NCBI RefSeq assembly: GCF_004346185.1
Contig: NZ_SMAI01000001.1
Span: 434,001 to 498,000, forward strand
DNA from: Aquabacter spiritensis
GTDB taxonomy: Bacteria > Pseudomonadota > Alphaproteobacteria > Rhizobiales > Xanthobacteraceae
Direction: 5' to 3'
DNA: 64,000 nucleotides
Shown here: positions 1 to 64,000 of the stretch, piece after piece
Layout: each line of letters starts with the position of its first letter
How positions within the stretch are numbered: position 1 is the stretch's first letter
The notes under the pieces: model-generated
Database searches by the model: none
Told to the model about the DNA's origin: nothing
The model's input: the letters and a program-made list of their open reading frames with translations, nothing else
Made by a program: the position numbers and the translations under genes

Positions 1-2096
1 GCGGGAAGGCCACTCAAAACCGCGAGGAGCACCATCGCCGCCTCCGCCGCCCCGGTCCCGACAAGGAGCAGGATCACCTTGCGGATATTGGCATAAGCCG
101 CGCGTCCCTCCTCGATGCCGGCGACCACCGACGCGAAATTGTCATCGGTCAGGACGAGATCGGCGACCTCGCGGGCGACGTCGGTGCCGCCGCGTCCCAT
201 GGCGATGCCGAGATCGGCGCGCCGCAGAGCGGGCGCGTCGTTGACCCCGTCACCGGTCATGGCGACGACATGTCCGGCATCCTGGAGCGCCTGGACGATC
301 TCCACTTTTTGGCCGGGTTCAACGCGGGCAAAAACCCGGGCGCGCGCCAGCCGCTCGATCCCCGGCGGACCATAGGCCGTGCCTGCCTCGAGGTCGCGTC
401 CGGTAACGATCTGGTCGGGCCGATCCGCGATGCCCAAATCACGCGCGATGGCGAGGGCGGTCGCCGCATGGTCGCCGGTGATCATCTTGACCGCGACGCC
501 CGCCGCCGTACAGGCCGCGACCGCCGCCTTGGCCTCAGGACGCAGCGGATCGATGAAACCGACCAGGCCGAGGAGCGTGAGCCGGTCGACGGCGGCCGGC
601 AGCGCCGCAGCGTCCGGCACGTCGTGCGCATCGAAACGGCGCCCGGCAACGGCGAGGACGCGATAGCCGTCGGCAGCCATCCGCTCTGCTACGGCGAGCG
701 CCTGGGCCGATTCTGCACCTGTGCAGAGAGGCACCACGACCTCGGCGGCCCCTTTCACCGAGAGACGCGCCCCACCCCCCGCAGTGTTCAACGCGGCGGC
801 GAACTTGCGTGCGGCGTCGAACGGCAGATCACGGAGTCGTGGATGCGCCGCGGCTAGGGCCGCAGGATCCAGGGAGAGATCGTGGGCGAGCCGCAGGAAG
901 GCGATATCGACAGCATCGCCACTCGCCTGGTCGGGGTGCGCAGGATCGAAGGTGGCGTCGTTGCACAGCGCGCCGGCCTCGCCGAGCGCCCGCGCCATTT
1001 CGTCGGACGGCGCAGACGCCAGCAGCACATCCCCCTCCCCGGGGAGCCACAGCCGGCGTGCCGCCACCTTGTTCAGGGTGAGCGTCCCGGTCTTATCGGT
1101 GGCTATCACCGTGCAGGCACCCAGCCCTTCCACAGCCGCGAGCTGCCGCACGATGACATGGCGCCGCGCCATACGGCGCGTCGCGACAGCGAGAGCGATC
1201 GTGACCGCAACGGGAAGCCCCTCGGGGATGATGGACACGGCGAGGGCGATGGCGAAGAAGACGGTTTCGCGCAGCGGTGCACCACCGGCCAATTGGATCG
1301 CCACGACGAGCGCAACCAGAGAGAGCGCGACGAGCGCGAGCAGTCGCGAGAACCGGTCGAGCCGGCGCAGCAAAGGCGGCCCGGCGGACGGCGCCTGGAG
1401 CGCCCGCGCGATCTGGCCGATGGCGGTCGACCCGCCGGTCGCGACCACGACCGCCTCGCAGCGTCCGCGCTGAATCATGGTCCCGGCATGGAGCATGTTG
1501 GTGCGATCGGCGAGGCGCGCCCCCTCCGGCAGCGCGCGCAGCTCGAGCTTGTCCACCGGAAGCGATTCACCCGTGAGCATGGCCTCGTCGGCCTGGAGCT
1601 GGCTCGCCGCGATCAGTCGCAGATCGGCGGGCACACGGTCGCCCGCCTCCAGAACCAGCATGTCCCCCACCACCAGCGCGCGGCTTTCAATCGGGGCAAT
1701 GGTGCCGTCGCGCCGAACCCGGGTTCCGGTGCGGATGCGGGCGCGCAGCGCCTGGGTATTGGCCTGCGCGCGATATTCCTGAGTGGCCCCGATCGCCGTG
1801 TTGATGAGCACGACGATGAGGATGAAGACCGCGTCCTCCAAATCACCCATTGCGGCCGCGACCGCGGCGGCGGCGAGCAGCAGCGCAATCAGAGGGCTCC
1901 AGATTTGCGCCAGGAGGATCGCGCCGATGGTCCGCACGGGCGGCTCGGGGAGGAGGTTTGGGCCGAAAGCCGCGAGGCGCCGGTCTGCCTCGCCGGCCGA
2001 GAGCCCGGTGGCGCTGGTCGACAGGGTTTCCAGAACCTGCCGCTCGGACAGGGCATGCCAGAGCGGCGGGGCCGCGCCCGTGCGGTCGACAGGCAT
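1..2096 (-). CDS. P-type cation-transporting ATPase (type II-like), C-terminus beyond window
   Basis: Predicted inner-membrane pump moving a cation at the expense of ATP. Reading leftward from the ATG at 2096 gives about 698 codons before the window ends. An N-terminal cation-ATPase domain (about residues 10-60) precedes two membrane segments near 55-105. Then come the actuator motif TGES (residues 175-178), the membrane motif IPEGLP, the phosphorylation motif DKTGTLT with the acceptor Asp at residue 334, the KGA nucleotide-binding signature, and TGDGVND in the P domain. IPEGLP places it with the Ca2+/Na+/H+ type II group rather than heavy-metal P1B pumps; no N-terminal CxxC metal domain is present. 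It is the last visible gene of an operon behind the stress protein and the dehydrogenase. The transported ion cannot be told. The last membrane helices are outside the window. Confidence 0.93.
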   Translation of the reverse strand, partial: MPVDRTGAAPPLWHALSERQVLETLSTSATGLSAGEADRRLAAFGPNLLPEPPVRTIGAILLAQIWSPLIALLLAAAAVAAAMGDLEDAVFILIVVLINTAIGATQEYRAQANTQALRARIRTGTRVRRDGTIAPIESRALVVGDMLVLEAGDRVPADLRLIAASQLQADEAMLTGESLPVDKLELRALPEGARLADRTNMLHAGTMIQRGRCEAVVVATGGSTAIGQIARALQAPSAGPPLLRRLDRFSRLLALVALSLVALVVAIQLAGGAPLRETVFFAIALAVSIIPEGLPVAVTIALAVATRRMARRHVIVRQLAAVEGLGACTVIATDKTGTLTLNKVAARRLWLPGEGDVLLASAPSDEMARALGEAGALCNDATFDPAHPDQASGDAVDIAFLRLAHDLSLDPAALAAAHPRLRDLPFDAARKFAAALNTAGGGARLSVKGAAEVVVPLCTGAESAQALAVAERMAADGYRVLAVAGRRFDAHDVPDAAALPAAVDRLTLLGLVGFIDPLRPEAKAAVAACTAAGVAVKMITGDHAATALAIARDLGIADRPDQIVTGRDLEAGTAYGPPGIERLARARVFARVEPGQKVEIVQALQDAGHVVAMTGDGVNDAPALRRADLGIAMGRGGTDVAREVADLVLTDDNFASVVAGIEEGRAAYANIRKVILLLVGTGAAEAAMVLLAVLSGLP

Positions 2097-2183
2097 GTAG
2101 CTCAAGGTCCGGCTCCTCCGTGATCCGAGGCCCCCTCACCTTCCGTTAGGACACGATATGAAGTCTTGATGTCGCTCAAGGCG

Positions 2184-3005
2184 TCAGTGCGACAGCAGAA
2201 CGGGAACCGTCATCGCGGAGAGAATGTCGCGCGTCGCGCCACCCAGCAACGCCTCGCGCAAAGGAGAATGCCCGTAGGCGCCCATCACGAGGAGATCGGT
2301 CTCGGTATCGGCGGCGTGCGAAAGGATCACCTCCCCGAACGGATCCGTGCGCACCAGCGTGCGGAAGGTAGCTGACACGCCGTGGGCACCGAGATGCTCC
2401 ACGAGGCGCGCCTCGATGCGGGCGCCCTCCGGCAGAAATCCGGTCGCCACCTGGACGATTTCGACGCGCGCGGCTCGGTGCAGGAAAGGCATGGCATCCG
2501 CCAGCGCACGCGCCGCCGAAACCCCGCCGTCCCAGGCGACGATGATCGCCCGGAACCGGCTCGCAGGCTTGCCTGCATACGGCACGAGAAGGCAGGGCCG
2601 GCCGGACTCGACGAGGAGCGTTTCGAGATGCATGTCGGCCGGCCGCACGCCGTCCGGGTCAGGCTGCTCGACGACGATCAGATCGCAGGCCCGGATCACC
2701 TCCGTCACCCCCTCATCGCCGACCGGATCCTCTCGGCAGATCACGACGGAAGATGCCTGAAGACCTGCGGCGCGTGCACGTCTCTCAATGCCTTCGGCGA
2801 GATCCTGGGCTTTCGTCAAAGCGTCCCGACGATCCGCCGTTGCAAGGTCGAGCCGATCCGGTGGCTGGACGAAGAAGCCGAGCGGCGCGCCGACGACGAT
2901 GCACAGCGCCGTCACCCGAGCGCCGTATTGTTCGGCGAGCGCAAAAGCCATCGGTTCCGCCGCCCTGCCGACGCCGTCGACCACCACCACGATGTGCTTG
3001 ATCAT
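2184..3005 (-). CDS. Tandem-domain universal stress protein (UspA family)
   Basis: Cytoplasmic stress protein of about 273 residues made of two Usp domains in tandem. Domain 1 starts with MIKHIVVVVDG. Domain 2 ends with an ATP-binding loop of the form G-x2-G-x9-G (GAYGHSPLREALLGGAT), so at least the second half should bind ATP. I chose the ATG at 3005 because a GAGG ribosome-binding site lies 5 bases upstream and the protein then begins exactly at the first Usp beta strand; a longer frame upstream has no family similarity. It lies between the dehydrogenase (45-base gap) and the P-type ATPase, apparently cotranscribed. In other alphaproteobacteria such Usp genes are often induced by low oxygen under FNR/FixK control, which fits the promoter at 4212-4253. 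Confidence 0.9.
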   Translation of the reverse strand: MIKHIVVVVDGVGRAAEPMAFALAEQYGARVTALCIVVGAPLGFFVQPPDRLDLATADRRDALTKAQDLAEGIERRARAAGLQASSVVICREDPVGDEGVTEVIRACDLIVVEQPDPDGVRPADMHLETLLVESGRPCLLVPYAGKPASRFRAIIVAWDGGVSAARALADAMPFLHRAARVEIVQVATGFLPEGARIEARLVEHLGAHGVSATFRTLVRTDPFGEVILSHAADTETDLLVMGAYGHSPLREALLGGATRDILSAMTVPVLLSH

Positions 3006-3049
3006 CGATGCCTCTTTCGGAGCCGGCGTGCTGCGCGGGCCCCCATGCC

Positions 3050-4186
3050 TCAATTGCGGATCGCGACCTTCAGGACGCCGTCGCGCTGGTGCGCGAAGAG
3101 GTCATAGGCGGCCTCGATGTCATCCAAGGTGAACCGATGGGTCACGAGTGGGCGCAGGTCGACACGCTCCGCAGCGACCACCTCCATCAGGCGCCGCATC
3201 CGCTCCTTGCCGCCGGGGCAGAGTGTCGTGACGATCTTATGGTCACCGAGTCCGGCTGCAAATGCGCCGAGCGGAATGCGCAAATCGCCGGAATAGACCC
3301 CGAGCGAAGACAGCGTGCCACCCGGCCGCAGCACGCGCAACGCCCCTTCGAACGTCTCCTGCCGGCCAAGCGCCTCAATGGCGACGTCGACGCCACGGCC
3401 CCCTGTCAATTCCAGGATCTGCTCGGCGGGATCGCCCTCGGTGAAATCCACCACCTCGTCGGCACCGAGGCGCCGCGCCATCTCTTGACGCGCCGGAATG
3501 CTTTCGACCGCGATGATCCGCGTCGCCCCCATCAGCTTCGCGCCGGCGGTGGCGCACAGCCCGATCGGCCCCTGGGCGAATACGGCGACCGTGTCGCCGA
3601 TCCGGACTTCGCCCCGCTCCGCGCCGGAGAAGCCGGTCGACATGATGTCCGGGCACATCAGAACCTGCTCGTCGCTCAGCCCGTCCGGAACGGGCGCGAG
3701 ATTGGTCATGGCGTCCGGTACACGGAGATATTCCGCCTGCGCCCCGTCGATCGTATTGCCGAAGCGCCAGCCGCCCATCGGCTTGAAGCCGTGGCGCGTC
3801 CCTGCACCGTCCTGGGAGGAACAGCCGCACAGGCAGGCGGCGCTGTGGCCCGACGGTGTGATCGCGCCGGCGATCACCCTCTGGCCTTCGCGGAAGCCGC
3901 TCACCGCGGAGCCGAGCTTTTCGATGATGCCGACCGGTTCGTGGCCGATCGTCAGTCCGCGTGCGACGGGGTATTCGCCCTTCAGAATGTGGACGTCGGT
4001 GCCGCAAATCGTCGTCGTGGTGATGCGGATCAAGGCATCGAGCGGTCCGATATCCGGGACAGGCTTGTCCTCAAGAACGATGCGGCCCACCTCGGCAAAA
4101 ACTGCCGCCTTCATCTTCGCCACCTGGCAACGCCGCGGGACGGCGGTGCCGGGCAATCTGGAAGCGCGTTCGGGAGCAAGGCTCAT
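3050..4186 (-). CDS. Zinc-dependent alcohol dehydrogenase, secondary-alcohol-dehydrogenase type (MDR superfamily)
   Basis: Predicted cytoplasmic NAD(P)-dependent oxidoreductase of 378 residues acting on an alcohol/ketone pair. The catalytic zinc site resembles the tetrameric bacterial secondary alcohol dehydrogenases: Cys61 (ICGTD), His82 (IGHE) and Asp180 (CPDIMSTG). The usual four-cysteine structural-zinc lobe is replaced by a short CLCGC segment. The Rossmann motif GPIGLCATAG is followed by IIAVE; the acidic residue after the second strand favours NAD over NADP (inference). The start at 4186 has AGGAGG 5 bases upstream; a shorter start at MKAAVFAE would drop a 24-residue leader that has no obvious role. 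First gene of the operon with the Usp and the cation ATPase, directly downstream of a FixK/FNR-type promoter, suggesting a role under oxygen limitation. Confidence 0.9.
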   Translation of the reverse strand: MSLAPERASRLPGTAVPRRCQVAKMKAAVFAEVGRIVLEDKPVPDIGPLDALIRITTTTICGTDVHILKGEYPVARGLTIGHEPVGIIEKLGSAVSGFREGQRVIAGAITPSGHSAACLCGCSSQDGAGTRHGFKPMGGWRFGNTIDGAQAEYLRVPDAMTNLAPVPDGLSDEQVLMCPDIMSTGFSGAERGEVRIGDTVAVFAQGPIGLCATAGAKLMGATRIIAVESIPARQEMARRLGADEVVDFTEGDPAEQILELTGGRGVDVAIEALGRQETFEGALRVLRPGGTLSSLGVYSGDLRIPLGAFAAGLGDHKIVTTLCPGGKERMRRLMEVVAAERVDLRPLVTHRFTLDDIEAAYDLFAHQRDGVLKVAIRN

Positions 4187-4211
4187 GGCGACCTCCTCAA
4201 AGGTTGCCCCC

Positions 4212-4253
4212 CTTATGCCGCCCCACCCTGCCACCCGCTTTGACGTGGCGCAA
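4212..4253 (-). promoter_or_regulatory. FixK/FNR-type class II promoter for the dehydrogenase-Usp-ATPase operon
   Basis: On the minus strand 4253-4240 reads TTGACGTGGCGCAA, which fits the FixK2 consensus TTG(A/C)-N6-(T/G)CAA. A CATAAG -10-like hexamer occupies 4217-4212. If the box centre (4246.5) is set at -41.5, the hexamer falls exactly at -12 to -7 and transcription would start near 4205, giving a leader of about 19 bases that carries the AGGAGG site. This is the geometry of FNR/FixK-activated class II promoters. Seen by eye; no score computed. Confidence 0.6.
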
Positions 4254-4265
4254 GCGCGCCGCGCG

Positions 4266-5066
4266 TCAGCGATCCCAGTGCGACGGCGGCCCGGCCACGC
4301 CGAGCCCGGTGCGCGTCGCCTCGAAATCGAGCACCGTCTCGGGCGCCACATTGGCGACGTTCACATCAGGCCCGAAGCTGCGCACCAGCAGCTTCTTCAG
4401 GGCTTCGATATCGCAGGTCCGCACGTCGGGAATCCACGGGCCGGGCAGTTCGAACATCAGGTGCTCGGGCGCGATGCCGGCATTGAGAGCTGCGAGCATC
4501 TCCCGGTCCGCGACGCCGTCGACGACCAGTTCGGCCGCCTCCACCAGGACCAACTCAGCGCCCTCCGCAAGGCATAGCTCGGCCTGGGCGATCAGTTCCG
4601 GCGCCGTGGTGCGGCGGTCCTTCGCCCCCACTTCGGCGAAGACACCCAGGCCCGCCGCCCGCGCGGCGCGGATCTGGCGCGCCCGCTCGGCGTCGTCGAG
4701 CGGCACCACATTGTCGGAGATTTCGATGGTCGCGAACCCCAGCCGAAGCGCCTCGTCATAGAAGCGCGGCAAGGCCTCGGCCCCCAGCGTAGCGAAGACA
4801 TATTCGTGAAACTGGCCGCCGATAAAAGGCCGGATCTGCGCGGCCGTGTAGGCCGCGAGCTTGGCGCCGAGCTGCGCCGCACCGTAGAGGCGCGCCGTGC
4901 CGGTCTTGATCTTGGCGAAATCGACGTAAGCGCCGGCCGTATCGATGATGTCGAGGGCCGCGCCGAGGCCGAGCCCCTGGTCGATCATCATGGTGCAGCC
5001 GGTGCGGCGCGGCTTGGTGCAGCTTCTGCCGGGCGCCAACGGGACGAAATCGAACGGGGCGTTCAA
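4266..5066 (-). CDS. Phosphosulfolactate synthase-like protein (ComA family)
   Basis: ComA-family TIM-barrel protein of 266 residues. Characterised members join sulfite to phosphoenolpyruvate to give phosphosulfolactate, the first step of one coenzyme M route; the family also includes bacterial and plant proteins of other or unknown role. Recognisable blocks are KPRRTGCTMMIDQGLGL near the N-terminus, the DFAKIKTGTARL strand, EISDNVVPL, and EVGAKD with the conserved lysine. The start is TTG at 5066: GGAGG lies 7 bases upstream, the N-terminus matches the family, and it overlaps the stop of the DUF3604 gene as TTGA, implying translational coupling. Last gene of the transport/hydrolase operon. 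No other coenzyme M gene is nearby, so the substrate may differ from sulfite plus PEP. Confidence 0.85.
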   Translation of the reverse strand: MNAPFDFVPLAPGRSCTKPRRTGCTMMIDQGLGLGAALDIIDTAGAYVDFAKIKTGTARLYGAAQLGAKLAAYTAAQIRPFIGGQFHEYVFATLGAEALPRFYDEALRLGFATIEISDNVVPLDDAERARQIRAARAAGLGVFAEVGAKDRRTTAPELIAQAELCLAEGAELVLVEAAELVVDGVADREMLAALNAGIAPEHLMFELPGPWIPDVRTCDIEALKKLLVRSFGPDVNVANVAPETVLDFEATRTGLGVAGPPSHWDR

Positions 5067-7375
5067 GGGCTGCCCTCCGGCAGGAGATAGATCGGGCTCG
5101 ACCAGGCGCGATGCCCGTCTTCCAGGGTGACCGCAACCAGGATCCGCCGCTCCTCTTCGCCGACGGCAATGTCGCGAACCAGAGTCAGAGGCGCGCAAGG
5201 CGTGGTGTCGGGCAGGCGATAGGCCGAGAGGCGTCGCTCCAGCTTGCCGCATGGCACCTCGAGCGGCGCCGCGCCGAGATCGGCGATGGCGCAGGCGAGC
5301 GTTCCGTTCGGCGTTTCGACGCGAAGCATACCCGCCTCCGGATCTCCGAGCGTCAGCTCGACTCCGGCGAAATTGCCCGTCGTCACCGAGAGCCAGCGCA
5401 CGCTGTTGTCCTCAACGCGCAAGGGCTTGTCGGGGTTGAAGAAGTTGATAGGCCGCGCGGCGAGGATGCGGTTGCCCTCGACGACGAGCCCACCGTCCCA
5501 AATGCTCTGGCGGAATCGGCCGCGATATTCCGCGCCCGCCCAGGTGACGACGATCCGCCGCCCGCGCGGCGCCTCAGCCCCCGGCCGGACGGTTTCCAGA
5601 ACGGCGGCACCGTCGCGAATCTCCAGCGCCACGATCGGGCTCGCGGCGCTCACCGCCACCGAGAGGCGGGCCGTTCCGCTGGGCGCGCGGACGATATCGC
5701 CCATGATCGCGGCCTCCGCCGGATGCCCCTCGGCGCCGCCCAGAGCCGGGTCGTCGCGGAACAGGAGGCTGCCCGCCGGCAGATCGGCCCGCACGTCGAG
5801 ATCGAGCCGGCAGCCCGTGGTGCCGTAATGGTGGCGTGCCCGCATCGCCTCGAACAAGGCGGCCCGGTCGAACCGCGCCGCGAGAAAACAGGTGAGGCCG
5901 CCGAGCGCGCCGAACATCGAGGCGCCGGGCGGTTCCGCGCCGGGGCGGCCCTTATGGCCGTCGCTGCTCGCCACCACACCGACGCGGTAGCCGAGCGCGA
6001 AGGCATCCGCCAGAAGCCACTCGAAGGTGCCCCAGCTCGAATGCACCTCCACCGCCCGCTCCAACGCGACGTCGTGGGCATACTGGATGTCGGCATAGCG
6101 CCCGCCGCAATGGGCCCAGCAGATCACGTCGTCGCCGGAGGTGCGCAGCGCCGAAAACAGCGCCCGTGCGTCGACACAATCGGTGGCCTCGTCGGAGCGG
6201 TCGGGGACGAGCGCGTGGGAGGAGCGCCGGATGGTTCCGCTCTCATCGCCGAAGAACACGTTGCGGTCGCCGCCGAGGCCGGTATTCCCCGACCATTCGT
6301 AGCCCGGCACCGTGATGAAGCGGCCGGGCGCATTGAAGGCGCCCATCAGGTCGTTCAGCTCCTGCCAGAATTCGGCGGTGATCTGGAAGTCGTTGCCCTG
6401 ATGTCCGACCGCGTCGAGAAATGCGATGTCGCGGGCGAAACGCAGATAATCGTGCGCCGACGAGGAGCCGATCGTCTCGCCGCTCTGCGCGTGCAGGTCG
6501 CCCCACAGGCGCAACAGGCCGTCGTCCGGCGCGATCACGAGCGGATTGGAGACGGTGAGCACCTCCCCCTCCGTGCTCGAGACCTCCACGGCGACCACCC
6601 CCTGCGCTCCGGCCGTCAGTCCGTCGAGGCGCAGCGCGGCAGCGCCGGGCGGAAAGGTCGCCTCGGACGGGAGACCGGACAGTGATCCGCGCAGGCGCAG
6701 GGTGCGCCCGCCGACGTCGGCGGGATTGCCCCAGCGGTCCTCCGCCCTCAGTCCGAGCGCCACCGAAGCGCCGGGCGCGCAGCGGGTCGGCAGGACGGCG
6801 ACGAAGGCGGCGGCCGGCCCGGCGACGATGGCGATGGTCGGCTGGTCCGGCACCCGCACGTAATGGCCGCAGGCGATCGGATCGACCAACACCTGGAATT
6901 CGTGGAACGGGTCGGCGAAGGTCTGGAGCCGGTAACCCGGCGATCCGCCCTTGGGGTCACCGAACCGGACGGTGATCGTCTCGCCCTCGCGCAGATAGCC
7001 CTTCACCACCCGGATCACCAAGGTCCGGTCAAAGGGACGGGTATTGAGCTTGTAGTCGAAGCGGACATCGAGCACGGCGCCGTTGCTGGCCGCCACGGTC
7101 ACATAATTGGCGGCCGAGGGATCGTCGAATTGCGGCTGGCCCTGGTCGGTGGCGAAGCGGAAGCACACCCGCAGGGTGCCGGTGTCGTCGATGCCGTAGC
7201 GCCCGGCGGTGTAGGTCAGCGATATGGTCTGGAGCGACCCCGCGGGGAAAGGCCCGCGCGGGGTGATCTCGACCCGCCCGGCCAGCGCGGGCGCGATGGA
7301 CGGGGGTTGCGGCACCCAGTTCGGCCGCGCTCGCACCGGCCCCTGGGCAACGAAGCTCTGGCTGCCGGCGTTCAT
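5063..7375 (-). CDS. DUF3604 protein, PHP-like metal-dependent hydrolase with N-terminal beta domains
   Basis: Protein of about 770 residues of the DUF3604 family, whose core resembles PHP metal-dependent phosphoesterases. Roughly 270 N-terminal residues look like beta-sandwich domains. The hydrolase core follows, with successive putative metal-ligand blocks WGDLHAQSG, GHQGND, GYEWSG, WAHCGG, EVHSSWG and SSDGHKG. A beta-rich C-terminal region completes it. No signal peptide is seen, so it is probably cytoplasmic. The ATG at 7375 overlaps the permease stop (ATGA); its own stop overlaps the TTG start of the ComA-like gene. Reaction and substrate are unknown. Its place between an anion-type ABC transporter and ComA suggests that it processes the imported compound (inference). 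Confidence 0.85.
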   Translation of the reverse strand: MNAGSQSFVAQGPVRARPNWVPQPPSIAPALAGRVEITPRGPFPAGSLQTISLTYTAGRYGIDDTGTLRVCFRFATDQGQPQFDDPSAANYVTVAASNGAVLDVRFDYKLNTRPFDRTLVIRVVKGYLREGETITVRFGDPKGGSPGYRLQTFADPFHEFQVLVDPIACGHYVRVPDQPTIAIVAGPAAAFVAVLPTRCAPGASVALGLRAEDRWGNPADVGGRTLRLRGSLSGLPSEATFPPGAAALRLDGLTAGAQGVVAVEVSSTEGEVLTVSNPLVIAPDDGLLRLWGDLHAQSGETIGSSSAHDYLRFARDIAFLDAVGHQGNDFQITAEFWQELNDLMGAFNAPGRFITVPGYEWSGNTGLGGDRNVFFGDESGTIRRSSHALVPDRSDEATDCVDARALFSALRTSGDDVICWAHCGGRYADIQYAHDVALERAVEVHSSWGTFEWLLADAFALGYRVGVVASSDGHKGRPGAEPPGASMFGALGGLTCFLAARFDRAALFEAMRARHHYGTTGCRLDLDVRADLPAGSLLFRDDPALGGAEGHPAEAAIMGDIVRAPSGTARLSVAVSAASPIVALEIRDGAAVLETVRPGAEAPRGRRIVVTWAGAEYRGRFRQSIWDGGLVVEGNRILAARPINFFNPDKPLRVEDNSVRWLSVTTGNFAGVELTLGDPEAGMLRVETPNGTLACAIADLGAAPLEVPCGKLERRLSAYRLPDTTPCAPLTLVRDIAVGEEERRILVAVTLEDGHRAWSSPIYLLPEGSP

Positions 7376-8253
7376 CGCTGCATTCCCCATTTGCGGACGG
7401 TGTGGATTTCAAGGGTGCGGAACACCAAGCTCTCGATAGCGAGGCCGATGAGGATCACCGTGAGCAGGCCGGCGAACACGTAAGGCGTTTCCAGCGCGAC
7501 ACGGTTTTCGAAGATGAACCAGCCGAGCCCCCCGGAGCGCGAACTGGCGCCGAACACCAGTTCGGCCGCGATCAGGGTGCGCCAGGCGAAGGCCCAACCG
7601 ATCTTCAGGCCGGAAACGATCGCCGGCAGCGCGGCGGGAACCAGGATGCCGAAGATGTAGCGCACGCCGCGCAGGCCGAAGGTCTGGCCGGCCATGCGCA
7701 TGGTCTCGCTCACCGATTGGAAGCCGCTATGGGTGTTGAGCGCCACCGCCCAGAGAACCGAGTGCACGATGACGAACACGATGCTCGGCAGACCGAGGCC
7801 AAACCACAGGAGCGCGAGCGGCAAGAGCGCGATGGCGGGCAGCGGGTTGAACATGGCAGTGAGGGTCGAGAGCAGGTCGTTGCCGATCTGCGTCGTCGCC
7901 GAGAGCGAGACCAGGATGCCCGCCGCAGCGACGCCGATCGCATAGCCGGTCACCAGCACCTGGAGAGAGAGCAGCGTGCGTTCCAGCAGCGTGCCGTTGG
8001 TCAGCGCATCCCAAAGCGCGACCAAGGTGGTGCTCAGCTTCGGCATCATCAGCTCGTTGTCGAGCCAGGTCGCATAGATCTGCCAGGCGGCGGCGAGAAC
8101 GAGCAGGATGACGATGCGCCGGAACAGCGCGTTCTGGGTCAGCCGCTCGCGCCAGGAGAGATCGCGGACGATCTCGCCGATACTGTCGACGGCGAGAGGG
8201 GTGCGCTCGTATTCCGGACGCGGCGGCGGATCGGCGGCGAGGGTGTGGCTCAT
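7372..8253 (-). CDS. ABC transporter permease, NitT/TauT (SsuC/TauC-like) family
   Basis: Inner-membrane permease of 293 residues for the importer encoded by this operon. About six hydrophobic segments follow a 45-residue cytoplasmic N-terminus, beginning with IVILLVLAAAWQIYATWL. The membrane-coupling loop includes the stretch ending LKIGWAFAWRTLIAAEL, typical of TauC/SsuC/NrtB permeases. The ATG at 8253 overlaps the ATPase stop (ATGA), while the open frame extends far upstream inside the ATPase gene without family similarity. The gene ends inside the start of the DUF3604 gene. Family membership is clear. Substrates in the family include sulfonates, taurine, nitrate, nitriles and pyrimidine precursors, so none can be assigned. 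Confidence 0.92.
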   Translation of the reverse strand: MSHTLAADPPPRPEYERTPLAVDSIGEIVRDLSWRERLTQNALFRRIVILLVLAAAWQIYATWLDNELMMPKLSTTLVALWDALTNGTLLERTLLSLQVLVTGYAIGVAAAGILVSLSATTQIGNDLLSTLTAMFNPLPAIALLPLALLWFGLGLPSIVFVIVHSVLWAVALNTHSGFQSVSETMRMAGQTFGLRGVRYIFGILVPAALPAIVSGLKIGWAFAWRTLIAAELVFGASSRSGGLGWFIFENRVALETPYVFAGLLTVILIGLAIESLVFRTLEIHTVRKWGMQR

Positions 8254-9062
8254 GCGTGCGCCTCCGCAAGCGAGGTCGGGGACCGGTTGAAAAGCATGGT
8301 CTCGATGCGGCTTTGAAGCTCCGCGAAGCGCGGCGTGCCGGCACTGTCGAAGCCGAGGCCGCTGGCGTCGAGCTCGGCACGCACCTGCCCGGGATGCGGC
8401 GAGAGGACGAGGATGCGGGTGCCGATGATCAGCGCCTCCTCGATCGAATGGGTGACGAACAGCACCGTGAAGCGCGTATCCTCCCAGAGCCGCAGCAACT
8501 CGGCCTGCATGGTCCGCCGGGTCAAAGCATCGAGCGCGGCGAACGGCTCGTCCATCAGCAGCACGTCCGGCTCCATCGCCATGGCCCGGGCGATCGCGAC
8601 GCGCTGCTTCATGCCGCCGGACAGCATGTGGGGGTGCACATCGGCGAACCGCGAGAGACCGATCTTGTCGAGATAGGCGCGCACGCGCCCGTCGATCTCG
8701 GAGCGGGGGAAACGTCCGGTGACGCGCATGGGATAGGCGACGTTCTCGTACACCGACTTCCAGGGCAGGAGTTGATCGAACTCCTGAAACACCATCATGC
8801 GGTCCGGCCCCGGCCGCTTGATATCGCGGCCATTGAGGCGGATCCGCCCCTCCACCGGCTCGAGAAATCCGGCCGCTGATTTCAGCAGCGAGGACTTGCC
8901 GCATCCGGAGGGACCAAGCAGCACGAAGCGGTCACCGGAATAGACCTTGAAAGAGACCCGCCAGGTCGCCGTCACCAGCCGCTCGCGGGTCTTGTACTGG
9001 AGCGAGACATCCTCGGCGCTGAGGACGGGCAGAGCCGGATCGCGGGGGGGCGCAGTCGCCAT
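8250..9062 (-). CDS. ABC transporter ATP-binding protein, NitT/TauT family
   Basis: ATPase subunit of 270 residues powering the importer. Visible motifs are Walker A GPSGCGKSS, Q-loop FQEFDQLLPW, the signature LSGGMKQR, Walker B VLLMDEPFAALD and the H-loop in VTHSIEEA. The set is complete, so the protein should be active. The ATG at 9062 has GAGAGG about 6 bases upstream. It lies 10 bases after the phosphoesterase gene and overlaps the permease by 4 bases. Most similar in layout to SsuB/TauB/NrtD proteins. Confidence 0.93.
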   Translation of the reverse strand: MATAPPRDPALPVLSAEDVSLQYKTRERLVTATWRVSFKVYSGDRFVLLGPSGCGKSSLLKSAAGFLEPVEGRIRLNGRDIKRPGPDRMMVFQEFDQLLPWKSVYENVAYPMRVTGRFPRSEIDGRVRAYLDKIGLSRFADVHPHMLSGGMKQRVAIARAMAMEPDVLLMDEPFAALDALTRRTMQAELLRLWEDTRFTVLFVTHSIEEALIIGTRILVLSPHPGQVRAELDASGLGFDSAGTPRFAELQSRIETMLFNRSPTSLAEAHA

Positions 9063-9072
9063 GACGAACCTC

Positions 9073-11148
9073 TCAAACTTTGGAGCGCGTGCCGACCAGC
9101 AAGGTCGGACGGTCGAACGTATCTGGAACGGAGCCGTCCTCGGCGGCCAGCTGCGTCCCGATCCGCGACGACACCTGCCAGGGCGCGTCGAGCGGCACGC
9201 AAAGCGGTGGCGCCGCCAAGCCGAACGCCTCCCATCGGGCGGGATCGAGGGTGAGCCGCGCCCCCGGCTTCGGGAGGATGAGGAAGCCGGCGCGCTCCGC
9301 GCCCGAGAGCATCAGGATGCGGCCCTGCCCTTGCATGTCGACAGCAAGCTCGGCTGCCGCCCCGGTCTCGCCCCAGAAGGTGGACAGGGCCTCGATCGCG
9401 AGCCCCGCCGGGCGCAAATTGCAGCGACGATCGACCAGACCGTGCCGCACGAAATATCCCCGGTCGAGATCCATGAAGGGATCGAAAAAGAGGCCGAGCC
9501 GGGGAAAGGCGAGTGCGCACGCATAGAATTCAACGGCGGCCGCGAGGATCGCCGCGTCGTCGGTGACATTGGCCGCGGGATTGTTGCCGGCGATCCGCAG
9601 ATGCAGATCGACCCCCAATCCGGTGCGGCGCGCCCACGCATCAAGCGTGGCGCAGAGCGCGGGAAGGTCGGCGTCCAGCCCCGCCCGAACCACGATGCCG
9701 TCGATGGCGAGGGGCAGAAGCGCTTCCAGGTCCGGCAATTGGTCGGGACGGAAACCGTGGGCCACGAAAAGTTCAATCTTGGATCCAATTTTCGCCTCGT
9801 CTGCCGACGTGGCGACGCGGGCCAGCAGAACGGGGCGGCCGAGCCGGGCGCGGAAGGCGGCAAGCGCCTCAGCCTGGTCCGACACCGCATCGAAGGGCAG
9901 CACGCACTCGAACCGGTCGATCAGGTCTGCATGCTCCACGATCGCGTCCGCTGCTCCGCCGGCGGGCACGCCGAAGCCCGAGACGGTGAAGCGGTGTCCG
10001 ATCGCCACCAAATCCGCCATGCGGCGCCGGCTCGCGGGATCGATAAGGTCGTCGAGCGGCACGCGTGCGCGGCGCACCCCGAGCCGCCAGAGCGCGGCGA
10101 TCGGATAGTCGTTGCGCACCTGCTTGCGGACGAATTCGTCCATCGGGCCGTTTTGCGGCAGGGTGACGATCTCGGCCCAGGGGTGGCGCATGAAGACGCC
10201 GATCGGCGCCCCTCCGGGACGCTTGGGATGCGGGAGCAGATCGGTCGTTCGCGGCGCGGCCGGCGCGAGGCTCTCAGCGGCGCCCAGCTCGCGGCCATAG
10301 CTGCGCAGGATGTGAACGGCGTGGCCGTCCGCGTGAACATCGACCATGACGAAGCCGAGCTTCTCGGCATCGTCACGCCCGTTCTCGGCAGCCGCCTCGA
10401 TCCGGAACATCTCCGAATAATCCTGACGCACGAAGGATGTTGCCGGCAGCACGTAATATTCGGTGCCCGCCAGCCGATGATAGAAAATATTGTGAACGTG
10501 CCCGGCGAACACCGCCTCGACCTGGTGGCGGCGGAACAGATCGAGCAAATCGGAGCGCGCCGGCTCGTCCACATTGTCGTAGGTGCTCGGCTCGTCCGGT
10601 GCGCGTACGAACAAGGGATAATGGAGGAAGACGAAGACCCGCAGATCGCCGGCGGATGCGAGGGTCGTCTCAAGCCAGGCGCGTTGGGCCGCCTCCATCG
10701 GCAGTCCCGAATTCAGGACCGGCGTATTGAGTGTGACGACCCGCACGCCGTCCTGGTCGAAAAAGCGGTAGCTCGGGCCGAAATTCTTTTCGTGAATGGC
10801 GATCCAACTTTCACGCACGCCCTTGGCGGGCATGGCCCGGTTGGGCTTGTCCCCGATGTCGTGATTGCCGGGCAGGACATGCATGCGGTTGTGGTGCTGG
10901 CGGAACACGTCGTGGGTCAGCGCCACGGCGGCGTCGAAGGTCGGCAGTTCCGGCACCGGATGCACCAGATCGCCGAGATGGATGACGAACCGGGGATCGT
11001 AGCGGGCGATTTCGCGGGCGATGAAGCGGGCGCGGCCGGTGGCCCGCTCGTTCACCTTCCAGGGCGCGGACTGATCGCCGGTTTCCGGCTTCACATGGGT
11101 ATCGCCGACCACGGCGAAGGAGAACAGGCGTGTCTCGGGACGCAGCAT
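9073..11148 (-). CDS. Calcineurin-like metallophosphoesterase with a long C-terminal domain of unknown function
   Basis: Protein of 691 residues. Residues 1 to about 290 form a calcineurin-type metallophosphoesterase with GDTH (15-18), GDLVH (59-63), GNHD (94-97), FLHYPLF and GHVHN, so the binuclear metal site looks complete. After this come about 400 residues (from about GVFMRHPW) that I cannot assign to a family; alternating hydrophobic strands and helices suggest a TIM-barrel-like fold. No signal peptide. The ATG at 11148 is preferred because GDTH then sits at the usual distance from the N-terminus; its ribosome-binding site (AGAGAAG) is weak. Encoded between the binding protein and the ABC ATPase of the same operon, implying hydrolysis of an imported phosphoester or phosphonate-like compound (inference). 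Confidence 0.85.
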   Translation of the reverse strand: MLRPETRLFSFAVVGDTHVKPETGDQSAPWKVNERATGRARFIAREIARYDPRFVIHLGDLVHPVPELPTFDAAVALTHDVFRQHHNRMHVLPGNHDIGDKPNRAMPAKGVRESWIAIHEKNFGPSYRFFDQDGVRVVTLNTPVLNSGLPMEAAQRAWLETTLASAGDLRVFVFLHYPLFVRAPDEPSTYDNVDEPARSDLLDLFRRHQVEAVFAGHVHNIFYHRLAGTEYYVLPATSFVRQDYSEMFRIEAAAENGRDDAEKLGFVMVDVHADGHAVHILRSYGRELGAAESLAPAAPRTTDLLPHPKRPGGAPIGVFMRHPWAEIVTLPQNGPMDEFVRKQVRNDYPIAALWRLGVRRARVPLDDLIDPASRRRMADLVAIGHRFTVSGFGVPAGGAADAIVEHADLIDRFECVLPFDAVSDQAEALAAFRARLGRPVLLARVATSADEAKIGSKIELFVAHGFRPDQLPDLEALLPLAIDGIVVRAGLDADLPALCATLDAWARRTGLGVDLHLRIAGNNPAANVTDDAAILAAAVEFYACALAFPRLGLFFDPFMDLDRGYFVRHGLVDRRCNLRPAGLAIEALSTFWGETGAAAELAVDMQGQGRILMLSGAERAGFLILPKPGARLTLDPARWEAFGLAAPPLCVPLDAPWQVSSRIGTQLAAEDGSVPDTFDRPTLLVGTRSKV

Positions 11149-11230
11149 CACGCTTCTCTGATTTTTGAATGCGAGCCATCGGCGGCCAATGGCGGAAGGC
11201 GGCGCCCGCCGCGGCGGGCGCCGGTTGGCC

Positions 11231-12241
11231 TCAGCTTCCCTTTTCGGAATGCACGGTCTCGAAGAAGTAGTCCTTCCAGGAGGACGGCTTCTGCTTGAGC
11301 GCACCCGTGGAATACATGAATTCTGCGATCTTCATGCTTTCCTTGGGAAAGATGTCGAAATCATATTCCGGCGAGGCGAGGATGCCCTCGACGATCGCCC
11401 GATCGGTCTTGTCGCCAGTCACAGCGTAATATTTGTCGATCGATCCCTTCAGATCCGATTTGATCAGCGCGACCGCCTTCTTCTGGGCTTCCATGAAGGC
11501 CGCAACGAGCTGCGGATTTTGCTTCACGAAGTCCGCCTTGGCATAGATCACGCTCAACGTCGCCGGACCGCCCTGGATCTGGAAGGAATCCGCCACCTTA
11601 TGGATGCCGGGCACCTTCAAGGCGCGTTCCTGGAAAGGCGAGCTGGCCATGTATCCGGTAATGCCGCCGGCCTTCGAGGTGAGCGCCGCATAGGCCTCCG
11701 GATGGGCCATCGAGACCTGGATATTGTCCAGCGCTCCCGATTTTCCGGGGCCGAAAGCCTGCTCGACGCCCATGGCGAGGACGATCGCCTGGATCGACAC
11801 CTTGATGCTCGGAAGCGCGATCCGGTCGTCGGGGCCGAAATCCTTGATCGACTTGATGCTCTCCTTGTTGGTGAGGAGATACATCGGCGAAGCGTTGATC
11901 GCGGAGAGCCCCTTCACGCCGTAATTCTTCGACGTCTTGTCCCACAAGGTCAGCATGGGCGCGACCCCGGCGGAGGCGATCTGGACTGAATCCGACAGCA
12001 GCGCGTCGTTGAGCGGGGCACCGCCGCCGAGGCGGGCATATTCGACCTTGAGGTCGAGACCCTTTTCCTTGGCGGCCGTCTCCCACAGCTTGTCGTGCTG
12101 CATCACGATGAGAGGAAGATAAGGAAGGCCGATCTGGGTCGCGACCTTCACACTGGACATTTCCGCGCGCGCGGGGGCGGCGAGGCCGATGAAAGCAGCG
12201 GCGGCAAGCGCCGCCAGACGCAAGTGTGTCGAAACGGGCAT
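11231..12241 (-). CDS. ABC transporter periplasmic substrate-binding protein, NitT/TauT-like
   Basis: Predicted periplasmic binding protein of 336 residues. A signal peptide (residues 1-26, ending AAPARA) precedes a two-lobed NMT1/SsuA-like domain. Typical family segments are KVATQIGLPYLPL, GGAPLNDALLSDSVQIASAG and MAHPEAYAAL. It delivers the ligand to the permease/ATPase pair encoded downstream. First gene of the operon, divergent from the GntR-type regulator and separated from it by 136 bases containing inverted repeats. The ligand cannot be read from the sequence; sulfonate, taurine or another small anion is plausible from the family. Confidence 0.9.
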   Translation of the reverse strand: MPVSTHLRLAALAAAAFIGLAAPARAEMSSVKVATQIGLPYLPLIVMQHDKLWETAAKEKGLDLKVEYARLGGGAPLNDALLSDSVQIASAGVAPMLTLWDKTSKNYGVKGLSAINASPMYLLTNKESIKSIKDFGPDDRIALPSIKVSIQAIVLAMGVEQAFGPGKSGALDNIQVSMAHPEAYAALTSKAGGITGYMASSPFQERALKVPGIHKVADSFQIQGGPATLSVIYAKADFVKQNPQLVAAFMEAQKKAVALIKSDLKGSIDKYYAVTGDKTDRAIVEGILASPEYDFDIFPKESMKIAEFMYSTGALKQKPSSWKDYFFETVHSEKGS

Positions 12242-12377
12242 GGACCTACTCCTCTGGAGGACGGGGCGCCGGTTCCGGTCATCTCCCCTGTATGGCTTAA
12301 AAAGCCTATGGTATGGTCAACCAGCACACAAGCTTATTTGATGTGCAGCCTGCACTTCGATTACACAGGATTTTAGG
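12242..12377. promoter_or_regulatory. Divergent control region between the binding-protein operon and the GntR-type regulator
   Basis: A 136-base intergenic stretch, visibly more AT-rich than its surroundings. It holds three TATGG elements (12291, 12307 and 12312), the inverted repeat GGCTT-AAA-AAGCC (12294-12306), and the inverted repeat GTGCAG-C-CTGCAC (12343-12355). On the minus strand TTGACC (12320-12315) could serve as a -35 for the binding-protein operon. The inverted repeats are candidate operators for the UTRA/GntR protein encoded to the right. Confidence 0.5.
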
Positions 12378-13184
12378 GTGAGCTTGGAGATCGGAACCAA
12401 CGTGGTGGCACCTACGGATCACGTCGCACGCGCAGCCGATGCGGCTGAGGCGCGGCGTCGGCTGCGCACGTCCTCTCTGCCGCTCTACGTCGCGCTCGCC
12501 AATCTTCTGCGATCGGAGATTCAGGAGGGCCGCTGGGCGGCGGGCGCGCAACTGCCCACTCTCGATCAGCTTTCCGACGCCTATGGCGTGGCGCGGGTCA
12601 CCATTCGCCAGGCGCTCGGAATGCTCGCCGACGACGGACTGATCGATCGGCGCCAGGGAAAGGGCACGTTCGTCGCGAGCGGCATGCCGGAGCGCAAGAT
12701 CATCCATCTCGATTCCGACTGGCATAATTTTCTTCAAATGCTCGACGGCAACGTGCCCGAGCCGCTGGCGGTCGACCCGGACGCCGCACCGCCACGCATC
12801 CTGCCCAAGGAGGGCGTCCCGGCCGCCTCCTACCGCTACATGCGGCGCGTGCATCGCGCGGGCGGCCAAGCCTATTGCGTGATCGACGTCTATCTCGCCA
12901 ATTCCTGCTACAGGCGCGCGCCCGATGCGTTCGACAGCGAGATGGTGATCCCGGTGCTCGGCCGGGTGTGCGGTCCGGAATTGAAGAAGATGTCTCAATC
13001 CTTCCGCATCATGGCAGCAGACCTCGTGGTGGCGCGCCATCTCGACCTGCCGGTCGGCGCACCGGTCGGCGAGGTCCGGCGCGTCATCACCGACCATGAC
13101 GGCATGGTGATCTATCTCGGTGCCGGCCAGTATCGCGGCGACCTCGTCGTATTCAACACCACGCTCGAAGTGCCGACAGGCTGA
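12378..13184 (+). CDS. GntR-family transcriptional regulator with UTRA effector domain (HutC subfamily)
   Basis: DNA-binding regulator of 268 residues. The winged-helix domain is at about residues 33-105, with LYVALANLLRSEIQEG, the recognition segment VARVTIRQALGMLADDGL and RRQGKGTFVA. A UTRA ligand-binding domain follows (about 120-262, with YMRRVHRAGG and FNTTLEVPTG). Such proteins usually repress neighbouring catabolic or transport genes until a small-molecule inducer binds. The gene begins with GTG, diverges from the six-gene uptake/hydrolase operon and probably controls it through the inverted repeats between them. The inducer is unknown. Confidence 0.92.
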   Translation: MSLEIGTNVVAPTDHVARAADAAEARRRLRTSSLPLYVALANLLRSEIQEGRWAAGAQLPTLDQLSDAYGVARVTIRQALGMLADDGLIDRRQGKGTFVASGMPERKIIHLDSDWHNFLQMLDGNVPEPLAVDPDAAPPRILPKEGVPAASYRYMRRVHRAGGQAYCVIDVYLANSCYRRAPDAFDSEMVIPVLGRVCGPELKKMSQSFRIMAADLVVARHLDLPVGAPVGEVRRVITDHDGMVIYLGAGQYRGDLVVFNTTLEVPTG

Positions 13185-13202
13185 GGCTGCGCCGCTGGGA
13201 TG

Positions 13203-15296
13203 TCAGCTTGCCCGCTTCGCGTCGCACGGCTCGTCCGGGGCCAGGCCAGGGAATGTGATGGTGAACACGGCCCCCTCCCCGTCGTTCGCGACGCTGAGGG
13301 TGCCGCTATGGTCGCGGACGATCCCGAAGCTGACTGAAAGACCGAGCCCGGTCCCGTGGCCCGCCGCCTTCGTGGTGAAGAAGGGCTGGAACACCTTGCC
13401 GATGATCGCGTCGGGAATGCCGCCACCATTGTCGCGCACCACGATCCGAACTGTCTTCCCCTCGACCTTGGCAGGATCGCACCCGCAGGAGATTTCGATT
13501 GCCCCGCGTAGGCCCGGCTCCTGGCTGCGGCGCGAACGGATGGCATCGCGCGCATTCAGCAAGAGGTTGATCAGCACCTGCTCCAGCAATTCCTGACGAC
13601 AGGGGACCTTGAGCCCATTGTCGCAGGACAGCCGGGCATCGAGCGCGATGTCGTCGAGACGGATCTGCGCCCCCACCACCTGGATGGCCCCTTCGATCGC
13701 CTTTTGCGCAAGGCTCGGCTCGCTGCGAAACTCGCTGCGCCGTCCAAAGATCCGCATATGATCGATGATCGCCTTCATCCGATCTGTCTGATGGATAATG
13801 CGATTCAGCTTCTCTTCGACGTGCTCACGCGGCAAGCCGCGGCGCATCCCGCTGAGGGCATTGCCCGCCGCCAGCCGGATCACCCCGAGCGGCTGGTTGA
13901 TCTCGTGGGCGAGGCCGGTCACCAGCTCGCCGAGCGCCGCCATCTTCGACATTTGATAGAGGTTGTTCTCCTCCATGCGCTTGGCCGTGTGATCGAGCGC
14001 GAACACCATGAGATCGTGCGCCGGCCCGCCGACGGCGCCGATCTCGCCGAGGCGGGCGACCACATATTGGACTTCGTATTCCTCGCCGTCCTTGGTGAAA
14101 TGCTCGACATTCACCGACGGCTCCATCGCGGTCCCGAGCCGCGACAGAAAACCCGGACTGCGTACATGCGCATCGACCGCATTCTCCCGCGCCGTGCCGA
14201 TCGGGCTCGCGACACCGCCATGGACGTGGACCACGCTGATCCCAGGTACCTTTCCGAAGGCGTCCAGGAACTGCGACTCGCGCTGGCGGGCGTTTGCCTC
14301 GACCTCCCGGGCCCGCAGGCGCTGCTCGAGCCTATTATAGCGCATCACCAGAAAGCCGAGCACCAGAAGCGCAACCGCCAGTCCGGCCGCGGTCGAGATC
14401 GAAGCGATCTGGAATTCCCGCGTCTGCCCGATGATGTTCGCCAATTCGGACGTCACGAGAATGACCACCGGATACCGCCCGGAAACCATGTAATAGCCGA
14501 TGCGCTCGATGCCATCGATCGGGCTCAACGCGCGGTACTCGCCCTGCTTCATTTCCAGCATTTCAGAGAAAATCGGCGAAGATCGCAGGTTCATCCCGAC
14601 CGCCGATTGGTTGTTCGCCCGACCGGAGGCGCGCGCGCGGACGACGCCATCGACGCCGAGCAAGGCCACGGCAGCATTGTCGTCGGTGCGGAGCCGCCCG
14701 TAGAAATCAATGAGTTCGGCGATTTCGTACGAGGCGACCAGAATGCCGAGAAGGCGGCCGGACGGGTCCCGGACCGCGCGGCTGAACTGGATCGACCAAG
14801 TCTGAGACACCCGCCCTTTGACCGGCTTGCTGATGAAGATCTCGTTTCCGATCGTGCCTTCGAGATGCGCGCGCACATGCTCTCGATCCGTCAGGTCGAT
14901 CGAATTTCCGGGTGGCGACAGATTGCTCGCAACAAATTTTCCGTCGGGAGCCACCCAGGACAGTTGAATCACCGATGCAGGCAGCGTCGCCGCCTTCAGA
15001 TCCCGATAGATTTCCTGCGGTGTCATGGCCTCGACTGCCACAGTCGAGAACCTGACCATGAACGCGTCGATAGCCTCGATGGTCCTCTCGAGGTGCGACA
15101 TCAAAACATAGACGAGCTTCTGCGAGGCGACGATCGAAGACCGCTCCTGTTGCGCCTGATGCAGATGGACAGAAAACAGGGAAAGTGCCACCGGCAGACA
15201 GCAGACGAGGGCGAGCGCGATCCAGGCGAATACCACCCGGGTTCCGCTGGCTTGTCGGCCACGTGACGAACGCTCTTCCTGTGACGCCTGCCCCAT
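13203..15296 (-). CDS. Membrane sensor histidine kinase with periplasmic Cache-like domain
   Basis: Sensor kinase of 697 residues. TM1 is at about 21-43 and TM2 at about 298-320, enclosing a roughly 255-residue periplasmic domain of double-Cache type. A cytoplasmic PAS-like region (about 340-445) follows. HisKA has the phosphoacceptor His464 in AHEINQPL, and the HATPase has the N box at NARDA (581-585), DNGGGIP (622-628) and GTGLGLS (648-654). It should autophosphorylate and pass phosphate to a receiver. It is transcribed away from the second kinase and its receivers, sharing a 299-base intergenic region with them, so the two units may form one network. Convergent with the GntR gene (18-base gap). 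Confidence 0.92.
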   Translation of the reverse strand: MGQASQEERSSRGRQASGTRVVFAWIALALVCCLPVALSLFSVHLHQAQQERSSIVASQKLVYVLMSHLERTIEAIDAFMVRFSTVAVEAMTPQEIYRDLKAATLPASVIQLSWVAPDGKFVASNLSPPGNSIDLTDREHVRAHLEGTIGNEIFISKPVKGRVSQTWSIQFSRAVRDPSGRLLGILVASYEIAELIDFYGRLRTDDNAAVALLGVDGVVRARASGRANNQSAVGMNLRSSPIFSEMLEMKQGEYRALSPIDGIERIGYYMVSGRYPVVILVTSELANIIGQTREFQIASISTAAGLAVALLVLGFLVMRYNRLEQRLRAREVEANARQRESQFLDAFGKVPGISVVHVHGGVASPIGTARENAVDAHVRSPGFLSRLGTAMEPSVNVEHFTKDGEEYEVQYVVARLGEIGAVGGPAHDLMVFALDHTAKRMEENNLYQMSKMAALGELVTGLAHEINQPLGVIRLAAGNALSGMRRGLPREHVEEKLNRIIHQTDRMKAIIDHMRIFGRRSEFRSEPSLAQKAIEGAIQVVGAQIRLDDIALDARLSCDNGLKVPCRQELLEQVLINLLLNARDAIRSRRSQEPGLRGAIEISCGCDPAKVEGKTVRIVVRDNGGGIPDAIIGKVFQPFFTTKAAGHGTGLGLSVSFGIVRDHSGTLSVANDGEGAVFTITFPGLAPDEPCDAKRAS

Positions 15297-15595
15297 CTCG
15301 ACCCGTTTTGTCCCCGGCGCCCCGGCTCCATCATTTGCCTGAAGTCGGTTGCCGTGACGTCGCTGCGCACAGTGTCCACGGCCACGGCGATCCTCCCTTA
15401 GAGCCCAATTTCAGCCGGCTGTTAATGTGCAATCTGCGGATCCAACCGGTCGATAGCTCCAATCTGGAGCGATCTGCCCGGGATAGAGGCCAGAATGGAT
15501 CGAGAATCTCGCGCATTGTGGAGGTATCCGTGGCAGCCTCCTCAGCGAATGGGAGTTGCGTCGCCGGCGTCGCCGATGCCTTCCGCACGAGGTAA
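15297..15595. promoter_or_regulatory. Divergent intergenic region with imperfect palindrome, between the two kinase units
   Basis: 299 bases without a convincing gene. The strongest element is GCTCCA-ATC-TGGAGC (15456-15470), flanked after one mismatch by GAT/ATC pairs so that 15452-15474 forms an imperfect palindrome. It could be an operator for one of the adjacent response regulators. No clear -35/-10 pair or terminator was found. Confidence 0.35.
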
Positions 15596-16105
15596 ATGTG
15601 CTCGATGCGCCTGTCTCTCCTTCTGATCGCTCTCGCCACGGCCCTTGCCGGGCCGTGCGCGCTTGCCCAGCAGGTCCAACGCGCCGGGCTGCTGCTGGTG
15701 AGCTGGCACACGCGCGACGGCCGCCTTCTGGCGGAGCAAACCCTCGACCTCGGCGCTCTCGATGCGATGCCGCAAGTCGATATCGTGACATCGACCCCGT
15801 GGACGGAGGGCGCCAAGCGCTTCAGCGGGCCGGCCATGGCACGGCTCGCCGGGCTCGCCGGGCTGTCGCCCGTCTCGGTCCGCGTCACCGCGATGAATGA
15901 TTACGTCGCCGTCATCCCCGCTGCCGACTGGAAGGACGCGCCGATCGTGCTGGCCACCCGCCTCGACGGAAAAGTCATGCGGGTCCGCGATAAAGGTCCG
16001 TTCTGGATCATGTACCCGATCGATGCGCGCCCGGAATTTCTGCAACTGAACTACCGTGCGCGGATGGTTTGGCAGGTGAAAAGCCTTGACTTCGTGGTTG
16101 AATAG
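15596..16105 (+). CDS. Secreted sulfite-oxidase/YedY-fold (molybdopterin-binding-like) protein without a molybdenum-ligand cysteine
   Basis: Small periplasmic protein of 169 residues with a signal peptide (about residues 1-25, ending ALAQQ). The mature part follows the oxidoreductase molybdopterin-binding fold seen in short YedY-like proteins: FSGPAMARLAGL, AMNDYVAVIP and KGPFWIMYPID. Enzymes of this fold hold molybdenum through a conserved cysteine; here the only cysteines lie in the signal peptide, so a redox enzyme is unlikely. The gene overlaps the next kinase by 20 bases. A role as a ligand-binding partner of that kinase is my inference. The ATG at 15596 has GAGG close upstream; the in-frame ATG at 15605 is an alternative. 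Confidence 0.75.
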   Translation: MCSMRLSLLLIALATALAGPCALAQQVQRAGLLLVSWHTRDGRLLAEQTLDLGALDAMPQVDIVTSTPWTEGAKRFSGPAMARLAGLAGLSPVSVRVTAMNDYVAVIPAADWKDAPIVLATRLDGKVMRVRDKGPFWIMYPIDARPEFLQLNYRARMVWQVKSLDFVVE

Positions 16106-17825
16106 CGCCCGCGACACGCTGCGTGTCCTCCCGGTCGCCTTGATCGCGACCACGATCTGCCTGTTTGCTGCGACGGCTTTGCTTTACGTTACGGAAAGCC
16201 AAAGACGCGCGCTGCTGTCTGCCACGATCCGCAGTTCCGGTTGGGTCGCGTATCAGGCCCAGCTCGAATATGTGAAGTCGCGCGCGGCCATGGACAGCGT
16301 GGTGATGGTGCCGAGCCAGAACGCGCTGGATTTCCTGGGGCTGCGCCTTGAGCTTCTGCGCTCGCGCCTGCCGCTTCTCTACAGCTCCGAGGAGGGCCGG
16401 TTCCTCGACGAAATCGCGGGCGTGAAGTCCGGCGTTCAGGCGTTCGAGGGCGAGATCGACGCTTTCCTGGACCGCCTTCCGCTGCTGCCGGCTGACCGCG
16501 CGACGGCCGACGAGGTCCTCAGCTGGATCGACGCCCTCGAACCGCTCGGCCGCACACTTCAGACCGCGCTGCTGACCTCCGTGGCGTATAATGACGAAAT
16601 CTTCCGCCGGGAGCGCGAACTCGCCGCAACCCCGGCGATCGTTCCTTTGATGCTGCTCTTCGTTTCGGGAACCTGCCTCGCTCTGGTCCTGCTGGTCCAG
16701 GCACGCCGCGATCGCGTCCGGCTCGCAGCCGTCCAGACCGCCCGAGCTGCCGTGGCGGCCATGGAGGAAAATCTGCGTGGTGTCATCGAGGCCGTCCCGG
16801 CCTGCATGGCGGTGATCGATCCGAGCGACCGCCGGGTTCGCTTTGTCAATTCGGGAGGAGGCGCCATGATCGACGCCTCGCCGGACCACCCGGATTGGGC
16901 GCGCTTGACAGATGCGGCCTTCGCCGCCGCACGGTTGGAGGGCGCACAGTGGGGGACGCTGGCGCTCACGTTCGACACCGCGGAAGGCGCGATCATTTCT
17001 CTGCGGGGCTCGCTGTGCAACGTGATCTGGGAAGGACGGCCACAGATTCTGATGGTGCTCGCCGACACGACCCGCGTCCGCGACGCCGACCTTCAATTGC
17101 TCCAGGCAGCCAAGCTCGCGACACTTGGTGAAATGGCGACCGCGATCGCCCACGAACTCAACCAGCCGCTCGCCGTGATCCGCATGGCGGTGGCCAACGC
17201 GCATCGCATGCTGGCCTCGGACGGCGAACGTAGTCTCATCGCCGCGAAACTCGACCGCGTCGCCTCCCAAGTCGATCGCGCCAAACGGATCATCGATCAG
17301 GTGCGGCGCTATGGCCGGCTGCCGACCGGCCGGCCGACCCGCTTTTCTCTGCGCCACGCGGTCGAACTCGCCGTCGGTTTCGTCGCCGAACAATATCGCG
17401 CCTTCGGGATCCGGCTTTCGATCCAGCTCGACATCCCCGCCGACTTGATGGTGACGGGCGAGCAGACCATGTTCGAGCAAGTGATTGTCAATCTGCTGAT
17501 CAATGCGCGCGACGCCTTCGAGGCCCGCACGACCCCCGGTCGTGCACCATGCGTCTTTGTGCGCGCACGGGTGGCCGGCGACAATGCGGTGATCGAAGTG
17601 GAAGACGACGCGGGCGGCATCGACAACGAAATGATGAGCCGCCTGTTCGAGCCCTTTTCGACGAGCAAGCCCGTCGAAAAGGGAACCGGCCTCGGCCTTT
17701 CCCTCGCCCGCAGCGTGGTACGCGACATGAACGGTCAGATTACGGGGGAGAACATCGCGGAGGGCGCCCGTTTCACGGTCGTCCTGCCGATCGCCTCCGC
17801 CCCTTCGGCGCAGGAAGCGGCATGA
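16086..17825 (+). CDS. Membrane sensor histidine kinase with PAS domain
   Basis: Kinase of 579 residues. TM1 is at about 13-35 and TM2 at about 184-205, with a helical periplasmic domain between them. A PAS-like domain spans about 225-330. HisKA carries His356 in AHELNQPL, and the HATPase has an N box in LLINARDAF, DDAGGID, and GTGLGLS. The start is TTG inside the end of the preceding gene; AGGTGAA lies about 8 bases upstream and the protein then begins just before TM1. Its stop overlaps the next receiver gene (ATGA). The H-box is nearly identical to that of the kinase at 13203-15296, suggesting related partners. The neighbouring sulfite-oxidase-fold protein may act as its periplasmic sensor (inference). 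Confidence 0.9.
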   Translation: MTSWLNSARDTLRVLPVALIATTICLFAATALLYVTESQRRALLSATIRSSGWVAYQAQLEYVKSRAAMDSVVMVPSQNALDFLGLRLELLRSRLPLLYSSEEGRFLDEIAGVKSGVQAFEGEIDAFLDRLPLLPADRATADEVLSWIDALEPLGRTLQTALLTSVAYNDEIFRRERELAATPAIVPLMLLFVSGTCLALVLLVQARRDRVRLAAVQTARAAVAAMEENLRGVIEAVPACMAVIDPSDRRVRFVNSGGGAMIDASPDHPDWARLTDAAFAAARLEGAQWGTLALTFDTAEGAIISLRGSLCNVIWEGRPQILMVLADTTRVRDADLQLLQAAKLATLGEMATAIAHELNQPLAVIRMAVANAHRMLASDGERSLIAAKLDRVASQVDRAKRIIDQVRRYGRLPTGRPTRFSLRHAVELAVGFVAEQYRAFGIRLSIQLDIPADLMVTGEQTMFEQVIVNLLINARDAFEARTTPGRAPCVFVRARVAGDNAVIEVEDDAGGIDNEMMSRLFEPFSTSKPVEKGTGLGLSLARSVVRDMNGQITGENIAEGARFTVVLPIASAPSAQEAA

Positions 17826-18220
17826 GCGACGCCCCATCCATCCTGATCTGCGACGACGAGGCGGACCTCGCCGCGGAACTCGGAGAATATATGAGCGCCA
17901 ATGGCTGGATCGCCATGGTCGCGACCTCCGCACCCGACGCGCTCGCGGTTCTGGAAGGCGGGGTAACGCCGACCTGCCTGCTCACGGATCTGCGCATCGC
18001 CGAGTATGACGGTGCCGAGCTCGTCACGGCGGCGCGCAGTTTGCCGCCCGCGCTCCAGCCGCAGATCTTCGTAATGATGACCGGCCATGTGGTCGACGCC
18101 TCGGAAGCCGCGGACTTCGGCGTCGACCTCCTCTATCTGAAGCCGATCGACCCGGACGCGATCCTCGGCGATATTTGTGCGGCCCTCTCGCGGCGGAACG
18201 CCGGAAAGGTCGAAGGCTGA
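17822..18220 (+). CDS. Single-domain response regulator (CheY-like receiver)
   Basis: Receiver of 132 residues with no output domain. It has the acidic pair in ICDDEAD, the phosphoacceptor aspartate in LLTDLRI, the conserved threonine in MMTGH and the lysine in YLKPID. It is likely a phosphate acceptor or shuttle for the upstream kinase, to which it is coupled by an ATGA overlap. The next receiver-EAL gene starts 3 bases after its stop. Confidence 0.9.
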   Translation: MSDAPSILICDDEADLAAELGEYMSANGWIAMVATSAPDALAVLEGGVTPTCLLTDLRIAEYDGAELVTAARSLPPALQPQIFVMMTGHVVDASEAADFGVDLLYLKPIDPDAILGDICAALSRRNAGKVEG

Positions 18221-18223
18221 AAC

Positions 18224-19435
18224 ATGCCGCGACGCCGGAAAATTCTCATTCTCGATGACGACGCGGCATTCTGCGAAGACCTCGCCGAAGCGCTCACTGC
18301 CGCCGGTCACCAGGTTGTAACGGCTGGCGATGCCCGTTCCCTCGCCGAGACCGATTTGTCGGACCACGATCTGCTTTTGCTGGATCTGGCTCTGCCGGCG
18401 ATGGACGGCATCAGTTTCCTCTCGCGGATCGCCGAAGCGCGGCACCCGCCTCAACTCGTTTTCATCAGCGGCAGCGGCGAAGAATTGCTCCGCGCTGCCG
18501 CCTCGATCGGCGGCAGCCATGGCCTCGACGTCCTCGGCAGCCTGCAGAAACCCTTCGCTCCGGAACTCGTGCTGGACCTCGCCACGCGCGCTGCGCCGCC
18601 CGCCGGCCCACCGGCCGCGGCACCGTCCCATTCGAGCGCGGCCCTGCTTCCTGTGCTCCAGGGCGCGATTCATGGGCGCTCGCTCCCCGTCCTCTTCCAG
18701 CCGCTGGTGACCGCCGATACCCTGGTCTTCGTCGGCGCCGAGGCGCTTCTGGGCAATCTCCTCGCCGGGTACGGCGCGGTGCGGCCGCAGGACCTCATCG
18801 CCGGTGCCGCCGCCCATCCGACGCTTCTGGTGGATCTCAGCCTGCATGTCTTGAGAAAGGCCGCAGAAGCCTGCGCACATTGGACCGGCCTCGGCCAGAC
18901 CGGACGGGTCAGCGTCAACATGCCCTTGGACGTGCTGCTCAGCGAAGACTGCGTGGCCGTGATCAGCAGCGTCGTGACACGCGCTGGAGTCGCTCCTGCC
19001 AGCGTCGTTCTGGAACTGACCGAGGATGCGCTCTACGATTCCTCGCCGAGAGCCCTCGCCGCCCTCGCGCGCCTGCGCCTCGCCGGGTTCGGCCTTGCGC
19101 TCGATGATGTCGGGCAGCGCCAGAGCGGGCTGCTTCAGCTCGCCAATCTCCCGGTCACCGAAATCAAGATCGATCTCGAATTGATGCGCCAGGCGCGCGA
19201 ATGGGAGAAGCCCCGCAGCATCTTCGCCTCGATCGCGGATCTCGGCCATCGCCTCGGCATGAAGGTGGTCGCCGAGGGCGTCGAAACCCAGGCGGATCTC
19301 GCCTTGGCACGGGCCCACGGCATCGACTACATTCAGGGCCACTTGGTTTCGCGAAAGCGGCCCTTGCAGGAATTGCTCGCCATGCTGCCGAACGCATCCG
19401 CGTCCTGGAACACCCTTCACAGCGGGACGGCGTGA
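18224..19435 (+). CDS. Response regulator with EAL (c-di-GMP phosphodiesterase-like) output domain
   Basis: 403 residues: receiver (about 5-122, Asp54) followed by an EAL domain (about 140-390). Family phosphodiesterases hydrolyse c-di-GMP to pGpG. Expected metal and catalytic positions appear retained: Glu173 (EALLG), Asn232, Glu264 (ELTE), Asp294-Asp295, Lys315 (IKID), Glu351 (AEGVET) and Gln371 (IQGHL). Two signature segments are degenerate: ExLxR reads EALLG (Arg replaced by Gly177), and the loop normally DDFGTGYS reads DDVGQRQS. The enzyme may therefore be weak, or serve as a c-di-GMP receptor. Placed between two receivers of the same operon, it would link this phosphorelay to c-di-GMP. 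Confidence 0.88.
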   Translation: MPRRRKILILDDDAAFCEDLAEALTAAGHQVVTAGDARSLAETDLSDHDLLLLDLALPAMDGISFLSRIAEARHPPQLVFISGSGEELLRAAASIGGSHGLDVLGSLQKPFAPELVLDLATRAAPPAGPPAAAPSHSSAALLPVLQGAIHGRSLPVLFQPLVTADTLVFVGAEALLGNLLAGYGAVRPQDLIAGAAAHPTLLVDLSLHVLRKAAEACAHWTGLGQTGRVSVNMPLDVLLSEDCVAVISSVVTRAGVAPASVVLELTEDALYDSSPRALAALARLRLAGFGLALDDVGQRQSGLLQLANLPVTEIKIDLELMRQAREWEKPRSIFASIADLGHRLGMKVVAEGVETQADLALARAHGIDYIQGHLVSRKRPLQELLAMLPNASASWNTLHSGTA

Positions 19436-19438
19436 TTC

Positions 19439-20230
19439 ATGGATCAAGTGGCCGCACAAGAGCCTCGCGTTCTCCTCGTCGACGATGATCCTGACGTTCT
19501 GGTCGAGTTGAGCGAGGGGCTCGCCGCCCTGGGCTTGCCGGTTCGCACCGCGGATACGGCGGTGGTCGCGCTCGATCTGGTCCAGCGGCACGAAGACCTT
19601 CAAGTCATCGTGACAGATCTCCAAATGCCGCGGATCGACGGGATCGAGTTGCTACAAAAGCTCTCGATGCGGAAGCGCTCCCGCCCGTTGGCCGCAATCG
19701 TCGTGACCGGGCATGCCTCGCTGGATCGGGCTGTCGGCGCATTGCGCCTGAAGGCCGTGGACTTTCTTCAGAAACCGGTCTTGCCGGAGGAAGTCGCCCA
19801 CGCCGTTCATCGCGCATTCTCTATTCTCGAGGACGAAGTGGCCAGTTCGGGCGAGGAGGGCACCGGCGAGACACTGGCGACCGCACGACCGAACTATCTG
19901 CGGGCGCTGGTCGCGGCGCGAGCGGACCGGGACGCCATCTTCCAGGCCGGCCTGTTCTCCGATCCCGCCTGGGACATGCTGCTTGATCTCGCCATGGCGG
20001 AGGCAACGAACCGACCGATTTCAGTGACCAGCCTCTGCATCGCCTCGGGTGCGCCGACGACCACCGCGCTGCGGCGCATCGACGATCTCAAGGATGCGGG
20101 CCTAATCGACCGGGTGCCGGATCCGCTCGACCGGCGCCGGGTCATCGTGCGGCTGACCGCTGAGGGCCGCGGGCGGATGGAAGCCTTCGTACAACGTCAA
20201 GCGGCGCGGCTCGGCTTGTCGCTGGAGTGA
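19439..20230 (+). CDS. Response regulator with MarR-like winged-helix output domain
   Basis: 263 residues. The receiver occupies about 8-128: DDDPD acidic cluster, Asp60 in VIVTDLQMP, VTGHAS, and FLQKPV with the conserved lysine. The C-terminal part (about 150-263) reads as a MarR-type winged helix, with TSLCIASGAPTTTALRRIDDL as the putative recognition region followed by DPLDRRRVIVRLT, the MarR wing. Receiver-MarR fusion is unusual among response regulators, whose common outputs are OmpR, NarL and NtrC types. Last gene of the kinase/receiver operon, 3 bases after the EAL gene; presumably the transcriptional output of the module. Targets are unknown. Confidence 0.85.
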   Translation: MDQVAAQEPRVLLVDDDPDVLVELSEGLAALGLPVRTADTAVVALDLVQRHEDLQVIVTDLQMPRIDGIELLQKLSMRKRSRPLAAIVVTGHASLDRAVGALRLKAVDFLQKPVLPEEVAHAVHRAFSILEDEVASSGEEGTGETLATARPNYLRALVAARADRDAIFQAGLFSDPAWDMLLDLAMAEATNRPISVTSLCIASGAPTTTALRRIDDLKDAGLIDRVPDPLDRRRVIVRLTAEGRGRMEAFVQRQAARLGLSLE

Positions 20231-20302
20231 GGCGGCCCGCTGTCGGATGATATCGAGCAAGCACGCGCCGCCGCCCAGTGTCCTGATGTTTTTCGCGGCC
20301 AC

Positions 20303-20340
20303 CGGCGCGGCTTGAGGGATCGCCTCCAAGCGCCGCGCCG
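20303..20340. terminator. Possible hairpin between converging genes
   Basis: CGGCGCGG (20303-20310) pairs with CCGCGCCG (20333-20340), with further pairing of CTTGAGG to CCTCCAAG inside through small bulges. It lies in the 136-base gap between the convergent receiver-MarR and ftcR genes. There is no T-run, so this is at best a weak or Rho-assisted terminator. Confidence 0.3.
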
Positions 20341-20366
20341 TGATCCGGACGGGCCGAAATCTGCGT

Positions 20367-21035
20367 TCAGCCGACGAACTGATAGCCGAGATACCGCTTC
20401 GCATCGATCACATCGTGCCCGAGCTTGAGCCGCAGCTTCTTGCGCAACTTGCTCATGTGACCTTCGACGACGCTCTCGTCCACATCGTCGTTGAAGATGC
20501 CGTAAATGGTGTTGAAGATCTGAGCCTTGGTGACACGCCGCCGACTGTTCTTCACGAGATATTCCAGGATATGACGCTCACGCCGCGGCAGCAGGAGCGG
20601 CTCGCCGTCGACCTCGGGATCGCGGCCGTCGAAGAACACCTGGAGGCGGCCGGGCGCGGCTGGCTTGGGGGCCCCCGACATGCGGCGGCGGACAGCGTCC
20701 GAGCGCGCCACGATCTCCCGCACATGGACAGGCTTGCGCACCACGTCGTCAATGCCGGCGGTGAACAGTTCAAGGGTCTGCGTGAGCGACTTCACATCGC
20801 TCAACGCAATGATCGGCGCAGAGCAATGATTGCGGATGATTTCCGGATAGGTCGGGCGGGTGTCGAAGTCGCCGAGCAGAAAGCCCTCGACAGCGTCGAG
20901 GTCGCCCTCCGAGGCGGATTCCAACCATTCCTTGAATTCATCGTCGCCCAGACCAAGGGAGGAGAATCCTTCCCGAGAAAAGCCCGACACATAGCTGTCC
21001 GCGACAATTTCGCGATGATCGACGATCACGTACAC
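20367..21035 (-). CDS. ftcR: Flagellar transcriptional regulator FtcR/Rem (OmpR-type)
   Basis: Orphan two-domain regulator of about 222 residues that activates flagellar genes in Brucella (FtcR) and Sinorhizobium (Rem). The receiver-like N-terminus has VRKPVHVREI, but I see no clear phosphoacceptor aspartate; the expected area reads AVEGFLLGD. The C-terminal OmpR-type winged helix (about 125-220) includes FFDGRDPEVDGE, LPRRERHILEYLV and VEGHMSKLRKKLR, which match FtcR closely. The start is GTG at 21035 or GTG at 21029; the latter would give the family's usual N-terminus. Convergent with the kinase operon. A divergent copy of the proposed FtcR box lies upstream at 21121-21142, suggesting autoregulation. 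Confidence 0.93.
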   Translation of the reverse strand: MYVIVDHREIVADSYVSGFSREGFSSLGLGDDEFKEWLESASEGDLDAVEGFLLGDFDTRPTYPEIIRNHCSAPIIALSDVKSLTQTLELFTAGIDDVVRKPVHVREIVARSDAVRRRMSGAPKPAAPGRLQVFFDGRDPEVDGEPLLLPRRERHILEYLVKNSRRRVTKAQIFNTIYGIFNDDVDESVVEGHMSKLRKKLRLKLGHDVIDAKRYLGYQFVG

Positions 21036-21120
21036 GGCTGCACCCCCAAAAGCACAGAATTTTCATGACTTCGCGACGACTTGAGATCCCCGTTCAGAGA
21101 CGGTCCGATTTCGTTTCGCC

Positions 21121-21142
21121 TAAGAACTGGTTAAGAGCTGGA
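21121..21142 (-). promoter_or_regulatory. Proposed FtcR box (divergent copy) upstream of ftcR
   Basis: On the minus strand this reads TCCAGCTCTTA + ACCAGTTCTTA, two 11-bp direct repeats sharing 9 of 11 bases. It shares the (G/T)C(A/C)AG(C/T)T core and the 11-bp period with the other boxes in this window. It ends 86 bases upstream of the ftcR start. Otherwise I see no gene in 21036-21238. Confidence 0.45.
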
Positions 21143-21238
21143 ATCACTCCAAACAATCGAAGTCGCATCGGGTTTGGGGGACATTTCCCTGTCAGAATGG
21201 CTGGATCGACGCCCCAGGGAGGGGCGGCGGATCGGCGG

Positions 21239-21286
21239 AAAAACGCAAACGGCGGCGCCCGGGGTCGCCGGGCGCCGCCGTTTGCG
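21239..21286 (-). terminator. Strong Rho-independent terminator downstream of cheY
   Basis: A 19-bp perfect stem (21286-21268 with 21262-21244, loop of 5) is followed on the minus strand by five T residues (21243-21239). It ends the monocistronic cheY transcript before the ftcR promoter region. Confidence 0.85.
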
Positions 21287-21317
21287 CGGCAGGAGCGAGG
21301 AAGCCTTTTGCGTGCGG

Positions 21318-21701
21318 TCAGCCCTCGAACACGTTCTCGATCTTGCTCTTCAACGTCTGCGCGTTGAATGGTTTCACGATATAGTTGTTCACACCCGCCT
21401 TCTTGGCCGCAATGACGTTCTCGGACTTCGCCTCGGCCGTCACCATGATGAAGGGCAGGCGCGTCAGATCCGCATCGTCGCGCACGCGCTTCAGGAGTTC
21501 GTAGCCGGTCATCGGCTCCATATTCCAGTCCGAGATCACGAGCCCATATTGCCGCTCCTTGAGCTTGGCCAGGGCCTCCGTCCCGTCGGCGGCTTCGTCG
21601 ACATCGTCGAAGCCGATCTGCTTCAACAAATTTCGGATGATGCGCACCATCGTCTTGTAGTCGTCGACTACGAGAACCGGCATCGACAGGTCAACTGACA
21701 T
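21318..21701 (-). CDS. cheY: Chemotaxis response regulator CheY
   Basis: Single-domain receiver of 127 residues that, when phosphorylated by CheA, binds the flagellar switch. It shows VVDDYKTM, Asp in VISDWNMEP, MVTAEA with Thr, and NYIVKPF with Lys, all canonical; WNMEPMTGYELL is typical CheY1/CheY2 in alphaproteobacteria. The ATG at 21701 has AAGGAG 7 bases upstream; an in-frame GTG at 21704 is less likely. Alone between its own FtcR box (21781-21802) and a strong terminator; divergent from cheZ. A second CheY lies at 62535-62915. Confidence 0.93.
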   Translation of the reverse strand: MSVDLSMPVLVVDDYKTMVRIIRNLLKQIGFDDVDEAADGTEALAKLKERQYGLVISDWNMEPMTGYELLKRVRDDADLTRLPFIMVTAEAKSENVIAAKKAGVNNYIVKPFNAQTLKSKIENVFEG

Positions 21702-21780
21702 CACAAGGCTCCTTCATAAGGCAGCAAATATTGCGCGGCGGAACGCCCTGCGCGTCCGTCACTGAGCATTTTCTAGTCGC

Positions 21781-21802
21781 GCGAAGCTTGCGTGAAGCTT
21801 GC
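21781..21802 (-). promoter_or_regulatory. Proposed FtcR box between cheY and cheZ
   Basis: Minus strand: GCAAGCTTCAC + GCAAGCTTCGC, an almost exact 11-bp tandem repeat (10 of 11 identical). It ends 80 bases upstream of cheY and 84 bases upstream of divergent cheZ, so it could serve both. Best-conserved copy in the window together with the fliC box. Confidence 0.65.
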
Positions 21803-21886
21803 GACAGCCTTTGAGGGGCACTTTTCTTGATCATTCAAAGTATAATACACACTTTCTCGAGAAGCCCGTTCCAAAAGGAGACCCGG

Positions 21887-22576
21887 ATGTCCACGAGCCG
21901 CCCGTTTCGCATTGAAGGCAGCGTCCGCACCCCCGCCGCATCCGCCAACGCCGTCTCAGTGGCGCAGCTCGACCGTGTCCTAACGGAACTCTCCGCTTTG
22001 CGCAGCGACCTCGCCAAGGCGGTGCGCCCATGCCCCTCGGGCGAGCCCGAATGCGCCCGTCACGCCGTCTGGCAGGGCGTGGAAACGATCCGCGAAGCGA
22101 TCGACAGCACCAAATATGAGATCGCGACCATCCATGCCGGCCATACGTCCGGGACCAAGCTCGACCGCGCCACCTTCGAACTGAGCGCGGTAGTCGGCGA
22201 CACCGAGGCAGCCACCGAGGAAATTCTCTCTGCCGCCGAAGAAATCGATGCGCTCGCCAGCCGCCTCTCGCGCAATCCGGAGAATGCCCGGGAAGTGGTT
22301 CAGGAGATCCACGATTGCGCGGTGCGGATCTTCGAGGCGTGCAATTTCCAGGACATTACCGGCCAGCGCATCAGCAAGGTCGTGGGCCTGATGCAGTTCA
22401 TCGAACATCACGTCTCGCGGATGACCGCAATTTGGGGCGGCAGCGAAGAGGTGGCGCGGATCGCAGACACCATATCCCGCGAGCGCACCGGGGACGAAGC
22501 GCTGCTCAACGGCCCCTCCTTGACCACGGACGCCAATGTGGTGTCGCAGAACGACATCGATTCCCTGTTTGCCTAA
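21887..22576 (+). CDS. cheZ: Chemotaxis protein phosphatase CheZ
   Basis: Dephosphorylates CheY-P. 229 residues, mainly long helices forming the CheZ hairpin (about 60-185). The catalytic segment ACNFQDITGQRISKVV holds Asp156 and Gln160, with the same i/i+4 spacing as the catalytic pair of enterobacterial CheZ. The C-terminal tail ends SQNDIDSLFA, which resembles the CheY-binding peptide usually found at the N-terminus of FliM. The start at 21887 has AAAAGGAG 6 bases upstream; the upstream in-frame extension lacks a ribosome-binding site. Divergent from cheY across a shared FtcR box. Confidence 0.92.
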   Translation: MSTSRPFRIEGSVRTPAASANAVSVAQLDRVLTELSALRSDLAKAVRPCPSGEPECARHAVWQGVETIREAIDSTKYEIATIHAGHTSGTKLDRATFELSAVVGDTEAATEEILSAAEEIDALASRLSRNPENAREVVQEIHDCAVRIFEACNFQDITGQRISKVVGLMQFIEHHVSRMTAIWGGSEEVARIADTISRERTGDEALLNGPSLTTDANVVSQNDIDSLFA

Positions 22577-22614
22577 AGCGGGTCGGCAGCTCGACCACAA
22601 GCTGCGACCGATGA

Positions 22615-22667
22615 AGACGGATTTGCCTTTCGGGTTGCTGCACCCTGATCGGCGAGGCCGTCTTTTT
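22615..22667 (+). terminator. Probable terminator downstream of cheZ
   Basis: AGACGG (22615-22620) pairs with CCGTCT (22658-22663), followed by a five-T run (22663-22667). Inner pairing GGGT/ACCC adds a branch. It lies in the 123-base gap between convergent cheZ and the transglycosylase gene. Confidence 0.5.
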
Positions 22668-22699
22668 GCTTTCGAGGCGGGCTTCGCCGCCCCCTCCGC

Positions 22700-23275
22700 C
22701 TATTCGCAGAATGCCTTCGCGTCGGGGGTCCAGGCGCCGAAGCCGGAGCGCACAAGATTGCGCATCACGGCGCAGACATAGCGCTTCTGCGCCGGCGTGT
22801 TGTGGGGACCCGCATTGTAGCGGGCGGCCGCGATGATCCAGCTGCCATGCCGCTTGCGCAATACCGCGAGGAAGCGGGCGGCCTGCTCGACATTGGCGCG
22901 CGGATCGAACATCTCCTCGAGCGATTTGAACTCGGCCTTGTGCCAGTAATAGTTCGCCTGCATGCAGCCGAGATCGATCAATTCCGTGCCTGTCGCGCGG
23001 ATCTCGTGGAAGCGACGGATCGCGTCCGCGCGCGACTTGCCGACATAGCTGATCGTCTTGGTCGCCACCAAAAGCGGCTGGAGCGTCCCGCTGCCCCCGC
23101 TTTCGGTGAGACCGACGGCATAGAGGATCGCCAAGGGCACGCCGAATTTCTGCGATGCGTGCGCAATTTCCGCCTCGCAGACGCCGAGCTTGGCCTCGCC
23201 GGCGGGCGCGGCGTCGAGCGGGCTAGCCGCGATCGTTGCGACGATCGCGAGCGCCGCGATCCGACGGAGTGTCAT
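22700..23275 (-). CDS. Secreted lytic transglycosylase (SLT domain)
   Basis: Predicted periplasmic murein hydrolase of 191 residues. A signal peptide (1-22, ending SPLDA) is followed by an SLT domain (about 35-180) with YAVGLTESGG (catalytic Glu), IDLGCMQANYYW and AAARYNAGP. It cleaves peptidoglycan strands, probably to let the flagellar rod through: the FlgJ-like protein of this locus lacks a hydrolase domain. Its start lies 53 bases inside the 3' end of fliK, preceded by GGAAGG, so it is the last gene of the fliF-fliK operon. Confidence 0.9.
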   Translation of the reverse strand: MTLRRIAALAIVATIAASPLDAAPAGEAKLGVCEAEIAHASQKFGVPLAILYAVGLTESGGSGTLQPLLVATKTISYVGKSRADAIRRFHEIRATGTELIDLGCMQANYYWHKAEFKSLEEMFDPRANVEQAARFLAVLRKRHGSWIIAAARYNAGPHNTPAQKRYVCAVMRNLVRSGFGAWTPDAKAFCE

Positions 23276-25865
23276 CGTCCCTGCTTCCTTCCGAGGCGCC
23301 CTCCTCCGAACCCCGGTCCTGGCGCTGATCGGACATCGGGCGGGGATCCTGTGCGGATCCGATCGAAAGGCGCGGCGGCGCATCGAAGCGCATCCAGCCC
23401 GCGCCGAAGTCGGCGGCATCGACGACGGACACCTCTGCCGGACCCTCGGCGCGCAGCAGATCGGCGAGCCGGTTCTGATCCAGGCGCAGCATGCGCGCGG
23501 TGGCCGGGTCGTGAGCGTGGAGCTTCACTTCCAAGCCGTCGCCGCTGACGCGAAGCCGCAATGTGATGGTCCCGAGATCCGTCGGGTTCAACTCGATATC
23601 GAGCAGCCGGAGCGGCTGTCCGGCGCGGGGCATGTGCCCCTCCCCGGGTGGCGGAGTTCTTCTGAGCTCGGCCGCCTCGCTGCCGATCGCACGGGCGAGT
23701 TGGTCGAGACTTTGAGCGGGCAAGCCCGGGGGGGTCGCTGCCGCGTCGATCGTCGGGAGAACCGCGCCCGTCTCGCCCGCTTTTTCGGCACCCGCCGCCG
23801 AAGGCATTTCGGAGGCGCCGCGGATCGGTACATCGCGATCCAACCGGCGTGGATCGATGCGGTCCGCTTCAGCGCCCGCCTCGACCGGCTCCGGCCCGCG
23901 CGCAGCGGGCAGGGCCGATGCGCGGTCGGACTCAGGGAGCCGCACCCGCGCCGGCGTGTCGCCTTCGGCCATGAGGCGGGCGGATTCTTGTGGTGCAGGA
24001 TCGACATAGAGCGGGGAGGCAGGCTGAGACTGCGCGGACGACGAAGGCGACGTCGGCGCGTCGCCTGACGCGCCGATGGAACGAAGGCTCCGGGGCGGAC
24101 TTGAAGCCGGCATCATGATGCCAGGCAAGGCGCTTGACGGAGCGACAGCCCCCGGAGATGAGCGATCCATGGTCCGTTCGCGCTCCAAGATCGGATGCGC
24201 AAACGGGGTCGCTTCAAGCGCACCCTTTCCTCCCGGCCCGGCCCCCATGACGCCGTGACCGGTCCGATCGCCCTCGGTGGGGACCAAGCCGGCAGCCGGG
24301 ATGCGGCGCGACACACCTTCGAGATCGCGGAAATTGTCGGCCCCGCCGAGAGGTGTCTCGGGCGGCGTCCAACTGCGCACCGGCGCGAAATGCGTCTGCT
24401 GGCCCAGTACCGTAATGCGGATCGGGGATGGCTCTGCGGAGGCGGCGATCCCGGCGGGAGATGGCGCGGGCAGAGCTTGATGCGGTGGGGAGGGCCTGTG
24501 CTCCGGCATCGGATCGGTCCTGCCCGGCATGGCAAGCGGCGCCGGCACGGTTTGCAGCAGCGGATCCAAAGCCGGGCGTGCGGACGCATCCGGCGGCGGT
24601 GGAGCGCGCTCGCCATCTTCGGACAGAACGGGGGCGGCCGAAAATTCGCGGGCACCGTCGGGACCCGCAAGGAAAGGATCAGGGTGCGGGCCCGCCGTGG
24701 CGTGACCGTCAGCGACCGTCGCGGCCCTTTCCAGCCCGATCGCGGCATCGTGCGCCGGGAACCCGCGACGAGCGGCGCCCATGAGCTGGGAGGCCCCCGG
24801 CTCCCTTGCGCCGTCCCCTGGCGCTGCCTCTGCGGAACGGCGTCCGTTGTCGCGCGATGTCGCTTCGATCTGGACCTGACCACGGACCGGATCCGAGGGG
24901 TGCTCCGGACGCGAATCGTCCGGAAGCACGGGACTTGGCGGCAAAGCCGAAGCCACTGGCGGAACAGGGGCCTTCGGCGGCGTGACGGCGTCGCCCCCGA
25001 CCGCTGCCGCGACGGGCCTCGGTGCTCCCTTCGCAAACGCGGGGGCTTCGGACCACGCGCGGCGCTCCGGCGCTGTCGAATCGGGAGACGTCGTGCGTGC
25101 ATCGCCGCGCAGCCCGGCGGGACCCGCCGCGCGCGATTCTGCAACAACCGGAACGGGCTCTTCGATCCTGCCGGATTTCGTGGCGGGCACCGGCTGGGCG
25201 GCCCCACAGCCGGCGCGATTCTGCGCTGGTTCGGTTGCCGCGCTTTGCGATGCCGGATTGGCGCGGGGGAGCTGCGAACCGTCTTTGATGTCATTGCACG
25301 ACGGGAGGACAACCCGCCGCATTGCGTCGGCGGGGCTGCCGGGCTTCCGCATCGCATCATCTGGCTCGGGAGCCTCCCCCGCAAGAGCGCCTTGCGGCGC
25401 GCGCGCGGCCGGCTCGGGGGCGTCACGCCGCGACGTGGGAGAGATGACCGCGGATTCGGAGGATTCCAAAATCGCTGCCGCGGCATTCCGCGCGCCGGCG
25501 GAGGAGTGCAGCGTTGTGCCGAGATCGGCCCCCCGAGCGCGCGAGGAGACCGCGATGCCCCCCGCGCCCCGAATGGGATCCGAGGGCGCCGCGGCGAGGT
25601 CCTCATCCGGCATCTGCACGGCGGGGGCCAGGCTCGGATTTTCCGCTGAAGTCCATATCGGCCGGATCGTCAGACGGACCCGCGGCGCGGCCTCGGCCGG
25701 GTCACCGCTCGGCGCGGCAGGCTCCTGTCCGGCAAGATCTTCGAGGAGGCTTGAGAATGGGGCTTCGGCCGCGCCGGAGTCTCCTCCCTCCGGGCCGGTC
25801 GGCGTTCCCGTGCGCGACCCGAGGCCCTGAGCGCGGAATGGGGCGCCGGCATCGAATGGGTTCAC
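23223..25865 (-). CDS. fliK: Flagellar hook-length control protein FliK (MotD)
   Basis: Secreted ruler and substrate-specificity switch that sets hook length and interacts with FlhB. 880 residues. The first 700 or so are low-complexity, rich in Pro, Ala, Ser and Gly, as in other FliK proteins but longer than usual. The conserved C-terminal Flg_hook domain (about 735-835) includes PLRLLDIELNPTDLGTITLR and LKLHAH-like segments, then a charged tail. The start is GTG, overlapping the motC stop as GTGA. The gene order motB-motC-fliK is that of rhizobia, where this gene was first called motD. Confidence 0.9.
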   Translation of the reverse strand: MNPFDAGAPFRAQGLGSRTGTPTGPEGGDSGAAEAPFSSLLEDLAGQEPAAPSGDPAEAAPRVRLTIRPIWTSAENPSLAPAVQMPDEDLAAAPSDPIRGAGGIAVSSRARGADLGTTLHSSAGARNAAAAILESSESAVISPTSRRDAPEPAARAPQGALAGEAPEPDDAMRKPGSPADAMRRVVLPSCNDIKDGSQLPRANPASQSAATEPAQNRAGCGAAQPVPATKSGRIEEPVPVVAESRAAGPAGLRGDARTTSPDSTAPERRAWSEAPAFAKGAPRPVAAAVGGDAVTPPKAPVPPVASALPPSPVLPDDSRPEHPSDPVRGQVQIEATSRDNGRRSAEAAPGDGAREPGASQLMGAARRGFPAHDAAIGLERAATVADGHATAGPHPDPFLAGPDGAREFSAAPVLSEDGERAPPPPDASARPALDPLLQTVPAPLAMPGRTDPMPEHRPSPPHQALPAPSPAGIAASAEPSPIRITVLGQQTHFAPVRSWTPPETPLGGADNFRDLEGVSRRIPAAGLVPTEGDRTGHGVMGAGPGGKGALEATPFAHPILERERTMDRSSPGAVAPSSALPGIMMPASSPPRSLRSIGASGDAPTSPSSSAQSQPASPLYVDPAPQESARLMAEGDTPARVRLPESDRASALPAARGPEPVEAGAEADRIDPRRLDRDVPIRGASEMPSAAGAEKAGETGAVLPTIDAAATPPGLPAQSLDQLARAIGSEAAELRRTPPPGEGHMPRAGQPLRLLDIELNPTDLGTITLRLRVSGDGLEVKLHAHDPATARMLRLDQNRLADLLRAEGPAEVSVVDAADFGAGWMRFDAPPRLSIGSAQDPRPMSDQRQDRGSEEGASEGSRDDDTPSDRGARDRRNDRG

Positions 25866-27682
25866 CGCTGAGCCCCTTTCAACAGCGCATCCGCGGCCTC
25901 GACGGCGCTGCGGGCGCGGTCGAGCACCGGGAGCGTTTCATCTTTCGCGAGCGCGACGGGGCCTGCGGCCGGAGGCGGCAGCGCAACCCCCTCGGCGGCC
26001 TGGCGCACCATGTTCGCCGTGGCCGATGCCGCATCGAGGAGCGCGACGTCGGCCGGTACGAGCCGGTCGCGGTCGACCGTGCGCAGATCGGTGAGGGCCT
26101 CGCCATAGGTATCGGCGTTCGGCGCGAGCGAGGCCCCGCGATAGAGCCGCGCGCGTTCGGCATCGACACTGTTGCGCGGTGTGCCGGAGAGTGCACGCTC
26201 GGCCGCCAATCCGGCCGCCGCAGTTTTGCCCTGCACGATGGCCGCGCGGGCGACCAGCAATTCGAGATCGCGTCGGCTTTCGGGTTCGAGCGGCTCCAGG
26301 AGATCATCCAAACGATGGATCTGGTCCGGATCCCCGATGAAGGTCATGCGCGAGAGCGCGGCGGCGAAGCGCTGGCGGAAGTTCCCCGCATAGACCGAGT
26401 TGCGGAAACGGAAGAGATATTGCCGCGCCAGCCGCTCGAACGCCTGGGCGTCGCCGGCCTGGCTCGCGACCAGGATGGCGCGGCGCAGGGCGGCCTCTTC
26501 GACCAAGGTGCCGGGCGCCAGAAGCCGGGCAGTGTCGAGCAGATCTGCGGCGCGCTTGGGATCCTTGCGCACCCAAAGCGCGGCCTGCGCCAGGGCCACC
26601 TGGCCACCGAGGCTGGAGGGCAGGCTGCGCGGATCGATCTCGGACAATTGCCGAAGCGCCTCTTCCTCGCGCCCCTCGAGATAAGCCAGCGCCCCCCGCA
26701 GAAGGCGTGAATCGAGGGCCGGCGGCGGCTGCTGGCCCATCATCCTACGGAGCGTGGCGGGGTTGCCGCCGCTGAGGAAATAGGTCACCGCCGCGCGGGC
26801 GTTGCGGGGATCCTGCCAGACGACGGGATCCGCTGCCGCGAAGTCCTGCTCGATGCGCGTGATCAAGGCACGCTGGGCGGTCAGTGCATCCGTCGAGCCG
26901 GCCGCCATCTGGTCCTGCAGGCGGCGCAGCGTACGCACCATCTCCTGCGGCCAGAGCGGGGAGCGCCCGCCGGCAAGTTCGGCAGCTGCCGGTCGGGGAG
27001 CTTCGACCTTCGCAACACTGGGCGGCGGCGCGGGAGCAGGCGCGGGCGGAGATGCGGCAGGCGCCGCGACCTGCGCAGGTGCGGGCTGAACGGTTGCGGG
27101 CGAGACCGGTGGCACTGCCGGCGGCGGAGCCGGCAAGGAAGGAGCCGGCGCTTCGATGCGCGCGAGGACCGGGACCGGAGCCGGCGGAGGCGAGACCGAA
27201 ACAGAAGGTGCGGCCGCCGCAGGCGGAGCATCCGGCACAGGGGGGCGCTCTTCGGCGGCGGGGGCCTGAACCGGCGCGCCGGCGAGGGAAATCTCGGATG
27301 GACGGGGCTTCGGCAGCGGCGCGACCGCCTGAGGCAGCGGGGGCGGCCCGGCCAGCCGCACTGGAGATGGCACGGAAACCACCGGCTGTTGAGGCGCTGC
27401 CGCCGGTGCGGGAGGTGCGGGTGCCGGGTTGGCCGGGCGAACAGGCGCTGCAGGGCGCGGCGCGGCGGCCGACACCGGCGGGCGCGTCGGGGTCGCAGCG
27501 CTCGCCGGGGCGGACGGCGGCGGGGCGGGGCGAGACGGGCGCGGGCGCGGCGGCGCCGCAGAGGCGGGAGATGCCGCAGGCGCATCCTGTCGCAGACCCG
27601 CCCAGGGGTCCGCAGTCTGCGCCCACGCACCGCCGCTCGTGAGGAGCAGGACCACGGTCAGAAAGAGGCGGGCGAGGATCAC
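25862..27682 (-). CDS. motC: Periplasmic motility protein MotC
   Basis: Rhizobial stator-associated periplasmic protein thought to bind MotB and regulate the proton channel. 606 residues: signal peptide (1-21, ending GGAWA), an exceptionally Pro/Ala-rich stretch (about 24-235), then a helical, TPR-like MotC domain (about 245-605) with FLSGGNPATLRRM and LFRFRNSVYAGNFRQRF. The start is GTG overlapping the motB stop (GTGA), and its own stop overlaps fliK in the same way. Its folding helper MotE is encoded at 34958-35461. Confidence 0.88.
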   Translation of the reverse strand: MILARLFLTVVLLLTSGGAWAQTADPWAGLRQDAPAASPASAAPPRPRPSRPAPPPSAPASAATPTRPPVSAAAPRPAAPVRPANPAPAPPAPAAAPQQPVVSVPSPVRLAGPPPLPQAVAPLPKPRPSEISLAGAPVQAPAAEERPPVPDAPPAAAAPSVSVSPPPAPVPVLARIEAPAPSLPAPPPAVPPVSPATVQPAPAQVAAPAASPPAPAPAPPPSVAKVEAPRPAAAELAGGRSPLWPQEMVRTLRRLQDQMAAGSTDALTAQRALITRIEQDFAAADPVVWQDPRNARAAVTYFLSGGNPATLRRMMGQQPPPALDSRLLRGALAYLEGREEEALRQLSEIDPRSLPSSLGGQVALAQAALWVRKDPKRAADLLDTARLLAPGTLVEEAALRRAILVASQAGDAQAFERLARQYLFRFRNSVYAGNFRQRFAAALSRMTFIGDPDQIHRLDDLLEPLEPESRRDLELLVARAAIVQGKTAAAGLAAERALSGTPRNSVDAERARLYRGASLAPNADTYGEALTDLRTVDRDRLVPADVALLDAASATANMVRQAAEGVALPPPAAGPVALAKDETLPVLDRARSAVEAADALLKGAQR

Positions 27683-28839
27683 GTTGCGGGCTCCCGCAGC
27701 AGGATCTCGATGCGGCGGTTCTCCGGCGCATTGGGGTCGGCTGCCGTCTTCGGCTGACGGTCGGCGAGCCCCTCGATCTTGGTGATCCGCTTCTCGTCGA
27801 GGCCGCCGCGGGCGAGCATGTAATAGGCCATATGGGCGCGGGCCGTGGACAACCGCCAGTTGTCGTACAGGTCGGAGCGGAACGGTCGGCCGTCGGTATG
27901 GCCGCGGATCACGACTTCACCACGGCGCGCAGACAGGATCTGCGCCACCTTCTCCATCGCGCGCACCAGCTTGGCATCGGGCTCCGCGGAACCCGATGCG
28001 AACATGGAGAAATCGATGTCGTCGGTCAGATTCACCACGAGCCCCTCTTTGGTGGCACGCACTTCGACATGCGGACCGGCTTTGGCGCCCGCATTCCCCT
28101 GGACCGCGGCATTGAGGGCGGCCTCCAGCTTCTGCGCGGTTTGCTCGGCGGTCTCGGCGGCACCCGGCGTCACCGGCGCTGTCTTCGCGGTGCCGCCGCC
28201 CGCAGGCGGCGGAGCGCCCGCGGGACGCGGCGCAGCGGCATCCGGCCGCGTGCCGGCGGGTGGCGGGTTTGCGGATGCGGCACCCTTGCGATCCGTCTTC
28301 GGCTTCTGCGCCGTCGCGGTCTGCCAATAAACGGGGTCGAAGGGATCGCGCTGGGCATCGCCGCTTCCGGCGTCGGGCGTCCCGGTTTCGCCCACCGCGA
28401 CGTCGGCGGTGGTCGCATCGTTCGGCGGTTCCTGCGCGGCGATTTCAGCGAGCGTCGCATACGGATCCTGGAACAAGGCGCGCTCGCGCGCCCCCTGCTG
28501 AAGGTCGTCGCCTTGCCCGGTGCTGGGGCCGAGCGTGTTCTTCAGCGCGGACTTCTTGTCGCCATCGGCCGAAGTTCCCTGGTCCTTGAGATCTTCCGGA
28601 TCGTTCAAGCCCTTCCTCTCGCTGATATTCTCCGCGAGGTTGACCGGGTTGAAATAATTGGCGATCGCCTTTCGGACGTCTTTATCGGACGCGTTGATCA
28701 GCCAGAGGATCAGGAAGAACGCCATCATCGCGGTCATGAAGTCGGCATGGGCGACCTTCCACGCGCTCGAATGATGCTCGTGCTCCTCGTCGTCGTGACG
28801 CTTGATGATGATGATTTCGTGGTTCGCGTGCTCGGACAT
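27679..28839 (-). CDS. motB: Flagellar motor stator protein MotB
   Basis: Peptidoglycan-anchored stator subunit forming the proton channel with MotA. 386 residues. The single TM segment (about 33-52) begins with ADFMTAMMAFFLILWLIN, carrying the proton-accepting Asp33. A long linker (about 60-235) follows, then an OmpA-like peptidoglycan-binding domain (about 240-380) with VIRGHTDGRPF and RRIEILL. The linker is longer than in enteric MotB, as is common in rhizobia. Cotranscribed with fliF, fliH, motC and fliK, apart from motA. Confidence 0.94.
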   Translation of the reverse strand: MSEHANHEIIIIKRHDDEEHEHHSSAWKVAHADFMTAMMAFFLILWLINASDKDVRKAIANYFNPVNLAENISERKGLNDPEDLKDQGTSADGDKKSALKNTLGPSTGQGDDLQQGARERALFQDPYATLAEIAAQEPPNDATTADVAVGETGTPDAGSGDAQRDPFDPVYWQTATAQKPKTDRKGAASANPPPAGTRPDAAAPRPAGAPPPAGGGTAKTAPVTPGAAETAEQTAQKLEAALNAAVQGNAGAKAGPHVEVRATKEGLVVNLTDDIDFSMFASGSAEPDAKLVRAMEKVAQILSARRGEVVIRGHTDGRPFRSDLYDNWRLSTARAHMAYYMLARGGLDEKRITKIEGLADRQPKTAADPNAPENRRIEILLREPAT

Positions 28840-28846
28840 GACGGCC

Positions 28847-29467
28847 TCACACGACCGACTGGCGCAGGCGCTCGGCCCAATCCGCGAGCCGGGTCTCCAG
28901 CACGGTCTCGCCGATCACCACCTGGACGTCCGGCGCTTCTGCCGGCTCGAACAGGCAGGCCGGCGGGTCGCCGAGCCGCATGCGCAAGCGGTCGATCAGA
29001 TCGGCGGGGCCGCTGATCTTGAAGACCGGACGGTCCTCGCGGGCGAGCAGGGGCACCATCAAATCTTCCAATTCGGCGAGCGCACGGGCGCGCAGGGCGG
29101 CGTCCAGGGCGGGAATGAGGGTGCGGGCGATCCGCTCCGACAGATCCGCCTCGACCCGGTCGATCGCCGTTTCAAGCGCATCCGCGAGTCGGGCCGCTTC
29201 GGCTTCCGCCCACGCGGCGCGGTCCGCGGCACGGCCCTCTGCAGCCCGTGTCGCATCCTCCGCACGGGATCGTTCGAAGGCGGCGTATGCCGCAGCTTCC
29301 CCCTCGCGCCGTCCACGCTCCAGGGCCTCGCGCACAAGATCCGCCGGATCTGGGGCGGCGGGCGCCAGCGGCGAAACCGGAGCGGCGGGGTGCCGCGGTG
29401 GGGCCGCAATGGCGGGGCGCGTGCCTGGGCGCGCAAAATCGGGAAGGTGACGGGCGATCGCGTGCAT
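28847..29467 (-). CDS. fliH: Putative flagellar assembly protein FliH
   Basis: 206-residue protein assigned by position (between fliF and motB) and architecture rather than strong motifs. An Ala/Arg/Glu-rich central helix (about 45-120, EALERGRREGEAAAYAAFER) resembles the FliH coiled coil that holds the FliI ATPase, and the C-terminal half resembles the FliH/V-ATPase-E globular domain. It would control FliI and dock the export ATPase to the C ring. Start ATG 3 bases after the fliF stop. Confidence 0.65.
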   Translation of the reverse strand: MHAIARHLPDFARPGTRPAIAAPPRHPAAPVSPLAPAAPDPADLVREALERGRREGEAAAYAAFERSRAEDATRAAEGRAADRAAWAEAEAARLADALETAIDRVEADLSERIARTLIPALDAALRARALAELEDLMVPLLAREDRPVFKISGPADLIDRLRMRLGDPPACLFEPAEAPDVQVVIGETVLETRLADWAERLRQSVV

Positions 29468-29470
29468 GGA

Positions 29471-31111
29471 TCAGGCCTTTGCTTCCTGCCGCAGCCACTG
29501 ACGCAGGATCGCGGCGGCCTGCTCTTCGTCGAATTCGATGATCTGCTCCAACCGCTTCTGCGGGGACCGGTTGAGCCGGCTGGTGAGATCCTCGATGAGG
29601 CTGACTGGACCTTCGGCCGCAGGGAGCGCCTCGCCTCCTTCGCCGACCGCGGCCTCCGCCTGCGGCGCCGCCAGCATGGCCGCCTCGAGCGCGTCGACCT
29701 CGCTCTCCGGCCGGGCAAGGATGGCCCGGACCGCCGGCCGCAGGCCGAACCAGATCAACAGGGCGGCGACCACCAGGATGGTGAGCGCGTTCACCAGCGT
29801 TCCGGCCTGGCGCAGGAGGAGTTCGGTCCAGCTCAGCGGTGGGATCGGGTCGAGCGCATGGCCACCGTCGGCGAACGGCGTCGCCACCACCTTCAGTTTA
29901 TCGCCGCGCTCCTTGTCGAAGCCGGCGGCCGACCCCGCCAATTGTTCGATCTCGTAGATCTGCGTCTCGATGGGCACCACGTCCGACCCTCGACCGGCAT
30001 TGGCGGCGAGCCGGTCGCGGTTGACGAGGACGGCGATCGACAGGGTCTCCAGCGCGAAGCCTTCGCGCACGGTCTGCACGGTGCGCGAGGAAATCTCGAA
30101 ATTGGTCAATTCTTCGCGGCGATCGTTCTGCTCGGTCGAATCGTTGCCGGCATCGCCGCCGGCCTGCTGTTGCGGAAGGTTCTGCTGGACTGTGGTGGGC
30201 GCCTGCTTCGTGCGGTTCTGCGCCGTCCCTTTCTCCTTGATCACGCGCACCGAGCGCTCCGTCTTGGAAGCGGGATCGAACGTCACCTCGCTGCTCGTGC
30301 TGCGGTTGGTGTCGATGCGCGCCGAGACGCTGATCTCGAAATTGCCGATGCCGAGATAGGGCGTCAGCGTGCGCCGGATCTTCTCCTCGGTCTCGCGCGC
30401 CACCTGCTGCTGCAGGATCGCCTTGCGGCCCGAAGGCGCATTCGCCTCGTCCTCTCCCGAGGAGAGGACAGACCCCTCGGTGCTGAGCACGGTGACGCTA
30501 TCGAGCTTCATGCCGGGAATGGCCGAGGCCACGAGATGGCGGATCGCCTGGGCGGAGGAGGCGTCGTCGGCATTCTCGGTGCGGATCACCACGGAAGCGG
30601 ACGCCGCCTGCTGGTCACGCCGGAACGAGGATCGGTCCGGCAGCACGATATGGACGCGCGCCGCCTTGATGCCCTTCATGGTCTGGATGGTGCGGGCAAG
30701 TTCCCCCTCGAGGGCGCGCACCCGTGTCACCTCCTGCATGAAGGAGGTGAGACCGAAGGACCGCATGTCGTTGAACAATTCGTAACCGGTGCTTGCGCTC
30801 TGCGGCAGACCTTTCACGGCCAGCAGCATGCGCGCCTTCGCGGTGTCGGAATGCGCCACGAGCACCGCCGCGCCGTCCGAACTGACGTCGAACGAGATAC
30901 CGGCATCCTTCAGCGCGCCGCCGATGCGGGTGACGTCGTCCCGGCTGAGATTGGCGTAGAGCGTTTCGCGCTCCGGCTGCCCGAGATAATAGGCGCCGGC
31001 AGCGATCACGCCGAGGACGGTGAGGCCCACGAGCCCCAAAGCGGCGAGCCGCCGCGTGCCGAGGCTGCGCAGGTTGCCGAGAATGAGATTGAGCTGGTCG
31101 CGTCCGATCAT
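29471..31111 (-). CDS. fliF: Flagellar MS-ring protein FliF
   Basis: Builds the MS ring, the base of the rotor in the inner membrane. 546 residues: N-terminal TM (about 19-40), ring-building motifs (about 45-225, with YANLSRDDVTRIGGAL and RVHIVLPDRS), a beta-collar region, a second TM near 435-460, and a C-terminal cytoplasmic tail with the FliG-binding segment (RLNRSPQKRLEQIIEFDEEQ). First gene of the fliF-fliH-motB-motC-fliK-transglycosylase operon. A weak FtcR box lies about 120 bases upstream; FtcR control of fliF is established in Brucella. Confidence 0.95.
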   Translation of the reverse strand: MIGRDQLNLILGNLRSLGTRRLAALGLVGLTVLGVIAAGAYYLGQPERETLYANLSRDDVTRIGGALKDAGISFDVSSDGAAVLVAHSDTAKARMLLAVKGLPQSASTGYELFNDMRSFGLTSFMQEVTRVRALEGELARTIQTMKGIKAARVHIVLPDRSSFRRDQQAASASVVIRTENADDASSAQAIRHLVASAIPGMKLDSVTVLSTEGSVLSSGEDEANAPSGRKAILQQQVARETEEKIRRTLTPYLGIGNFEISVSARIDTNRSTSSEVTFDPASKTERSVRVIKEKGTAQNRTKQAPTTVQQNLPQQQAGGDAGNDSTEQNDRREELTNFEISSRTVQTVREGFALETLSIAVLVNRDRLAANAGRGSDVVPIETQIYEIEQLAGSAAGFDKERGDKLKVVATPFADGGHALDPIPPLSWTELLLRQAGTLVNALTILVVAALLIWFGLRPAVRAILARPESEVDALEAAMLAAPQAEAAVGEGGEALPAAEGPVSLIEDLTSRLNRSPQKRLEQIIEFDEEQAAAILRQWLRQEAKA

Positions 31112-31231
31112 CTCTGCCCGTCAGAAAGTTACGTGCCGGCCCGCTGACGCGGACCGGCACGAGCCGGGTGCGGGGATGCACCCTTCGCAGCGGGCGGGGG
31201 GGAAATCCGCTGCGCCTTCGGACTTTGGAAC

Positions 31232-31253
31232 GGCAACCTTGCCTGGGCATTGC
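31232..31253 (-). promoter_or_regulatory. Proposed FtcR box upstream of fliF (weak first half)
   Basis: Minus strand: GCAATGCCCAG + GCAAGGTTGCC. The second half matches the flgB box half exactly over 11 bases; the first half keeps only GCAA. It ends 121 bases before the fliF start. Confidence 0.45.
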
Positions 31254-31266
31254 AACGCCCACGGCC

Positions 31267-31299
31267 AAAAGAAAGGCCACGCCCGAGGGGGGCGTGGCC
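31267..31299 (-). terminator. Rho-independent terminator downstream of fliC
   Basis: Minus strand: GGCCACGCCC (31299-31290), loop of 5, GGGCGTGGCC (31284-31275), then TTTCTTTT (31274-31267). A 10-bp perfect stem with a T-rich tail, 42 bases after the fliC stop. Confidence 0.88.
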
Positions 31300-31340
31300 A
31301 GGAGGCGCCAGGCGGAGATTGGCGCGGGAGGACGTTGGGA

Positions 31341-32594
31341 TCAGCCGCGGAACAGGCTGAGCACGCTCTGCGACGAGGAATTCGCAATGCCGAGCGACTG
31401 CACGGCCAGCTGCTGCTGCGTCTGCAGCGCCTTCAGCTTGGTGGATTCCTCTTCCATGTTGGCGTCCACCAGCGAACCGATCGCGCGGTCGTTGGCGTCC
31501 TGGAGCGCCTGGACGAAGTTGGTCTGCGACTCGATGCGGCTGGAAGCCGAGCCGAGGGTCGTGGACGCATCCGTCAGGTCCGTGAGCGCGGCATCGACGA
31601 TCGAGGTGAAGTTCGCGAGCTTGTCGAGATCGGCTTCGCTGGCCGACAGCCCGGAAATGTCGATGTCCATGATCGAGCTCACGGTCGCAGTACCGCTCGA
31701 GGTCGCGGCAACCCGGGTCTTGTCGAGGATGCCGAGGCTATCGGTGCCGGAGGCATCGAGCGCATTGTTGAGAGCGAGAACCGCACCGTCGAGCGCGGTC
31801 TTCTTGGCAGCCTCGGCCGTGGAGAAGGCCGAATCGCGGGTGTTGGTCGCCGTCGCGTAGGCAGCGTCGCGGGCCGCCACCGCAGCGGCGTCCATGGCGC
31901 TGCCTGCGAAGGCCGTGTCGGCGGCGGTGATGGCCGTGTCATAGGCCGTGGTCGCCGTCGTCTTTGCCGTGGTGTAGGCGGTCCCGGCCGTCGTCTGGGC
32001 CGTGGAATAGCCGGCGGAGGCCGTCGTAACCGCCGCATCGACAGCGGTGTGGACCGTCGCATTGGCATCGAGCAGCTTGAAGCTGGTCGTGTCGATATCG
32101 ATCGTGTCGACCTGGACGCTGTCGCCGGTGCGGGAGAACGAAGCGACCACCGACTTGGTGGCATTGTAGTTCGCTTCGCTGGAATCCACGGAAAGCCAGT
32201 TGGCACCCGAGATGACCGTGCTGTTGGCGTTGCTCTTCAGCTCGCTCAGCAGGCTCTTGATCTCGGTCTGGAGCTTGGAACGGTCGGCATCCGGGGACGC
32301 GGCCGTGATCAGCTTTTCCTTCACCTTCTGGAGCGCGGTGCGCACCGTGTCGAGACCGGTATTGACGGTGTCGACGGAAGACTTGGCCAGGCCGAGAGCA
32401 TCCTTCACGGCGCCGAGCGCGCCATTGTCGGACCGGGTCGTGGTGGCGATCGACCAATACGCCGCATTGTCGGCGGCCGACGTGACGCGCAGGCCGGTCG
32501 AGACGTGGTTGTTGGTCTGGTCGAGGTTGGAGTTGATGGTCCGCAGGGTCTGCAGGGCGACCATGGCGGAGGTGTTGGTCATCAGGCTGGTCAT
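31341..32594 (-). CDS. fliC: Flagellin
   Basis: Filament subunit of 417 residues. The conserved D0/D1 N-terminus (1 to about 160: NTSAMVALQTLRTINSNLD, VSTGLRVTSAADNAAYWSIA) and C-terminus (about 300-417, ending NSSSQSVLSLFRG) are intact. The central variable region (about 185-285) is an Ala/Thr-rich segment with aromatic residues at exact 11-residue spacing (196, 207, 218, 229; then 246, 257, 268), suggesting a helical insert. Only flagellin gene in the window; monocistronic, between its own terminator and that of fliP. A structured leader and an FtcR box lie upstream. No fliD or fliS is present. Confidence 0.95.
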   Translation of the reverse strand: MTSLMTNTSAMVALQTLRTINSNLDQTNNHVSTGLRVTSAADNAAYWSIATTTRSDNGALGAVKDALGLAKSSVDTVNTGLDTVRTALQKVKEKLITAASPDADRSKLQTEIKSLLSELKSNANSTVISGANWLSVDSSEANYNATKSVVASFSRTGDSVQVDTIDIDTTSFKLLDANATVHTAVDAAVTTASAGYSTAQTTAGTAYTTAKTTATTAYDTAITAADTAFAGSAMDAAAVAARDAAYATATNTRDSAFSTAEAAKKTALDGAVLALNNALDASGTDSLGILDKTRVAATSSGTATVSSIMDIDISGLSASEADLDKLANFTSIVDAALTDLTDASTTLGSASSRIESQTNFVQALQDANDRAIGSLVDANMEEESTKLKALQTQQQLAVQSLGIANSSSQSVLSLFRG

Positions 32595-32633
32595 AGTGAA
32601 TGTCCCTCAGTTTGAGTCTGAATGATTGGGGGA

Positions 32634-32711
32634 CATGCCGGGCTTGCACCGGCATGGCAGGGCGGCGTCATGCCTTTGATGGGGCGCCGCGGTCTCCGCG
32701 GACTGTGCCCC
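32634..32711 (-). other. Structured 5' leader of fliC
   Basis: Two hairpins in the probable fliC leader. CATGCCGG/CCGGCATG (32634-32641 with 32649-32656, loop of 7) lies about 40 bases before the start codon. CCGCGG-TCT-CCGCGG (32687-32701) is enclosed by GGGGC/GCCCC (32681-32685 with 32707-32711). FlbT, encoded at 51434-51892, is known in Caulobacter to bind a structured flagellin leader, so this is a candidate target (inference). Confidence 0.45.
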
Positions 32712-32760
32712 TGCCCGCCATCTGCGAGCAGTCAACCTGCCATGGCGAAAGGTATCGCAT

Positions 32761-32782
32761 CCCAAGCTTGCGCGAAGCTTGC
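32761..32782 (-). promoter_or_regulatory. Proposed FtcR box upstream of fliC
   Basis: Minus strand: GCAAGCTTCGC + GCAAGCTTGGG, an 11-bp tandem repeat sharing the first 8 bases exactly. It ends 167 bases upstream of the fliC start and lies just after the fliP terminator, so it belongs to the fliC promoter. Confidence 0.65.
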
Positions 32783-32809
32783 GTCCTTCGCCGGCGCCGC
32801 TGCGAGCGC

Positions 32810-32841
32810 AAAAAAACGCCGCCCTTTGCGGGGGCGGCGTT
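32810..32841 (-). terminator. Rho-independent terminator downstream of fliP
   Basis: Minus strand: AACGCCGCCC (32841-32832), loop of 7, GGGCGGCGTT (32824-32815), continuing into a run of seven T residues (32816-32810). It closes the long flgB-to-fliP operon. Confidence 0.9.
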
Positions 32842-32892
32842 CGGAAAGCATTGGGGTGTGGCGGAACGTGTCGGTGAAGATGCCACCAGACC

Positions 32893-33729
32893 TCAGTAGA
32901 AGGAACGCACCAGGCTGCCGACGAGCAGGCTCCAGCCATCGATCAGGATGAAGAAAAGCACCTTAAACGGCAGCGAGATCACCGCCGGCGGCATCATCAT
33001 CATGCCCATGGACATGACGAGGGTCGCCACCACGAGATCGATGATCAGGAACGGCAGCACGATCAGGAATCCGATCTCGAAGCCACGTCGCAGTTCGGAA
33101 ATCATGAAGGCCGGAATCAGGATGCGCATCTCCACCTTGGCCTCGGCGGAGGCACCTGGAATGGCCGGCGCGGGAAGGCCGGCGCCCGGCGGGGCCGGCT
33201 TGGCGTTGTTCGCTGCGAGATCGGCGAACATCTGGAGATCCTTCGGCCGGACATGGGCGAGCATGAAGTCGCGGAATGGATCGGCGATGCGCTGGAACGC
33301 CTCCTCCTCGGTGATCTCCTGCTCGGTGAGCGGCTTGACCCCTTCCTGCCAGGCGCGGTCGAATGTCGGCGCCATGACGTAGAAAGTCATGAAGAGCGAG
33401 AGCGAAATCAGCACCAGATTGGCCGGCGTCGATTGCAGCCCGAGACCCGAGCGCAGGAAGGCGAAGGCGATGACGAACCGGGTGAAGCTGGTCGTCATGA
33501 TCAGCAGTCCCGGCGCAACCGACAGCACGGTGATGAGGGCGACGAGCTGGACGATGCGCCCGGACGCCGCGCCCCCGCCGCTCTGCTGAAGCAGGGTGTC
33601 GAGCGCCGGAATCTGCCCGGCGGTCTGTGCCGCCGCCGGCCCGGCGATCAGTGCCGTGAGGCCGACGAGAAGGGCGCAGGCGAGCATGGCCCGCCCTCGG
33701 TTGGGCGCACGCGCCGCAGACCGGGTCAC
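32893..33729 (-). CDS. fliP: Flagellar export-gate protein FliP
   Basis: Core component of the type III flagellar export gate with FliQ and FliR. About 278 residues: signal sequence near the N-terminus (MLACALLVGLTALIAG), then LLIMTTSFTRFVIAFAFLR, LSLFMTFYVMAP, and C-terminal membrane helices with MMMMPPAVISLPFKV. The start is probably the GTG at 33729, overlapping the fliL stop (GTGA); ATG at 33687 is the alternative. Last gene of its operon, followed by a strong terminator. FliQ and FliR are encoded elsewhere in the locus, at 52294-52560 and 54729-55481. Confidence 0.94.
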   Translation of the reverse strand: MTRSAARAPNRGRAMLACALLVGLTALIAGPAAAQTAGQIPALDTLLQQSGGGAASGRIVQLVALITVLSVAPGLLIMTTSFTRFVIAFAFLRSGLGLQSTPANLVLISLSLFMTFYVMAPTFDRAWQEGVKPLTEQEITEEEAFQRIADPFRDFMLAHVRPKDLQMFADLAANNAKPAPPGAGLPAPAIPGASAEAKVEMRILIPAFMISELRRGFEIGFLIVLPFLIIDLVVATLVMSMGMMMMPPAVISLPFKVLFFILIDGWSLLVGSLVRSFY

Positions 33730-34235
33730 TGCACCACCAGCGTTTCGATGATCAGCTCCGTGAGTTTGCCCTCGGTCCGAAGTTTGGCACGCTCGGTCAT
33801 GTCCTCGCGCAGGTTCTGCAACGCGCTCGGTCCTTCGAGTTGGCTCAGGGTGAGGGTGCGCACATAGGTCAGAATGTCCTCGCGGATTTCCGCCGCCGCG
33901 ACCTGCGGATTGGGCAAGGCGCCATTCTTGAAGACGATCGCGCCCTCGATGCGGACCCACGTGCTGGCGGGTGCCGCAAGATTGGCGAGGACCGGCTTGA
34001 GTGGCTCAAGAATCAGATCCCCGGAATAGCGCAATTGCGGCGCCTCGATCTGGGCGGGTGCGGCCTTGGCCTGGTCGACCACGACCTGCTTGACGGTCGA
34101 GGCGAGCTGAACCCCGATACCGCCACCGGTTGCGGCGGCGAGCAGGGTCAGGATGGCGAGGGCAAGGAACAGCCCGCCGCTCTTCTTCGCGCCGCCGGCC
34201 GCCGGAGCCGCCGCCTTGGGTGCAGGCTTTGCCAT
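33726..34235 (-). CDS. fliL: Flagellar basal-body-associated protein FliL
   Basis: Single-pass inner-membrane protein surrounding the stator units. 169 residues: Lys/Ala-rich cytoplasmic tail, TM at about 21-43 (LFLALAILTLLAAATGGGIG), periplasmic stomatin-like domain to the C-terminus ending in the typical LTELIIETLVVQ. Overlaps fliP by 4 bases and follows flgH by 12 bases. Confidence 0.9.
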   Translation of the reverse strand: MAKPAPKAAAPAAGGAKKSGGLFLALAILTLLAAATGGGIGVQLASTVKQVVVDQAKAAPAQIEAPQLRYSGDLILEPLKPVLANLAAPASTWVRIEGAIVFKNGALPNPQVAAAEIREDILTYVRTLTLSQLEGPSALQNLREDMTERAKLRTEGKLTELIIETLVVQ

Positions 34236-34247
34236 TCTCCCCTCCCC

Positions 34248-34961
34248 TCAGAACGGCACGACGGCATCGTAGAGCCGCTGCCCCCACGCCGGCTGCTGCA
34301 CGTCGTTGAGCCGCCCGCGCCCGGCATAGGAGATCCGCGCCTCGGCGATCTTGTCGTACGGAATGATGTTGTTGCTCGAAATATTCAGCGGATTGACGAT
34401 GCCGGCGAGGTTCAGCACCCGCACCTCGTAATTGACGAGCACTTCCTGCGACCCGCTGATCAGGAGATTGCCGTTCGGCAGAACCTCGGTCACCACCACC
34501 GCCACCGAGATGCGCAGCTTCTCGGACCTGTCGATCGAGCCCTTGCCCTTCGTGCTGGTGTCGGAATTGATGTTGAGGTCGCCCGCCAACGCGCCGGCAT
34601 TCGCGCCGCGGCCGAAGCCCGACATGGTCAAAGCGGTATCGACCCCGAGCTTGGAGGCGGCATTGCGCGAGCGATCGCTCTGATTGTCGAACTGCGCCTT
34701 GTCGTCGATGGCGATCGTGACGGTGAGCACGTCGCCGACCTGCGACGCACGCAGGTCGCGATACATGCTTTGACCGTTCATGTTCCAGGTCGAGCGGAAA
34801 GTCCGCTGCACCGGCGGGGTGAAGGTGATCGGCAGGGCGTCGCGCGGCGTTTCGAGCCCGTGTCCGACGGGCGTCAAAGTCGGCCCGAAAGCGAGGCTGT
34901 CATAGGTCGTCTGGCATCCACCCAGAGACAGGGCCGCGAGCGTCAAAAGGGCGTATCTCAT
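34248..34961 (-). CDS. flgH: Flagellar L-ring protein FlgH
   Basis: Outer-membrane lipoprotein forming the L ring around the rod. 237 residues. A lipoprotein signal with lipobox LSLGGC gives acylated Cys16. The body shows LRASQVGDVLTVTIAIDDKA, GKGSIDRSEKL and NLAGIVNPLNISSNN, all typical. ATG overlaps the motE stop (ATGA). Confidence 0.95.
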   Translation of the reverse strand: MRYALLTLAALSLGGCQTTYDSLAFGPTLTPVGHGLETPRDALPITFTPPVQRTFRSTWNMNGQSMYRDLRASQVGDVLTVTIAIDDKAQFDNQSDRSRNAASKLGVDTALTMSGFGRGANAGALAGDLNINSDTSTKGKGSIDRSEKLRISVAVVVTEVLPNGNLLISGSQEVLVNYEVRVLNLAGIVNPLNISSNNIIPYDKIAEARISYAGRGRLNDVQQPAWGQRLYDAVVPF

Positions 34962-35461
34962 CCCGGCTTGCCTTCATTGGGATTGCGCCGGGACATGCCG
35001 GCGATGATGGTCGCGAGTTGCGCCGCGCGCGTCGGGTCCATCTCGTTGAGGATCGCGCTCGCGGTGCGGGCCGAGAGCCGGGTGAGGATCGCCGAGGCGG
35101 CATCCTCGCTCATGGCGGTGAGCTGGGCGGCGGCGGCGTCGGGGCGCATCTGGGTGATGACCGCGACGAGCGATTCATCCGCCTTCTTCAGGAAGGTCTC
35201 GCGCCGCTGCAGCCATTGCTGATACTCGGCGCGCTTCGCCTCGAGCTTGGCAATGCGCTCTTCGATTTCCTTTTCCATCGCGGCGAGCGCACTCGCCTGG
35301 CGCGCAAAGCGGGCGTCCGCCGCGGCATTGGCGATGCCGGCGCAATATTGCGCCGCATTGGCGTCCGTTCCCTCGTCGCGGGCCTGCGGCGCCGACTGGG
35401 CGAGACCACCCGCTGCCATCAGGGGAAGAAGGACGAGGCCGAGGGTGAAGGCACGCGTCAT
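34958..35461 (-). CDS. motE: MotE-like periplasmic protein (MotC chaperone)
   Basis: 167 residues: signal peptide (1-21, ending GGLAQ), a coiled coil (about 55-100, LAAMEKEIEERIAKLEAKRAEY), and a C-terminal MgtE-N/FliG-like helical repeat (LTAMSEDAASAILTRLSART, ILNEMDPTRAAQLA). In Sinorhizobium the gene in this place (flgI-motE-flgH) encodes the specific chaperone of MotC, and motC is present here at 25862-27682. ATGA overlaps on both sides. Confidence 0.85.
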   Translation of the reverse strand: MTRAFTLGLVLLPLMAAGGLAQSAPQARDEGTDANAAQYCAGIANAAADARFARQASALAAMEKEIEERIAKLEAKRAEYQQWLQRRETFLKKADESLVAVITQMRPDAAAAQLTAMSEDAASAILTRLSARTASAILNEMDPTRAAQLATIIAGMSRRNPNEGKPG

Positions 35462-36567
35462 TGGACCACTAGCTCCGCCTGGAGGGCGCCGGCCGTCTTG
35501 ATGGCCTGCAGCACCGAGATGATGTCCGAGGGGCGCATGCCCATCCGGTTCATGCCGCGGACGAGGGTCTGGAGGTCCGGCCCCCGCACAATCGAGAGGT
35601 AGCCACCGGTCTCTTCCGCCGTGACCTGGGTGCGAGGCACCACCACCGTCTCGCCGTCAGAGAAGGGCGCGGGCTGCGAAACGATGGGAGTCTCGGTCAC
35701 GGTGACGGTGAGGTTGCCCTGGGTGATGGCGACGGTCGACACCTGGACGTTCTGGCCGATCACCACGGTCCCGGTGCGCTGGTCCACGACCACCCGGGCG
35801 GGGGTGTCCGGCACCACGCCGAGATCACCGATATCGGCCAGGAACCTGGCCGTGCTGAGATTGGCGGGGCGCTGCACCGTAATGGTGCGCAGATCGCGCT
35901 CGCGCGCCAGCGTCTTGCCGAAGCGCGCCCGGGTATAGGCGTTGATCGCGTCGACGACGCGGGCGGCGGTCTTGAAGTCGGGATTGTCCAACTCGACCAC
36001 GATCTCGGGCAGGTCCCTGAGCTGTCCGGGAATCTGCCGCTCGACCAAGGCGCCGTTCGGAATCCGGCCGGACGTCGGCACGCCCTGGGTGAGGCTCTCC
36101 GCCTGCCCCTGAACGACGAAGCCGGACACAGCGAGCTGCCCCTGCCCGACCGCATAGACCTGACCATCGCTTCCCGAGAGTGGAGTGAGAAGCAGCGTCC
36201 CGCCCTTCAGGGAGGTGGCGTCTCCCACCGAAGAGACGGTGATGTCGATCCGCGAGCCGGTCCCGGCGAAGGCGGGCAGATTGGCGGTGACGATCACGGC
36301 GGCGATGTTGCGCGCCCGCAGCGGCACGCCCTTGATGTTGATGCCCATGCGATCGAGCATCGACTGGAGCGCCTGCTCGGTGAACGGCGAATTGCGCAGC
36401 GTGTCGCCGGTGCCCTGGAGGCCCATGACGAGGCCGTAGCCGATCAATTGATTGTCGCGCACGCCCTGGATGGTCGAGATATCCTTGATCCGCGTCAGCG
36501 CCGCGGCGGGTGTCGCGGCGAACCCGGCACAGGCCAGGACGAGTAGCGCGAGAAGAGACCGGCGCAT
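35458..36567 (-). CDS. flgI: Flagellar P-ring protein FlgI
   Basis: Periplasmic P-ring subunit of 369 residues. Signal peptide 1-23 (ending TPAAA), then RIKDISTIQGVRDNQLIGYG, the hallmark of FlgI, and the ending GMRPSDIISVLQAIKTAGAL. The ATG at 36567 overlaps the flgA stop as TGATG; an in-frame GTG lies immediately upstream. Overlaps motE by 4 bases. Confidence 0.96.
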   Translation of the reverse strand: MRRSLLALLVLACAGFAATPAAALTRIKDISTIQGVRDNQLIGYGLVMGLQGTGDTLRNSPFTEQALQSMLDRMGINIKGVPLRARNIAAVIVTANLPAFAGTGSRIDITVSSVGDATSLKGGTLLLTPLSGSDGQVYAVGQGQLAVSGFVVQGQAESLTQGVPTSGRIPNGALVERQIPGQLRDLPEIVVELDNPDFKTAARVVDAINAYTRARFGKTLARERDLRTITVQRPANLSTARFLADIGDLGVVPDTPARVVVDQRTGTVVIGQNVQVSTVAITQGNLTVTVTETPIVSQPAPFSDGETVVVPRTQVTAEETGGYLSIVRGPDLQTLVRGMNRMGMRPSDIISVLQAIKTAGALQAELVVQ

Positions 36568-37118
36568 CACCCGCCCACCTTTACGCTGCCGTCGGACTGG
36601 ACGGTGCCGGTCACGATTTGGTTGCTGTCGATATTCTTGAGACGGATCACGGCACCTGCGATCCCGGACTCGAGCGGCAGCCCGATGGCGCGGATCGCCA
36701 GCCCGCTTTCTTCGAAGCGGATTTGCGCCGGGACGCCGCGCGTCACGAGCTTCGGCTCGGCGACTGCATTGGCCGGCACCGGATGACCGGCGACGAGCAT
36801 GCGCCGCGCCATCTTTCCAACCAGCGCAGCGCGGCTGACGGCGGCGGGATAGCGGTTGAGCGCCGCCGTCGGAATCGTGCGGTCCTCCAGCATATCGTTC
36901 GAAATGATGTCGCCGGCGCCGATGGTCTCCGCGGGGACCGGAATGCGCACCTCGTTCGGCGCCAAAATGGCGGGCGCGGCGGCCTGCGGCGCAGGCTGCG
37001 GCGATGCCGCCTGCACCGCGGCGCGGGCCTGCGCGGCGAGGTCCGCCAAAGTCTGCGCCGCCAGCGGATCGGCACCAAAGCAGATGACAAGGGCCAAGGC
37101 GGCCGCGCGGGCGCGCAT
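36567..37118 (-). CDS. flgA: Flagella basal-body P-ring formation protein FlgA
   Basis: Periplasmic chaperone for P-ring assembly. 183 residues with a signal peptide (1-21). An SAF-like domain (about 50-120: VRIPVPAETIGAGDIISNDM, AVSRAALVGKMARRML) and a C-terminal domain with VTRGVPAQIRFEESGL and IRLKNIDSNQIVTGTV, typical of FlgA. It overlaps flgG upstream and flgI downstream by single bases (TGATG). Confidence 0.93.
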   Translation of the reverse strand: MRARAAALALVICFGADPLAAQTLADLAAQARAAVQAASPQPAPQAAAPAILAPNEVRIPVPAETIGAGDIISNDMLEDRTIPTAALNRYPAAVSRAALVGKMARRMLVAGHPVPANAVAEPKLVTRGVPAQIRFEESGLAIRAIGLPLESGIAGAVIRLKNIDSNQIVTGTVQSDGSVKVGG

Positions 37119-37906
37119 CAGCGGATACCCTTCGAGACGGTAGCGGCCATTTCGTCCGCCGCCTGGATCACCTTGGAATTCATCTCGTAGGCGCGCTGCG
37201 CCGAGATCAGCTCGGTGATTTCCTTCACCGGATCGACGTTCGAGGATTCCAGATAGGCCTGGTTGATCTTGCCAAACCCGCCATCGGCGGCCGGACCCGT
37301 CACCGGCTGCCCGGAAGCCGCCGTCTCGCGGTAGAGATTATTGCCGAGCGGCTCCAGCCCGGCATCATTGGCGAAGCTCGCCAAAGTGAGCTGGCCGAGA
37401 AGCTGCGGCAGCGGCTGGCCGGCGCGCTTGGCGTAGACATTGCCGGATTCGTTGATGACGATCTCGGTCGTATCGACCGGAAAGGTGATGGCCGGCTCGA
37501 CGAGATAGCCGTCGGCGGTGACGAGTTCGCCGTTCGGTCCTTTGGAGAACGCCCCGGCGCGGGTATAGAGCGTGTCGCCGCCGGGGCTGGTCACCTGGAA
37601 CCAGCCGCGCCCGTTGATCGCGAGATCGAGCGGGTTTCCGGTATTGGCGAGAGGGCCTTGCATGTGCAGATTGCGCACACCCACGGTGTGGACGCCGAGC
37701 CCGACCAGCGCACCTTCTGGCACCGGCAGCGCACCGTCGACATTCGGAACCCCCTGCGCGCGCTCGGCCTGATAGAGCAGATCGGTGAATTCCGCGCGCG
37801 CACGCTTGAAGCCCGTCGTGTTGATGTTCGCAATGTTGTTTGCGATCACCTCCAGATTGGTCTGCTGCGCGCTCATGCCGGTGGCGGCGATGGCCAATGC
37901 TCTCAT
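37118..37906 (-). CDS. flgG: Flagellar distal rod protein FlgG
   Basis: Distal rod subunit of 262 residues, the family's usual length. N-terminus [35 protein letters not shown] is split between coiled-coil and rod motif; the C-terminus has [21 protein letters not shown]. Follows fliE by 9 bases in the flgB-flgC-fliE-flgG order conserved in alphaproteobacteria. Confidence 0.96.
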
Positions 37907-37915
37907 GATGCGTCC

Positions 37916-38236
37916 TCAGATCGCCATTCGGGAAATTTCTTGGTAGGCTGAGACCACCTTGTCGCGGACCGCAACCGCGGTCTGGAGCGTCTGCTCCGCC
38001 GACATGATGGCTTCGACCACCCGTTGCACCGAGGCCTTGCCCTCGATGCCGGAGATGGCTGCCGCCTCGCCCGCCTTCAGCGTCGACACTGCGCCGGAAG
38101 AGACCTCTGCGAGGACGTCGCCGAAGCTCGCGGCACCGGTGGCACCGGCCGCAGGCGCGGTCGAGGCGGTGGACGCCGCGCCGGAGAGACCGGGGCCGCG
38201 GACTTGGCTGGAAAAGGAAGAGATCGCGTCGATCAT
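37916..38236 (-). CDS. fliE: Flagellar hook-basal body complex protein FliE
   Basis: Junction protein between MS ring and rod, 106 residues. The C-terminal half (VQRVVEAIMSAEQTLQTAVA, VVSAYQEISRMAI) matches FliE. The N-terminus is Ala/Ser/Thr-rich and variable. Start and flgC stop overlap as TGATG. Confidence 0.93.
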   Translation of the reverse strand: MIDAISSFSSQVRGPGLSGAASTASTAPAAGATGAASFGDVLAEVSSGAVSTLKAGEAAAISGIEGKASVQRVVEAIMSAEQTLQTAVAVRDKVVSAYQEISRMAI

Positions 38237-38655
38237 CAGCCGGCCCTCAGGAGATCGATGGTCATGGCAACCAGGGAGCGCGCCTGCTTGATCATTTGCA
38301 GGTTCGCCGAATAAGAGCGGCTGGCTTCGCGCATGTCGGCCATCTCGACCGTCATGTCGACGTTCGGATACTTGACGTTGCCCTCGGCATCGGCCGCGGG
38401 ATTGCCGGGATCGTGCTCGACCCGGAACGGCGTCGCATCCGTGCCGACCGCCTTCACGGCGACGAGTTCGGCGCCGACCATCCGGTCGAACTGGCCGGCG
38501 ATCTGGACCGTCTTGCGGGTGTAGGGATCGGCGCCCGGCGTCGCACCGGTGGAACGGGAATTGGCGAGATTCTGGGCGACGACCCGCATGCGGGCGCCCT
38601 GGGCCTCGAGGCCGGAACTCGCGATGCGGGTGGTGGCCTTCAGCGGATCGAACAT
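38236..38655 (-). CDS. flgC: Flagellar proximal rod protein FlgC
   Basis: Proximal rod subunit of 139 residues. N-terminus LKATTRIASSGLEAQGARMR followed by VVAQNLANS, and C-terminal VDMTVEMADMREASRSYSAN, typical FlgC. One base separates the flgB stop from its ATG. Confidence 0.95.
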   Translation of the reverse strand: MFDPLKATTRIASSGLEAQGARMRVVAQNLANSRSTGATPGADPYTRKTVQIAGQFDRMVGAELVAVKAVGTDATPFRVEHDPGNPAADAEGNVKYPNVDMTVEMADMREASRSYSANLQMIKQARSLVAMTIDLLRAG

Positions 38656-38656
38656 G

Positions 38657-39037
38657 TCACGACCTCACGCTAGTCAGCAGCATGCGGTGGAACGAGCGCA
38701 TGATGTTTATGTCGAGCGAATAGGCGCGGTTGACCTCGTCGGCCTTGATCATTTCCTGATCGAGGCTGACCGAATTTCCCGACAGAGTGACGTCCCAGCT
38801 GTCCCGCCCTTCGATGCGCGACTGGCGCGCGTCGACGCCACGCACGTCGACGTGCCCGTCATCGGTCTGCGCCATGCGCAACTGGGTTTTTGCGAGGACG
38901 CTCGAGAACGCCTCGACGTCGCGCGCCTTGTAGCCGGGGATGTCGGCCTGGGCGATGTTGCCGGCGATGGTCGCCTGGCGCAGCGATGCCCATTGGGCAT
39001 GCCGCGAGGCGAGTCCGAAGAGGTAGATGGGGTCCAA
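38657..39037 (-). CDS. flgB: Flagellar proximal rod protein FlgB
   Basis: Rod subunit of 126 residues. I place the start at the TTG of LDPIYLFGLASRHAQW: GGAG lies about 7 bases upstream and homologues begin MDPIYLF. A longer frame up to 39061 has no ribosome-binding site and no conserved residues. Rod motif RQATIAGNIAQADIPGYKAR is intact. First gene of the eleven-gene operon flgB-flgC-fliE-flgG-flgA-flgI-motE-flgH-fliL-fliP and promoter-proximal to an FtcR box 37 bases upstream. Confidence 0.93.
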   Translation of the reverse strand: MDPIYLFGLASRHAQWASLRQATIAGNIAQADIPGYKARDVEAFSSVLAKTQLRMAQTDDGHVDVRGVDARQSRIEGRDSWDVTLSGNSVSLDQEMIKADEVNRAYSLDINIMRSFHRMLLTSVRS

Positions 39038-39073
39038 GGAAGGTCTCCGCACCGTTCGCAAGGACCTTAGGCC

Positions 39074-39095
39074 GGCAACCTTGCACGAAGCTGGC
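39074..39095 (-). promoter_or_regulatory. Proposed FtcR box upstream of flgB
   Basis: Minus strand: GCCAGCTTCGT + GCAAGGTTGCC. It sits in the 69-base gap between the hypothetical gene and flgB, implying that flgB has its own promoter. Confidence 0.6.
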
Positions 39096-39106
39096 CGGCG
39101 CCGGCG

Positions 39107-39565
39107 CTATTGATTGGCGAGCCGGCACTCCGCCAGCGCAACTGCGAAGCGCCGGAAATTGTCCTCGGGCGCGCCCAGCGCATCGCGGAACAAGATGCCA
39201 TCCATCCGCACCCCGACCGCCTGTGCCTCGAAGACGACGCGGAAATAGGCCGCGAGGCTCGCATGATGCAGTTCGAGATCGATCGAAAGTTCGGGGGGGC
39301 AGCCGAAGGTGGAATCGATCGTCGCGCCCCGGCCATAGCGCAACAGCCCTGGCTTCAGCGTCAGCTCCGCGGAGGACGCAACGAGATCGCCGATATTTTC
39401 CGCCTGCTCTCCGTCGACATAAGCAAGGATCACCTCGGAACTGGTCAGGCACAGTTCGCCAAGAAAGCCCCTCAGACTTTCGGCGAGGAGCTGTTCGTAG
39501 GGAAACACCACCTCAAGGGGCAGCGCCCGAGCGTCGAAGTATCTGTTACGACTTGAGGCGGCCAT
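39107..39565 (-). CDS. Conserved-position hypothetical protein between flhB and flgB
   Basis: 152 residues, family not recognised. Soluble, without signal peptide or membrane segment; mixed alpha/beta character with LPLEVVFPYEQLLAESLRGF near the N-terminus and FRRFAVALAECRLANQ at the end. The ATG at 39565 has GGGGG upstream and lies 20 bases inside the flhB 3' end, so it is translationally coupled to flhB and the last gene of the motA-fliM-fliN-fliG-flhB operon. A flagellar role is likely from position only. Confidence 0.7.
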   Translation of the reverse strand: MAASSRNRYFDARALPLEVVFPYEQLLAESLRGFLGELCLTSSEVILAYVDGEQAENIGDLVASSAELTLKPGLLRYGRGATIDSTFGCPPELSIDLELHHASLAAYFRVVFEAQAVGVRMDGILFRDALGAPEDNFRRFAVALAECRLANQ

Positions 39566-40625
39566 TTTTCCCCCGAGAATAAATGTAATATAGAATATTG
39601 GCCACGGGTCGGTAAAATTCAGGGGGAATCCATTTGTCGACTTCGACCGCATCGTACATCGCACGAGCGAGCTGCTTGTCCTCGATCACGGGCACGCCGT
39701 TTCGCTCGGCGATCTCGCGGATTTTCAGGGCGATCAGGTCGAGGCCCTTGGCGACCACGAGCGGCGCCCCGCCTTTGGTGCGGTCGTAGCGCAACGCGAT
39801 GGCGTAGTGGGTCGGATTGGCGATCACCAGGGAGGCATTGGGTACTGCGTTCATCATTCGGCGGCGCGCCCGCTCCTGGGCGAGAGAGCGCATGCGCGCC
39901 TTGACCATCGGATCACCTTCCGACTGGCGGAACTCCTCCTTGACCTCCTGCTTGGTCATGCGCAGTTCCTGCCGCCATTTGAGGCGGGACCAGACGAGAT
40001 CCACCGCCACCAGGAGGATGGTGACAACGCACACCGCCGAAATCAGGCGCGTGGCGAGCGACAGCATGGTCGCGGGCAATTGGATCGGGTCGGTAAACAC
40101 CGCGTCGAGCACCCGCCCCTGCTCGGAGGCGATGAGCGTGCCGCAGACCGCGGCGATCACGGCGAACTTGAACAGCGACTTGCCGAATTCCACCTGGCCG
40201 TGAGATCCGAAGATGCGCGTCCAGCCGCGGGTCGGCGACACCCGCGACCATTGCGGCGTGATGCGGTCGAGCACCATACTGGGCGTGTTCTGAAACAACG
40301 ACGCGACGAGGCCGGCGAGCGCCAGCGCCGCGACCGCAGGCAACAGGAAGGTGCCCATCGCCGCTGCGACCATCCACAGCAGCGCCTGCGCATCTTCGCC
40401 ATTGCCAAGGGGATAGCCGGCGGGATCGTCGATGAACCGCGCTAAGGCCTCCGCCAATACGGCACTCTGCGGCCCGGCGACAAAAGCGAGACTGGCGAGG
40501 ATTCCGAGGAGACTCGCGAACAGGGTCGCCTCGCGCGAGAACGGCACATTGCCCTTTTCGACCGCGTCGGAGATCTTCTTCTCGCTCGCGTCCTCGGTCT
40601 TGCTCTCCTTGTCTTGGTCGGACAT
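39546..40625 (-). CDS. flhB: Flagellar export-switch protein FlhB
   Basis: Inner-membrane export-gate protein that switches substrates from rod/hook to filament after autocleavage. 359 residues: cytoplasmic head, four membrane segments between about 35 and 210, and a cytoplasmic domain with the self-cleavage motif NPTH (270-273) followed by YAIALRYDRTKGGAP. Complete. Partner FliK is encoded at 23223-25865. Start 9 bases after fliG. Confidence 0.95.
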   Translation of the reverse strand: MSDQDKESKTEDASEKKISDAVEKGNVPFSREATLFASLLGILASLAFVAGPQSAVLAEALARFIDDPAGYPLGNGEDAQALLWMVAAAMGTFLLPAVAALALAGLVASLFQNTPSMVLDRITPQWSRVSPTRGWTRIFGSHGQVEFGKSLFKFAVIAAVCGTLIASEQGRVLDAVFTDPIQLPATMLSLATRLISAVCVVTILLVAVDLVWSRLKWRQELRMTKQEVKEEFRQSEGDPMVKARMRSLAQERARRRMMNAVPNASLVIANPTHYAIALRYDRTKGGAPLVVAKGLDLIALKIREIAERNGVPVIEDKQLARAMYDAVEVDKWIPPEFYRPVANILYYIYSRGKNGRLKS

Positions 40626-40634
40626 CGGTCGGGC

Positions 40635-41657
40635 CTAACGAACGTAGGCGTCGTCTTCGGCGCCGGAATTGAGTTCGATCTCGCCCTTGCCCGCCAGATC
40701 GAGGGCCAGGTCGGTGATGGCGCGGCGGGCCTCTTGAACGTCGCGCTGGGACGACGGCTCGCCGCCCTGGAGTTCCTGCTCGATCATGCGTCTCACCCGT
40801 GCGCCGAGCGATTGCAGGATGATCTCGCGGAATTCCGGCTCGGTTCCCTTGAGCGCGAGCACGGTCTTGTCGGGCGGCACCTTATCGAACAGCGTGGTGC
40901 GCGCGCGCGGCGGCAGATGGACGATGTCGTCGAAGGTGAACAGCAGACCCTTCAGGATTTCCGCTGACTTCGGCCGCGTCGAGGCAAGACTCTGGAGAAC
41001 CGCATCCATGTCGTTGCGCTCCATCTTGTTGATGATGTCGGCGATGCGCGCATGGGTATCGGCCGCCGCGTTGCGCGCCAGATTCATCATGAAGTCCTCA
41101 TGGATGGTGTTCTCGATGATGCGCATCGTCTCGTCGACGATCGGCTTCACCGTCAGCATCCGCCGCATGATGCCGTTGCGCACGTGCTCCGGCAGATGGC
41201 TCATCACCTTGGCGGCACAGGCTGGCTTGACCTTGGACAGAACCAGCGCTGCGACCTGGGGATGCTCCTTCAGAATATAGGTCGCGATGATGGTCTCGGA
41301 GACGCCGGAAATACGATCCCAGATCGAATGATTGGCCGCCCCGAGGACGTCGCTCATGATCTCGCTGACTTTTTCCGGCGGCATGAACCCGGCGAGCATG
41401 CGCTCGACATCGCCCGGACTGCCGACCACGTTCGCGCCCGCAACGAACTGCGTGGCGAAATCCTCCACCGCCGATTCGATCTGCGCCGTGGTGATGGGGC
41501 GCATGTCGGAGATCGCCCGCGTGACCAGCTTGATCTCGTCGGGATCAAAATATTGCATCAGCCGGCTCGCCACGGGCTTGCCCATGGTCATGAGCAGCGC
41601 GGCAACCCGGTCGATGCCTTGGAGGGGGCGGGGGCCTCGGACAGCCGTGGCGGACAT
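40635..41657 (-). CDS. fliG: Flagellar motor switch protein FliG
   Basis: C-ring protein that touches MotA and generates torque. 340 residues: N-terminal domain binding FliF (about 10-110, IDRVAALLMTMGKPVASRLM), middle ARM domain with EHPQVAALVLSKVKPACAAK, C-terminal torque domain with LLFTFDDIVHL and LGARVRRMIEQELQ, including charged residues facing MotA. Complete. Confidence 0.95.
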   Translation of the reverse strand: MSATAVRGPRPLQGIDRVAALLMTMGKPVASRLMQYFDPDEIKLVTRAISDMRPITTAQIESAVEDFATQFVAGANVVGSPGDVERMLAGFMPPEKVSEIMSDVLGAANHSIWDRISGVSETIIATYILKEHPQVAALVLSKVKPACAAKVMSHLPEHVRNGIMRRMLTVKPIVDETMRIIENTIHEDFMMNLARNAAADTHARIADIINKMERNDMDAVLQSLASTRPKSAEILKGLLFTFDDIVHLPPRARTTLFDKVPPDKTVLALKGTEPEFREIILQSLGARVRRMIEQELQGGEPSSQRDVQEARRAITDLALDLAGKGEIELNSGAEDDAYVR

Positions 41658-41668
41658 GGCGGCGGGCC

Positions 41669-42028
41669 TCAGCCGGCCACTTCGCCGCCGCCCGGTCCGA
41701 CGATCTCGGTGAGCGAGACCCCGAAGCGGGACGTGTCGTCCTCGACCACGACCACCTCGCCACGGGCGATGATCCGCCCGTTGACGACGATGTCGACCGG
41801 CTCGCCGACCCGGTGGTCGAGCGGCACGACCGCGCCGCGGCCCAGCTTCATGAGCTGGGCCACCGGCATGGAGGCGGAGCCGAGGACGACCTGCATGGTG
41901 ACCGGCACGCGCAGCAGCGAATCGAGGCCGCGGCCAGCGCCGAAAGTCTCGGGCACCTCGGCCCGGCTCTTGGCCGGTGGCGTGGTGTCGAACGGTTCGA
42001 GATCGTCGGAGGCGAGAGACGGGGGCAT
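41669..42028 (-). CDS. fliN: Flagellar motor switch protein FliN
   Basis: C-ring protein of 119 residues with a C-terminal SpoA domain (about 40-110: LLRVPVTMQVVLGSASMPVA, LKLGRGAVVPLDHRVGEPVD, FGVSLTEIV). The N-terminal 38 residues are variable. 11 bases upstream of fliG in the operon. Confidence 0.94.
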   Translation of the reverse strand: MPPSLASDDLEPFDTTPPAKSRAEVPETFGAGRGLDSLLRVPVTMQVVLGSASMPVAQLMKLGRGAVVPLDHRVGEPVDIVVNGRIIARGEVVVVEDDTSRFGVSLTEIVGPGGGEVAG

Positions 42029-42059
42029 GGTTTCCTCGAATGTCTGAGACGGTGCCGGA

Positions 42060-42380
42060 TCAGCGGCGGTCGGAATGGATCACGCGGACGGGGATGCGCT
42101 GGGGCGCCGCCGCCCGGTCGCGGCGGTCGAGTTCGGCGAGAAGCCGCTGGGCCTCTTCGATCCGGCTGCCAAGATCGGTGACCAAAGCGCGACCCTCGCC
42201 GTTGAGTGCGATGACAGCCTCCCGCGCGGCTTCGAAGGCGGCAGTGGTCTTTCCGAGCATCTGCTCGTAATCCGCCTGGCTTGCGCGGAGCGCCTTCAGT
42301 CGCCGGCGCAGCATGATGACGAGCCCGCTGGTCACCACCAAAGCGGCGAGCAGCAGGAGATCAACGGGGAAGGATGTCAT
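42060..42380 (-). CDS. Small membrane protein between fliM and fliN (DUF6468-like)
   Basis: 106 residues: one TM segment at about 5-25 (FPVDLLLLAALVVTSGLVIM) followed by a basic RRRLK stop-transfer and a helical cytoplasmic tail (about 30-95) likely to form a coiled coil. The family tag DUF6468 is given from memory of the conserved place of such genes between fliM and fliN in Hyphomicrobiales and is not certain. The start lies 20 bases inside the fliM 3' end, indicating coupling. Confidence 0.7.
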   Translation of the reverse strand: MTSFPVDLLLLAALVVTSGLVIMLRRRLKALRASQADYEQMLGKTTAAFEAAREAVIALNGEGRALVTDLGSRIEEAQRLLAELDRRDRAAAPQRIPVRVIHSDRR

Positions 42381-43290
42381 CCAGGAACTCCTGCTCGAGA
42401 TCGATGAGGTCTTCGATACGCACGACATAGGCGCCTTCGGCCTGGCCGAGATGGCACCAGAACAGCGGCTGATCGCTGCTTTCGAGCTTCACTTTGCTGC
42501 GCGGCGTCGCCTGGAGCTGGAGCACGTCGCCCACCTTCAGGTCGGCGACTTCGCCGAGCGTGATCTGGCGCTCCTCGAGGATCGCCCGCAACGACACCTC
42601 GGCGCGGTTGACCTCGGTGCGGATATGGCGCGTCCAGACCGGATCGCGGGCCGTGCCCTCTCCGGCTGTCGAACGCGACAGGGTTTGGCGCATCGGGGTA
42701 AGCGCCGATTGGGGGATGATGACGAACATCTCGCCGCCGCGATTGATCGCCTGGAGCAGGAATTTCGCGGCGACACAGAGATTGTTCCGACGGCCGATGA
42801 CCGCGAACTCCATCCGCGTCTCTTGCCGCTCGAAGGTGAAACTGGCCTTTTTGACCAGAGCGAAAGACGTGCTGAGCGCCTTCGCCACCTGCTCGAACAG
42901 GGCCTGCGAAATGCGCATCTCGATATTTGAGAAGCCGCGCTCGTCGTCCACCGGCGGCTCCGAACCGTCCGCGCCGAACATCACTTCGACCATGGTGAAG
43001 ACGAGGTCGCGATCGAAGCCGACGATGACGTGGCTGTCCCATTCGGGAACGTGGAACACCCCGCACACCGCGTTCGCCTCGTAGGCGTCGAGCATGTCGC
43101 CGATCCGGCCGCTCTCGACATGGCTGAGCGAATAATAGGCCTGGGAGGCCGCAAACTGCCGCAGGCTTTCCGCGCAATGGGTCGTCATGCGATCGAAGAT
43201 GACGTGCAGCATCGGCAGCTTGTCGAGGGACAGGCCGGCTGCGTCGAGCAACATGTCCCGGATGTCGGGGTGGGAGGTCGCCGTGCTCAT
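42361..43290 (-). CDS. fliM: Flagellar motor switch protein FliM
   Basis: C-ring protein that receives CheY-P. 309 residues: middle CheC-like domain (about 40-225) and C-terminal SpoA domain (about 228-305: TEVNRAEVSLRAILEERQIT). The usual N-terminal CheY-binding peptide (LSQDEIDALL-like) is not recognisable; the N-terminus reads MSTATSHPDIRDMLLDAAG. A similar peptide instead ends CheZ. Follows motA with a 1-base gap. Confidence 0.93.
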   Translation of the reverse strand: MSTATSHPDIRDMLLDAAGLSLDKLPMLHVIFDRMTTHCAESLRQFAASQAYYSLSHVESGRIGDMLDAYEANAVCGVFHVPEWDSHVIVGFDRDLVFTMVEVMFGADGSEPPVDDERGFSNIEMRISQALFEQVAKALSTSFALVKKASFTFERQETRMEFAVIGRRNNLCVAAKFLLQAINRGGEMFVIIPQSALTPMRQTLSRSTAGEGTARDPVWTRHIRTEVNRAEVSLRAILEERQITLGEVADLKVGDVLQLQATPRSKVKLESSDQPLFWCHLGQAEGAYVVRIEDLIDLEQEFLDDILPR

Positions 43291-43291
43291 G

Positions 43292-44176
43292 TCAGGCCGC
43301 CTGCTGCATCGCGCTGGAGGAAGGAACGTTGGAGATCGCTTCGTTCTCGACCTCGTCGATGGACGGACGATCGCCGGCGGAGATGGTCTTGCGTCCGTGC
43401 TCCAGCGCGATCTGAGGCAGCGCGCCGTTCATGTAGGCGATCAGCGACTGCTTGACGATGATGAAGGGCTGGCATTGCTTCTCGCGAACCAGCTTGATCT
43501 TGGCTGCGAGCGGCGAGAGCACCGCATAAGACATGAAGATACCGACGAAGGTGCCGATCAACGCCGAGGCGATGTAGTGGCCGAGAACTTCCGGCGGCTG
43601 ATCGATGGCGCCCATGGCCTTGACGATGCCGAGCACCGCCGCGCAGATGCCGAGCGCGGGCAGCGCCTCGGCGACCGTCGAAACCGCGCCGGCGGGCTTG
43701 GTCTTATGCTTCTTCACGGTCGAGATCTCCTGCTCCATCAGAGCTTCGATCTCGTGCGAACGGGCATTTCCGATAACGATCAGGCGGGCATAATCGCAGA
43801 TATACTGCGTCAGCTCCTTGTCCTTCAGAATCGTCGGGAAGTGCTGGAAGATCGCCGATTCCTGGGGGTTGTCGATGTGCCCCTCGACCTCGTTGCGCGG
43901 CTTTGAGCGCAATTCGCGCATCAGCGCGTAGAGCAGGCCGAGAAGCGCCAGAAAATCCTTCCGCTTGGGTGCCTTCCCGCTCACCGCCTGCATGATGCTG
44001 ACCCCAGTGTCCTTGATGGTGGACATCGGGTTGGCGATGATGAAGGTGCCGAGCGCGATCCCGCCGATAATGACGAATTCGAACGGCTGCCAGATCACGT
44101 CGATATGGCCGCCCATCGCCATGAATCCGCCGAGCAGGGATGCGATGCCGACCACAAGTCCGATCATGACGCCCAA
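43292..44176 (-). CDS. motA: Flagellar motor stator protein MotA
   Basis: Stator channel subunit of 294 residues with four membrane segments (about 5-22, 30-50, 170-190, 203-225) and the large cytoplasmic loop between TM2 and TM3 that contacts FliG. Conserved MAMGGH and GIVKAMGAIDQPPEVLG are visible. The start is TTG at 44176, with GGAGGG 7 bases upstream; the in-frame ATG at 44167 would be 16 bases away. First gene of motA-fliM-(DUF6468-like)-fliN-fliG-flhB-hypothetical, behind its own FtcR box. Confidence 0.94.
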   Translation of the reverse strand: MGVMIGLVVGIASLLGGFMAMGGHIDVIWQPFEFVIIGGIALGTFIIANPMSTIKDTGVSIMQAVSGKAPKRKDFLALLGLLYALMRELRSKPRNEVEGHIDNPQESAIFQHFPTILKDKELTQYICDYARLIVIGNARSHEIEALMEQEISTVKKHKTKPAGAVSTVAEALPALGICAAVLGIVKAMGAIDQPPEVLGHYIASALIGTFVGIFMSYAVLSPLAAKIKLVREKQCQPFIIVKQSLIAYMNGALPQIALEHGRKTISAGDRPSIDEVENEAISNVPSSSAMQQAA

Positions 44177-44211
44177 TGAACTACCCTCCGCTGACGGTCA
44201 GGGTGTAGGGC

Positions 44212-44233
44212 GCGAAGGTTGCGCGAGGCTGGA
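44212..44233 (-). promoter_or_regulatory. Proposed FtcR box upstream of motA
   Basis: Minus strand: TCCAGCCTCGC + GCAACCTTCGC. Oriented towards motA and 36 bases before its start; a separate, oppositely oriented box for the right-hand operon lies 20 bases further on. Confidence 0.55.
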
Positions 44234-44253
44234 GTGCGGGAGGTCAGGCCGGC

Positions 44254-44275
44254 GCAAGCTTGACGCAAGACAGTC
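44254..44275 (+). promoter_or_regulatory. Proposed FtcR box upstream of the DUF1217-flgF-fliI operon
   Basis: Plus strand: GCAAGCTTGAC + GCAAGACAGTC. It ends 50 bases before the DUF1217 start. Its first half matches the fliC half-site over the first 8 bases. Confidence 0.55.
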
Positions 44276-44325
44276 GTCAGGATGGTCGCGGAACAGCGGC
44301 CGGATGTCCTTCGGAGCCGTGCGCC

Positions 44326-45105
44326 ATGGATACGACCTTCGCCACGTATCAGACCCTGACCCGCAATCTCGGCCGTACGCTCGCGCTGAAGCAGGCGGAG
44401 CCGGTCGTGGCGCTCGAGACCAAATATTATCTCGCGCACATCAAGGACATCAAAAACGTCGACGCCCTCGTCAGGAACACCCGGGTATTCACTTATGCGA
44501 TGAAGGCCTTCGGCCTGGAGGACATGACCTACGCCAAGGCCTATATGCGGAAGGTCCTGAACGAGGGGGTGAGCGATCCCAAATCGTTCGCCAACCGGCT
44601 CAACGACGATCGCTTCTTAAACTTCGCCAAGACCTTCAACTTCAAGGAATACGGCGCCCTCACCACGACGCGCGCGGCCGCCGGGCAGGACGTGGTGGAC
44701 AAATATGTCCGCCAGTCGCTGGAGGTCGACCAGGGCGCGGATAATGACGGCGTGCGGCTCGCGCTTTATTTCAAGCGTGCCGCGCCGGGGGTGAAGTCGG
44801 CTTATGGCCTGCTTGCCGATCCCGCGCTCTGGAAAGTTGCCAAGACCGTCTTCCGCTTCCCCGACGCGATGGGCAATGCCGCGATCGAAAGGCAGGCGGA
44901 CATCGTCAAGAAGGCGCTCAACATCGCCGACCTGCAGGATCCGGCCAAGGTCGACCGGCTGATCCAGCGCTTCACCGTGATGTGGGACGCGACGCAGGGG
45001 ACATCTTATTCGCCCGTCCTCGATTTGTTCGCCTCCCGCTCATCGAGCGGCTCGCTCGGCCTGAACACGTCCATGTCGCTCATCAATCTGCGCTACGGAG
45101 GCTGA
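44326..45105 (+). CDS. DUF1217 flagellar-locus protein
   Basis: 259-residue soluble, mostly helical protein of the DUF1217 family, found beside flgF in many Hyphomicrobiales flagellar clusters; function not established. Visible segments are YQTLTRNLGRTLALKQAEP, EPVVALETKYYLAHIKDIK and the C-terminal SLGLNTSMSLINLRYGG, a tail reminiscent of secreted axial proteins. First gene of DUF1217-flgF-fliI. The ATG at 44326 is the first codon of the conserved region. Confidence 0.82.
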   Translation: MDTTFATYQTLTRNLGRTLALKQAEPVVALETKYYLAHIKDIKNVDALVRNTRVFTYAMKAFGLEDMTYAKAYMRKVLNEGVSDPKSFANRLNDDRFLNFAKTFNFKEYGALTTTRAAAGQDVVDKYVRQSLEVDQGADNDGVRLALYFKRAAPGVKSAYGLLADPALWKVAKTVFRFPDAMGNAAIERQADIVKKALNIADLQDPAKVDRLIQRFTVMWDATQGTSYSPVLDLFASRSSSGSLGLNTSMSLINLRYGG

Positions 45106-45107
45106 GG

Positions 45108-45833
45108 ATGAGTTCCGGAGTCCATATCGCGCTCTCCGCCCAGATGACGATGGAGCGGCGCATGTCGACCATCGCCGTCAATCTCGCCAACATGAACACG
45201 CCCGGCTATCGCGCCGAGGAAGTCCGGTTCGAGACTCTCATGTCGAAGCCCGGACCTGACGGCGTTGCCTTCGCCTCGGCTGGCCAAGCCTACACCTCGC
45301 TGCGGTCGGGCCAGGTGACGTATTCCGGAAACCCACTCGACGTTGCGGTGCAGGGCGACGTCTGGCTGGCCTTGCAGACCCCGGGGGGGCGCGTCCTCAC
45401 CCGCGACGGCCGCCTCCAAATGACAGCGACCGGCGAACTCAAATCGGTCGCAGGCCACGCCGTGCTCGATCCCGGCGGGACGGCGATCCTGCTCGATCCC
45501 GCTGCGGGACAAGTCGAGATCGGCATGGATGGCGCGATCACGCAGGCCGGGCGCACGGTCGGCAGCATCGGGCTGTTCGAGATGCCGGCCGGCGCGCAGA
45601 TCGCCCGTTACGGCAATTCCGGCCTCATCCCCGACGGACAGGCCGCGCCGATCATCGACTTCACCGGCAAGGGCCTGCGTCAGGGCTATATCGAGGGCGC
45701 CAACGTCGATCCGATCCTCGAAATGACCAAGATGATCATGGTTCAGCGCGCCTTCGAGAGCGCGGCCATGGCGGTGCAGCAGAGCGAGGATCTGACTCAG
45801 CAGGCGATCACGTCGCTCGGACCCGGCACATGA
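45108..45833 (+). CDS. flgF: Flagellar rod protein FlgF
   Basis: Rod subunit of 241 residues. The N-terminal rod motif is slightly divergent (SAQMTMERRMSTIAVNLANM, then NTPGYRAEE), and the C-terminus has NVDPILEMTKMIMVQRAFES as in FlgF/FlgG. Shorter than FlgG's usual 262, normal for rhizobial FlgF. Starts 2 bases after the DUF1217 stop and overlaps fliI by 4 bases. Confidence 0.92.
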   Translation: MSSGVHIALSAQMTMERRMSTIAVNLANMNTPGYRAEEVRFETLMSKPGPDGVAFASAGQAYTSLRSGQVTYSGNPLDVAVQGDVWLALQTPGGRVLTRDGRLQMTATGELKSVAGHAVLDPGGTAILLDPAAGQVEIGMDGAITQAGRTVGSIGLFEMPAGAQIARYGNSGLIPDGQAAPIIDFTGKGLRQGYIEGANVDPILEMTKMIMVQRAFESAAMAVQQSEDLTQQAITSLGPGT

Positions 45834-47161
45834 CGAGCGGCAACGCCCTGGCGCGGCTCGCCGCCGCGGTGAATGCGGCGCGCGAGGAGACGCCGCTGGT
45901 GCGGGTGGCCGGCCATGTGCGCGAAGTCGCGCCGACCCATGTTCGCGTCGCCGGCCTGTCGAAGCATGTCCGCCTCGGCGACCGCGTCGGCATCGCGCAG
46001 GACGGGCGCACGAGCATCGGCGAGGTGGTGCGGATCGACGGCGCTGCGGCGACCGTCAAGCCGTTCGACGAGCGCGTCCAAATCGGGATCGGCGCCACCG
46101 CCTTCCGAATGGGCGCCCTCTCCCTCTCGCCCGACAGGAGCTGGAAAGGCCGCGTCGTCAATGCGCTCGGTGCCCCGCTCGATGAAGAGGGCGTCCTGCC
46201 CCGCGGCGAAACCCGGATGCCGCTGGATGCCGAGCCGCCCGCCGCCATGCGGCGGGCCCGCGTCGACACCCCGCTGCGCACCGGGGTGCGCGTCATCGAT
46301 CTGTTCACCCCGCTTTGCAAAGGCCAGCGTATGGGCATCTTCGCCGGCTCCGGTGTCGGCAAGTCGACCTTGCTCGCCATGCTGGCGCGCTGCACCGGAT
46401 TCGACACAATCGTGGTCGCTCTGGTGGGCGAGCGCGGCCGCGAGGTGCGCGAATTCCTCGAAGGCCCACTGGCGCCGAACCGGCACCGCTCCGTCGTCGT
46501 CGTCGCGACCAGCGACGAGAGCCCGATGATGCGGCGCCTCGCGCCCCAAGCCGCGCTCGCCGCCGCGGAATATTTCCGCGACCTCGGCGAGTCCGTGCTG
46601 CTGATCGTCGATAGCGTGACGCGCTACGCCCATGCGGCGCGGGACGTCGCGCTCGCCGCGGGCGAGCCGGCGGTGGCGCGCGGCTATGCTCCGAGCGTCT
46701 TCTCCTCGCTGCCAAAGCTGCTTGAACGCGCCGGCCCCGGGCCGGAGGGCGCCGGCTCCATCACCGCCGTCTTCTCGGTTCTGGTCGACGGCGACGACCA
46801 CAACGATCCCGTGGCCGACGCCATTCGCGGCACGCTCGACGGTCATATCGTGCTCGATCGCGCAATCGCCCATGAGGGGCGCTTTCCCGCGGTGAACGTC
46901 CTCGCCTCGATCTCGCGCCTCGCGGAATTGGTCTGGACTCCCGACCAGCGCGAACTGGTCCGCAAGCTGCGCGCGCTCCTCGCCCGCTTCGAGGACACGC
47001 GCGACCTGCGCCTTATGGGCGGCTACCAGGCCGGCGGCGATCCCGAACTCGACAAGGCGGTCCTGCTCGCGCCGCGCATCTACGAGGCGCTGCGCCAGAC
47101 CACCGATGCGCCCGAAAGCCGAGACGCCTTCGCCGAACTCGCCCGGGCGATCCAGGCCTGA
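45830..47161 (+). CDS. fliI: Flagellum-specific ATPase FliI
   Basis: Export ATPase of 443 residues that unfolds and delivers substrates to the gate. Walker A is GSGVGKST with Lys178, followed by VGERGREVREFLE, Walker B LLIVDSVTRYA, and the C-terminal helical domain. N-terminal beta barrel about 20-100. ATGA overlap with flgF. FliH-like partner at 28847-29467. Confidence 0.95.
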   Translation: MTSGNALARLAAAVNAAREETPLVRVAGHVREVAPTHVRVAGLSKHVRLGDRVGIAQDGRTSIGEVVRIDGAAATVKPFDERVQIGIGATAFRMGALSLSPDRSWKGRVVNALGAPLDEEGVLPRGETRMPLDAEPPAAMRRARVDTPLRTGVRVIDLFTPLCKGQRMGIFAGSGVGKSTLLAMLARCTGFDTIVVALVGERGREVREFLEGPLAPNRHRSVVVVATSDESPMMRRLAPQAALAAAEYFRDLGESVLLIVDSVTRYAHAARDVALAAGEPAVARGYAPSVFSSLPKLLERAGPGPEGAGSITAVFSVLVDGDDHNDPVADAIRGTLDGHIVLDRAIAHEGRFPAVNVLASISRLAELVWTPDQRELVRKLRALLARFEDTRDLRLMGGYQAGGDPELDKAVLLAPRIYEALRQTTDAPESRDAFAELARAIQA

Positions 47162-47192
47162 GCGCGCGTCCGATCGGATCCGGCTACACAGC

Positions 47193-47214
47193 GCCAGTTT
47201 CGCGCAAGCCTAAC
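47193..47214 (+). promoter_or_regulatory. Proposed FtcR box upstream of flgE
   Basis: Plus strand: GCCAGTTTCGC + GCAAGCCTAAC. It ends 60 bases before flgE in the 113-base gap after fliI, implying a separate promoter for the hook operon. Confidence 0.55.
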
Positions 47215-47274
47215 GATGTTTGATCCGGTCCGGCGCTTCCACACGGGCGCGGCCCAGCTCGCGGAGCTTACGAT

Positions 47275-48531
47275 ATGAGTCTTTACGGCATGCTGCGCAC
47301 CGGCGTCTCGGGTATGACCGCGCAGTCCAACAAGCTCGGCACCATTGCCGACAATATCGGCAATTCCGGCACCGCCGGGTACAAGCGCGCGACGGCAGAA
47401 TTCTCGTCCTTGCTGCTCGACAGCGGCCCGGGTTCCTACGATTCCGGCGCGGTCAAGAGCAACGTGCGCTACGCCGTCAGCCAGCAGGGGGCGCTGAACT
47501 ACACCACTTCCTCCACCGATCTCGCCATCCAGGGCAATGGCTTCTTCATGGTGCAAGATCCGATCGGCCAGCCCTATCTGACCCGTGCCGGCTCCTTCGC
47601 CGTGGACGCCTCGACCGGCAACCTGGTCAACAATGCCGGCTTCGCGCTGATGGGCTATGACATCTCGCAGGGGCCCGCCGACGTGATGCTGAACGGCGCG
47701 GGCGGCCTGGAGCCGGTCAATCTCGGCGCCGCCAAGTTTGCCGCCAATCCGTCTCGCGTCGGCGCCTTCGCCGCCAATCTGCCCGCCACGGCGGACATCG
47801 CCGCGGGCGCGACGCCGGCTGGAAATGCGGCGGGCGCGACCTTCTCTGAAAAGTCCTCGATGACGGCCTTCGACAATCTCGGCAACAGCGTCGTGCTCGA
47901 CATCTATCTCACCAAGACCGCAGACGGTCCGGCGACGTGGGAAATGACGGTGTTCGACCGCGCCGACGCCCCGGCCGGCGGCGGCTTCCCTTATGCGGCC
48001 GCCGCCCTCTCGAGCCAGACCCTCACTTTCGACGACATGGGCATTCTCGCCTCCGATCCGACCTTCGCGCTCACGGTGCCCGGCGGCCAACCCCTCGAGT
48101 TCGACATTTCCGGCATGACCCAGCTCGCGTCCGACTACACGCCGCTCACCGCAACGGTCGACGGCAACGGACCGAGCCCGGTCTCGAGCGTCAGCATCGA
48201 CAATAATGGGATCGTGTTCGCGATCGACGAGAGCGGACGCTCGACGCCGATCTTCCAGATCCCCATCGCCAGCGTCGCGAGCGCCGACCGGTTGGCGCCG
48301 AAGGCGGGCAACGTGTTCGAGGCAACGGCGGAATCCGGCGGCGTTCAGATCGGCTTCCCGAACGAGGCCGGCCTCGGAACGCTGGTCTCCGGCGCCACCG
48401 AGCAGTCGAATGTCGACATGGCTGCCGAGCTCACCGAGATGATCGTTGCGCAGCGCGACTATACCGCGAACTCCAAGGTGTTCCAGACCGGCTCCGAACT
48501 GCTCGACGTCCTCATGAATCTGAAGCGCTGA
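47275..48531 (+). CDS. flgE: Flagellar hook protein FlgE
   Basis: Hook subunit of 418 residues. N-terminal LYGMLRTGVSGMTAQSNKLG, IADNIGNSGTAGYKRA; middle FlgE D2-like region with FDNLGNSVVLDIYLTK; C-terminal EQSNVDMAAELTEMIVAQRD and YTANSKVFQTGSELLDVLM. Complete. First gene of flgE-flgK-flgL-flaF-flbT-flgD-fliQ. Confidence 0.96.
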   Translation: MSLYGMLRTGVSGMTAQSNKLGTIADNIGNSGTAGYKRATAEFSSLLLDSGPGSYDSGAVKSNVRYAVSQQGALNYTTSSTDLAIQGNGFFMVQDPIGQPYLTRAGSFAVDASTGNLVNNAGFALMGYDISQGPADVMLNGAGGLEPVNLGAAKFAANPSRVGAFAANLPATADIAAGATPAGNAAGATFSEKSSMTAFDNLGNSVVLDIYLTKTADGPATWEMTVFDRADAPAGGGFPYAAAALSSQTLTFDDMGILASDPTFALTVPGGQPLEFDISGMTQLASDYTPLTATVDGNGPSPVSSVSIDNNGIVFAIDESGRSTPIFQIPIASVASADRLAPKAGNVFEATAESGGVQIGFPNEAGLGTLVSGATEQSNVDMAAELTEMIVAQRDYTANSKVFQTGSELLDVLMNLKR

Positions 48532-48568
48532 GCGCAGTGGCCGCCGCGAACGGAACCGGGAAGTCACA

Positions 48569-50017
48569 ATGAGCCTTTCGCTGGCGCTGAACACGGCGCG
48601 CTCCTCGATCCTCACCACCTCCGCCCAGGTGGAGGCGAGCGCACGCAACATTGCCGGAGCCGGCGATCCCTCGACCTCGCGCAAGATCGCGGTCACCACG
48701 ACCTCCGCCGCGGGCGGGGCCACCGTGGTCCAGATCTCGCGCGCGAGCGACGCCGCGCTCTACACGCGGATGATCACCGCCACGTCGCGCACTGCCGAGC
48801 GTCAGGCCGTGCAGGACGGGCTCGACCGGCTGCAGGCCGCGGTCGGCGATCCCGGTGGCGAGACTGCTCCCGCCGCGCGCCTGGGCGCGCTCTCGGATGC
48901 CTTGGTGCAATACCGCAACGCACCCGACGAACCGGCGTTCGGCTCGGCCCTCGTCACCGCGGCGCAGGACCTGACCGCCAGCCTCCATGCCTCCGCCGAG
49001 GCCGTCCTCACTCTCCGGCGCGATGCCGACCAGTCCATGGTGCGCTCGGTCGCGCGCGTGAACGATCTGCTGAAGCAGTTCGGGGTGGAGAACTCCGCCG
49101 TCATCAAGGGCACGGCAGTGGGCGGCGACGTCACCGACGCGCTCGACCGGCGCGACGCCATCGTCTCCCAGATTTCGGAGGAAATGGGCGTGTCGGCCGT
49201 GATGCGGCCCGGCAACGATCTCGTGCTTTATTCCGACAGCGGCGCCACGTTGTTCGAAACAACGGCGCGTACCGTGACCTTCCAATCGACCCCGGTGTTC
49301 GATGCACAGACCGTGGGGAACGGCGTCTTCGTCGACGGCGTCGCCGTCACCGGCGATGCCGCGACCATGCCGCTCGCCTCCGGTCGCCTCGCCGGGCTGA
49401 CCACGCTGCGCGACAGCGTCGCCCTCACCTACCAGACCCAGCTCGACGAGACCGCGCGTGGCCTGATCGCGAGCTTCGCCGAGACCTCCGCCTCGGCGCC
49501 GACCCGCCCGGGCCTGTTCACCGTCGGCGATGCCGACCTTGCAGCCGAAGCGACGCCCGGCCTCGCCCGCCGCCTCGCCGTCGCAGCGGCGGCTGATCCC
49601 GCCAAAGGCGGTTCGCCCAGCCTCCTGCGCGACGGCGGCATCAATGGCAGCGATTACGTGGTCAATGCCTCCGGAGATCCCGGCTTTCCCGACCGCCTCC
49701 AGGCGCTGTCCGACGCTTTGACGGCGGGGCGCAGCTTCGATGCCGCGGGCGACATCGCCACCTCGGCCAGCCTGATCGAATACAGCACCGCCTCCGCCGG
49801 GTGGCTCTCGGCTCAGCGCCAAGCCGCCACGACCTCTGCGGCAACCGAAGGGGCGCTGCTTTCCCATGCCTCCAATGCGCTGTCCAACGCGACCGGCGTC
49901 AATATGGACGAGGAATATGCCCATCAGCTCGAACTCGAACACAGCTTCCAGGCCTCCTCGAAGCTGATGGCGATCATCAACCAACTGTTCGACAGCCTCC
50001 TCGCGGCCATCAGGTGA
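48569..50017 (+). CDS. flgK: Flagellar hook-filament junction protein FlgK
   Basis: First hook-associated protein, 482 residues. N-terminus LNTARSSILTTSAQVEASAR then NIAGAGDPSTSRK, and C-terminus ATGVNMDEEYAHQLELEHSF then QASSKLMAIINQLFDSLL, are classical. Length is normal for alphaproteobacteria. Four bases before flgL. Confidence 0.95.
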   Translation: MSLSLALNTARSSILTTSAQVEASARNIAGAGDPSTSRKIAVTTTSAAGGATVVQISRASDAALYTRMITATSRTAERQAVQDGLDRLQAAVGDPGGETAPAARLGALSDALVQYRNAPDEPAFGSALVTAAQDLTASLHASAEAVLTLRRDADQSMVRSVARVNDLLKQFGVENSAVIKGTAVGGDVTDALDRRDAIVSQISEEMGVSAVMRPGNDLVLYSDSGATLFETTARTVTFQSTPVFDAQTVGNGVFVDGVAVTGDAATMPLASGRLAGLTTLRDSVALTYQTQLDETARGLIASFAETSASAPTRPGLFTVGDADLAAEATPGLARRLAVAAAADPAKGGSPSLLRDGGINGSDYVVNASGDPGFPDRLQALSDALTAGRSFDAAGDIATSASLIEYSTASAGWLSAQRQAATTSAATEGALLSHASNALSNATGVNMDEEYAHQLELEHSFQASSKLMAIINQLFDSLLAAIR

Positions 50018-50021
50018 TCCG

Positions 50022-51071
50022 GTGAAGACCACTTTCATCTCCACCCACACGCTTCACAATGCGCCGCGCGCGGCCTTGCCGCGGCTCCAGGAGGCGCTCG
50101 CCAAGGCGAATGTGGAGCTCACCACCGGGCGGCGGGCCGATGTCGGCCTCGACCTCGGCGTCGGCACCGGCGAGACCATCGCATTGCGCATCGAGCAGAC
50201 GCGCCTCAAGGCGCTCGCCGACGGCAATGCCATCGCCTCCGCGCAGCTCGACCGGACCCAGGCGGCGCTCGACGACATCACGTCCGGCGCCAACGAATTC
50301 ATGGAAAAACTGGTGGGCATCCAGGCCGCCGACGGCGCCGCGACGGTGTTGCGTCAGCACGCCCGCACCGGCCTCGCCGCGCTCACCGCGACGCTCAACA
50401 CCAGCGACGGCCGGCGCTATCTGTTCGGCGGACAGGCCAGCGGCACCAAGCCGATGAGCGACTATGCCGGCGGACCGAAGGCGTCGATCGACGCCGCCTT
50501 CGCGGCCCGCTTCGGCCTTGACCCGGCCGACCCGCAGAGCGACCCCGCGGTCGCGGCGATCAGCCCGGCCGATATGCGCGACTTTCTCGCGACCGAGTTC
50601 GCCGCCGCCTTCGACGATGCGGCCTGGAGCGCGAACTGGTCGCAGGCCTCCGACACGGCGCGCACCAGCCTGATCGCCCCGAGCGAGACGGTGGAAACCT
50701 CCGTCAGCGCCAACGAGACAGCCATGCGCAAGCTCGCCATGGCATTCACCATGGTCGGGGAGCTCGGAACCACCAAGCTTTCCGCGGCGACGCTCCAGAG
50801 CGTGCTCGACAGCGCGCGCAGCATGACGGGCGCGGCGATCTCCGAGCTTTCCGGAATTTCCGGCCGGCTCGGCACCGCCCAGCACCGGATCGATGCGGCC
50901 AACACGCTGATGCAGGCCGCCGGCGACGTGTCCTCGACCCGCTTGTCGGTGCTCGAGGCGGTGGATCCGGCCGAGGCGAAGACCCGCCTCGACACAATTA
51001 CGACGCAGATCGAGATGTCCTACGCGCTGACGTCCCGAATGCTGAAACTCTCGATCATGAACTACGTATAG
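50022..51071 (+). CDS. flgL: Flagellar hook-filament junction protein FlgL
   Basis: Second junction protein, 349 residues, flagellin-like ends: LQEALAKANVELTTGRRADV at the N-terminus and LSVLEAVDPAEAKTRLDTI with TSRMLKLSIMNYV at the C-terminus. Central part carries RYLFGGQASGTKPM, typical of FlgL. Start is GTG at 50022, 4 bases after the flgK stop. Confidence 0.94.
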   Translation: MKTTFISTHTLHNAPRAALPRLQEALAKANVELTTGRRADVGLDLGVGTGETIALRIEQTRLKALADGNAIASAQLDRTQAALDDITSGANEFMEKLVGIQAADGAATVLRQHARTGLAALTATLNTSDGRRYLFGGQASGTKPMSDYAGGPKASIDAAFAARFGLDPADPQSDPAVAAISPADMRDFLATEFAAAFDDAAWSANWSQASDTARTSLIAPSETVETSVSANETAMRKLAMAFTMVGELGTTKLSAATLQSVLDSARSMTGAAISELSGISGRLGTAQHRIDAANTLMQAAGDVSSTRLSVLEAVDPAEAKTRLDTITTQIEMSYALTSRMLKLSIMNYV

Positions 51072-51089
51072 CGGCGAGGCGGAGGTCAC

Positions 51090-51437
51090 ATGTACCGGAT
51101 TTCCTACGCAGAAATCTCGAACGACGCGAGCAGCGAAATTCGCGAACAGGAGCGGCAGGCGCTCGATTACGCGATCGAACTGCTGTCGCTCGCCCAGATG
51201 CGGGGACCGAGCTCCGCCGAGGCCACCCAGGCCATTCTCTATCTTCAGAAGCTGTGGGGCTTCCTCATTAAGGACCTCGCGGATCCCGGCAACGAACTCG
51301 CCGACGAGGTGAAGGGAAATCTCATTTCGATCGGCCTCTGGGTGATCAAGGAGGCCGATCAGATCATGCATGAGCGCTCGAAAAACCTGTCCGGCCTGAT
51401 CGACGTCACCCGCACCATCCGGAATGGCCTCCAATGA
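51090..51437 (+). CDS. flaF: Flagellar biosynthesis regulator FlaF
   Basis: 115 residues, FlaF family: helical protein needed for flagellin secretion or translation, acting with FlbT in Caulobacter and Brucella. Segments RISYAEISNDASSEIREQER, ALDYAIELLSLAQMRG and LQKLWGFLIKDLADPGNELA are characteristic. ATG with GGAGG 4 bases upstream; overlaps flbT (ATGA). Confidence 0.93.
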   Translation: MYRISYAEISNDASSEIREQERQALDYAIELLSLAQMRGPSSAEATQAILYLQKLWGFLIKDLADPGNELADEVKGNLISIGLWVIKEADQIMHERSKNLSGLIDVTRTIRNGLQ

Positions 51438-51892
51438 GCAAACCGATGCAGATCAGCCTCAAGGCAGGGGAGCGCATCTTCCTCAACGGCGCCGTGATTC
51501 GCGTCGACCGCAAGGTGACGATCGAACTGCTGAACGACGTCACCTTCCTTCTCGAGAGCCATGTCCTCCAGGTCGAGGACACGACCACCCCGCTGCGCCA
51601 GCTCTATTTCGCCGTCCAGACCATGCTGATCGACCCGCGCAATGCGGAGGCGGCACACGCGCTGTTCCAGCGCCAGCTCGCCTCGCTCATGACCGTGTTC
51701 GAGAGCGACGGAATGGTGGCGGCCTTGGCCCAAGTCGGGCTCCTGATCGAGCGCAACCGCCTGTTCGAGGCGCTGCGCGTGATCCGCCCGCTGTTCCTGC
51801 TGGAGGATTCCATCCTGCACACCGACCGCGGCCCGCCGACCGCTCCGGCCGACCGCCGGCCGCGCCCGACCCTCCTGGAGAGCGCCCTATGA
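51434..51892 (+). CDS. flbT: Flagellin post-transcriptional regulator FlbT
   Basis: 152 residues. In Caulobacter FlbT binds the 5' leader of flagellin mRNA and destabilises it when assembly is incomplete; in Brucella it is an activator. Characteristic segments are LKAGERIFLNGAVIRVDRKV, FLLESHVLQVEDTTTPLRQL and RPLFLLEDSI. Overlaps flaF and flgD by 4 bases each. The structured fliC leader (32634-32711) is a plausible target. Confidence 0.94.
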   Translation: MSKPMQISLKAGERIFLNGAVIRVDRKVTIELLNDVTFLLESHVLQVEDTTTPLRQLYFAVQTMLIDPRNAEAAHALFQRQLASLMTVFESDGMVAALAQVGLLIERNRLFEALRVIRPLFLLEDSILHTDRGPPTAPADRRPRPTLLESAL

Positions 51893-52290
51893 CCGCAGCC
51901 ATCGGCACCACGTCCGGTAACGGCCAAAACCCGGCATCCGCGGCGAAATCCCAACCGAAGACCGCGGACTACGAGGCCTTTCTCAAGCTCCTGGTTACCC
52001 AGCTGAAAAATCAGGATCCGTCGAAGCCGATGGATTCGACGCAATATCTCGCGCAGCTCGCCTCCTTCTCGCAGGTCGAGCAGAGTGTGGCCGCCAACAG
52101 CAAGCTCGATTCGCTGCTGACCGCCTCCGCTCTGCAGAATGCCGACGCCGCGATCGGCCGCACGGTGACGAGCGCCGACGGCACGGTCTCCGGCGCGGTG
52201 GCGTCCGTGCGGATCACCTCCGACGCGCCCGTTGCCGTCCTCGCCGACGGCCGCGAGGTGACGCTCGGAGACGGCGTGAGCCTCGCCTGA
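51889..52290 (+). CDS. flgD: Flagellar hook-capping protein FlgD
   Basis: Hook cap/scaffold of 133 residues. The conserved N-terminal domain is intact (YEAFLKLLVTQLKNQDPSKP, STQYLAQLASFSQVEQ). The C-terminal Tudor/FnIII part is short, as in rhizobial FlgD: about 130 residues against more than 200 in enterics. ATGA overlap with flbT; 3 bases before fliQ. Confidence 0.93.
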   Translation: MTAAIGTTSGNGQNPASAAKSQPKTADYEAFLKLLVTQLKNQDPSKPMDSTQYLAQLASFSQVEQSVAANSKLDSLLTASALQNADAAIGRTVTSADGTVSGAVASVRITSDAPVAVLADGREVTLGDGVSLA

Positions 52291-52293
52291 GCC

Positions 52294-52560
52294 ATGAGCG
52301 AGGTCGACGCCCTCGATATCGTCCAGTCGGCGATCTGGACCATCCTCGTGGCCGCCGGCCCCGCCGTCGCCGCCGCGATGCTGATAGGCATTCTGATCGC
52401 GCTGTTCCAGGCGCTGACCCAGGTGCAGGAGGTCACGCTGACCTTCATCCCGAAGATCCTCGCGGTCCTCGGCGTGGCGGCACTGACCGGCTCCTTCATG
52501 GGCGGCCAGATCCTCGCCTTCACCGAGCAGGTCTACGGCCGCATCAGCACGGGATTCTAG
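52294..52560 (+). CDS. fliQ: Flagellar export-gate protein FliQ
   Basis: 88-residue inner-membrane protein with two TM hairpin helices (about 15-42 and 52-75); LFQALTQVQEVTLTFIPKIL is the family signature. Part of the FliP-FliQ-FliR gate. Followed by 84 bases without a gene before flhA, in which I see no clear promoter or terminator. Confidence 0.95.
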   Translation: MSEVDALDIVQSAIWTILVAAGPAVAAAMLIGILIALFQALTQVQEVTLTFIPKILAVLGVAALTGSFMGGQILAFTEQVYGRISTGF

Positions 52561-52644
52561 AGACCGCCCTGACGACCGAACTGCATCGCAACTGACATAC
52601 CCGCACCGACCGCGACCGGCGTCGTAAGGCCAGAGACCCGAAGC

Positions 52645-54732
52645 ATGAGCGAGATTTCCCTGTCCCCGACGCCCGCCGCGCGCGCATCGCGGCGCGACAT
52701 CGGCTTCGCGGTCGGCGTGGTCGCGATCCTCGCCATCCTGTTCCTGCCGATTCCGCCCTTCCTGATCGATATCGGCCTTGCCCTGTCGATCGCGCTGTCG
52801 GTGCTGATCCTCATGGTCGCCCTGTGGATCGGCAAGCCGCTGGAATTCTCCTCCTTCCCCACCGTGCTGCTGATCGCGACCCTGCTGCGGCTCGCCCTCG
52901 GCATCGCCACGACGCGCCTGATCCTCGCCCATGGCGGTGACGGCGTCACCGCGGCCGGCCACATCATCCATGGCTTTTCCCAGCTCGTGATGGGCGGCGA
53001 CTTCGTCATCGGCATCGTCGTTTTCCTGATCCTCGTGACGGTGAATTTCCTCGTCATCACCAAAGGCGCGACCCGCATCGCGGAGGTCGGCGCACGGTTC
53101 ACCCTCGACGCCATCCCCGGCAAGCAGATGGCGATCGACGCCGACCTCAATGCCGGCCTCATCAACGACAAGGAGGCGCAGAAGCGGCGCTCCGAGCTGG
53201 AGGAGGAAAGCTCCTTCTTCGGCTCGATGGACGGCGCGTCGAAATTCGTCCGCGGCGAGGCGGTGGCTTCGCTCATCATCATCGCGGTCAATATTTTCGG
53301 CGGCATCATCATCGGCGTCACCCGCCATGGCCTTCCGCTCTCCGAAGCCGCCGACATATTCACCCGCCTGTCGGTCGGCGACGGGCTGGTGGCGCAGATC
53401 CCGGCCTTGATCGTCTCTTTGGCCGCGGGCCTCCTGGTGTCGAAGGGCGGCACGCGCGGCTCGGCGGAAAAGGCGATTTTCAGCCAGCTCGGCGCCTATC
53501 CGCGTGCCCTGTTCGTGGCCGCCGCGCTCATGTTCGGCCTCGCTTTGGTGCCGGGCCTGCCGCTGATCCCGTTTGCCTCCCTGGGCGGATGTCTCGCCTT
53601 CATCGGCTATGCCATTCCGCGCCAGCTCGCCCGCGAGCAGGCCGTCGCCGCGGAAGCCGAAAAAGCCAAGCAGGACCAGGTGGCGGCCGAGACCCGGGAC
53701 TCGGTCAAGGATTCGCTGCGGACCCACGAAATGGAGGTCGCCGTCGGCAAGCAGCTCGCCGGCGCCGTGCTGCGCAATCCCCCCGAACTCGCGCACCGGC
53801 TCGGCCGGATGCGGAAGAAGTTCGCCCAGCGCTACGGCTTCGTGGTGCCCGAAATCAAGATCGGCGAGGATCTCGGCGTCCCCAGCAAGAGCTATCAGAT
53901 CAAGGTGCACGGCACCGCCGTCGCGACGCAGGAGTTGCGCATCGGCGAGCTTCTGGTGGTCGTCGGCGACGGTGCCAAGCCCGACGTGCCGTGCGACGAG
54001 GTGCGCGAGCCGGCCTTCGGCATGAAGGCGGTGTGGATCTCCGAAGCCTATGCCGGCGAAGCCAAGCGCGAGGGCTTCGCCCCGATCGATCCGCTGTCGG
54101 TCCTACTGACCCATCTCAGCGAGGTGATCAGCAACAATCTGCCCCAGCTCCTGTCCTACAGGGACATGCGCGTGCTGCTCGACCGGCTGGATCCGGAATA
54201 TAAGCGGCTGATCGACGATATGTGCCCGGCGCAAATTTCGTTTTCGGGCCTTCAAGCGGTGCTGAAGCTGCTCCTGGCGGAGCGCGTCTCGGTCCGCAAC
54301 CTGCATCTGATCCTCGAGGCGGTGGCGGAGATCGTGCCCCATGCCCGACGCTCCGAACAGGTGGTGGAGCATGTTCGCATGCGGATGGCGCAGCAGATCT
54401 GCGGCGACCTCTCCGACGGCGGAATGCTCAACGTGCTGCGGCTCGGCGCGAAATGGGACCTCACCTTTCATGAGAGCCTGAAGCGCGACGCCAAGGGCGA
54501 GGTGATCGAATTCGACATCGACCCGCGCCTCGTCGAACAATTCGGCACCGAGGCTTCGGCGGCGGTCCGCGAGCGCATGAAACAGACCGGGAGCTTCGTC
54601 CTCGTCACCGCCCCCGACTGCCGGCCCTATGTGCGCATGATCATCGAGCGCATGTTCCCGGCCCTGCCGGTGCTCTCGCATGTCGAGATCGCCCGCGGCG
54701 TCCAGATTCGCGCCTTGGGCACGATCTCGTGA
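52645..54732 (+). CDS. flhA: Flagellar export-gate protein FlhA
   Basis: Large export-gate protein of 695 residues forming a nonameric ring that uses the proton motive force. About eight membrane segments in residues 17-310 with the conserved FHIPEP-region segment [20 protein letters not shown]. The cytoplasmic domain (about 350-690) binds chaperone-substrate complexes. Overlaps fliR by 4 bases (GTGA). Confidence 0.96.
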
Positions 54733-55481
54733 CCCTCGAGGTCCAGGCCTGGATCCTCCAGGCCTTCCTGGTGTTCTGCCGGGTCGGCGCCTGCATGATG
54801 CTGATGCCGGGCTTCTCCAGCCCGCGTCTGCCGATGCAGGTCCGGCTGTTCTTCGCGATCGCGCTTTCACTCGCCATGCTGCCGGCGGTCGCGCCTGCGC
54901 TCGCCACAATGCCGGAGACAGGCACCGTCGGGGGGCTCTTGTCCGCGCTCGGCGCCGAGCTGACGACCGGCGCGCTCCTCGGTCTCCTCGCCCGCATCTT
55001 TTTCATGGCGCTCCAGACCCTGCTCGCCGCCGTCGCCCAATTGATCGGTTTCACCGGCATGGGCGGAGTGATCGCGGAGGAGGAGCCGGCGCCGGAAATC
55101 GCCACCTTGATCGGCCTCACGGCGACCACCCTGATCTTCATCTCGGGGCTGCACTGGCAATTGCTGCGGGGCATCGCCGATTCCTACAGCCAGATCCCGC
55201 CGGGCCTATGGATGCGCCCCGGCGGCATGCTGACCGCCGCGGTCGATCAGGCCTCCGCCACCTTCATCCTGGCGCTGCGCATCACAAGTCCGTTCTTCCT
55301 CTATGCGGTGATCGTGAATTTCGCGGTCGGCCTCACCAACAAGCTGGTGCCGCAGATCCCGGTCTATTTCATCGCCATGCCGTTCGTCACCGCGGGCGGA
55401 ATGCTGCTGCTCTATCTGACGATCGGTGAAATGCTGGCCGGCTTTCTGGCCGCCTTCGCCGGATGGGCCGAGCACGGATGA
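54729..55481 (+). CDS. fliR: Flagellar export-gate protein FliR
   Basis: Inner-membrane gate protein of 250 residues with about five to six TM segments; family segments [19 protein letters not shown] and [20 protein letters not shown]. Start is GTG, overlapping the flhA stop. Its stop overlaps the following FliJ-like gene (ATGA). Confidence 0.93.
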
Positions 55482-55882
55482 GCCCCGCCGATCCCCGCCG
55501 CGCCCGGCGGATCCTCGCCCTTCAAACCCAGCTCCACCGCTCCGGCGAATGGAAACTCGGCGCGCTCCAGTCGGAGCTCGCCGAAAACGGCCGCACCCGC
55601 GACGCGGTGATGGCGACGCTCGCCGACGATGCGCTCGGCCCCGTCCTTGTGGAGGTCGCGGCCCGGCGCCTCAAACGGCTCGCCCAGGCGCGCGACACGC
55701 TCGCCGCGGCCGAAGCCGCGCAGTCCGCCCGCGTGCAGGATGAAGCGCGCCGCATGAAGCAGGCCGAGCGGAGGCTCGACGCCGTTCAGCGGCAAGCGGC
55801 ACGCGAGGCGGAAAAGGCCGATCTCGACGCCTTGCTCGATCGGATCGCCAGCGCGCGGGATGCAAGCCTGCCGCCAGCTTGA
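55478..55882 (+). CDS. fliJ: Putative flagellar export chaperone FliJ
   Basis: 134-residue, strongly charged protein that is almost entirely alpha-helical with coiled-coil character (ARDTLAAAEAAQSARVQDEA, RRMKQAERRLDAVQRQAARE). This matches FliJ in size and shape, but motifs are weak; the call rests on length, coiled coil and position after fliR. Start ATG overlaps the fliR stop. Confidence 0.6.
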   Translation: MSPADPRRARRILALQTQLHRSGEWKLGALQSELAENGRTRDAVMATLADDALGPVLVEVAARRLKRLAQARDTLAAAEAAQSARVQDEARRMKQAERRLDAVQRQAAREAEKADLDALLDRIASARDASLPPA

Positions 55883-55931
55883 ATCGGCAGAGTGGCCGGG
55901 TCGAATACGCCACAACCTCGACGCGGAAAAC

Positions 55932-56399
55932 ATGGGCATTCAACCTCCTTCTGACCTGATCCTGGACGTGATCAACGCCGCCGACCCCAAGCGGGCACAG
56001 GCGATCGCGGCACAGTTGAAGCAGGCCTCGGCATCCTCCCAAGCCCCCGCCCCCGCGGAAGGCTTCGGCGAGGAACTCGCCAGAATTCCCCTCGATCCGA
56101 TGCCCCGCCTCAGCGCGTCCTCCTCCCTCGCTTTGCGCAACGCCACCGCGCTCTCGCAGAAGGGCGGCGCCAGTGCAGCCGATCCCTACCGCCGCTTCGA
56201 GGCGATGGTCCTCTCAAGCTTCGTCGACAGCCTCCTGCCGGCGAAGTCGGAGGCGACCTTCGGCTCGGGCACGGCCGGCAATATCTGGCGCTCGATGCTG
56301 GCCGAACGGATCGCAGGCGAGGTCGCGAAATCGGGCGGCATCGGCATCGCGGACCGCATCGCCGGCGCACCCTCGACCGCCGGAGCGCGCCCGTCATGA
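55932..56399 (+). CDS. flgJ: Rod-binding protein FlgJ (rod-cap domain only)
   Basis: 155 residues containing the FlgJ N-terminal rod-binding domain: YRRFEAMVLSSFVDSLLPAK, then FGSGTAGNIWRSMLAERIAG. The peptidoglycan-hydrolase domain of enteric FlgJ is absent; the separate lytic transglycosylase at 22700-23275 probably supplies it. Start ATG 55932 is chosen at MGIQPPSD, the start of family similarity; the ribosome-binding site is weak. ATGA overlap with the next gene. Confidence 0.85.
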   Translation: MGIQPPSDLILDVINAADPKRAQAIAAQLKQASASSQAPAPAEGFGEELARIPLDPMPRLSASSSLALRNATALSQKGGASAADPYRRFEAMVLSSFVDSLLPAKSEATFGSGTAGNIWRSMLAERIAGEVAKSGGIGIADRIAGAPSTAGARPS

Positions 56400-56860
56400 G
56401 CCACGACACCCCCTTCGCCCTGCCGCTCTTGCTGGAGGAGACCGCGCCTTCGCGCCTGCCCACCACGTTCGAGCGCGGCCTCGCCCGGACACAGCCGGGC
56501 GAGTCGCAGCATGGTGTCTCGACCCTGTCGAGTGCGCTCGACCGTCTGGCCGCCCTGATCGAGGAGGAGACCGAGGCCCTGCGCGCGCGCACCCCGCTGG
56601 ATTTCGCCGAGATCAGCCGCCGAAAGAGCCGCAGCCTGCTCGAACTGACCCGGATCGCGCGCGCCGTTCCGCCCCGTGTTGACGCGGCGACCGCAGAGCA
56701 GATCCGGCACGTGCGGGAGGCGCTCGCCAACAATCTCCGCCTTCTCGGCATCCATCTCGCGGCGGCCGAGGAGATTGGTGAGATCCTCAGCGGCGCGATC
56801 CGCGACGCCGAGTCCGACGGCACCTATTCCACCGTCCCGACCTGCGGGCGGCCGGCATGA
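56396..56860 (+). CDS. flgN: Putative FlgN-like hook-associated protein chaperone
   Basis: 154 residues. Three predicted helices (LSSALDRLAALIEEETEALR, DFAEISRRKSRSLLELTRIA, IRHVREALANNLRLLGIHLA) resemble FlgN, the chaperone of FlgK and FlgL. The LIEEETEALR...I..RKS pattern is typical of that family. N-terminal 45 residues are extra. Coupled by ATGA to genes on both sides. Confidence 0.7.
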   Translation: MSHDTPFALPLLLEETAPSRLPTTFERGLARTQPGESQHGVSTLSSALDRLAALIEEETEALRARTPLDFAEISRRKSRSLLELTRIARAVPPRVDAATAEQIRHVREALANNLRLLGIHLAAAEEIGEILSGAIRDAESDGTYSTVPTCGRPA

Positions 56861-57375
56861 TGCGCCTCATTTCCATCGGCCTGTGGGTCTGCGTGGTCGC
56901 GCTGCTCTCCAGCTACGGCGCCGCCTATTGGGCGGCCGGCGCGGCGTCCTCCAAGTCGGACAGCGCCCATCCCGGCGGGCTCGAATATCGCCGCACCCCG
57001 GCTGTCACCGTGCCGATGATCATCGACGGATCCGTGCGCGGCTATGTCATCGCCAAGCTGATCTTCACGGCCGACACCGCCGCACTCCACGCTTTGCGCA
57101 TCGAACCCCAGTCTTTCGTCACCAGCGCCGCGTTCGACGAAATCTACACCAACGGCCGCATGGATACGAGCAAGCTATCTAAGTACAACCTCAAAGAAAT
57201 GCTCGACAACATCAAGTCTAATGTAAATAAAAAGTTCAACGGAGACGTAATTCAGGACGTACTTGTCGATTCAATCAACTACATCGACAAAAACGATATC
57301 CGCAAGATGTCGGAGATCACCGCCCCTGCGGGACGCGGCGACGCAGCTGAAAAACCTGCCAAATCCGCTCACTAG
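56857..57375 (+). CDS. Membrane-anchored flagellar-locus protein of unknown function
   Basis: 172 residues: N-terminal TM anchor (about 5-28, LWVCVVALLSSYGAAYWAAG) and a periplasmic domain with AVTVPMIIDGSVRGYVIAKL and DTAALHALRIEPQSFVTSAA, faintly like FliL. Family not recognised. The stretch coding for residues about 104-150 is strikingly AT-rich (19 G+C of 60 at 57181-57240, 24 of 60 at 57241-57300) and uses codons such as AAA, AAT and TCT that its neighbours avoid. Overlaps the flgN-like gene by 4 bases; the receptor gene starts 18 bases later. Confidence 0.7.
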   Translation: MMRLISIGLWVCVVALLSSYGAAYWAAGAASSKSDSAHPGGLEYRRTPAVTVPMIIDGSVRGYVIAKLIFTADTAALHALRIEPQSFVTSAAFDEIYTNGRMDTSKLSKYNLKEMLDNIKSNVNKKFNGDVIQDVLVDSINYIDKNDIRKMSEITAPAGRGDAAEKPAKSAH

Positions 57376-57393
57376 CCCATTCCGGAGAGCATC

Positions 57394-59067
57394 GTGAAGA
57401 TCATCAACAAAATTTATGCCATCGTCGGCCTGCTCGGAATCTCGACCGTCACCGTGGCGGGAATTTCGCTGCACGCCCTCAACAAGCAGAGCGATCTGTC
57501 CGCCAGGCTCGATCAGACCTGGCAGCGCGCCTTCCTCTCGGAGGAATTGAACGGCCTCATCACGGCGACGGTGATGGAGTCCCGCGGCGTCTACATGTCG
57601 AAATCGCCCGAAGAGGTGAAGAAATTCGCCCCCGCCATCCTCAAGAATCTGAAGCTCATGGGGGAGACGGTCGAGAAGATCCGCGCGGTTACGCCGCCGG
57701 CGGACATCCCCGCCGTGAACGACCTCGCCGCGAACATCGTCAAGTTCCAGGAATTCCGCACCGAGACCGCGCGTCTCGGCACCGAGGTCAGCGCTGCCGC
57801 CGCGAACGTGCAGGGCAATAACGAGGGGAACCGGGCGAACCGCAAGGCGCTCCAGGCCTCCCTCGACGGCTATATTGAGAAAGTCCAGAACGAGCTGACC
57901 CCCCTGCGACAGGCTTTCGAGACGCTGTCGCGTCAGACCGCGACGCTGATCATGGGCGGCACGATCCTCGGCCTCGTTCTCTCCATCGGCATCGCGCTGT
58001 TCATCGGCGTGATGACGCTGAGTCGGCCCATCAAGAGGGTGTCGGACACGCTGAAGTCGGTGGCCGAGGGAAATCTCGACGTCGAGGTCGAAGCCAATCC
58101 CGCGCGCGACGAGGTCGGCGAACTCTGGACCAGCGCCGGCCGCCTCCTGGGCGAACTGAAGGACGCGGATCGCATGCGCACCGAACAGGCCGCGGCCGCC
58201 GAGCGCATGGAAGTTGAGAAGCGCGCGGCGATGCGCGACCTCGCGGAGCGCTTCGACAGCGAAGTCTCCGGCGTGGTGCGCACCGTCGCAGCCGCCGTGA
58301 CCCAGCTCGAGGCGAGCGCGGCCACGATGAGTTCTTCGGCGGACGAGACCAGCCGTCAGTCGACCGTGGTCGCCGCCGCCGCCGAACAGGCGACCAGCAA
58401 CGTGCAGATCGCCGCCTCGGCGGCGGAGGAACTGGCGGCTTCTGTTCGCGAGATCGGCCAACAGGTGTCGAGCGCCGCCAAGATCGCGGGGGAAGCGACC
58501 GACCAGGCGAACAACACCGCCGAAGTGGTGCGCGGTTTGTCCGGCAGCGCCCAGCGCATCGGCCAGGTCGTCAATCTCATCACCGACATCGCCGCCCAGA
58601 CCAATCTGCTCGCCCTCAACGCGACGATCGAGGCGGCCCGGGCGGGCGATGCCGGCCGCGGCTTCGCAGTCGTCGCGATGGAAGTGAAGACGCTGGCCGA
58701 GCAGACCTCGAAAGCCACAGACGAAATCTCCTCGCAGATTGCTGCAGTCCAAGGCGCAACCAACGAGGTGGTGCGGGCGATCGAGGGCATTTCCGGCACC
58801 ATCCGGCGGATCGATGAAATCTCGACCTCGATCGCCACCGCGATCGAGGAGCAGGGCGCCGCCACCGGTGAAATCGCCCAGAACGTTCATCAGGCCGCCC
58901 AGGGCACGCAAGAGGTGTCTTCCAGCATCACGACGGTGTCCACCGCCGCGGCGGATACCGGCCGGGTCTCCGGCGAGATCGTGCGCTCGGCGTCCGATCT
59001 CTCGCTTCAGGCTCGCAACCTGCGCGCCCAGGTCGACAGCTTCGTCGAGCGCGTGCGCGCCGCCTGA
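57394..59067 (+). CDS. Methyl-accepting chemotaxis protein
   Basis: Transmembrane chemoreceptor of 557 residues. TM1 about 8-28, a helical periplasmic sensor (about 30-185, four-helix-bundle type), TM2 about 187-210, HAMP about 212-265, then a long signalling coiled coil whose hairpin tip includes [20 protein letters not shown]. No C-terminal CheR-tethering pentapeptide; it ends SFVERVRAA. Start is GTG at 57394. It heads the cheA-cheW-cheY-cheB genes and would feed CheA through CheW. Ligand unknown. Confidence 0.94.
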
Positions 59068-59157
59068 TCACACTTCGGCCTTTGCGGCCGCAACGAACGA
59101 GGAGGCACGGACATCGCGCGGAACCGGCAGGACCCGCCCGAGCCCGAGTCTCCTCCA

Positions 59158-59236
59158 GGTTCCTGCGCCATCCGCCCTGACCGTGCGCCCGCCCTCCGGC
59201 GTACCTGGGAGGCGGGCCCGAGATGGCGCAGGAACC
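59158..59236 (+). repeat. 15-bp perfect inverted repeat between the receptor gene and cheA
   Basis: GGTTCCTGCGCCATC (59158-59172) is the exact reverse complement of 59222-59236. The 49-base interior holds a further GCCCGCC/GGCGGGC pair. In RNA this would form a long branched hairpin ending 58 bases before the chosen cheA start. No T-run follows, so it may be an attenuator, an RNA-stability element or a protein site. The 227-base gap 59068-59294 holds no other clear feature. Confidence 0.7.
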
Positions 59237-59294
59237 GCCCCCCAATTTAGTCGACGCCTTCCCTGGCCTTGCAGTCACACCGTTGGAGACGAAC

Positions 59295-61991
59295 ATGGAT
59301 GATCTGCTGCGTGAATTTCTGACGGAGACGACCGAAAGCCTGGACGTGGCCGACGTCGAGCTCGTCAAGTTCGAACGGGACCCGAACAACCGCGAGATCC
59401 TGAACAATATCTTCCGCTTGGTTCACACCATTAAGGGCACCTGCGGTTTCATCGGCCTGACGCGCCTCGCGGCGCTCGCCCATGCCGCCGAGACCCTGAT
59501 GGACAAGTTCCGCGACGGCATTCCCGTCACGCAGGAGGCGGTCAGCCTGGTCCTGGTGACGATCGACCGCGTGAAGCTGATCCTCGGCGACATCGAGGCC
59601 AGCGAGGGGCAGGAGCCGCAGGGCTCCGACGCCGACCTGATCGACCAATTGCTCGCCATGGCGACGCAGCCGGTGGCCGTCGAGGCGCCGATAGCCGCCC
59701 CGGCCGCAGACCCCGTGTCGCTCGTCCCCGCGCCGATCCGGACCGAAGCCGCGCCGACGGGCGGAAAGCTCATCCAGACCCTCGAGCGCGAGCTGCTGCC
59801 GGGCGAGGTCTCGCTCGACGAGCTCGAGCGCGTGTTCCGCGAGACACCCGTCGAGACGCCGCAGGCCAAAGTGCCGGCCGGACCTGCCGGAGCACCCGCC
59901 CCGGCGCGGCGCGGCGATGACGATGCGAGCCCGACCAGCTCGATCGCAGCCCAGTCCATCCGCGTCAATGTCGGCACCCTCGAACATCTGATGACGATGG
60001 TGTCGGAACTGGTCCTCACCCGGAACCAGCTCCTGGAAATCGCCCGCCGCAACGAGGACCATGATTACAAGGTCGCACTGCAGCGGCTCTCCAACGTGAC
60101 CGGCGAGTTGCAGGACGCGATCATGCGGACCCGCATGCAGCCGATCGGCAATGCCTGGCAGAAGCTGCCGCGCATCGTGCGCGACCTCGCCCAGGAACTT
60201 GGTAAGCAGGTCGAATTGGAAATGCTCGGCAGCGAGACCGAGCTCGACCGTCAGGTCCTCGATCAGATCAAGGACCCGCTCACCCATATGGTGCGGAACT
60301 CGGCGGATCACGGGCTCGAAATGCCCGAGGATCGCCGTCGCGCCGGAAAGCCCGAAAAGGGCATGATCCGCCTGTCGGCCTATCACGAGGGCGGCTTCGT
60401 CATCGTCAAGATCTCCGACGACGGCAAGGGCCTCGACATTGCCCGCATCAAGGCGAAGGCTCTGGAAAACGGGCTCGCCGACGAGGCCGAGCTGGCGAAG
60501 ATGTCGGAAACCCAGCTCTTCCGCTTCATCTTTCATCCCGGCTTCTCCACCGCGGCGAAGGTGACCAGCGTCTCCGGACGCGGGGTCGGCATGGATGTGG
60601 TCCGCAGCAATATCGAAGCGATCGGCGGGACGGTGGACGTCCAGTCGCGCGCCGGCTCGGGCTCGACCTTCGTCATCAAGATCCCGCTCACGCTCGCCAT
60701 CATGCCCGCCCTCATCGTCGAGGTCTCCGGCGAGCGCTGCGCGGTGCCGCAGAATGCGGTTCTGGAATTGGTGCGGATCCAGCCCAATTCCGAGCATGCG
60801 GTGCGCCGCCTGAAGGATGCCCCGGTGCTGTGCCTGCGCAACCGCCTGCTGCCGATCGTCCATCTGGGGCGCGTCCTCGGCCTCGTGCCCGAACAGTCCG
60901 AGGACACCTTCGACACCGGCCTGATCGCGGTGATGCAGGTCGGCAATGAGAGTTTCGGCATCGTCGTGGACAGCGTCTCCCACACCGAGGAGATCGTGGT
61001 GAAGCCGATGGCGTCCGTCCTGCGGCAGGTGACCCTGGTCTCCGGAAGCACGATCCTCGGCGACGGGCACGTCATCATGATCGTGGATCCGAACGGCCTC
61101 GCCCAGCACGTCGCGGCGCGGTCCGAAAGCCTCGCCGGCCAAGCCGCAGAGAACGGCCAGGCCAACGCTGAGGCGGAGGACGCTCCGGTTTCTCTGCTGC
61201 TGTTCCGCGCCGGCTCGCAGGAGATCAAGGCGGTTCCGCTCTCCCTCGTCACCCGGCTCGAAGAACTGGACCGCACCCGTATCGAGCAGGTCGACGGCCG
61301 GGCCGTCATCCAATATCGCGGCCGCCTCATTCCCGTGGTGCGGGCCGACGGGGATACCGGCTACGAGAAGACCGGCGTCCAGCCCATGCTGGTGTTCTCG
61401 GACGACAGCCGCGTCATGGGGCTCGCGGTGGACGAGATCGTCGACATCGTGGAAAGCCGCCTCGATCTCGAACTCGCCTCCGCTTCGGCCCACGCGCTGG
61501 GCGGCGCCATCATCGACGGGCGGGCGACGGAGATCCTGGACGTCAGCCACTTCCTCCATCTCGCCTTCGTCGACGAGCCGGAGACCGACCGCAATGCGGC
61601 GGGTGGCCGGCGGCATCTGCTCCTGGTCGATGACAGCGCGTTCTTCCGCGAGTTGATCCAACCCGTCCTGCGCGGACGCGGCTATGCCGTCACCGCCTGC
61701 GGATCGGCTCGCGAGGCACTCGAGCGCCTCGCCTCCGACCGGCGCTACGACGCCATCGTCAGCGATGTCGAGATGCCGGACATGGACGGCTTCCGGTTCG
61801 CCGAAGCGGTGCGTGGCGATCTTGGAATGACGCGGGTGCCGATCATCGCCCTTGCGACCGCCAACCCCGGGCTGGCGATCCAGCGCGGCCGCGCCGCGGG
61901 CTTCACCGATTGCGTGGCGAAGTTCGACCGGCCCGGTCTGATTTCCGCCCTTCAGGAATTCGCATGCGCAGCCGAGGGAGAAGCAGCATGA
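59295..61991 (+). CDS. cheA: Chemotaxis histidine kinase CheA with two CheW-like domains and C-terminal receiver
   Basis: Kinase that phosphorylates CheY and CheB. 898 residues. HPt domain (about 1-105) with phosphoacceptor His44 in VHTIKGTCGF; linker; dimerisation helices (about 225-285, SIRVNVGTLEHLMTMVSELV); HATPase (about 285-430) with VRNSADHG, DDGKGLD and GRGVGMDVV; CheW domain (about 435-565); a second CheW-like domain (about 600-740, SLLLFRAGSQEIKAVPLSLV); and a receiver (about 770-890) with SDVEMPDMDG and VAKFDRP. No separate P2 domain is evident. The ATG at 59295 has GGAG 7 bases upstream; an ATG at 59223 lies within the inverted repeat and lacks a ribosome-binding site. Overlaps cheW (ATGA). 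Confidence 0.95.
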   Translation: MDDLLREFLTETTESLDVADVELVKFERDPNNREILNNIFRLVHTIKGTCGFIGLTRLAALAHAAETLMDKFRDGIPVTQEAVSLVLVTIDRVKLILGDIEASEGQEPQGSDADLIDQLLAMATQPVAVEAPIAAPAADPVSLVPAPIRTEAAPTGGKLIQTLERELLPGEVSLDELERVFRETPVETPQAKVPAGPAGAPAPARRGDDDASPTSSIAAQSIRVNVGTLEHLMTMVSELVLTRNQLLEIARRNEDHDYKVALQRLSNVTGELQDAIMRTRMQPIGNAWQKLPRIVRDLAQELGKQVELEMLGSETELDRQVLDQIKDPLTHMVRNSADHGLEMPEDRRRAGKPEKGMIRLSAYHEGGFVIVKISDDGKGLDIARIKAKALENGLADEAELAKMSETQLFRFIFHPGFSTAAKVTSVSGRGVGMDVVRSNIEAIGGTVDVQSRAGSGSTFVIKIPLTLAIMPALIVEVSGERCAVPQNAVLELVRIQPNSEHAVRRLKDAPVLCLRNRLLPIVHLGRVLGLVPEQSEDTFDTGLIAVMQVGNESFGIVVDSVSHTEEIVVKPMASVLRQVTLVSGSTILGDGHVIMIVDPNGLAQHVAARSESLAGQAAENGQANAEAEDAPVSLLLFRAGSQEIKAVPLSLVTRLEELDRTRIEQVDGRAVIQYRGRLIPVVRADGDTGYEKTGVQPMLVFSDDSRVMGLAVDEIVDIVESRLDLELASASAHALGGAIIDGRATEILDVSHFLHLAFVDEPETDRNAAGGRRHLLLVDDSAFFRELIQPVLRGRGYAVTACGSAREALERLASDRRYDAIVSDVEMPDMDGFRFAEAVRGDLGMTRVPIIALATANPGLAIQRGRAAGFTDCVAKFDRPGLISALQEFACAAEGEAA

Positions 61992-62464
61992 GCACGCGTT
62001 CGAACGAGGCGCAGGACCGCGCGCCCCAGACCATTCAGTACGTCACCGTCCGCATCGGCGGGCAATTGTTCGGCGTCCCGATCGAGATCGTCCACGAGGT
62101 CTTCACCCCGGACCGCATCACCCGCGTGCCGCTGGCACCGAGCGAGATCGAAGGCGTCCTGAACCTGCGCGGTCGCATCGTCACCATGGTGAACATGCGA
62201 CGCCTGCTCGGGCTCTCCGGCGCGGCCGACGCGGTGACGGCGGTCGGCATCGAGCGGTCGGGAGAGGCGTTCGGCCTCATCATCGACGAGGTGGGCGAGG
62301 TTCTGGTGCTCGAAACCGGGCACCGCGAGCCGAACCCGTCCAACCTCGACCCGCGCTGGACCGAACTCGTGACCGGCGTGCACCGCCTGACCGACGAGCT
62401 GATGCTGGTTTTGGACGTCGAACGCGCTCTCGGGCGCCTCGCCACACGTCGCATCGCCGCCTGA
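61988..62464 (+). CDS. cheW: Chemotaxis coupling protein CheW
   Basis: Adaptor linking receptors to CheA. 158 residues with the SH3-like CheW fold: QYVTVRIGGQLFGVPIEIVH, ITRVPLAPSEIEGVLNLRGR and LIIDEVGEVLVLE. ATGA overlap with cheA; 70 bases before the next cheY. Confidence 0.95.
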   Translation: MSTRSNEAQDRAPQTIQYVTVRIGGQLFGVPIEIVHEVFTPDRITRVPLAPSEIEGVLNLRGRIVTMVNMRRLLGLSGAADAVTAVGIERSGEAFGLIIDEVGEVLVLETGHREPNPSNLDPRWTELVTGVHRLTDELMLVLDVERALGRLATRRIAA

Positions 62465-62479
62465 GCGCAGGGAGGGAGA

Positions 62480-62506
62480 GCCGGCGGGTCGATGGACCCG
62501 GCCGGC
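62480..62506 (+). other. Hairpin between cheW and cheY
   Basis: GCCGGCGGGTC (62480-62490) pairs with GACCCG-G-CCGGC (62495-62506) around a GATG loop, with one bulged G. No T-run follows. It may trim or attenuate the che transcript. Confidence 0.4.
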
Positions 62507-62534
62507 GGCCGCCCCCGGAACCGGAGTGATTTTG

Positions 62535-62915
62535 ATGAAGACCTGCCTGATTGTTGACGATTCCCGCGTCGTGCGCATGGTCGCCCGGCGCTTCTTTGAA
62601 GGGTGGGGGTTCGACACCCGCGAGGCGGCCGACGGCGCCGAAGCGCTCGATGCCTGCGCGATCGCCATGCCGGACGTGATCCTGCTCGACTGGAACATGC
62701 CGCGCATGACCGGCATCGAAGTGCTGCGCCAATTGCGCAGCTGGCCGCGCGGCACGACACCCAAGGTGATCTTCTGCACCACGCAGACCGATCCGGCCCA
62801 TATCGCCGCAGCGATCAAAGCCGGAGCGGACGAATACATCATGAAGCCGTTCGACGCCGAGATCTTGGAGCGCAAGCTTGTCGAGGTGGGTCTGATCGCG
62901 ACGGTGGACGCATGA
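62535..62915 (+). CDS. cheY: Chemotaxis response regulator CheY (second copy)
   Basis: 126-residue receiver: IVDDSRVVR, LLDWNMPRMTG with the phosphoacceptor Asp, FCTTQTD with Thr, and YIMKPFDA with Lys. The ATG at 62535 has GGAG 8 bases upstream. It lies within the che operon, whereas the other CheY (21318-21701) is alone beside cheZ. One may drive the motor and the other act as a phosphate sink, as established for paired CheY proteins in Sinorhizobium; which is which cannot be told. Overlaps cheB (ATGA). Confidence 0.92.
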   Translation: MKTCLIVDDSRVVRMVARRFFEGWGFDTREAADGAEALDACAIAMPDVILLDWNMPRMTGIEVLRQLRSWPRGTTPKVIFCTTQTDPAHIAAAIKAGADEYIMKPFDAEILERKLVEVGLIATVDA

Positions 62916-64000
62916 ACCGCGCCCCTCTCCCCTCCGATCCGCCGGAGGCTGCGCCACCGATCCGGGTGATGGTGGTTGACGATTCGGTGATGGTCCGCGG
63001 CCTCGTCGTGCGATGGCTCACCGATGCGGGCAGCGACCTGCAGGTGGTCGCGTCCCACGCCAACGGCCGCCTCGCGACCGACGACGTCCAGAAGACGCAG
63101 CCCGACGTCGTCGTGCTCGATCTTGAAATGCCCGGCATGGACGGCCTCACCGCTCTGCCTTTGTTCCTGGAGCGGCGGCCCGGCGTCGCGGTCCTCGTCG
63201 CCTCCGCGCTGACGCGGCGGGGCGCCGAGGTAAGCCTGAAAGCGCTCACCCTGGGCGCCGCGGATTATCTGCCGAAGCCCGATGCGTCGCAGGGGCCGGC
63301 CGCCGCCGAAGCCTTCAAGCGCGAGCTTGTCACCAAGGTGCGCAGCCTCGGCGCACGCCGCCGCAATCGCGGCAGCATGCCTCGACCGCCAATCGGACAG
63401 GTGGCCCCGGCGCCGGTCGCGGAGCGCGCGGTGGCGGCACAGCCGGCCCCGGCGATCCGCAAGGTCCGCCCGGACGAGAAGCTGCGCCCCTATTCCATGA
63501 CGCCGCCCACCATCCTCGCCATCGGGTCCTCGACCGGAGGGCCTCAGGCGCTGACCCGGGTGTTCACAGATATCGGTCCGGCGATCGGCAACGTCCCGGT
63601 GGTGATCGTCCAGCACATGCCGGCGACCTTCACGGCGATCCTCGCCGAGCACATGGCGCGCGCCTCGGGGCGTCCGGCCCGCGAGGGGACCGATGGCGAA
63701 CCGCTGCTTCCGGGCCACATCTACGTTGCGCCGGGCGGCTTCCACATGCTGGTCGCCCGATCCGGCAAGGAGGTCGTGCTCCGCATCAATGACGGCCCCC
63801 CGGAGAACTTCTGCAAGCCGGCCGTGGACCCGCTGTTCCGCAGCGTCTCGGAGGTGTTCGGCGCGGGAACCCTCGCCGCCGTCCTGACCGGCATGGGCTC
63901 GGACGGGGCCATAGGCGCCCGTCTCATCAGCGCGGCCGGCGGCAGCGTGATCGCACAGGACGAAGAGTCCAGCGTGGTCTGGGGCATGCCCGGCGCCGTG
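62912..64000 (+). CDS. cheB: Chemotaxis protein-glutamate methylesterase CheB, C-terminus beyond window
   Basis: Removes methyl groups from receptors and so resets sensitivity. 363 codons are present before the window ends. Receiver at about 17-135 with Asp70 in VLDLEMPGMDG, a linker rich in Pro/Ala (about 150-195), then the methylesterase domain with the catalytic triad: Ser207 (IGSSTGG), His235 (VQHMP) and Asp331 (TGMGSDGA). ATGA overlap with cheY. A cheR partner is not in the window and probably follows. Confidence 0.95.
   Translation, partial: MNRAPLPSDPPEAAPPIRVMVVDDSVMVRGLVVRWLTDAGSDLQVVASHANGRLATDDVQKTQPDVVVLDLEMPGMDGLTALPLFLERRPGVAVLVASALTRRGAEVSLKALTLGAADYLPKPDASQGPAAAEAFKRELVTKVRSLGARRRNRGSMPRPPIGQVAPAPVAERAVAAQPAPAIRKVRPDEKLRPYSMTPPTILAIGSSTGGPQALTRVFTDIGPAIGNVPVVIVQHMPATFTAILAEHMARASGRPAREGTDGEPLLPGHIYVAPGGFHMLVARSGKEVVLRINDGPPENFCKPAVDPLFRSVSEVFGAGTLAAVLTGMGSDGAIGARLISAAGGSVIAQDEESSVVWGMPGAV

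Follow-up and report, generated by a model that had tools for sequence, protein, structure and literature searches.

Seven motility promoters in the window, a 64,000-nucleotide stretch of the Aquabacter spiritensis genome, share a tandem 11-bp box that is very probably the operator of FtcR, the regulator also designated Rem, LafR, or ActR. The box is conserved at orthologous promoters, has a -10-like element at a constant distance downstream at fliC, flgB, and fliF, is specific to motility promoters on the scale of the genome, and co-occurs with FtcR across genomes. From these sequence comparisons, we infer that FtcR is the binding protein, that it would occupy the box as a head-to-tail dimer replacing the -35 element, and that it would activate flagellar operons, cheY, and chemoreceptor (MCP) genes.

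Boxes in the window and in the genome

A first-pass annotation had proposed an FtcR operator made of two 11-mers at eight promoters. Each of the eight 22-mers was found exactly once, at the place and on the strand assigned to it. Seven of them lie in gaps and point towards a motility gene, and these seven belong to one motif, with the consensus GCMAGSYTCRC-GCAAGSTT. The candidate box of cheY (21781–21802, minus strand; GCAAGCTTCAC+GCAAGCTTCGC) is located between the divergent genes cheY (minus) and cheZ (plus) and reads towards cheY, the proposed target (21318–21704, minus; Response_reg, E = 1.8e-29). The minus strand also carries the candidate boxes of the flagellin gene fliC (32761–32782; GCAAGCTTCGC+GCAAGCTTGGG; proposed target at 31341–32594, minus), of fliF (31232–31253; GCAATGCCCAG+GCAAGGTTGCC; proposed target at 29471–31111, minus), of the flgB operon (39074–39095; GCCAGCTTCGT+GCAAGGTTGCC), and of motA (44212–44233; TCCAGCCTCGC+GCAACCTTCGC). 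The candidate boxes of DUF1217-flgF-fliI (44243–44275), which comprises three consecutive 11-mers, and of flgE (47193–47214; GCCAGTTTCGC+GCAAGCCTAAC) are on the plus strand. The half-sites are direct repeats about 11 bp apart, as in OmpR/PhoB-type tandem operators, for which this spacing is typical.

In a leave-one-out analysis, the seven sites ranked between 1 and 16 among the 127,958 window positions (cheY 1, fliC 3, flgB 6, motA 7, flgE 8, DUF1217 9, and fliF 16). The bare pattern GCMAGNNTNNNGCAAG matched the window five times, whereas shuffled sequences gave an expectation of 0.06, and all five matches were at these motility promoters (cheY, fliC, flgB, DUF1217, and flgE). The eighth proposed site, upstream from ftcR, fell outside the motif: it ranked 9,364, had a negative score, and had no counterpart at the other ftcR promoters that were aligned. 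The ftcR promoter thus has no box. Autoregulation of ftcR through the box is therefore unsupported. This chance string, one of eight, is what speaks for the view that similar strings were merely picked from GC-rich DNA without any common motif. For the other seven sites, chance is already refuted by conservation at orthologous promoters, genome-wide specificity, and the shuffle and reversed controls, and the probability of this view is practically nil.

To scan the genome, a sequence-only model was built from 53 boxes of the cheY, fliC, flgB, and fliF promoters of relatives; identical 36-mers were removed before the 53 training rows were chosen, and the window sequence was excluded. Seven matches with E < 0.05 were obtained in the 5.16-Mb genome. 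The motif was thus not equally frequent elsewhere, since these seven best matches were all located at motility promoters, namely those of fliC (the best match), flgB (the second best), cheY, and fliF, plus those of three unlinked MCP genes, each on a separate contig other than that of the window. The genome has eight MCP-domain matches, two of which are 427 bp apart in equal-length frames, indicating about seven MCP genes. All seven matches scored at least 16.9 bits, whereas the best match of a reversed control model had an E-value of 0.64 (12.7 bits). The scan recovered five of the seven window boxes, including that of DUF1217 (rank 11 of 12 genome-wide; E = 0.007 in a scan of the window). 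The motA box, whose promoter was outside the training set, had an E-value of 0.028 in the window scan and was under the cut of the genome scan, as was the flgE box, which is weak in the model (E = 0.12 in the window scan). E-values of so short a model are rough, and 150 of 1,579 first-look candidates were scored; because the scans score part of the candidates, a missing match is weak evidence. A window match at 55862, near flgJ, was rejected (E = 2.7 in the trained model).

Conservation and promoter geometry

The box was kept at the promoters of relatives for all seven targets, as had been suggested as a check of the proposal. It was present 93–101 bp upstream from cheY in 20 of 20 rows, which represent 17 distinct genomes (L004 and L034, L007 and L037, and L009 and L036 being repeats). 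Counting the window, it was kept in all rows for fliC (16/16), flgB (13/13), and fliF (16/16). More distant genomes had the fliF box in 21 of 25 cases, for example in the form NCATTTTCGC-ACAAGCTT-N7-TAGNGT in distant families; the four remaining fliF promoters had no box scoring above coding DNA. The tandem box was also found upstream from motA in 13 of 13 rows (six inspected by eye) and upstream from flgE in nine of nine rows (two inspected by eye) and in three further distant genomes. At the DUF1217 promoter, five of seven other rows had the full box and two had the second half-site alone. The register is ambiguous at this promoter: the site stands, and the pair originally chosen, the last two of the three 11-mers (44254–44275), should probably give way to GTCAGGCCGGC+GCAAGCTTGAC (44243–44264), which is preferred by both the trained model and the relatives. 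With the ftcR site removed and this register changed, the comparison of sequences supports the earlier reading of the motif as a proposed FtcR operator.

A -10-like element, xANNNT, was found at a fixed distance after the box in 37 of 38 distinct fliC, flgB, and fliF promoters of relatives, selected by the 22-mer alone. The A..T pair of the element occurred at this one offset in 37 rows and at every other offset in at most 10. A fixed distance to the -10 element, as in pho-box-like class II promoters, is therefore observed at fliC, flgB, and fliF. It was not seen after the cheY box in 15 cheY rows. In the window, the element is TAAGGT for flgB (39064–39069, minus), CAAAGT for fliF (31222–31227, minus), and GATACC for fliC (32751–32756, minus), the latter being a partial match with C for the final consensus T. 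The same departure is found at motA, and flgE has T for A.

Since a short, constant distance separates the end of the box from the conserved xANNNT downstream, which places the box where a -35 element would be, it might be read as part of an extended -35/-10 promoter of a dedicated flagellar sigma factor, with no activator site. We consider this very unlikely: an 11-bp tandem repeat spanning 19–22 bp is not a -35 hexamer, and no sigma factor was detected among the 40 window frames scanned. The sigma-54 pattern YGGCR-N6-TTGC had nine matches in the window (5.5 expected), none of them within 300 bp upstream from the start codons of boxed genes; the nearest, at 39378 on the minus strand, is about 340 bp upstream from flgB. 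A sigma-54 reading of the boxed promoters was rejected on this basis. The conserved CATGGCAGRTTGA located 3' of the fliC box was also considered as a sigma-54-like element; this was dropped, as the GC at -12 was not conserved in an alignment inspected by eye. A CtrA reading was rejected because TTAA-N7-TTAA had no match in the window.

Placement over the -35 position would also fit repression or modulation by FtcR, rather than activation. This has only a slight probability, as loss of the ortholog lowers flagellar expression in Azorhizobium (in the accessible part of PMC8639532), and inspection by eye of the alignments of relatives' promoters showed no conserved -35 other than the box.

Co-occurrence with FtcR

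Among 61 relatives, matches with E ≤ 0.05 were obtained in 13 of the 15 genomes with an FtcR ortholog and in two of the 46 genomes without. Fifty-one of the 62 matches were upstream from a gene whose product is homologous to a motility protein of the window or to an MCP of the A. spiritensis genome (MCPs in 15 cases). Boxes were also carried by three MCP genes (G016:C1:74802, 295575, and 3217918) of a genome read as Azorhizobium caulinodans ORS571. Neither of the two matches in FtcR-less genomes was upstream from such a homolog. FliG was present in 33 of the 46 FtcR-less relatives, indicating that these genomes do not lack matches simply because they lack a flagellum. In two genomes with two FliG types, all three matches were at the cluster containing ftcR.

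In 297 genomes of the order, matches with E ≤ 0.02 were found in 49 of 83 genomes with FtcR, versus 16 of 214 without (Fisher p = 3.6e-20). The other 34 FtcR-bearing genomes had no match at this threshold among the 23 best first-look candidates scored per genome (113 in the scan of the 61 relatives; both scans used stricter filters than that of the own genome). One genome, G058, had no match genome-wide and yet has boxes at its fliF and flgE and an unchanged FtcR recognition helix.

The FtcR-bearing genomes contained 104 matches, of which 56 were within 60 kb of ftcR and 48 were unlinked. To assign the downstream genes, blastp was used with the window proteins and the MCPs of the A. spiritensis genome as references; other motility genes were therefore overlooked, and similarity to the response regulator-EAL protein of the window was counted as motility. 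With this assignment, 55 of the 56 linked matches were upstream from a motility gene, in comparison to none of the 18 matches in FtcR-less genomes. Of the unlinked matches, 42 were classified, and five were at motility genes, two of them through similarity to the response regulator-EAL protein alone. The other six comprised two at own MCPs, one unassigned match in G053, one (G141:C12:95315) upstream from flgE at 65.7 kb from ftcR, and two that were left out (G119:C1:1983644 and G313:C125:1137). The matches at non-motility genes (18 in FtcR-less genomes and 37 of the 42 unlinked) exceed the expectation for E ≤ 0.02, indicating that the E-values are too generous beyond the near clade. Unlinked matches beyond the near clade should therefore not be trusted individually.

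FtcR and known systems

The predicted binder of the box, encoded by ftcR (20367–21035, minus), is an orphan OmpR/PhoB-type response regulator (Trans_reg_C, E = 1.1e-13). It combines the features of FtcR, Rem, and LafR, namely an OmpR-type winged helix, a divergent receiver without the phospho-acceptor Asp, and flagellar and che neighbour genes. The alignment places a Glu at the Asp position in the window protein, and Glu or Gln occupies this position in 40 of 43 sequences. The 43 sequences, which include two that are the window's own and one that is cut short, share a nearly invariant recognition helix, E.V.E.H.SKLRKkL. FtcR had been considered as the sole flagellar regulator of the window. 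This holds for DNA binding, as Pfam gave a DNA-binding domain for no other protein among the 40 frames scanned; FlaF and FlbT, which act post-transcriptionally in other species, are also encoded in the window.

Rem, FtcR, LafR, and ActR have been known as master regulators from mutants since 2006. Rem (Sinorhizobium and Agrobacterium), LafR (Bradyrhizobium), and ActR (Azorhizobium) are orthologous or homologous flagellar regulators. According to the parts of the sources that were accessible, an Azorhizobium caulinodans mutant deleted for actR has no flagella and reduced mRNA levels of fliF and other flagellar genes (PMC8639532), Brucella FtcR is stated to bind upstream from fliF (PMC9456535), LafR governs lateral but not polar flagella (PMC8429497), and Rem is reported to be an aspartate-less response regulator (PMC9812332). 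The literature search found no tandem operator for Rem, LafR, or ActR in the accessible texts. The ChIP-seq motif of Brucella melitensis FtcR, TGTGGGCA, is assigned to the same regulator family and is unrelated in sequence to the window box (accessible part of PMC9456535). It had no match in the window and was rejected as the motif of these promoters.

This difference could point to another regulator, co-inherited with the flagellar type, that would bind the box and be itself controlled by FtcR. We regard this as unlikely since the 11-bp spacing of the half-sites suits the OmpR/PhoB family, no other DNA-binding domain was detected in the scanned frames, the recognition helix is constant over the same range as the box, and matches follow FtcR across many families. 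Binding of the box by FtcR itself is thus the preferred reading.

Motif 3 of Methylosinus sporium 5, which belongs to the same order as the window organism, was called novel with no regulator named in the accessible part of PMC12403871. Compared by its description, its letters being given in a figure and supplement, Motif 3 probably corresponds to the present box, which would offer a candidate regulator for this recently described methanotroph motif.

Beyond the window, we lean towards the view that the box is the ancestral FtcR/Rem/LafR operator across Hyphomicrobiales, that TGTGGGCA is not the flagellar operator of the family, and that the regulon extends beyond the flagellum. If so, an orphan regulator whose acceptor Asp is replaced by Glu or Gln would drive unlinked chemoreceptors and EAL proteins, and the regulon would also include a glycosyltransferase of the GT41 type (O-GlcNAc-transferase-like), as well as two undescribed protein families. 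In the accessible sources, no operator accounting for the flagellar targets of the FtcR family was found, and the sole published motif misfits these promoters. A precise box with a fixed promoter geometry would make the regulon predictable from sequence in many plant- and animal-associated bacteria and may point to new motility genes.

The closest parallel is the pho box of PhoB class II promoters, in which two head-to-tail half-sites are 11 bp apart, the second lies at -35, and the -10 element follows at a fixed distance. The FtcR box resembles it in each of these respects. By analogy, two FtcR monomers would occupy the same helix face in head-to-tail order, each on its own 11-bp half-site, and the second half-site would replace the -35 element at a fixed distance from the -10 hexamer xANNNT. 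FtcR would recruit the housekeeping RNA polymerase, like PhoB at the pho box, and would switch on the fliF, flgB, motA, DUF1217-flgF-fliI, flgE, and fliC operons, in addition to cheY and scattered chemoreceptor genes. The two systems differ in the half-site, GCAAGSTT for the FtcR box in contrast to CTGTCAT for the pho box, and in the receiver domain, in which 40 of the 43 regulator sequences carry Glu or Gln at the position of the phospho-acceptor Asp.

A tandem box upstream of motility operons

The first-pass annotation had proposed that eight motility promoters share a 22-mer made of two tandem 11-mers, the presumed operator of the OmpR/PhoB-type regulator FtcR. Each of the eight 22-mers was found once in the window, at the position and on the strand claimed. 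In a leave-one-out test, all 127,958 window positions, both strands counted, were scored by a matrix of seven sites to rank the eighth. The ranks obtained were 1 for cheY, 3 for fliC, 6 for flgB, 7 for motA, 8 for flgE, 9 for DUF1217, 16 for fliF, and 9,364 for ftcR. The pattern is real in seven of the eight sites, and the ftcR site does not belong to it. This test is not selection-free because the sites had been picked by the annotation; the later tests are. The GCMAGNNTNNNGCAAG pattern had 5 matches in the window for 0.06 expected, all at boxed promoters.

Upstream regions of orthologs (350 bp) were retrieved from 16 named loci around fliF and from the ftcR loci of relatives, with Aquabacter, Ancylobacter, Azorhizobium, Prosthecomicrobium, and one Rhizobiaceae isolate among them. 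The top match, sought on both strands, was a gene-directed tandem box in 20/20 cheY rows (17 distinct genomes; 93–101 bp before the start), 13/13 flgB rows (58–60 bp), 16/16 fliC rows (154–194 bp), and 16/16 fliF rows (79–226 bp), the window's own row being counted in each case. Intergenic DNA flanking the box was mostly unconserved in the cheY and fliF alignments. Control regions upstream of fliP (14 rows) and ftcR (26 rows) scored at most 7.9 and 8.8, respectively, except for one ftcR region with a score of 14.7 on the opposite strand. For the motA, flgE, and DUF1217 promoters, which were outside the training set of the model, tandem boxes were present in 13/13 rows (6 identified by eye, with GCAAT replacing GCAAG in the second half-site), 9/9 rows (2 by eye), and 6/8 rows (window counted), respectively, the two remaining DUF1217 rows retaining the second half-site alone. 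The flgE box was also present in three more distant genomes (G037, G058, and G059), and one genome (G016) harbored boxes upstream of cheY, flgB, motA, flgE, and three chemoreceptor (MCP) genes. In distant families, whose FtcR proteins show 45–58% identity, the top box upstream of fliF outscored all coding stretches of the locus in 21 of 25 cases; the four loci without such a box belonged to a single genus.

The 5.16-Mb genome was scanned with R1, a sequence-only covariance model built from 53 boxes of relatives and excluding the window sequence; 150 of 1,579 first-look candidates were scored. Among these, 12 matches were obtained at E ≤ 10. Seven (E < 0.05) were located upstream of fliC, flgB, cheY, fliF, and three MCP genes (contigs C7, C8, and C13), in a genome with 8 MCP-domain matches (about 7 genes). 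The eighth (E of 0.38) preceded a GAF-EAL gene (G000:C4:253680), and the eleventh was the DUF1217 box. Three matches (E of 0.4–1.0) were inside unrelated coding DNA, for an MFS protein, a ketoacyl synthase, and a protein without family. The motA and flgE boxes (window-scan scores of 11.2 and 9.2 bits, respectively) were absent from the genome matches. The reversed R1 control produced 4 matches, with a lowest E of 0.64.

Promoter geometry and conserved leader blocks

The motif xANNNT, with A and T four bases apart, is a minimal -10 element. It occurred at a single fixed offset in 37 of 38 distinct fliC, flgB, and fliF rows selected by the 22-mer only, and in at most 10 of these rows at any other offset. 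The second half-site therefore occupies the place of the -35 element, as in the pho box, in which a half-site is placed where the -35 would be. The fixed offset was not common to the 15 cheY rows. In the window, flgB (TAAGGT) and fliF (CAAAGT) fully fit the motif, fliC (GATACC) and motA (TACACC) retain the A with C replacing the final T, and flgE (TTTGAT) lacks the A.

The fliC leader (about 32595–32745, minus strand) contained additional conserved blocks in the 16 rows, downstream of the box and ahead of the gene: CATGGCAGRTTGA, for which conservation was strong, and AGGCATGA...CCGG-N6-7-CCGG...AGGGACA. These blocks are perhaps an FlbT binding region or an RNA structure.

Co-occurrence of the box and FtcR

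Of 61 related genomes, 15 encode an FtcR ortholog (at least 190 bits), and 13 of these had R1 matches (E ≤ 0.05), versus 2 of the 46 others. Fifty-one of the 62 matches were upstream of a homolog of a flagellar or chemotaxis protein of the window or of the genome's own MCPs, 15 being MCPs; no such homolog followed either match of the FtcR-less relatives. The other nine matches, in FtcR-bearing relatives, comprised six ahead of the genes listed next and three without assignment. One gene behind a box (L113, G005:C51) encodes a GT41 glycosyltransferase with TPRs, resembling O-GlcNAc transferase, which is possibly involved in flagellin glycosylation. Two undescribed families directly follow boxes, each in two genomes: a protein of about 215 residues (loci L105 and L115) and small proteins sharing NPYRPVMK (L096 and L091). 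Neither had a Pfam match above the curated cut-off (one member scanned for the 215-residue family). A short chemoreceptor-like N-terminus behind a box in a relative had no Pfam match.

FliG scores fell into two classes, with E of 1e-20 to 1e-26 in FtcR-bearing genomes and of 1e-36 to 1e-41, with a single case at 1.9e-30, in FtcR-less genomes (FliG present in 33/46). Two genomes (G027 and G029) contained both classes, and their 3 R1 matches were 30–31 kb from ftcR, before motA and DUF1217. This placement agrees with LafR control limited to lateral flagella, as reported in PMC8429497. Genome G053 (L057/L058) encodes homologs of FtcR and of the response regulator beside it, at 70% and 64% identity, respectively; other window flagellar homologs were absent from 38.5 kb (35 kb on one side of ftcR, less than 3 kb on the other), and no FliG match was found genome-wide. 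This is perhaps a case of FtcR without a flagellum.

Across 297 genomes of the order, FtcR (E ≤ 1e-30) was found in 83 and box matches (E ≤ 0.02; 122 in total) in 65, both being present in 49, FtcR alone in 34, a match alone in 16, and neither in 198 (Fisher p of 3.6e-20; 3.0e-18 after dropping listed own-family genomes). In FtcR-bearing genomes, 56 of 104 matches were within 60 kb of ftcR, and 55 of these 56 were upstream of a motility gene (subsets 11/11, 11/11, and 33/34), as were 0 of 18 matches in FtcR-less genomes. Five of the 42 classified unlinked matches of FtcR-bearing genomes preceded fliF, flgB, motA, and two response regulator-EAL-like genes. Non-motility matches outnumbered the stated E-value expectation and were taken as background. 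In three, probably four, members of one genus, an identical box-like string preceded a conserved small secreted-looking protein (L227, L229, L230, and probably L224) that did not match window motility proteins. The GAF-EAL gene of the A. spiritensis genome (L076) and the response regulator-EAL-like genes (L241 and L255) follow boxes, a hint that c-di-GMP turnover may be part of the regulon.

FtcR and comparison with known systems

FtcR of the window (20367..21035, minus strand) combines a DNA-binding domain of the OmpR type with a match to the receiver domain that stays under the curated cut-off. The acceptor Asp position of RegX3 aligns with Glu; of 43 FtcR sequences, 24 carry Glu at this position, 16 Gln, 2 Arg, and 1 Asp. 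Rem is also reported to lack the aspartate (PMC9812332). The Glu residue may mimic the phosphorylated state. The recognition helix was nearly invariant. The most divergent FtcR (G037) has RLRRRL versus KLRKKL, and its genome had no R1 match; the helix of G058 is unchanged, yet that genome likewise had none. Upstream of ftcR (about 21140–21205, minus strand), relatives share a block close to TCCAA-N2-C-N-GAAGCAACTC-N3-TTGAGTGGA, perhaps the site of ftcR's own controller; the FtcR box was absent from their aligned ftcR promoters.

The proposed assignment of the boxes to FtcR is well supported by sequence comparison, through conservation, genome-wide specificity, and co-occurrence with FtcR, and the box is probably an FtcR operator order-wide. 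In the literature covered, largely open-access, no tandem operator emerged for any of FtcR, Rem, LafR, and ActR, although an earlier description may exist. The predicted operator would be new, and its regulator of a known kind. The gene list of Motif 3 of Methylosinus sporium 5 (PMC12403871) covers five of the seven operons boxed here.
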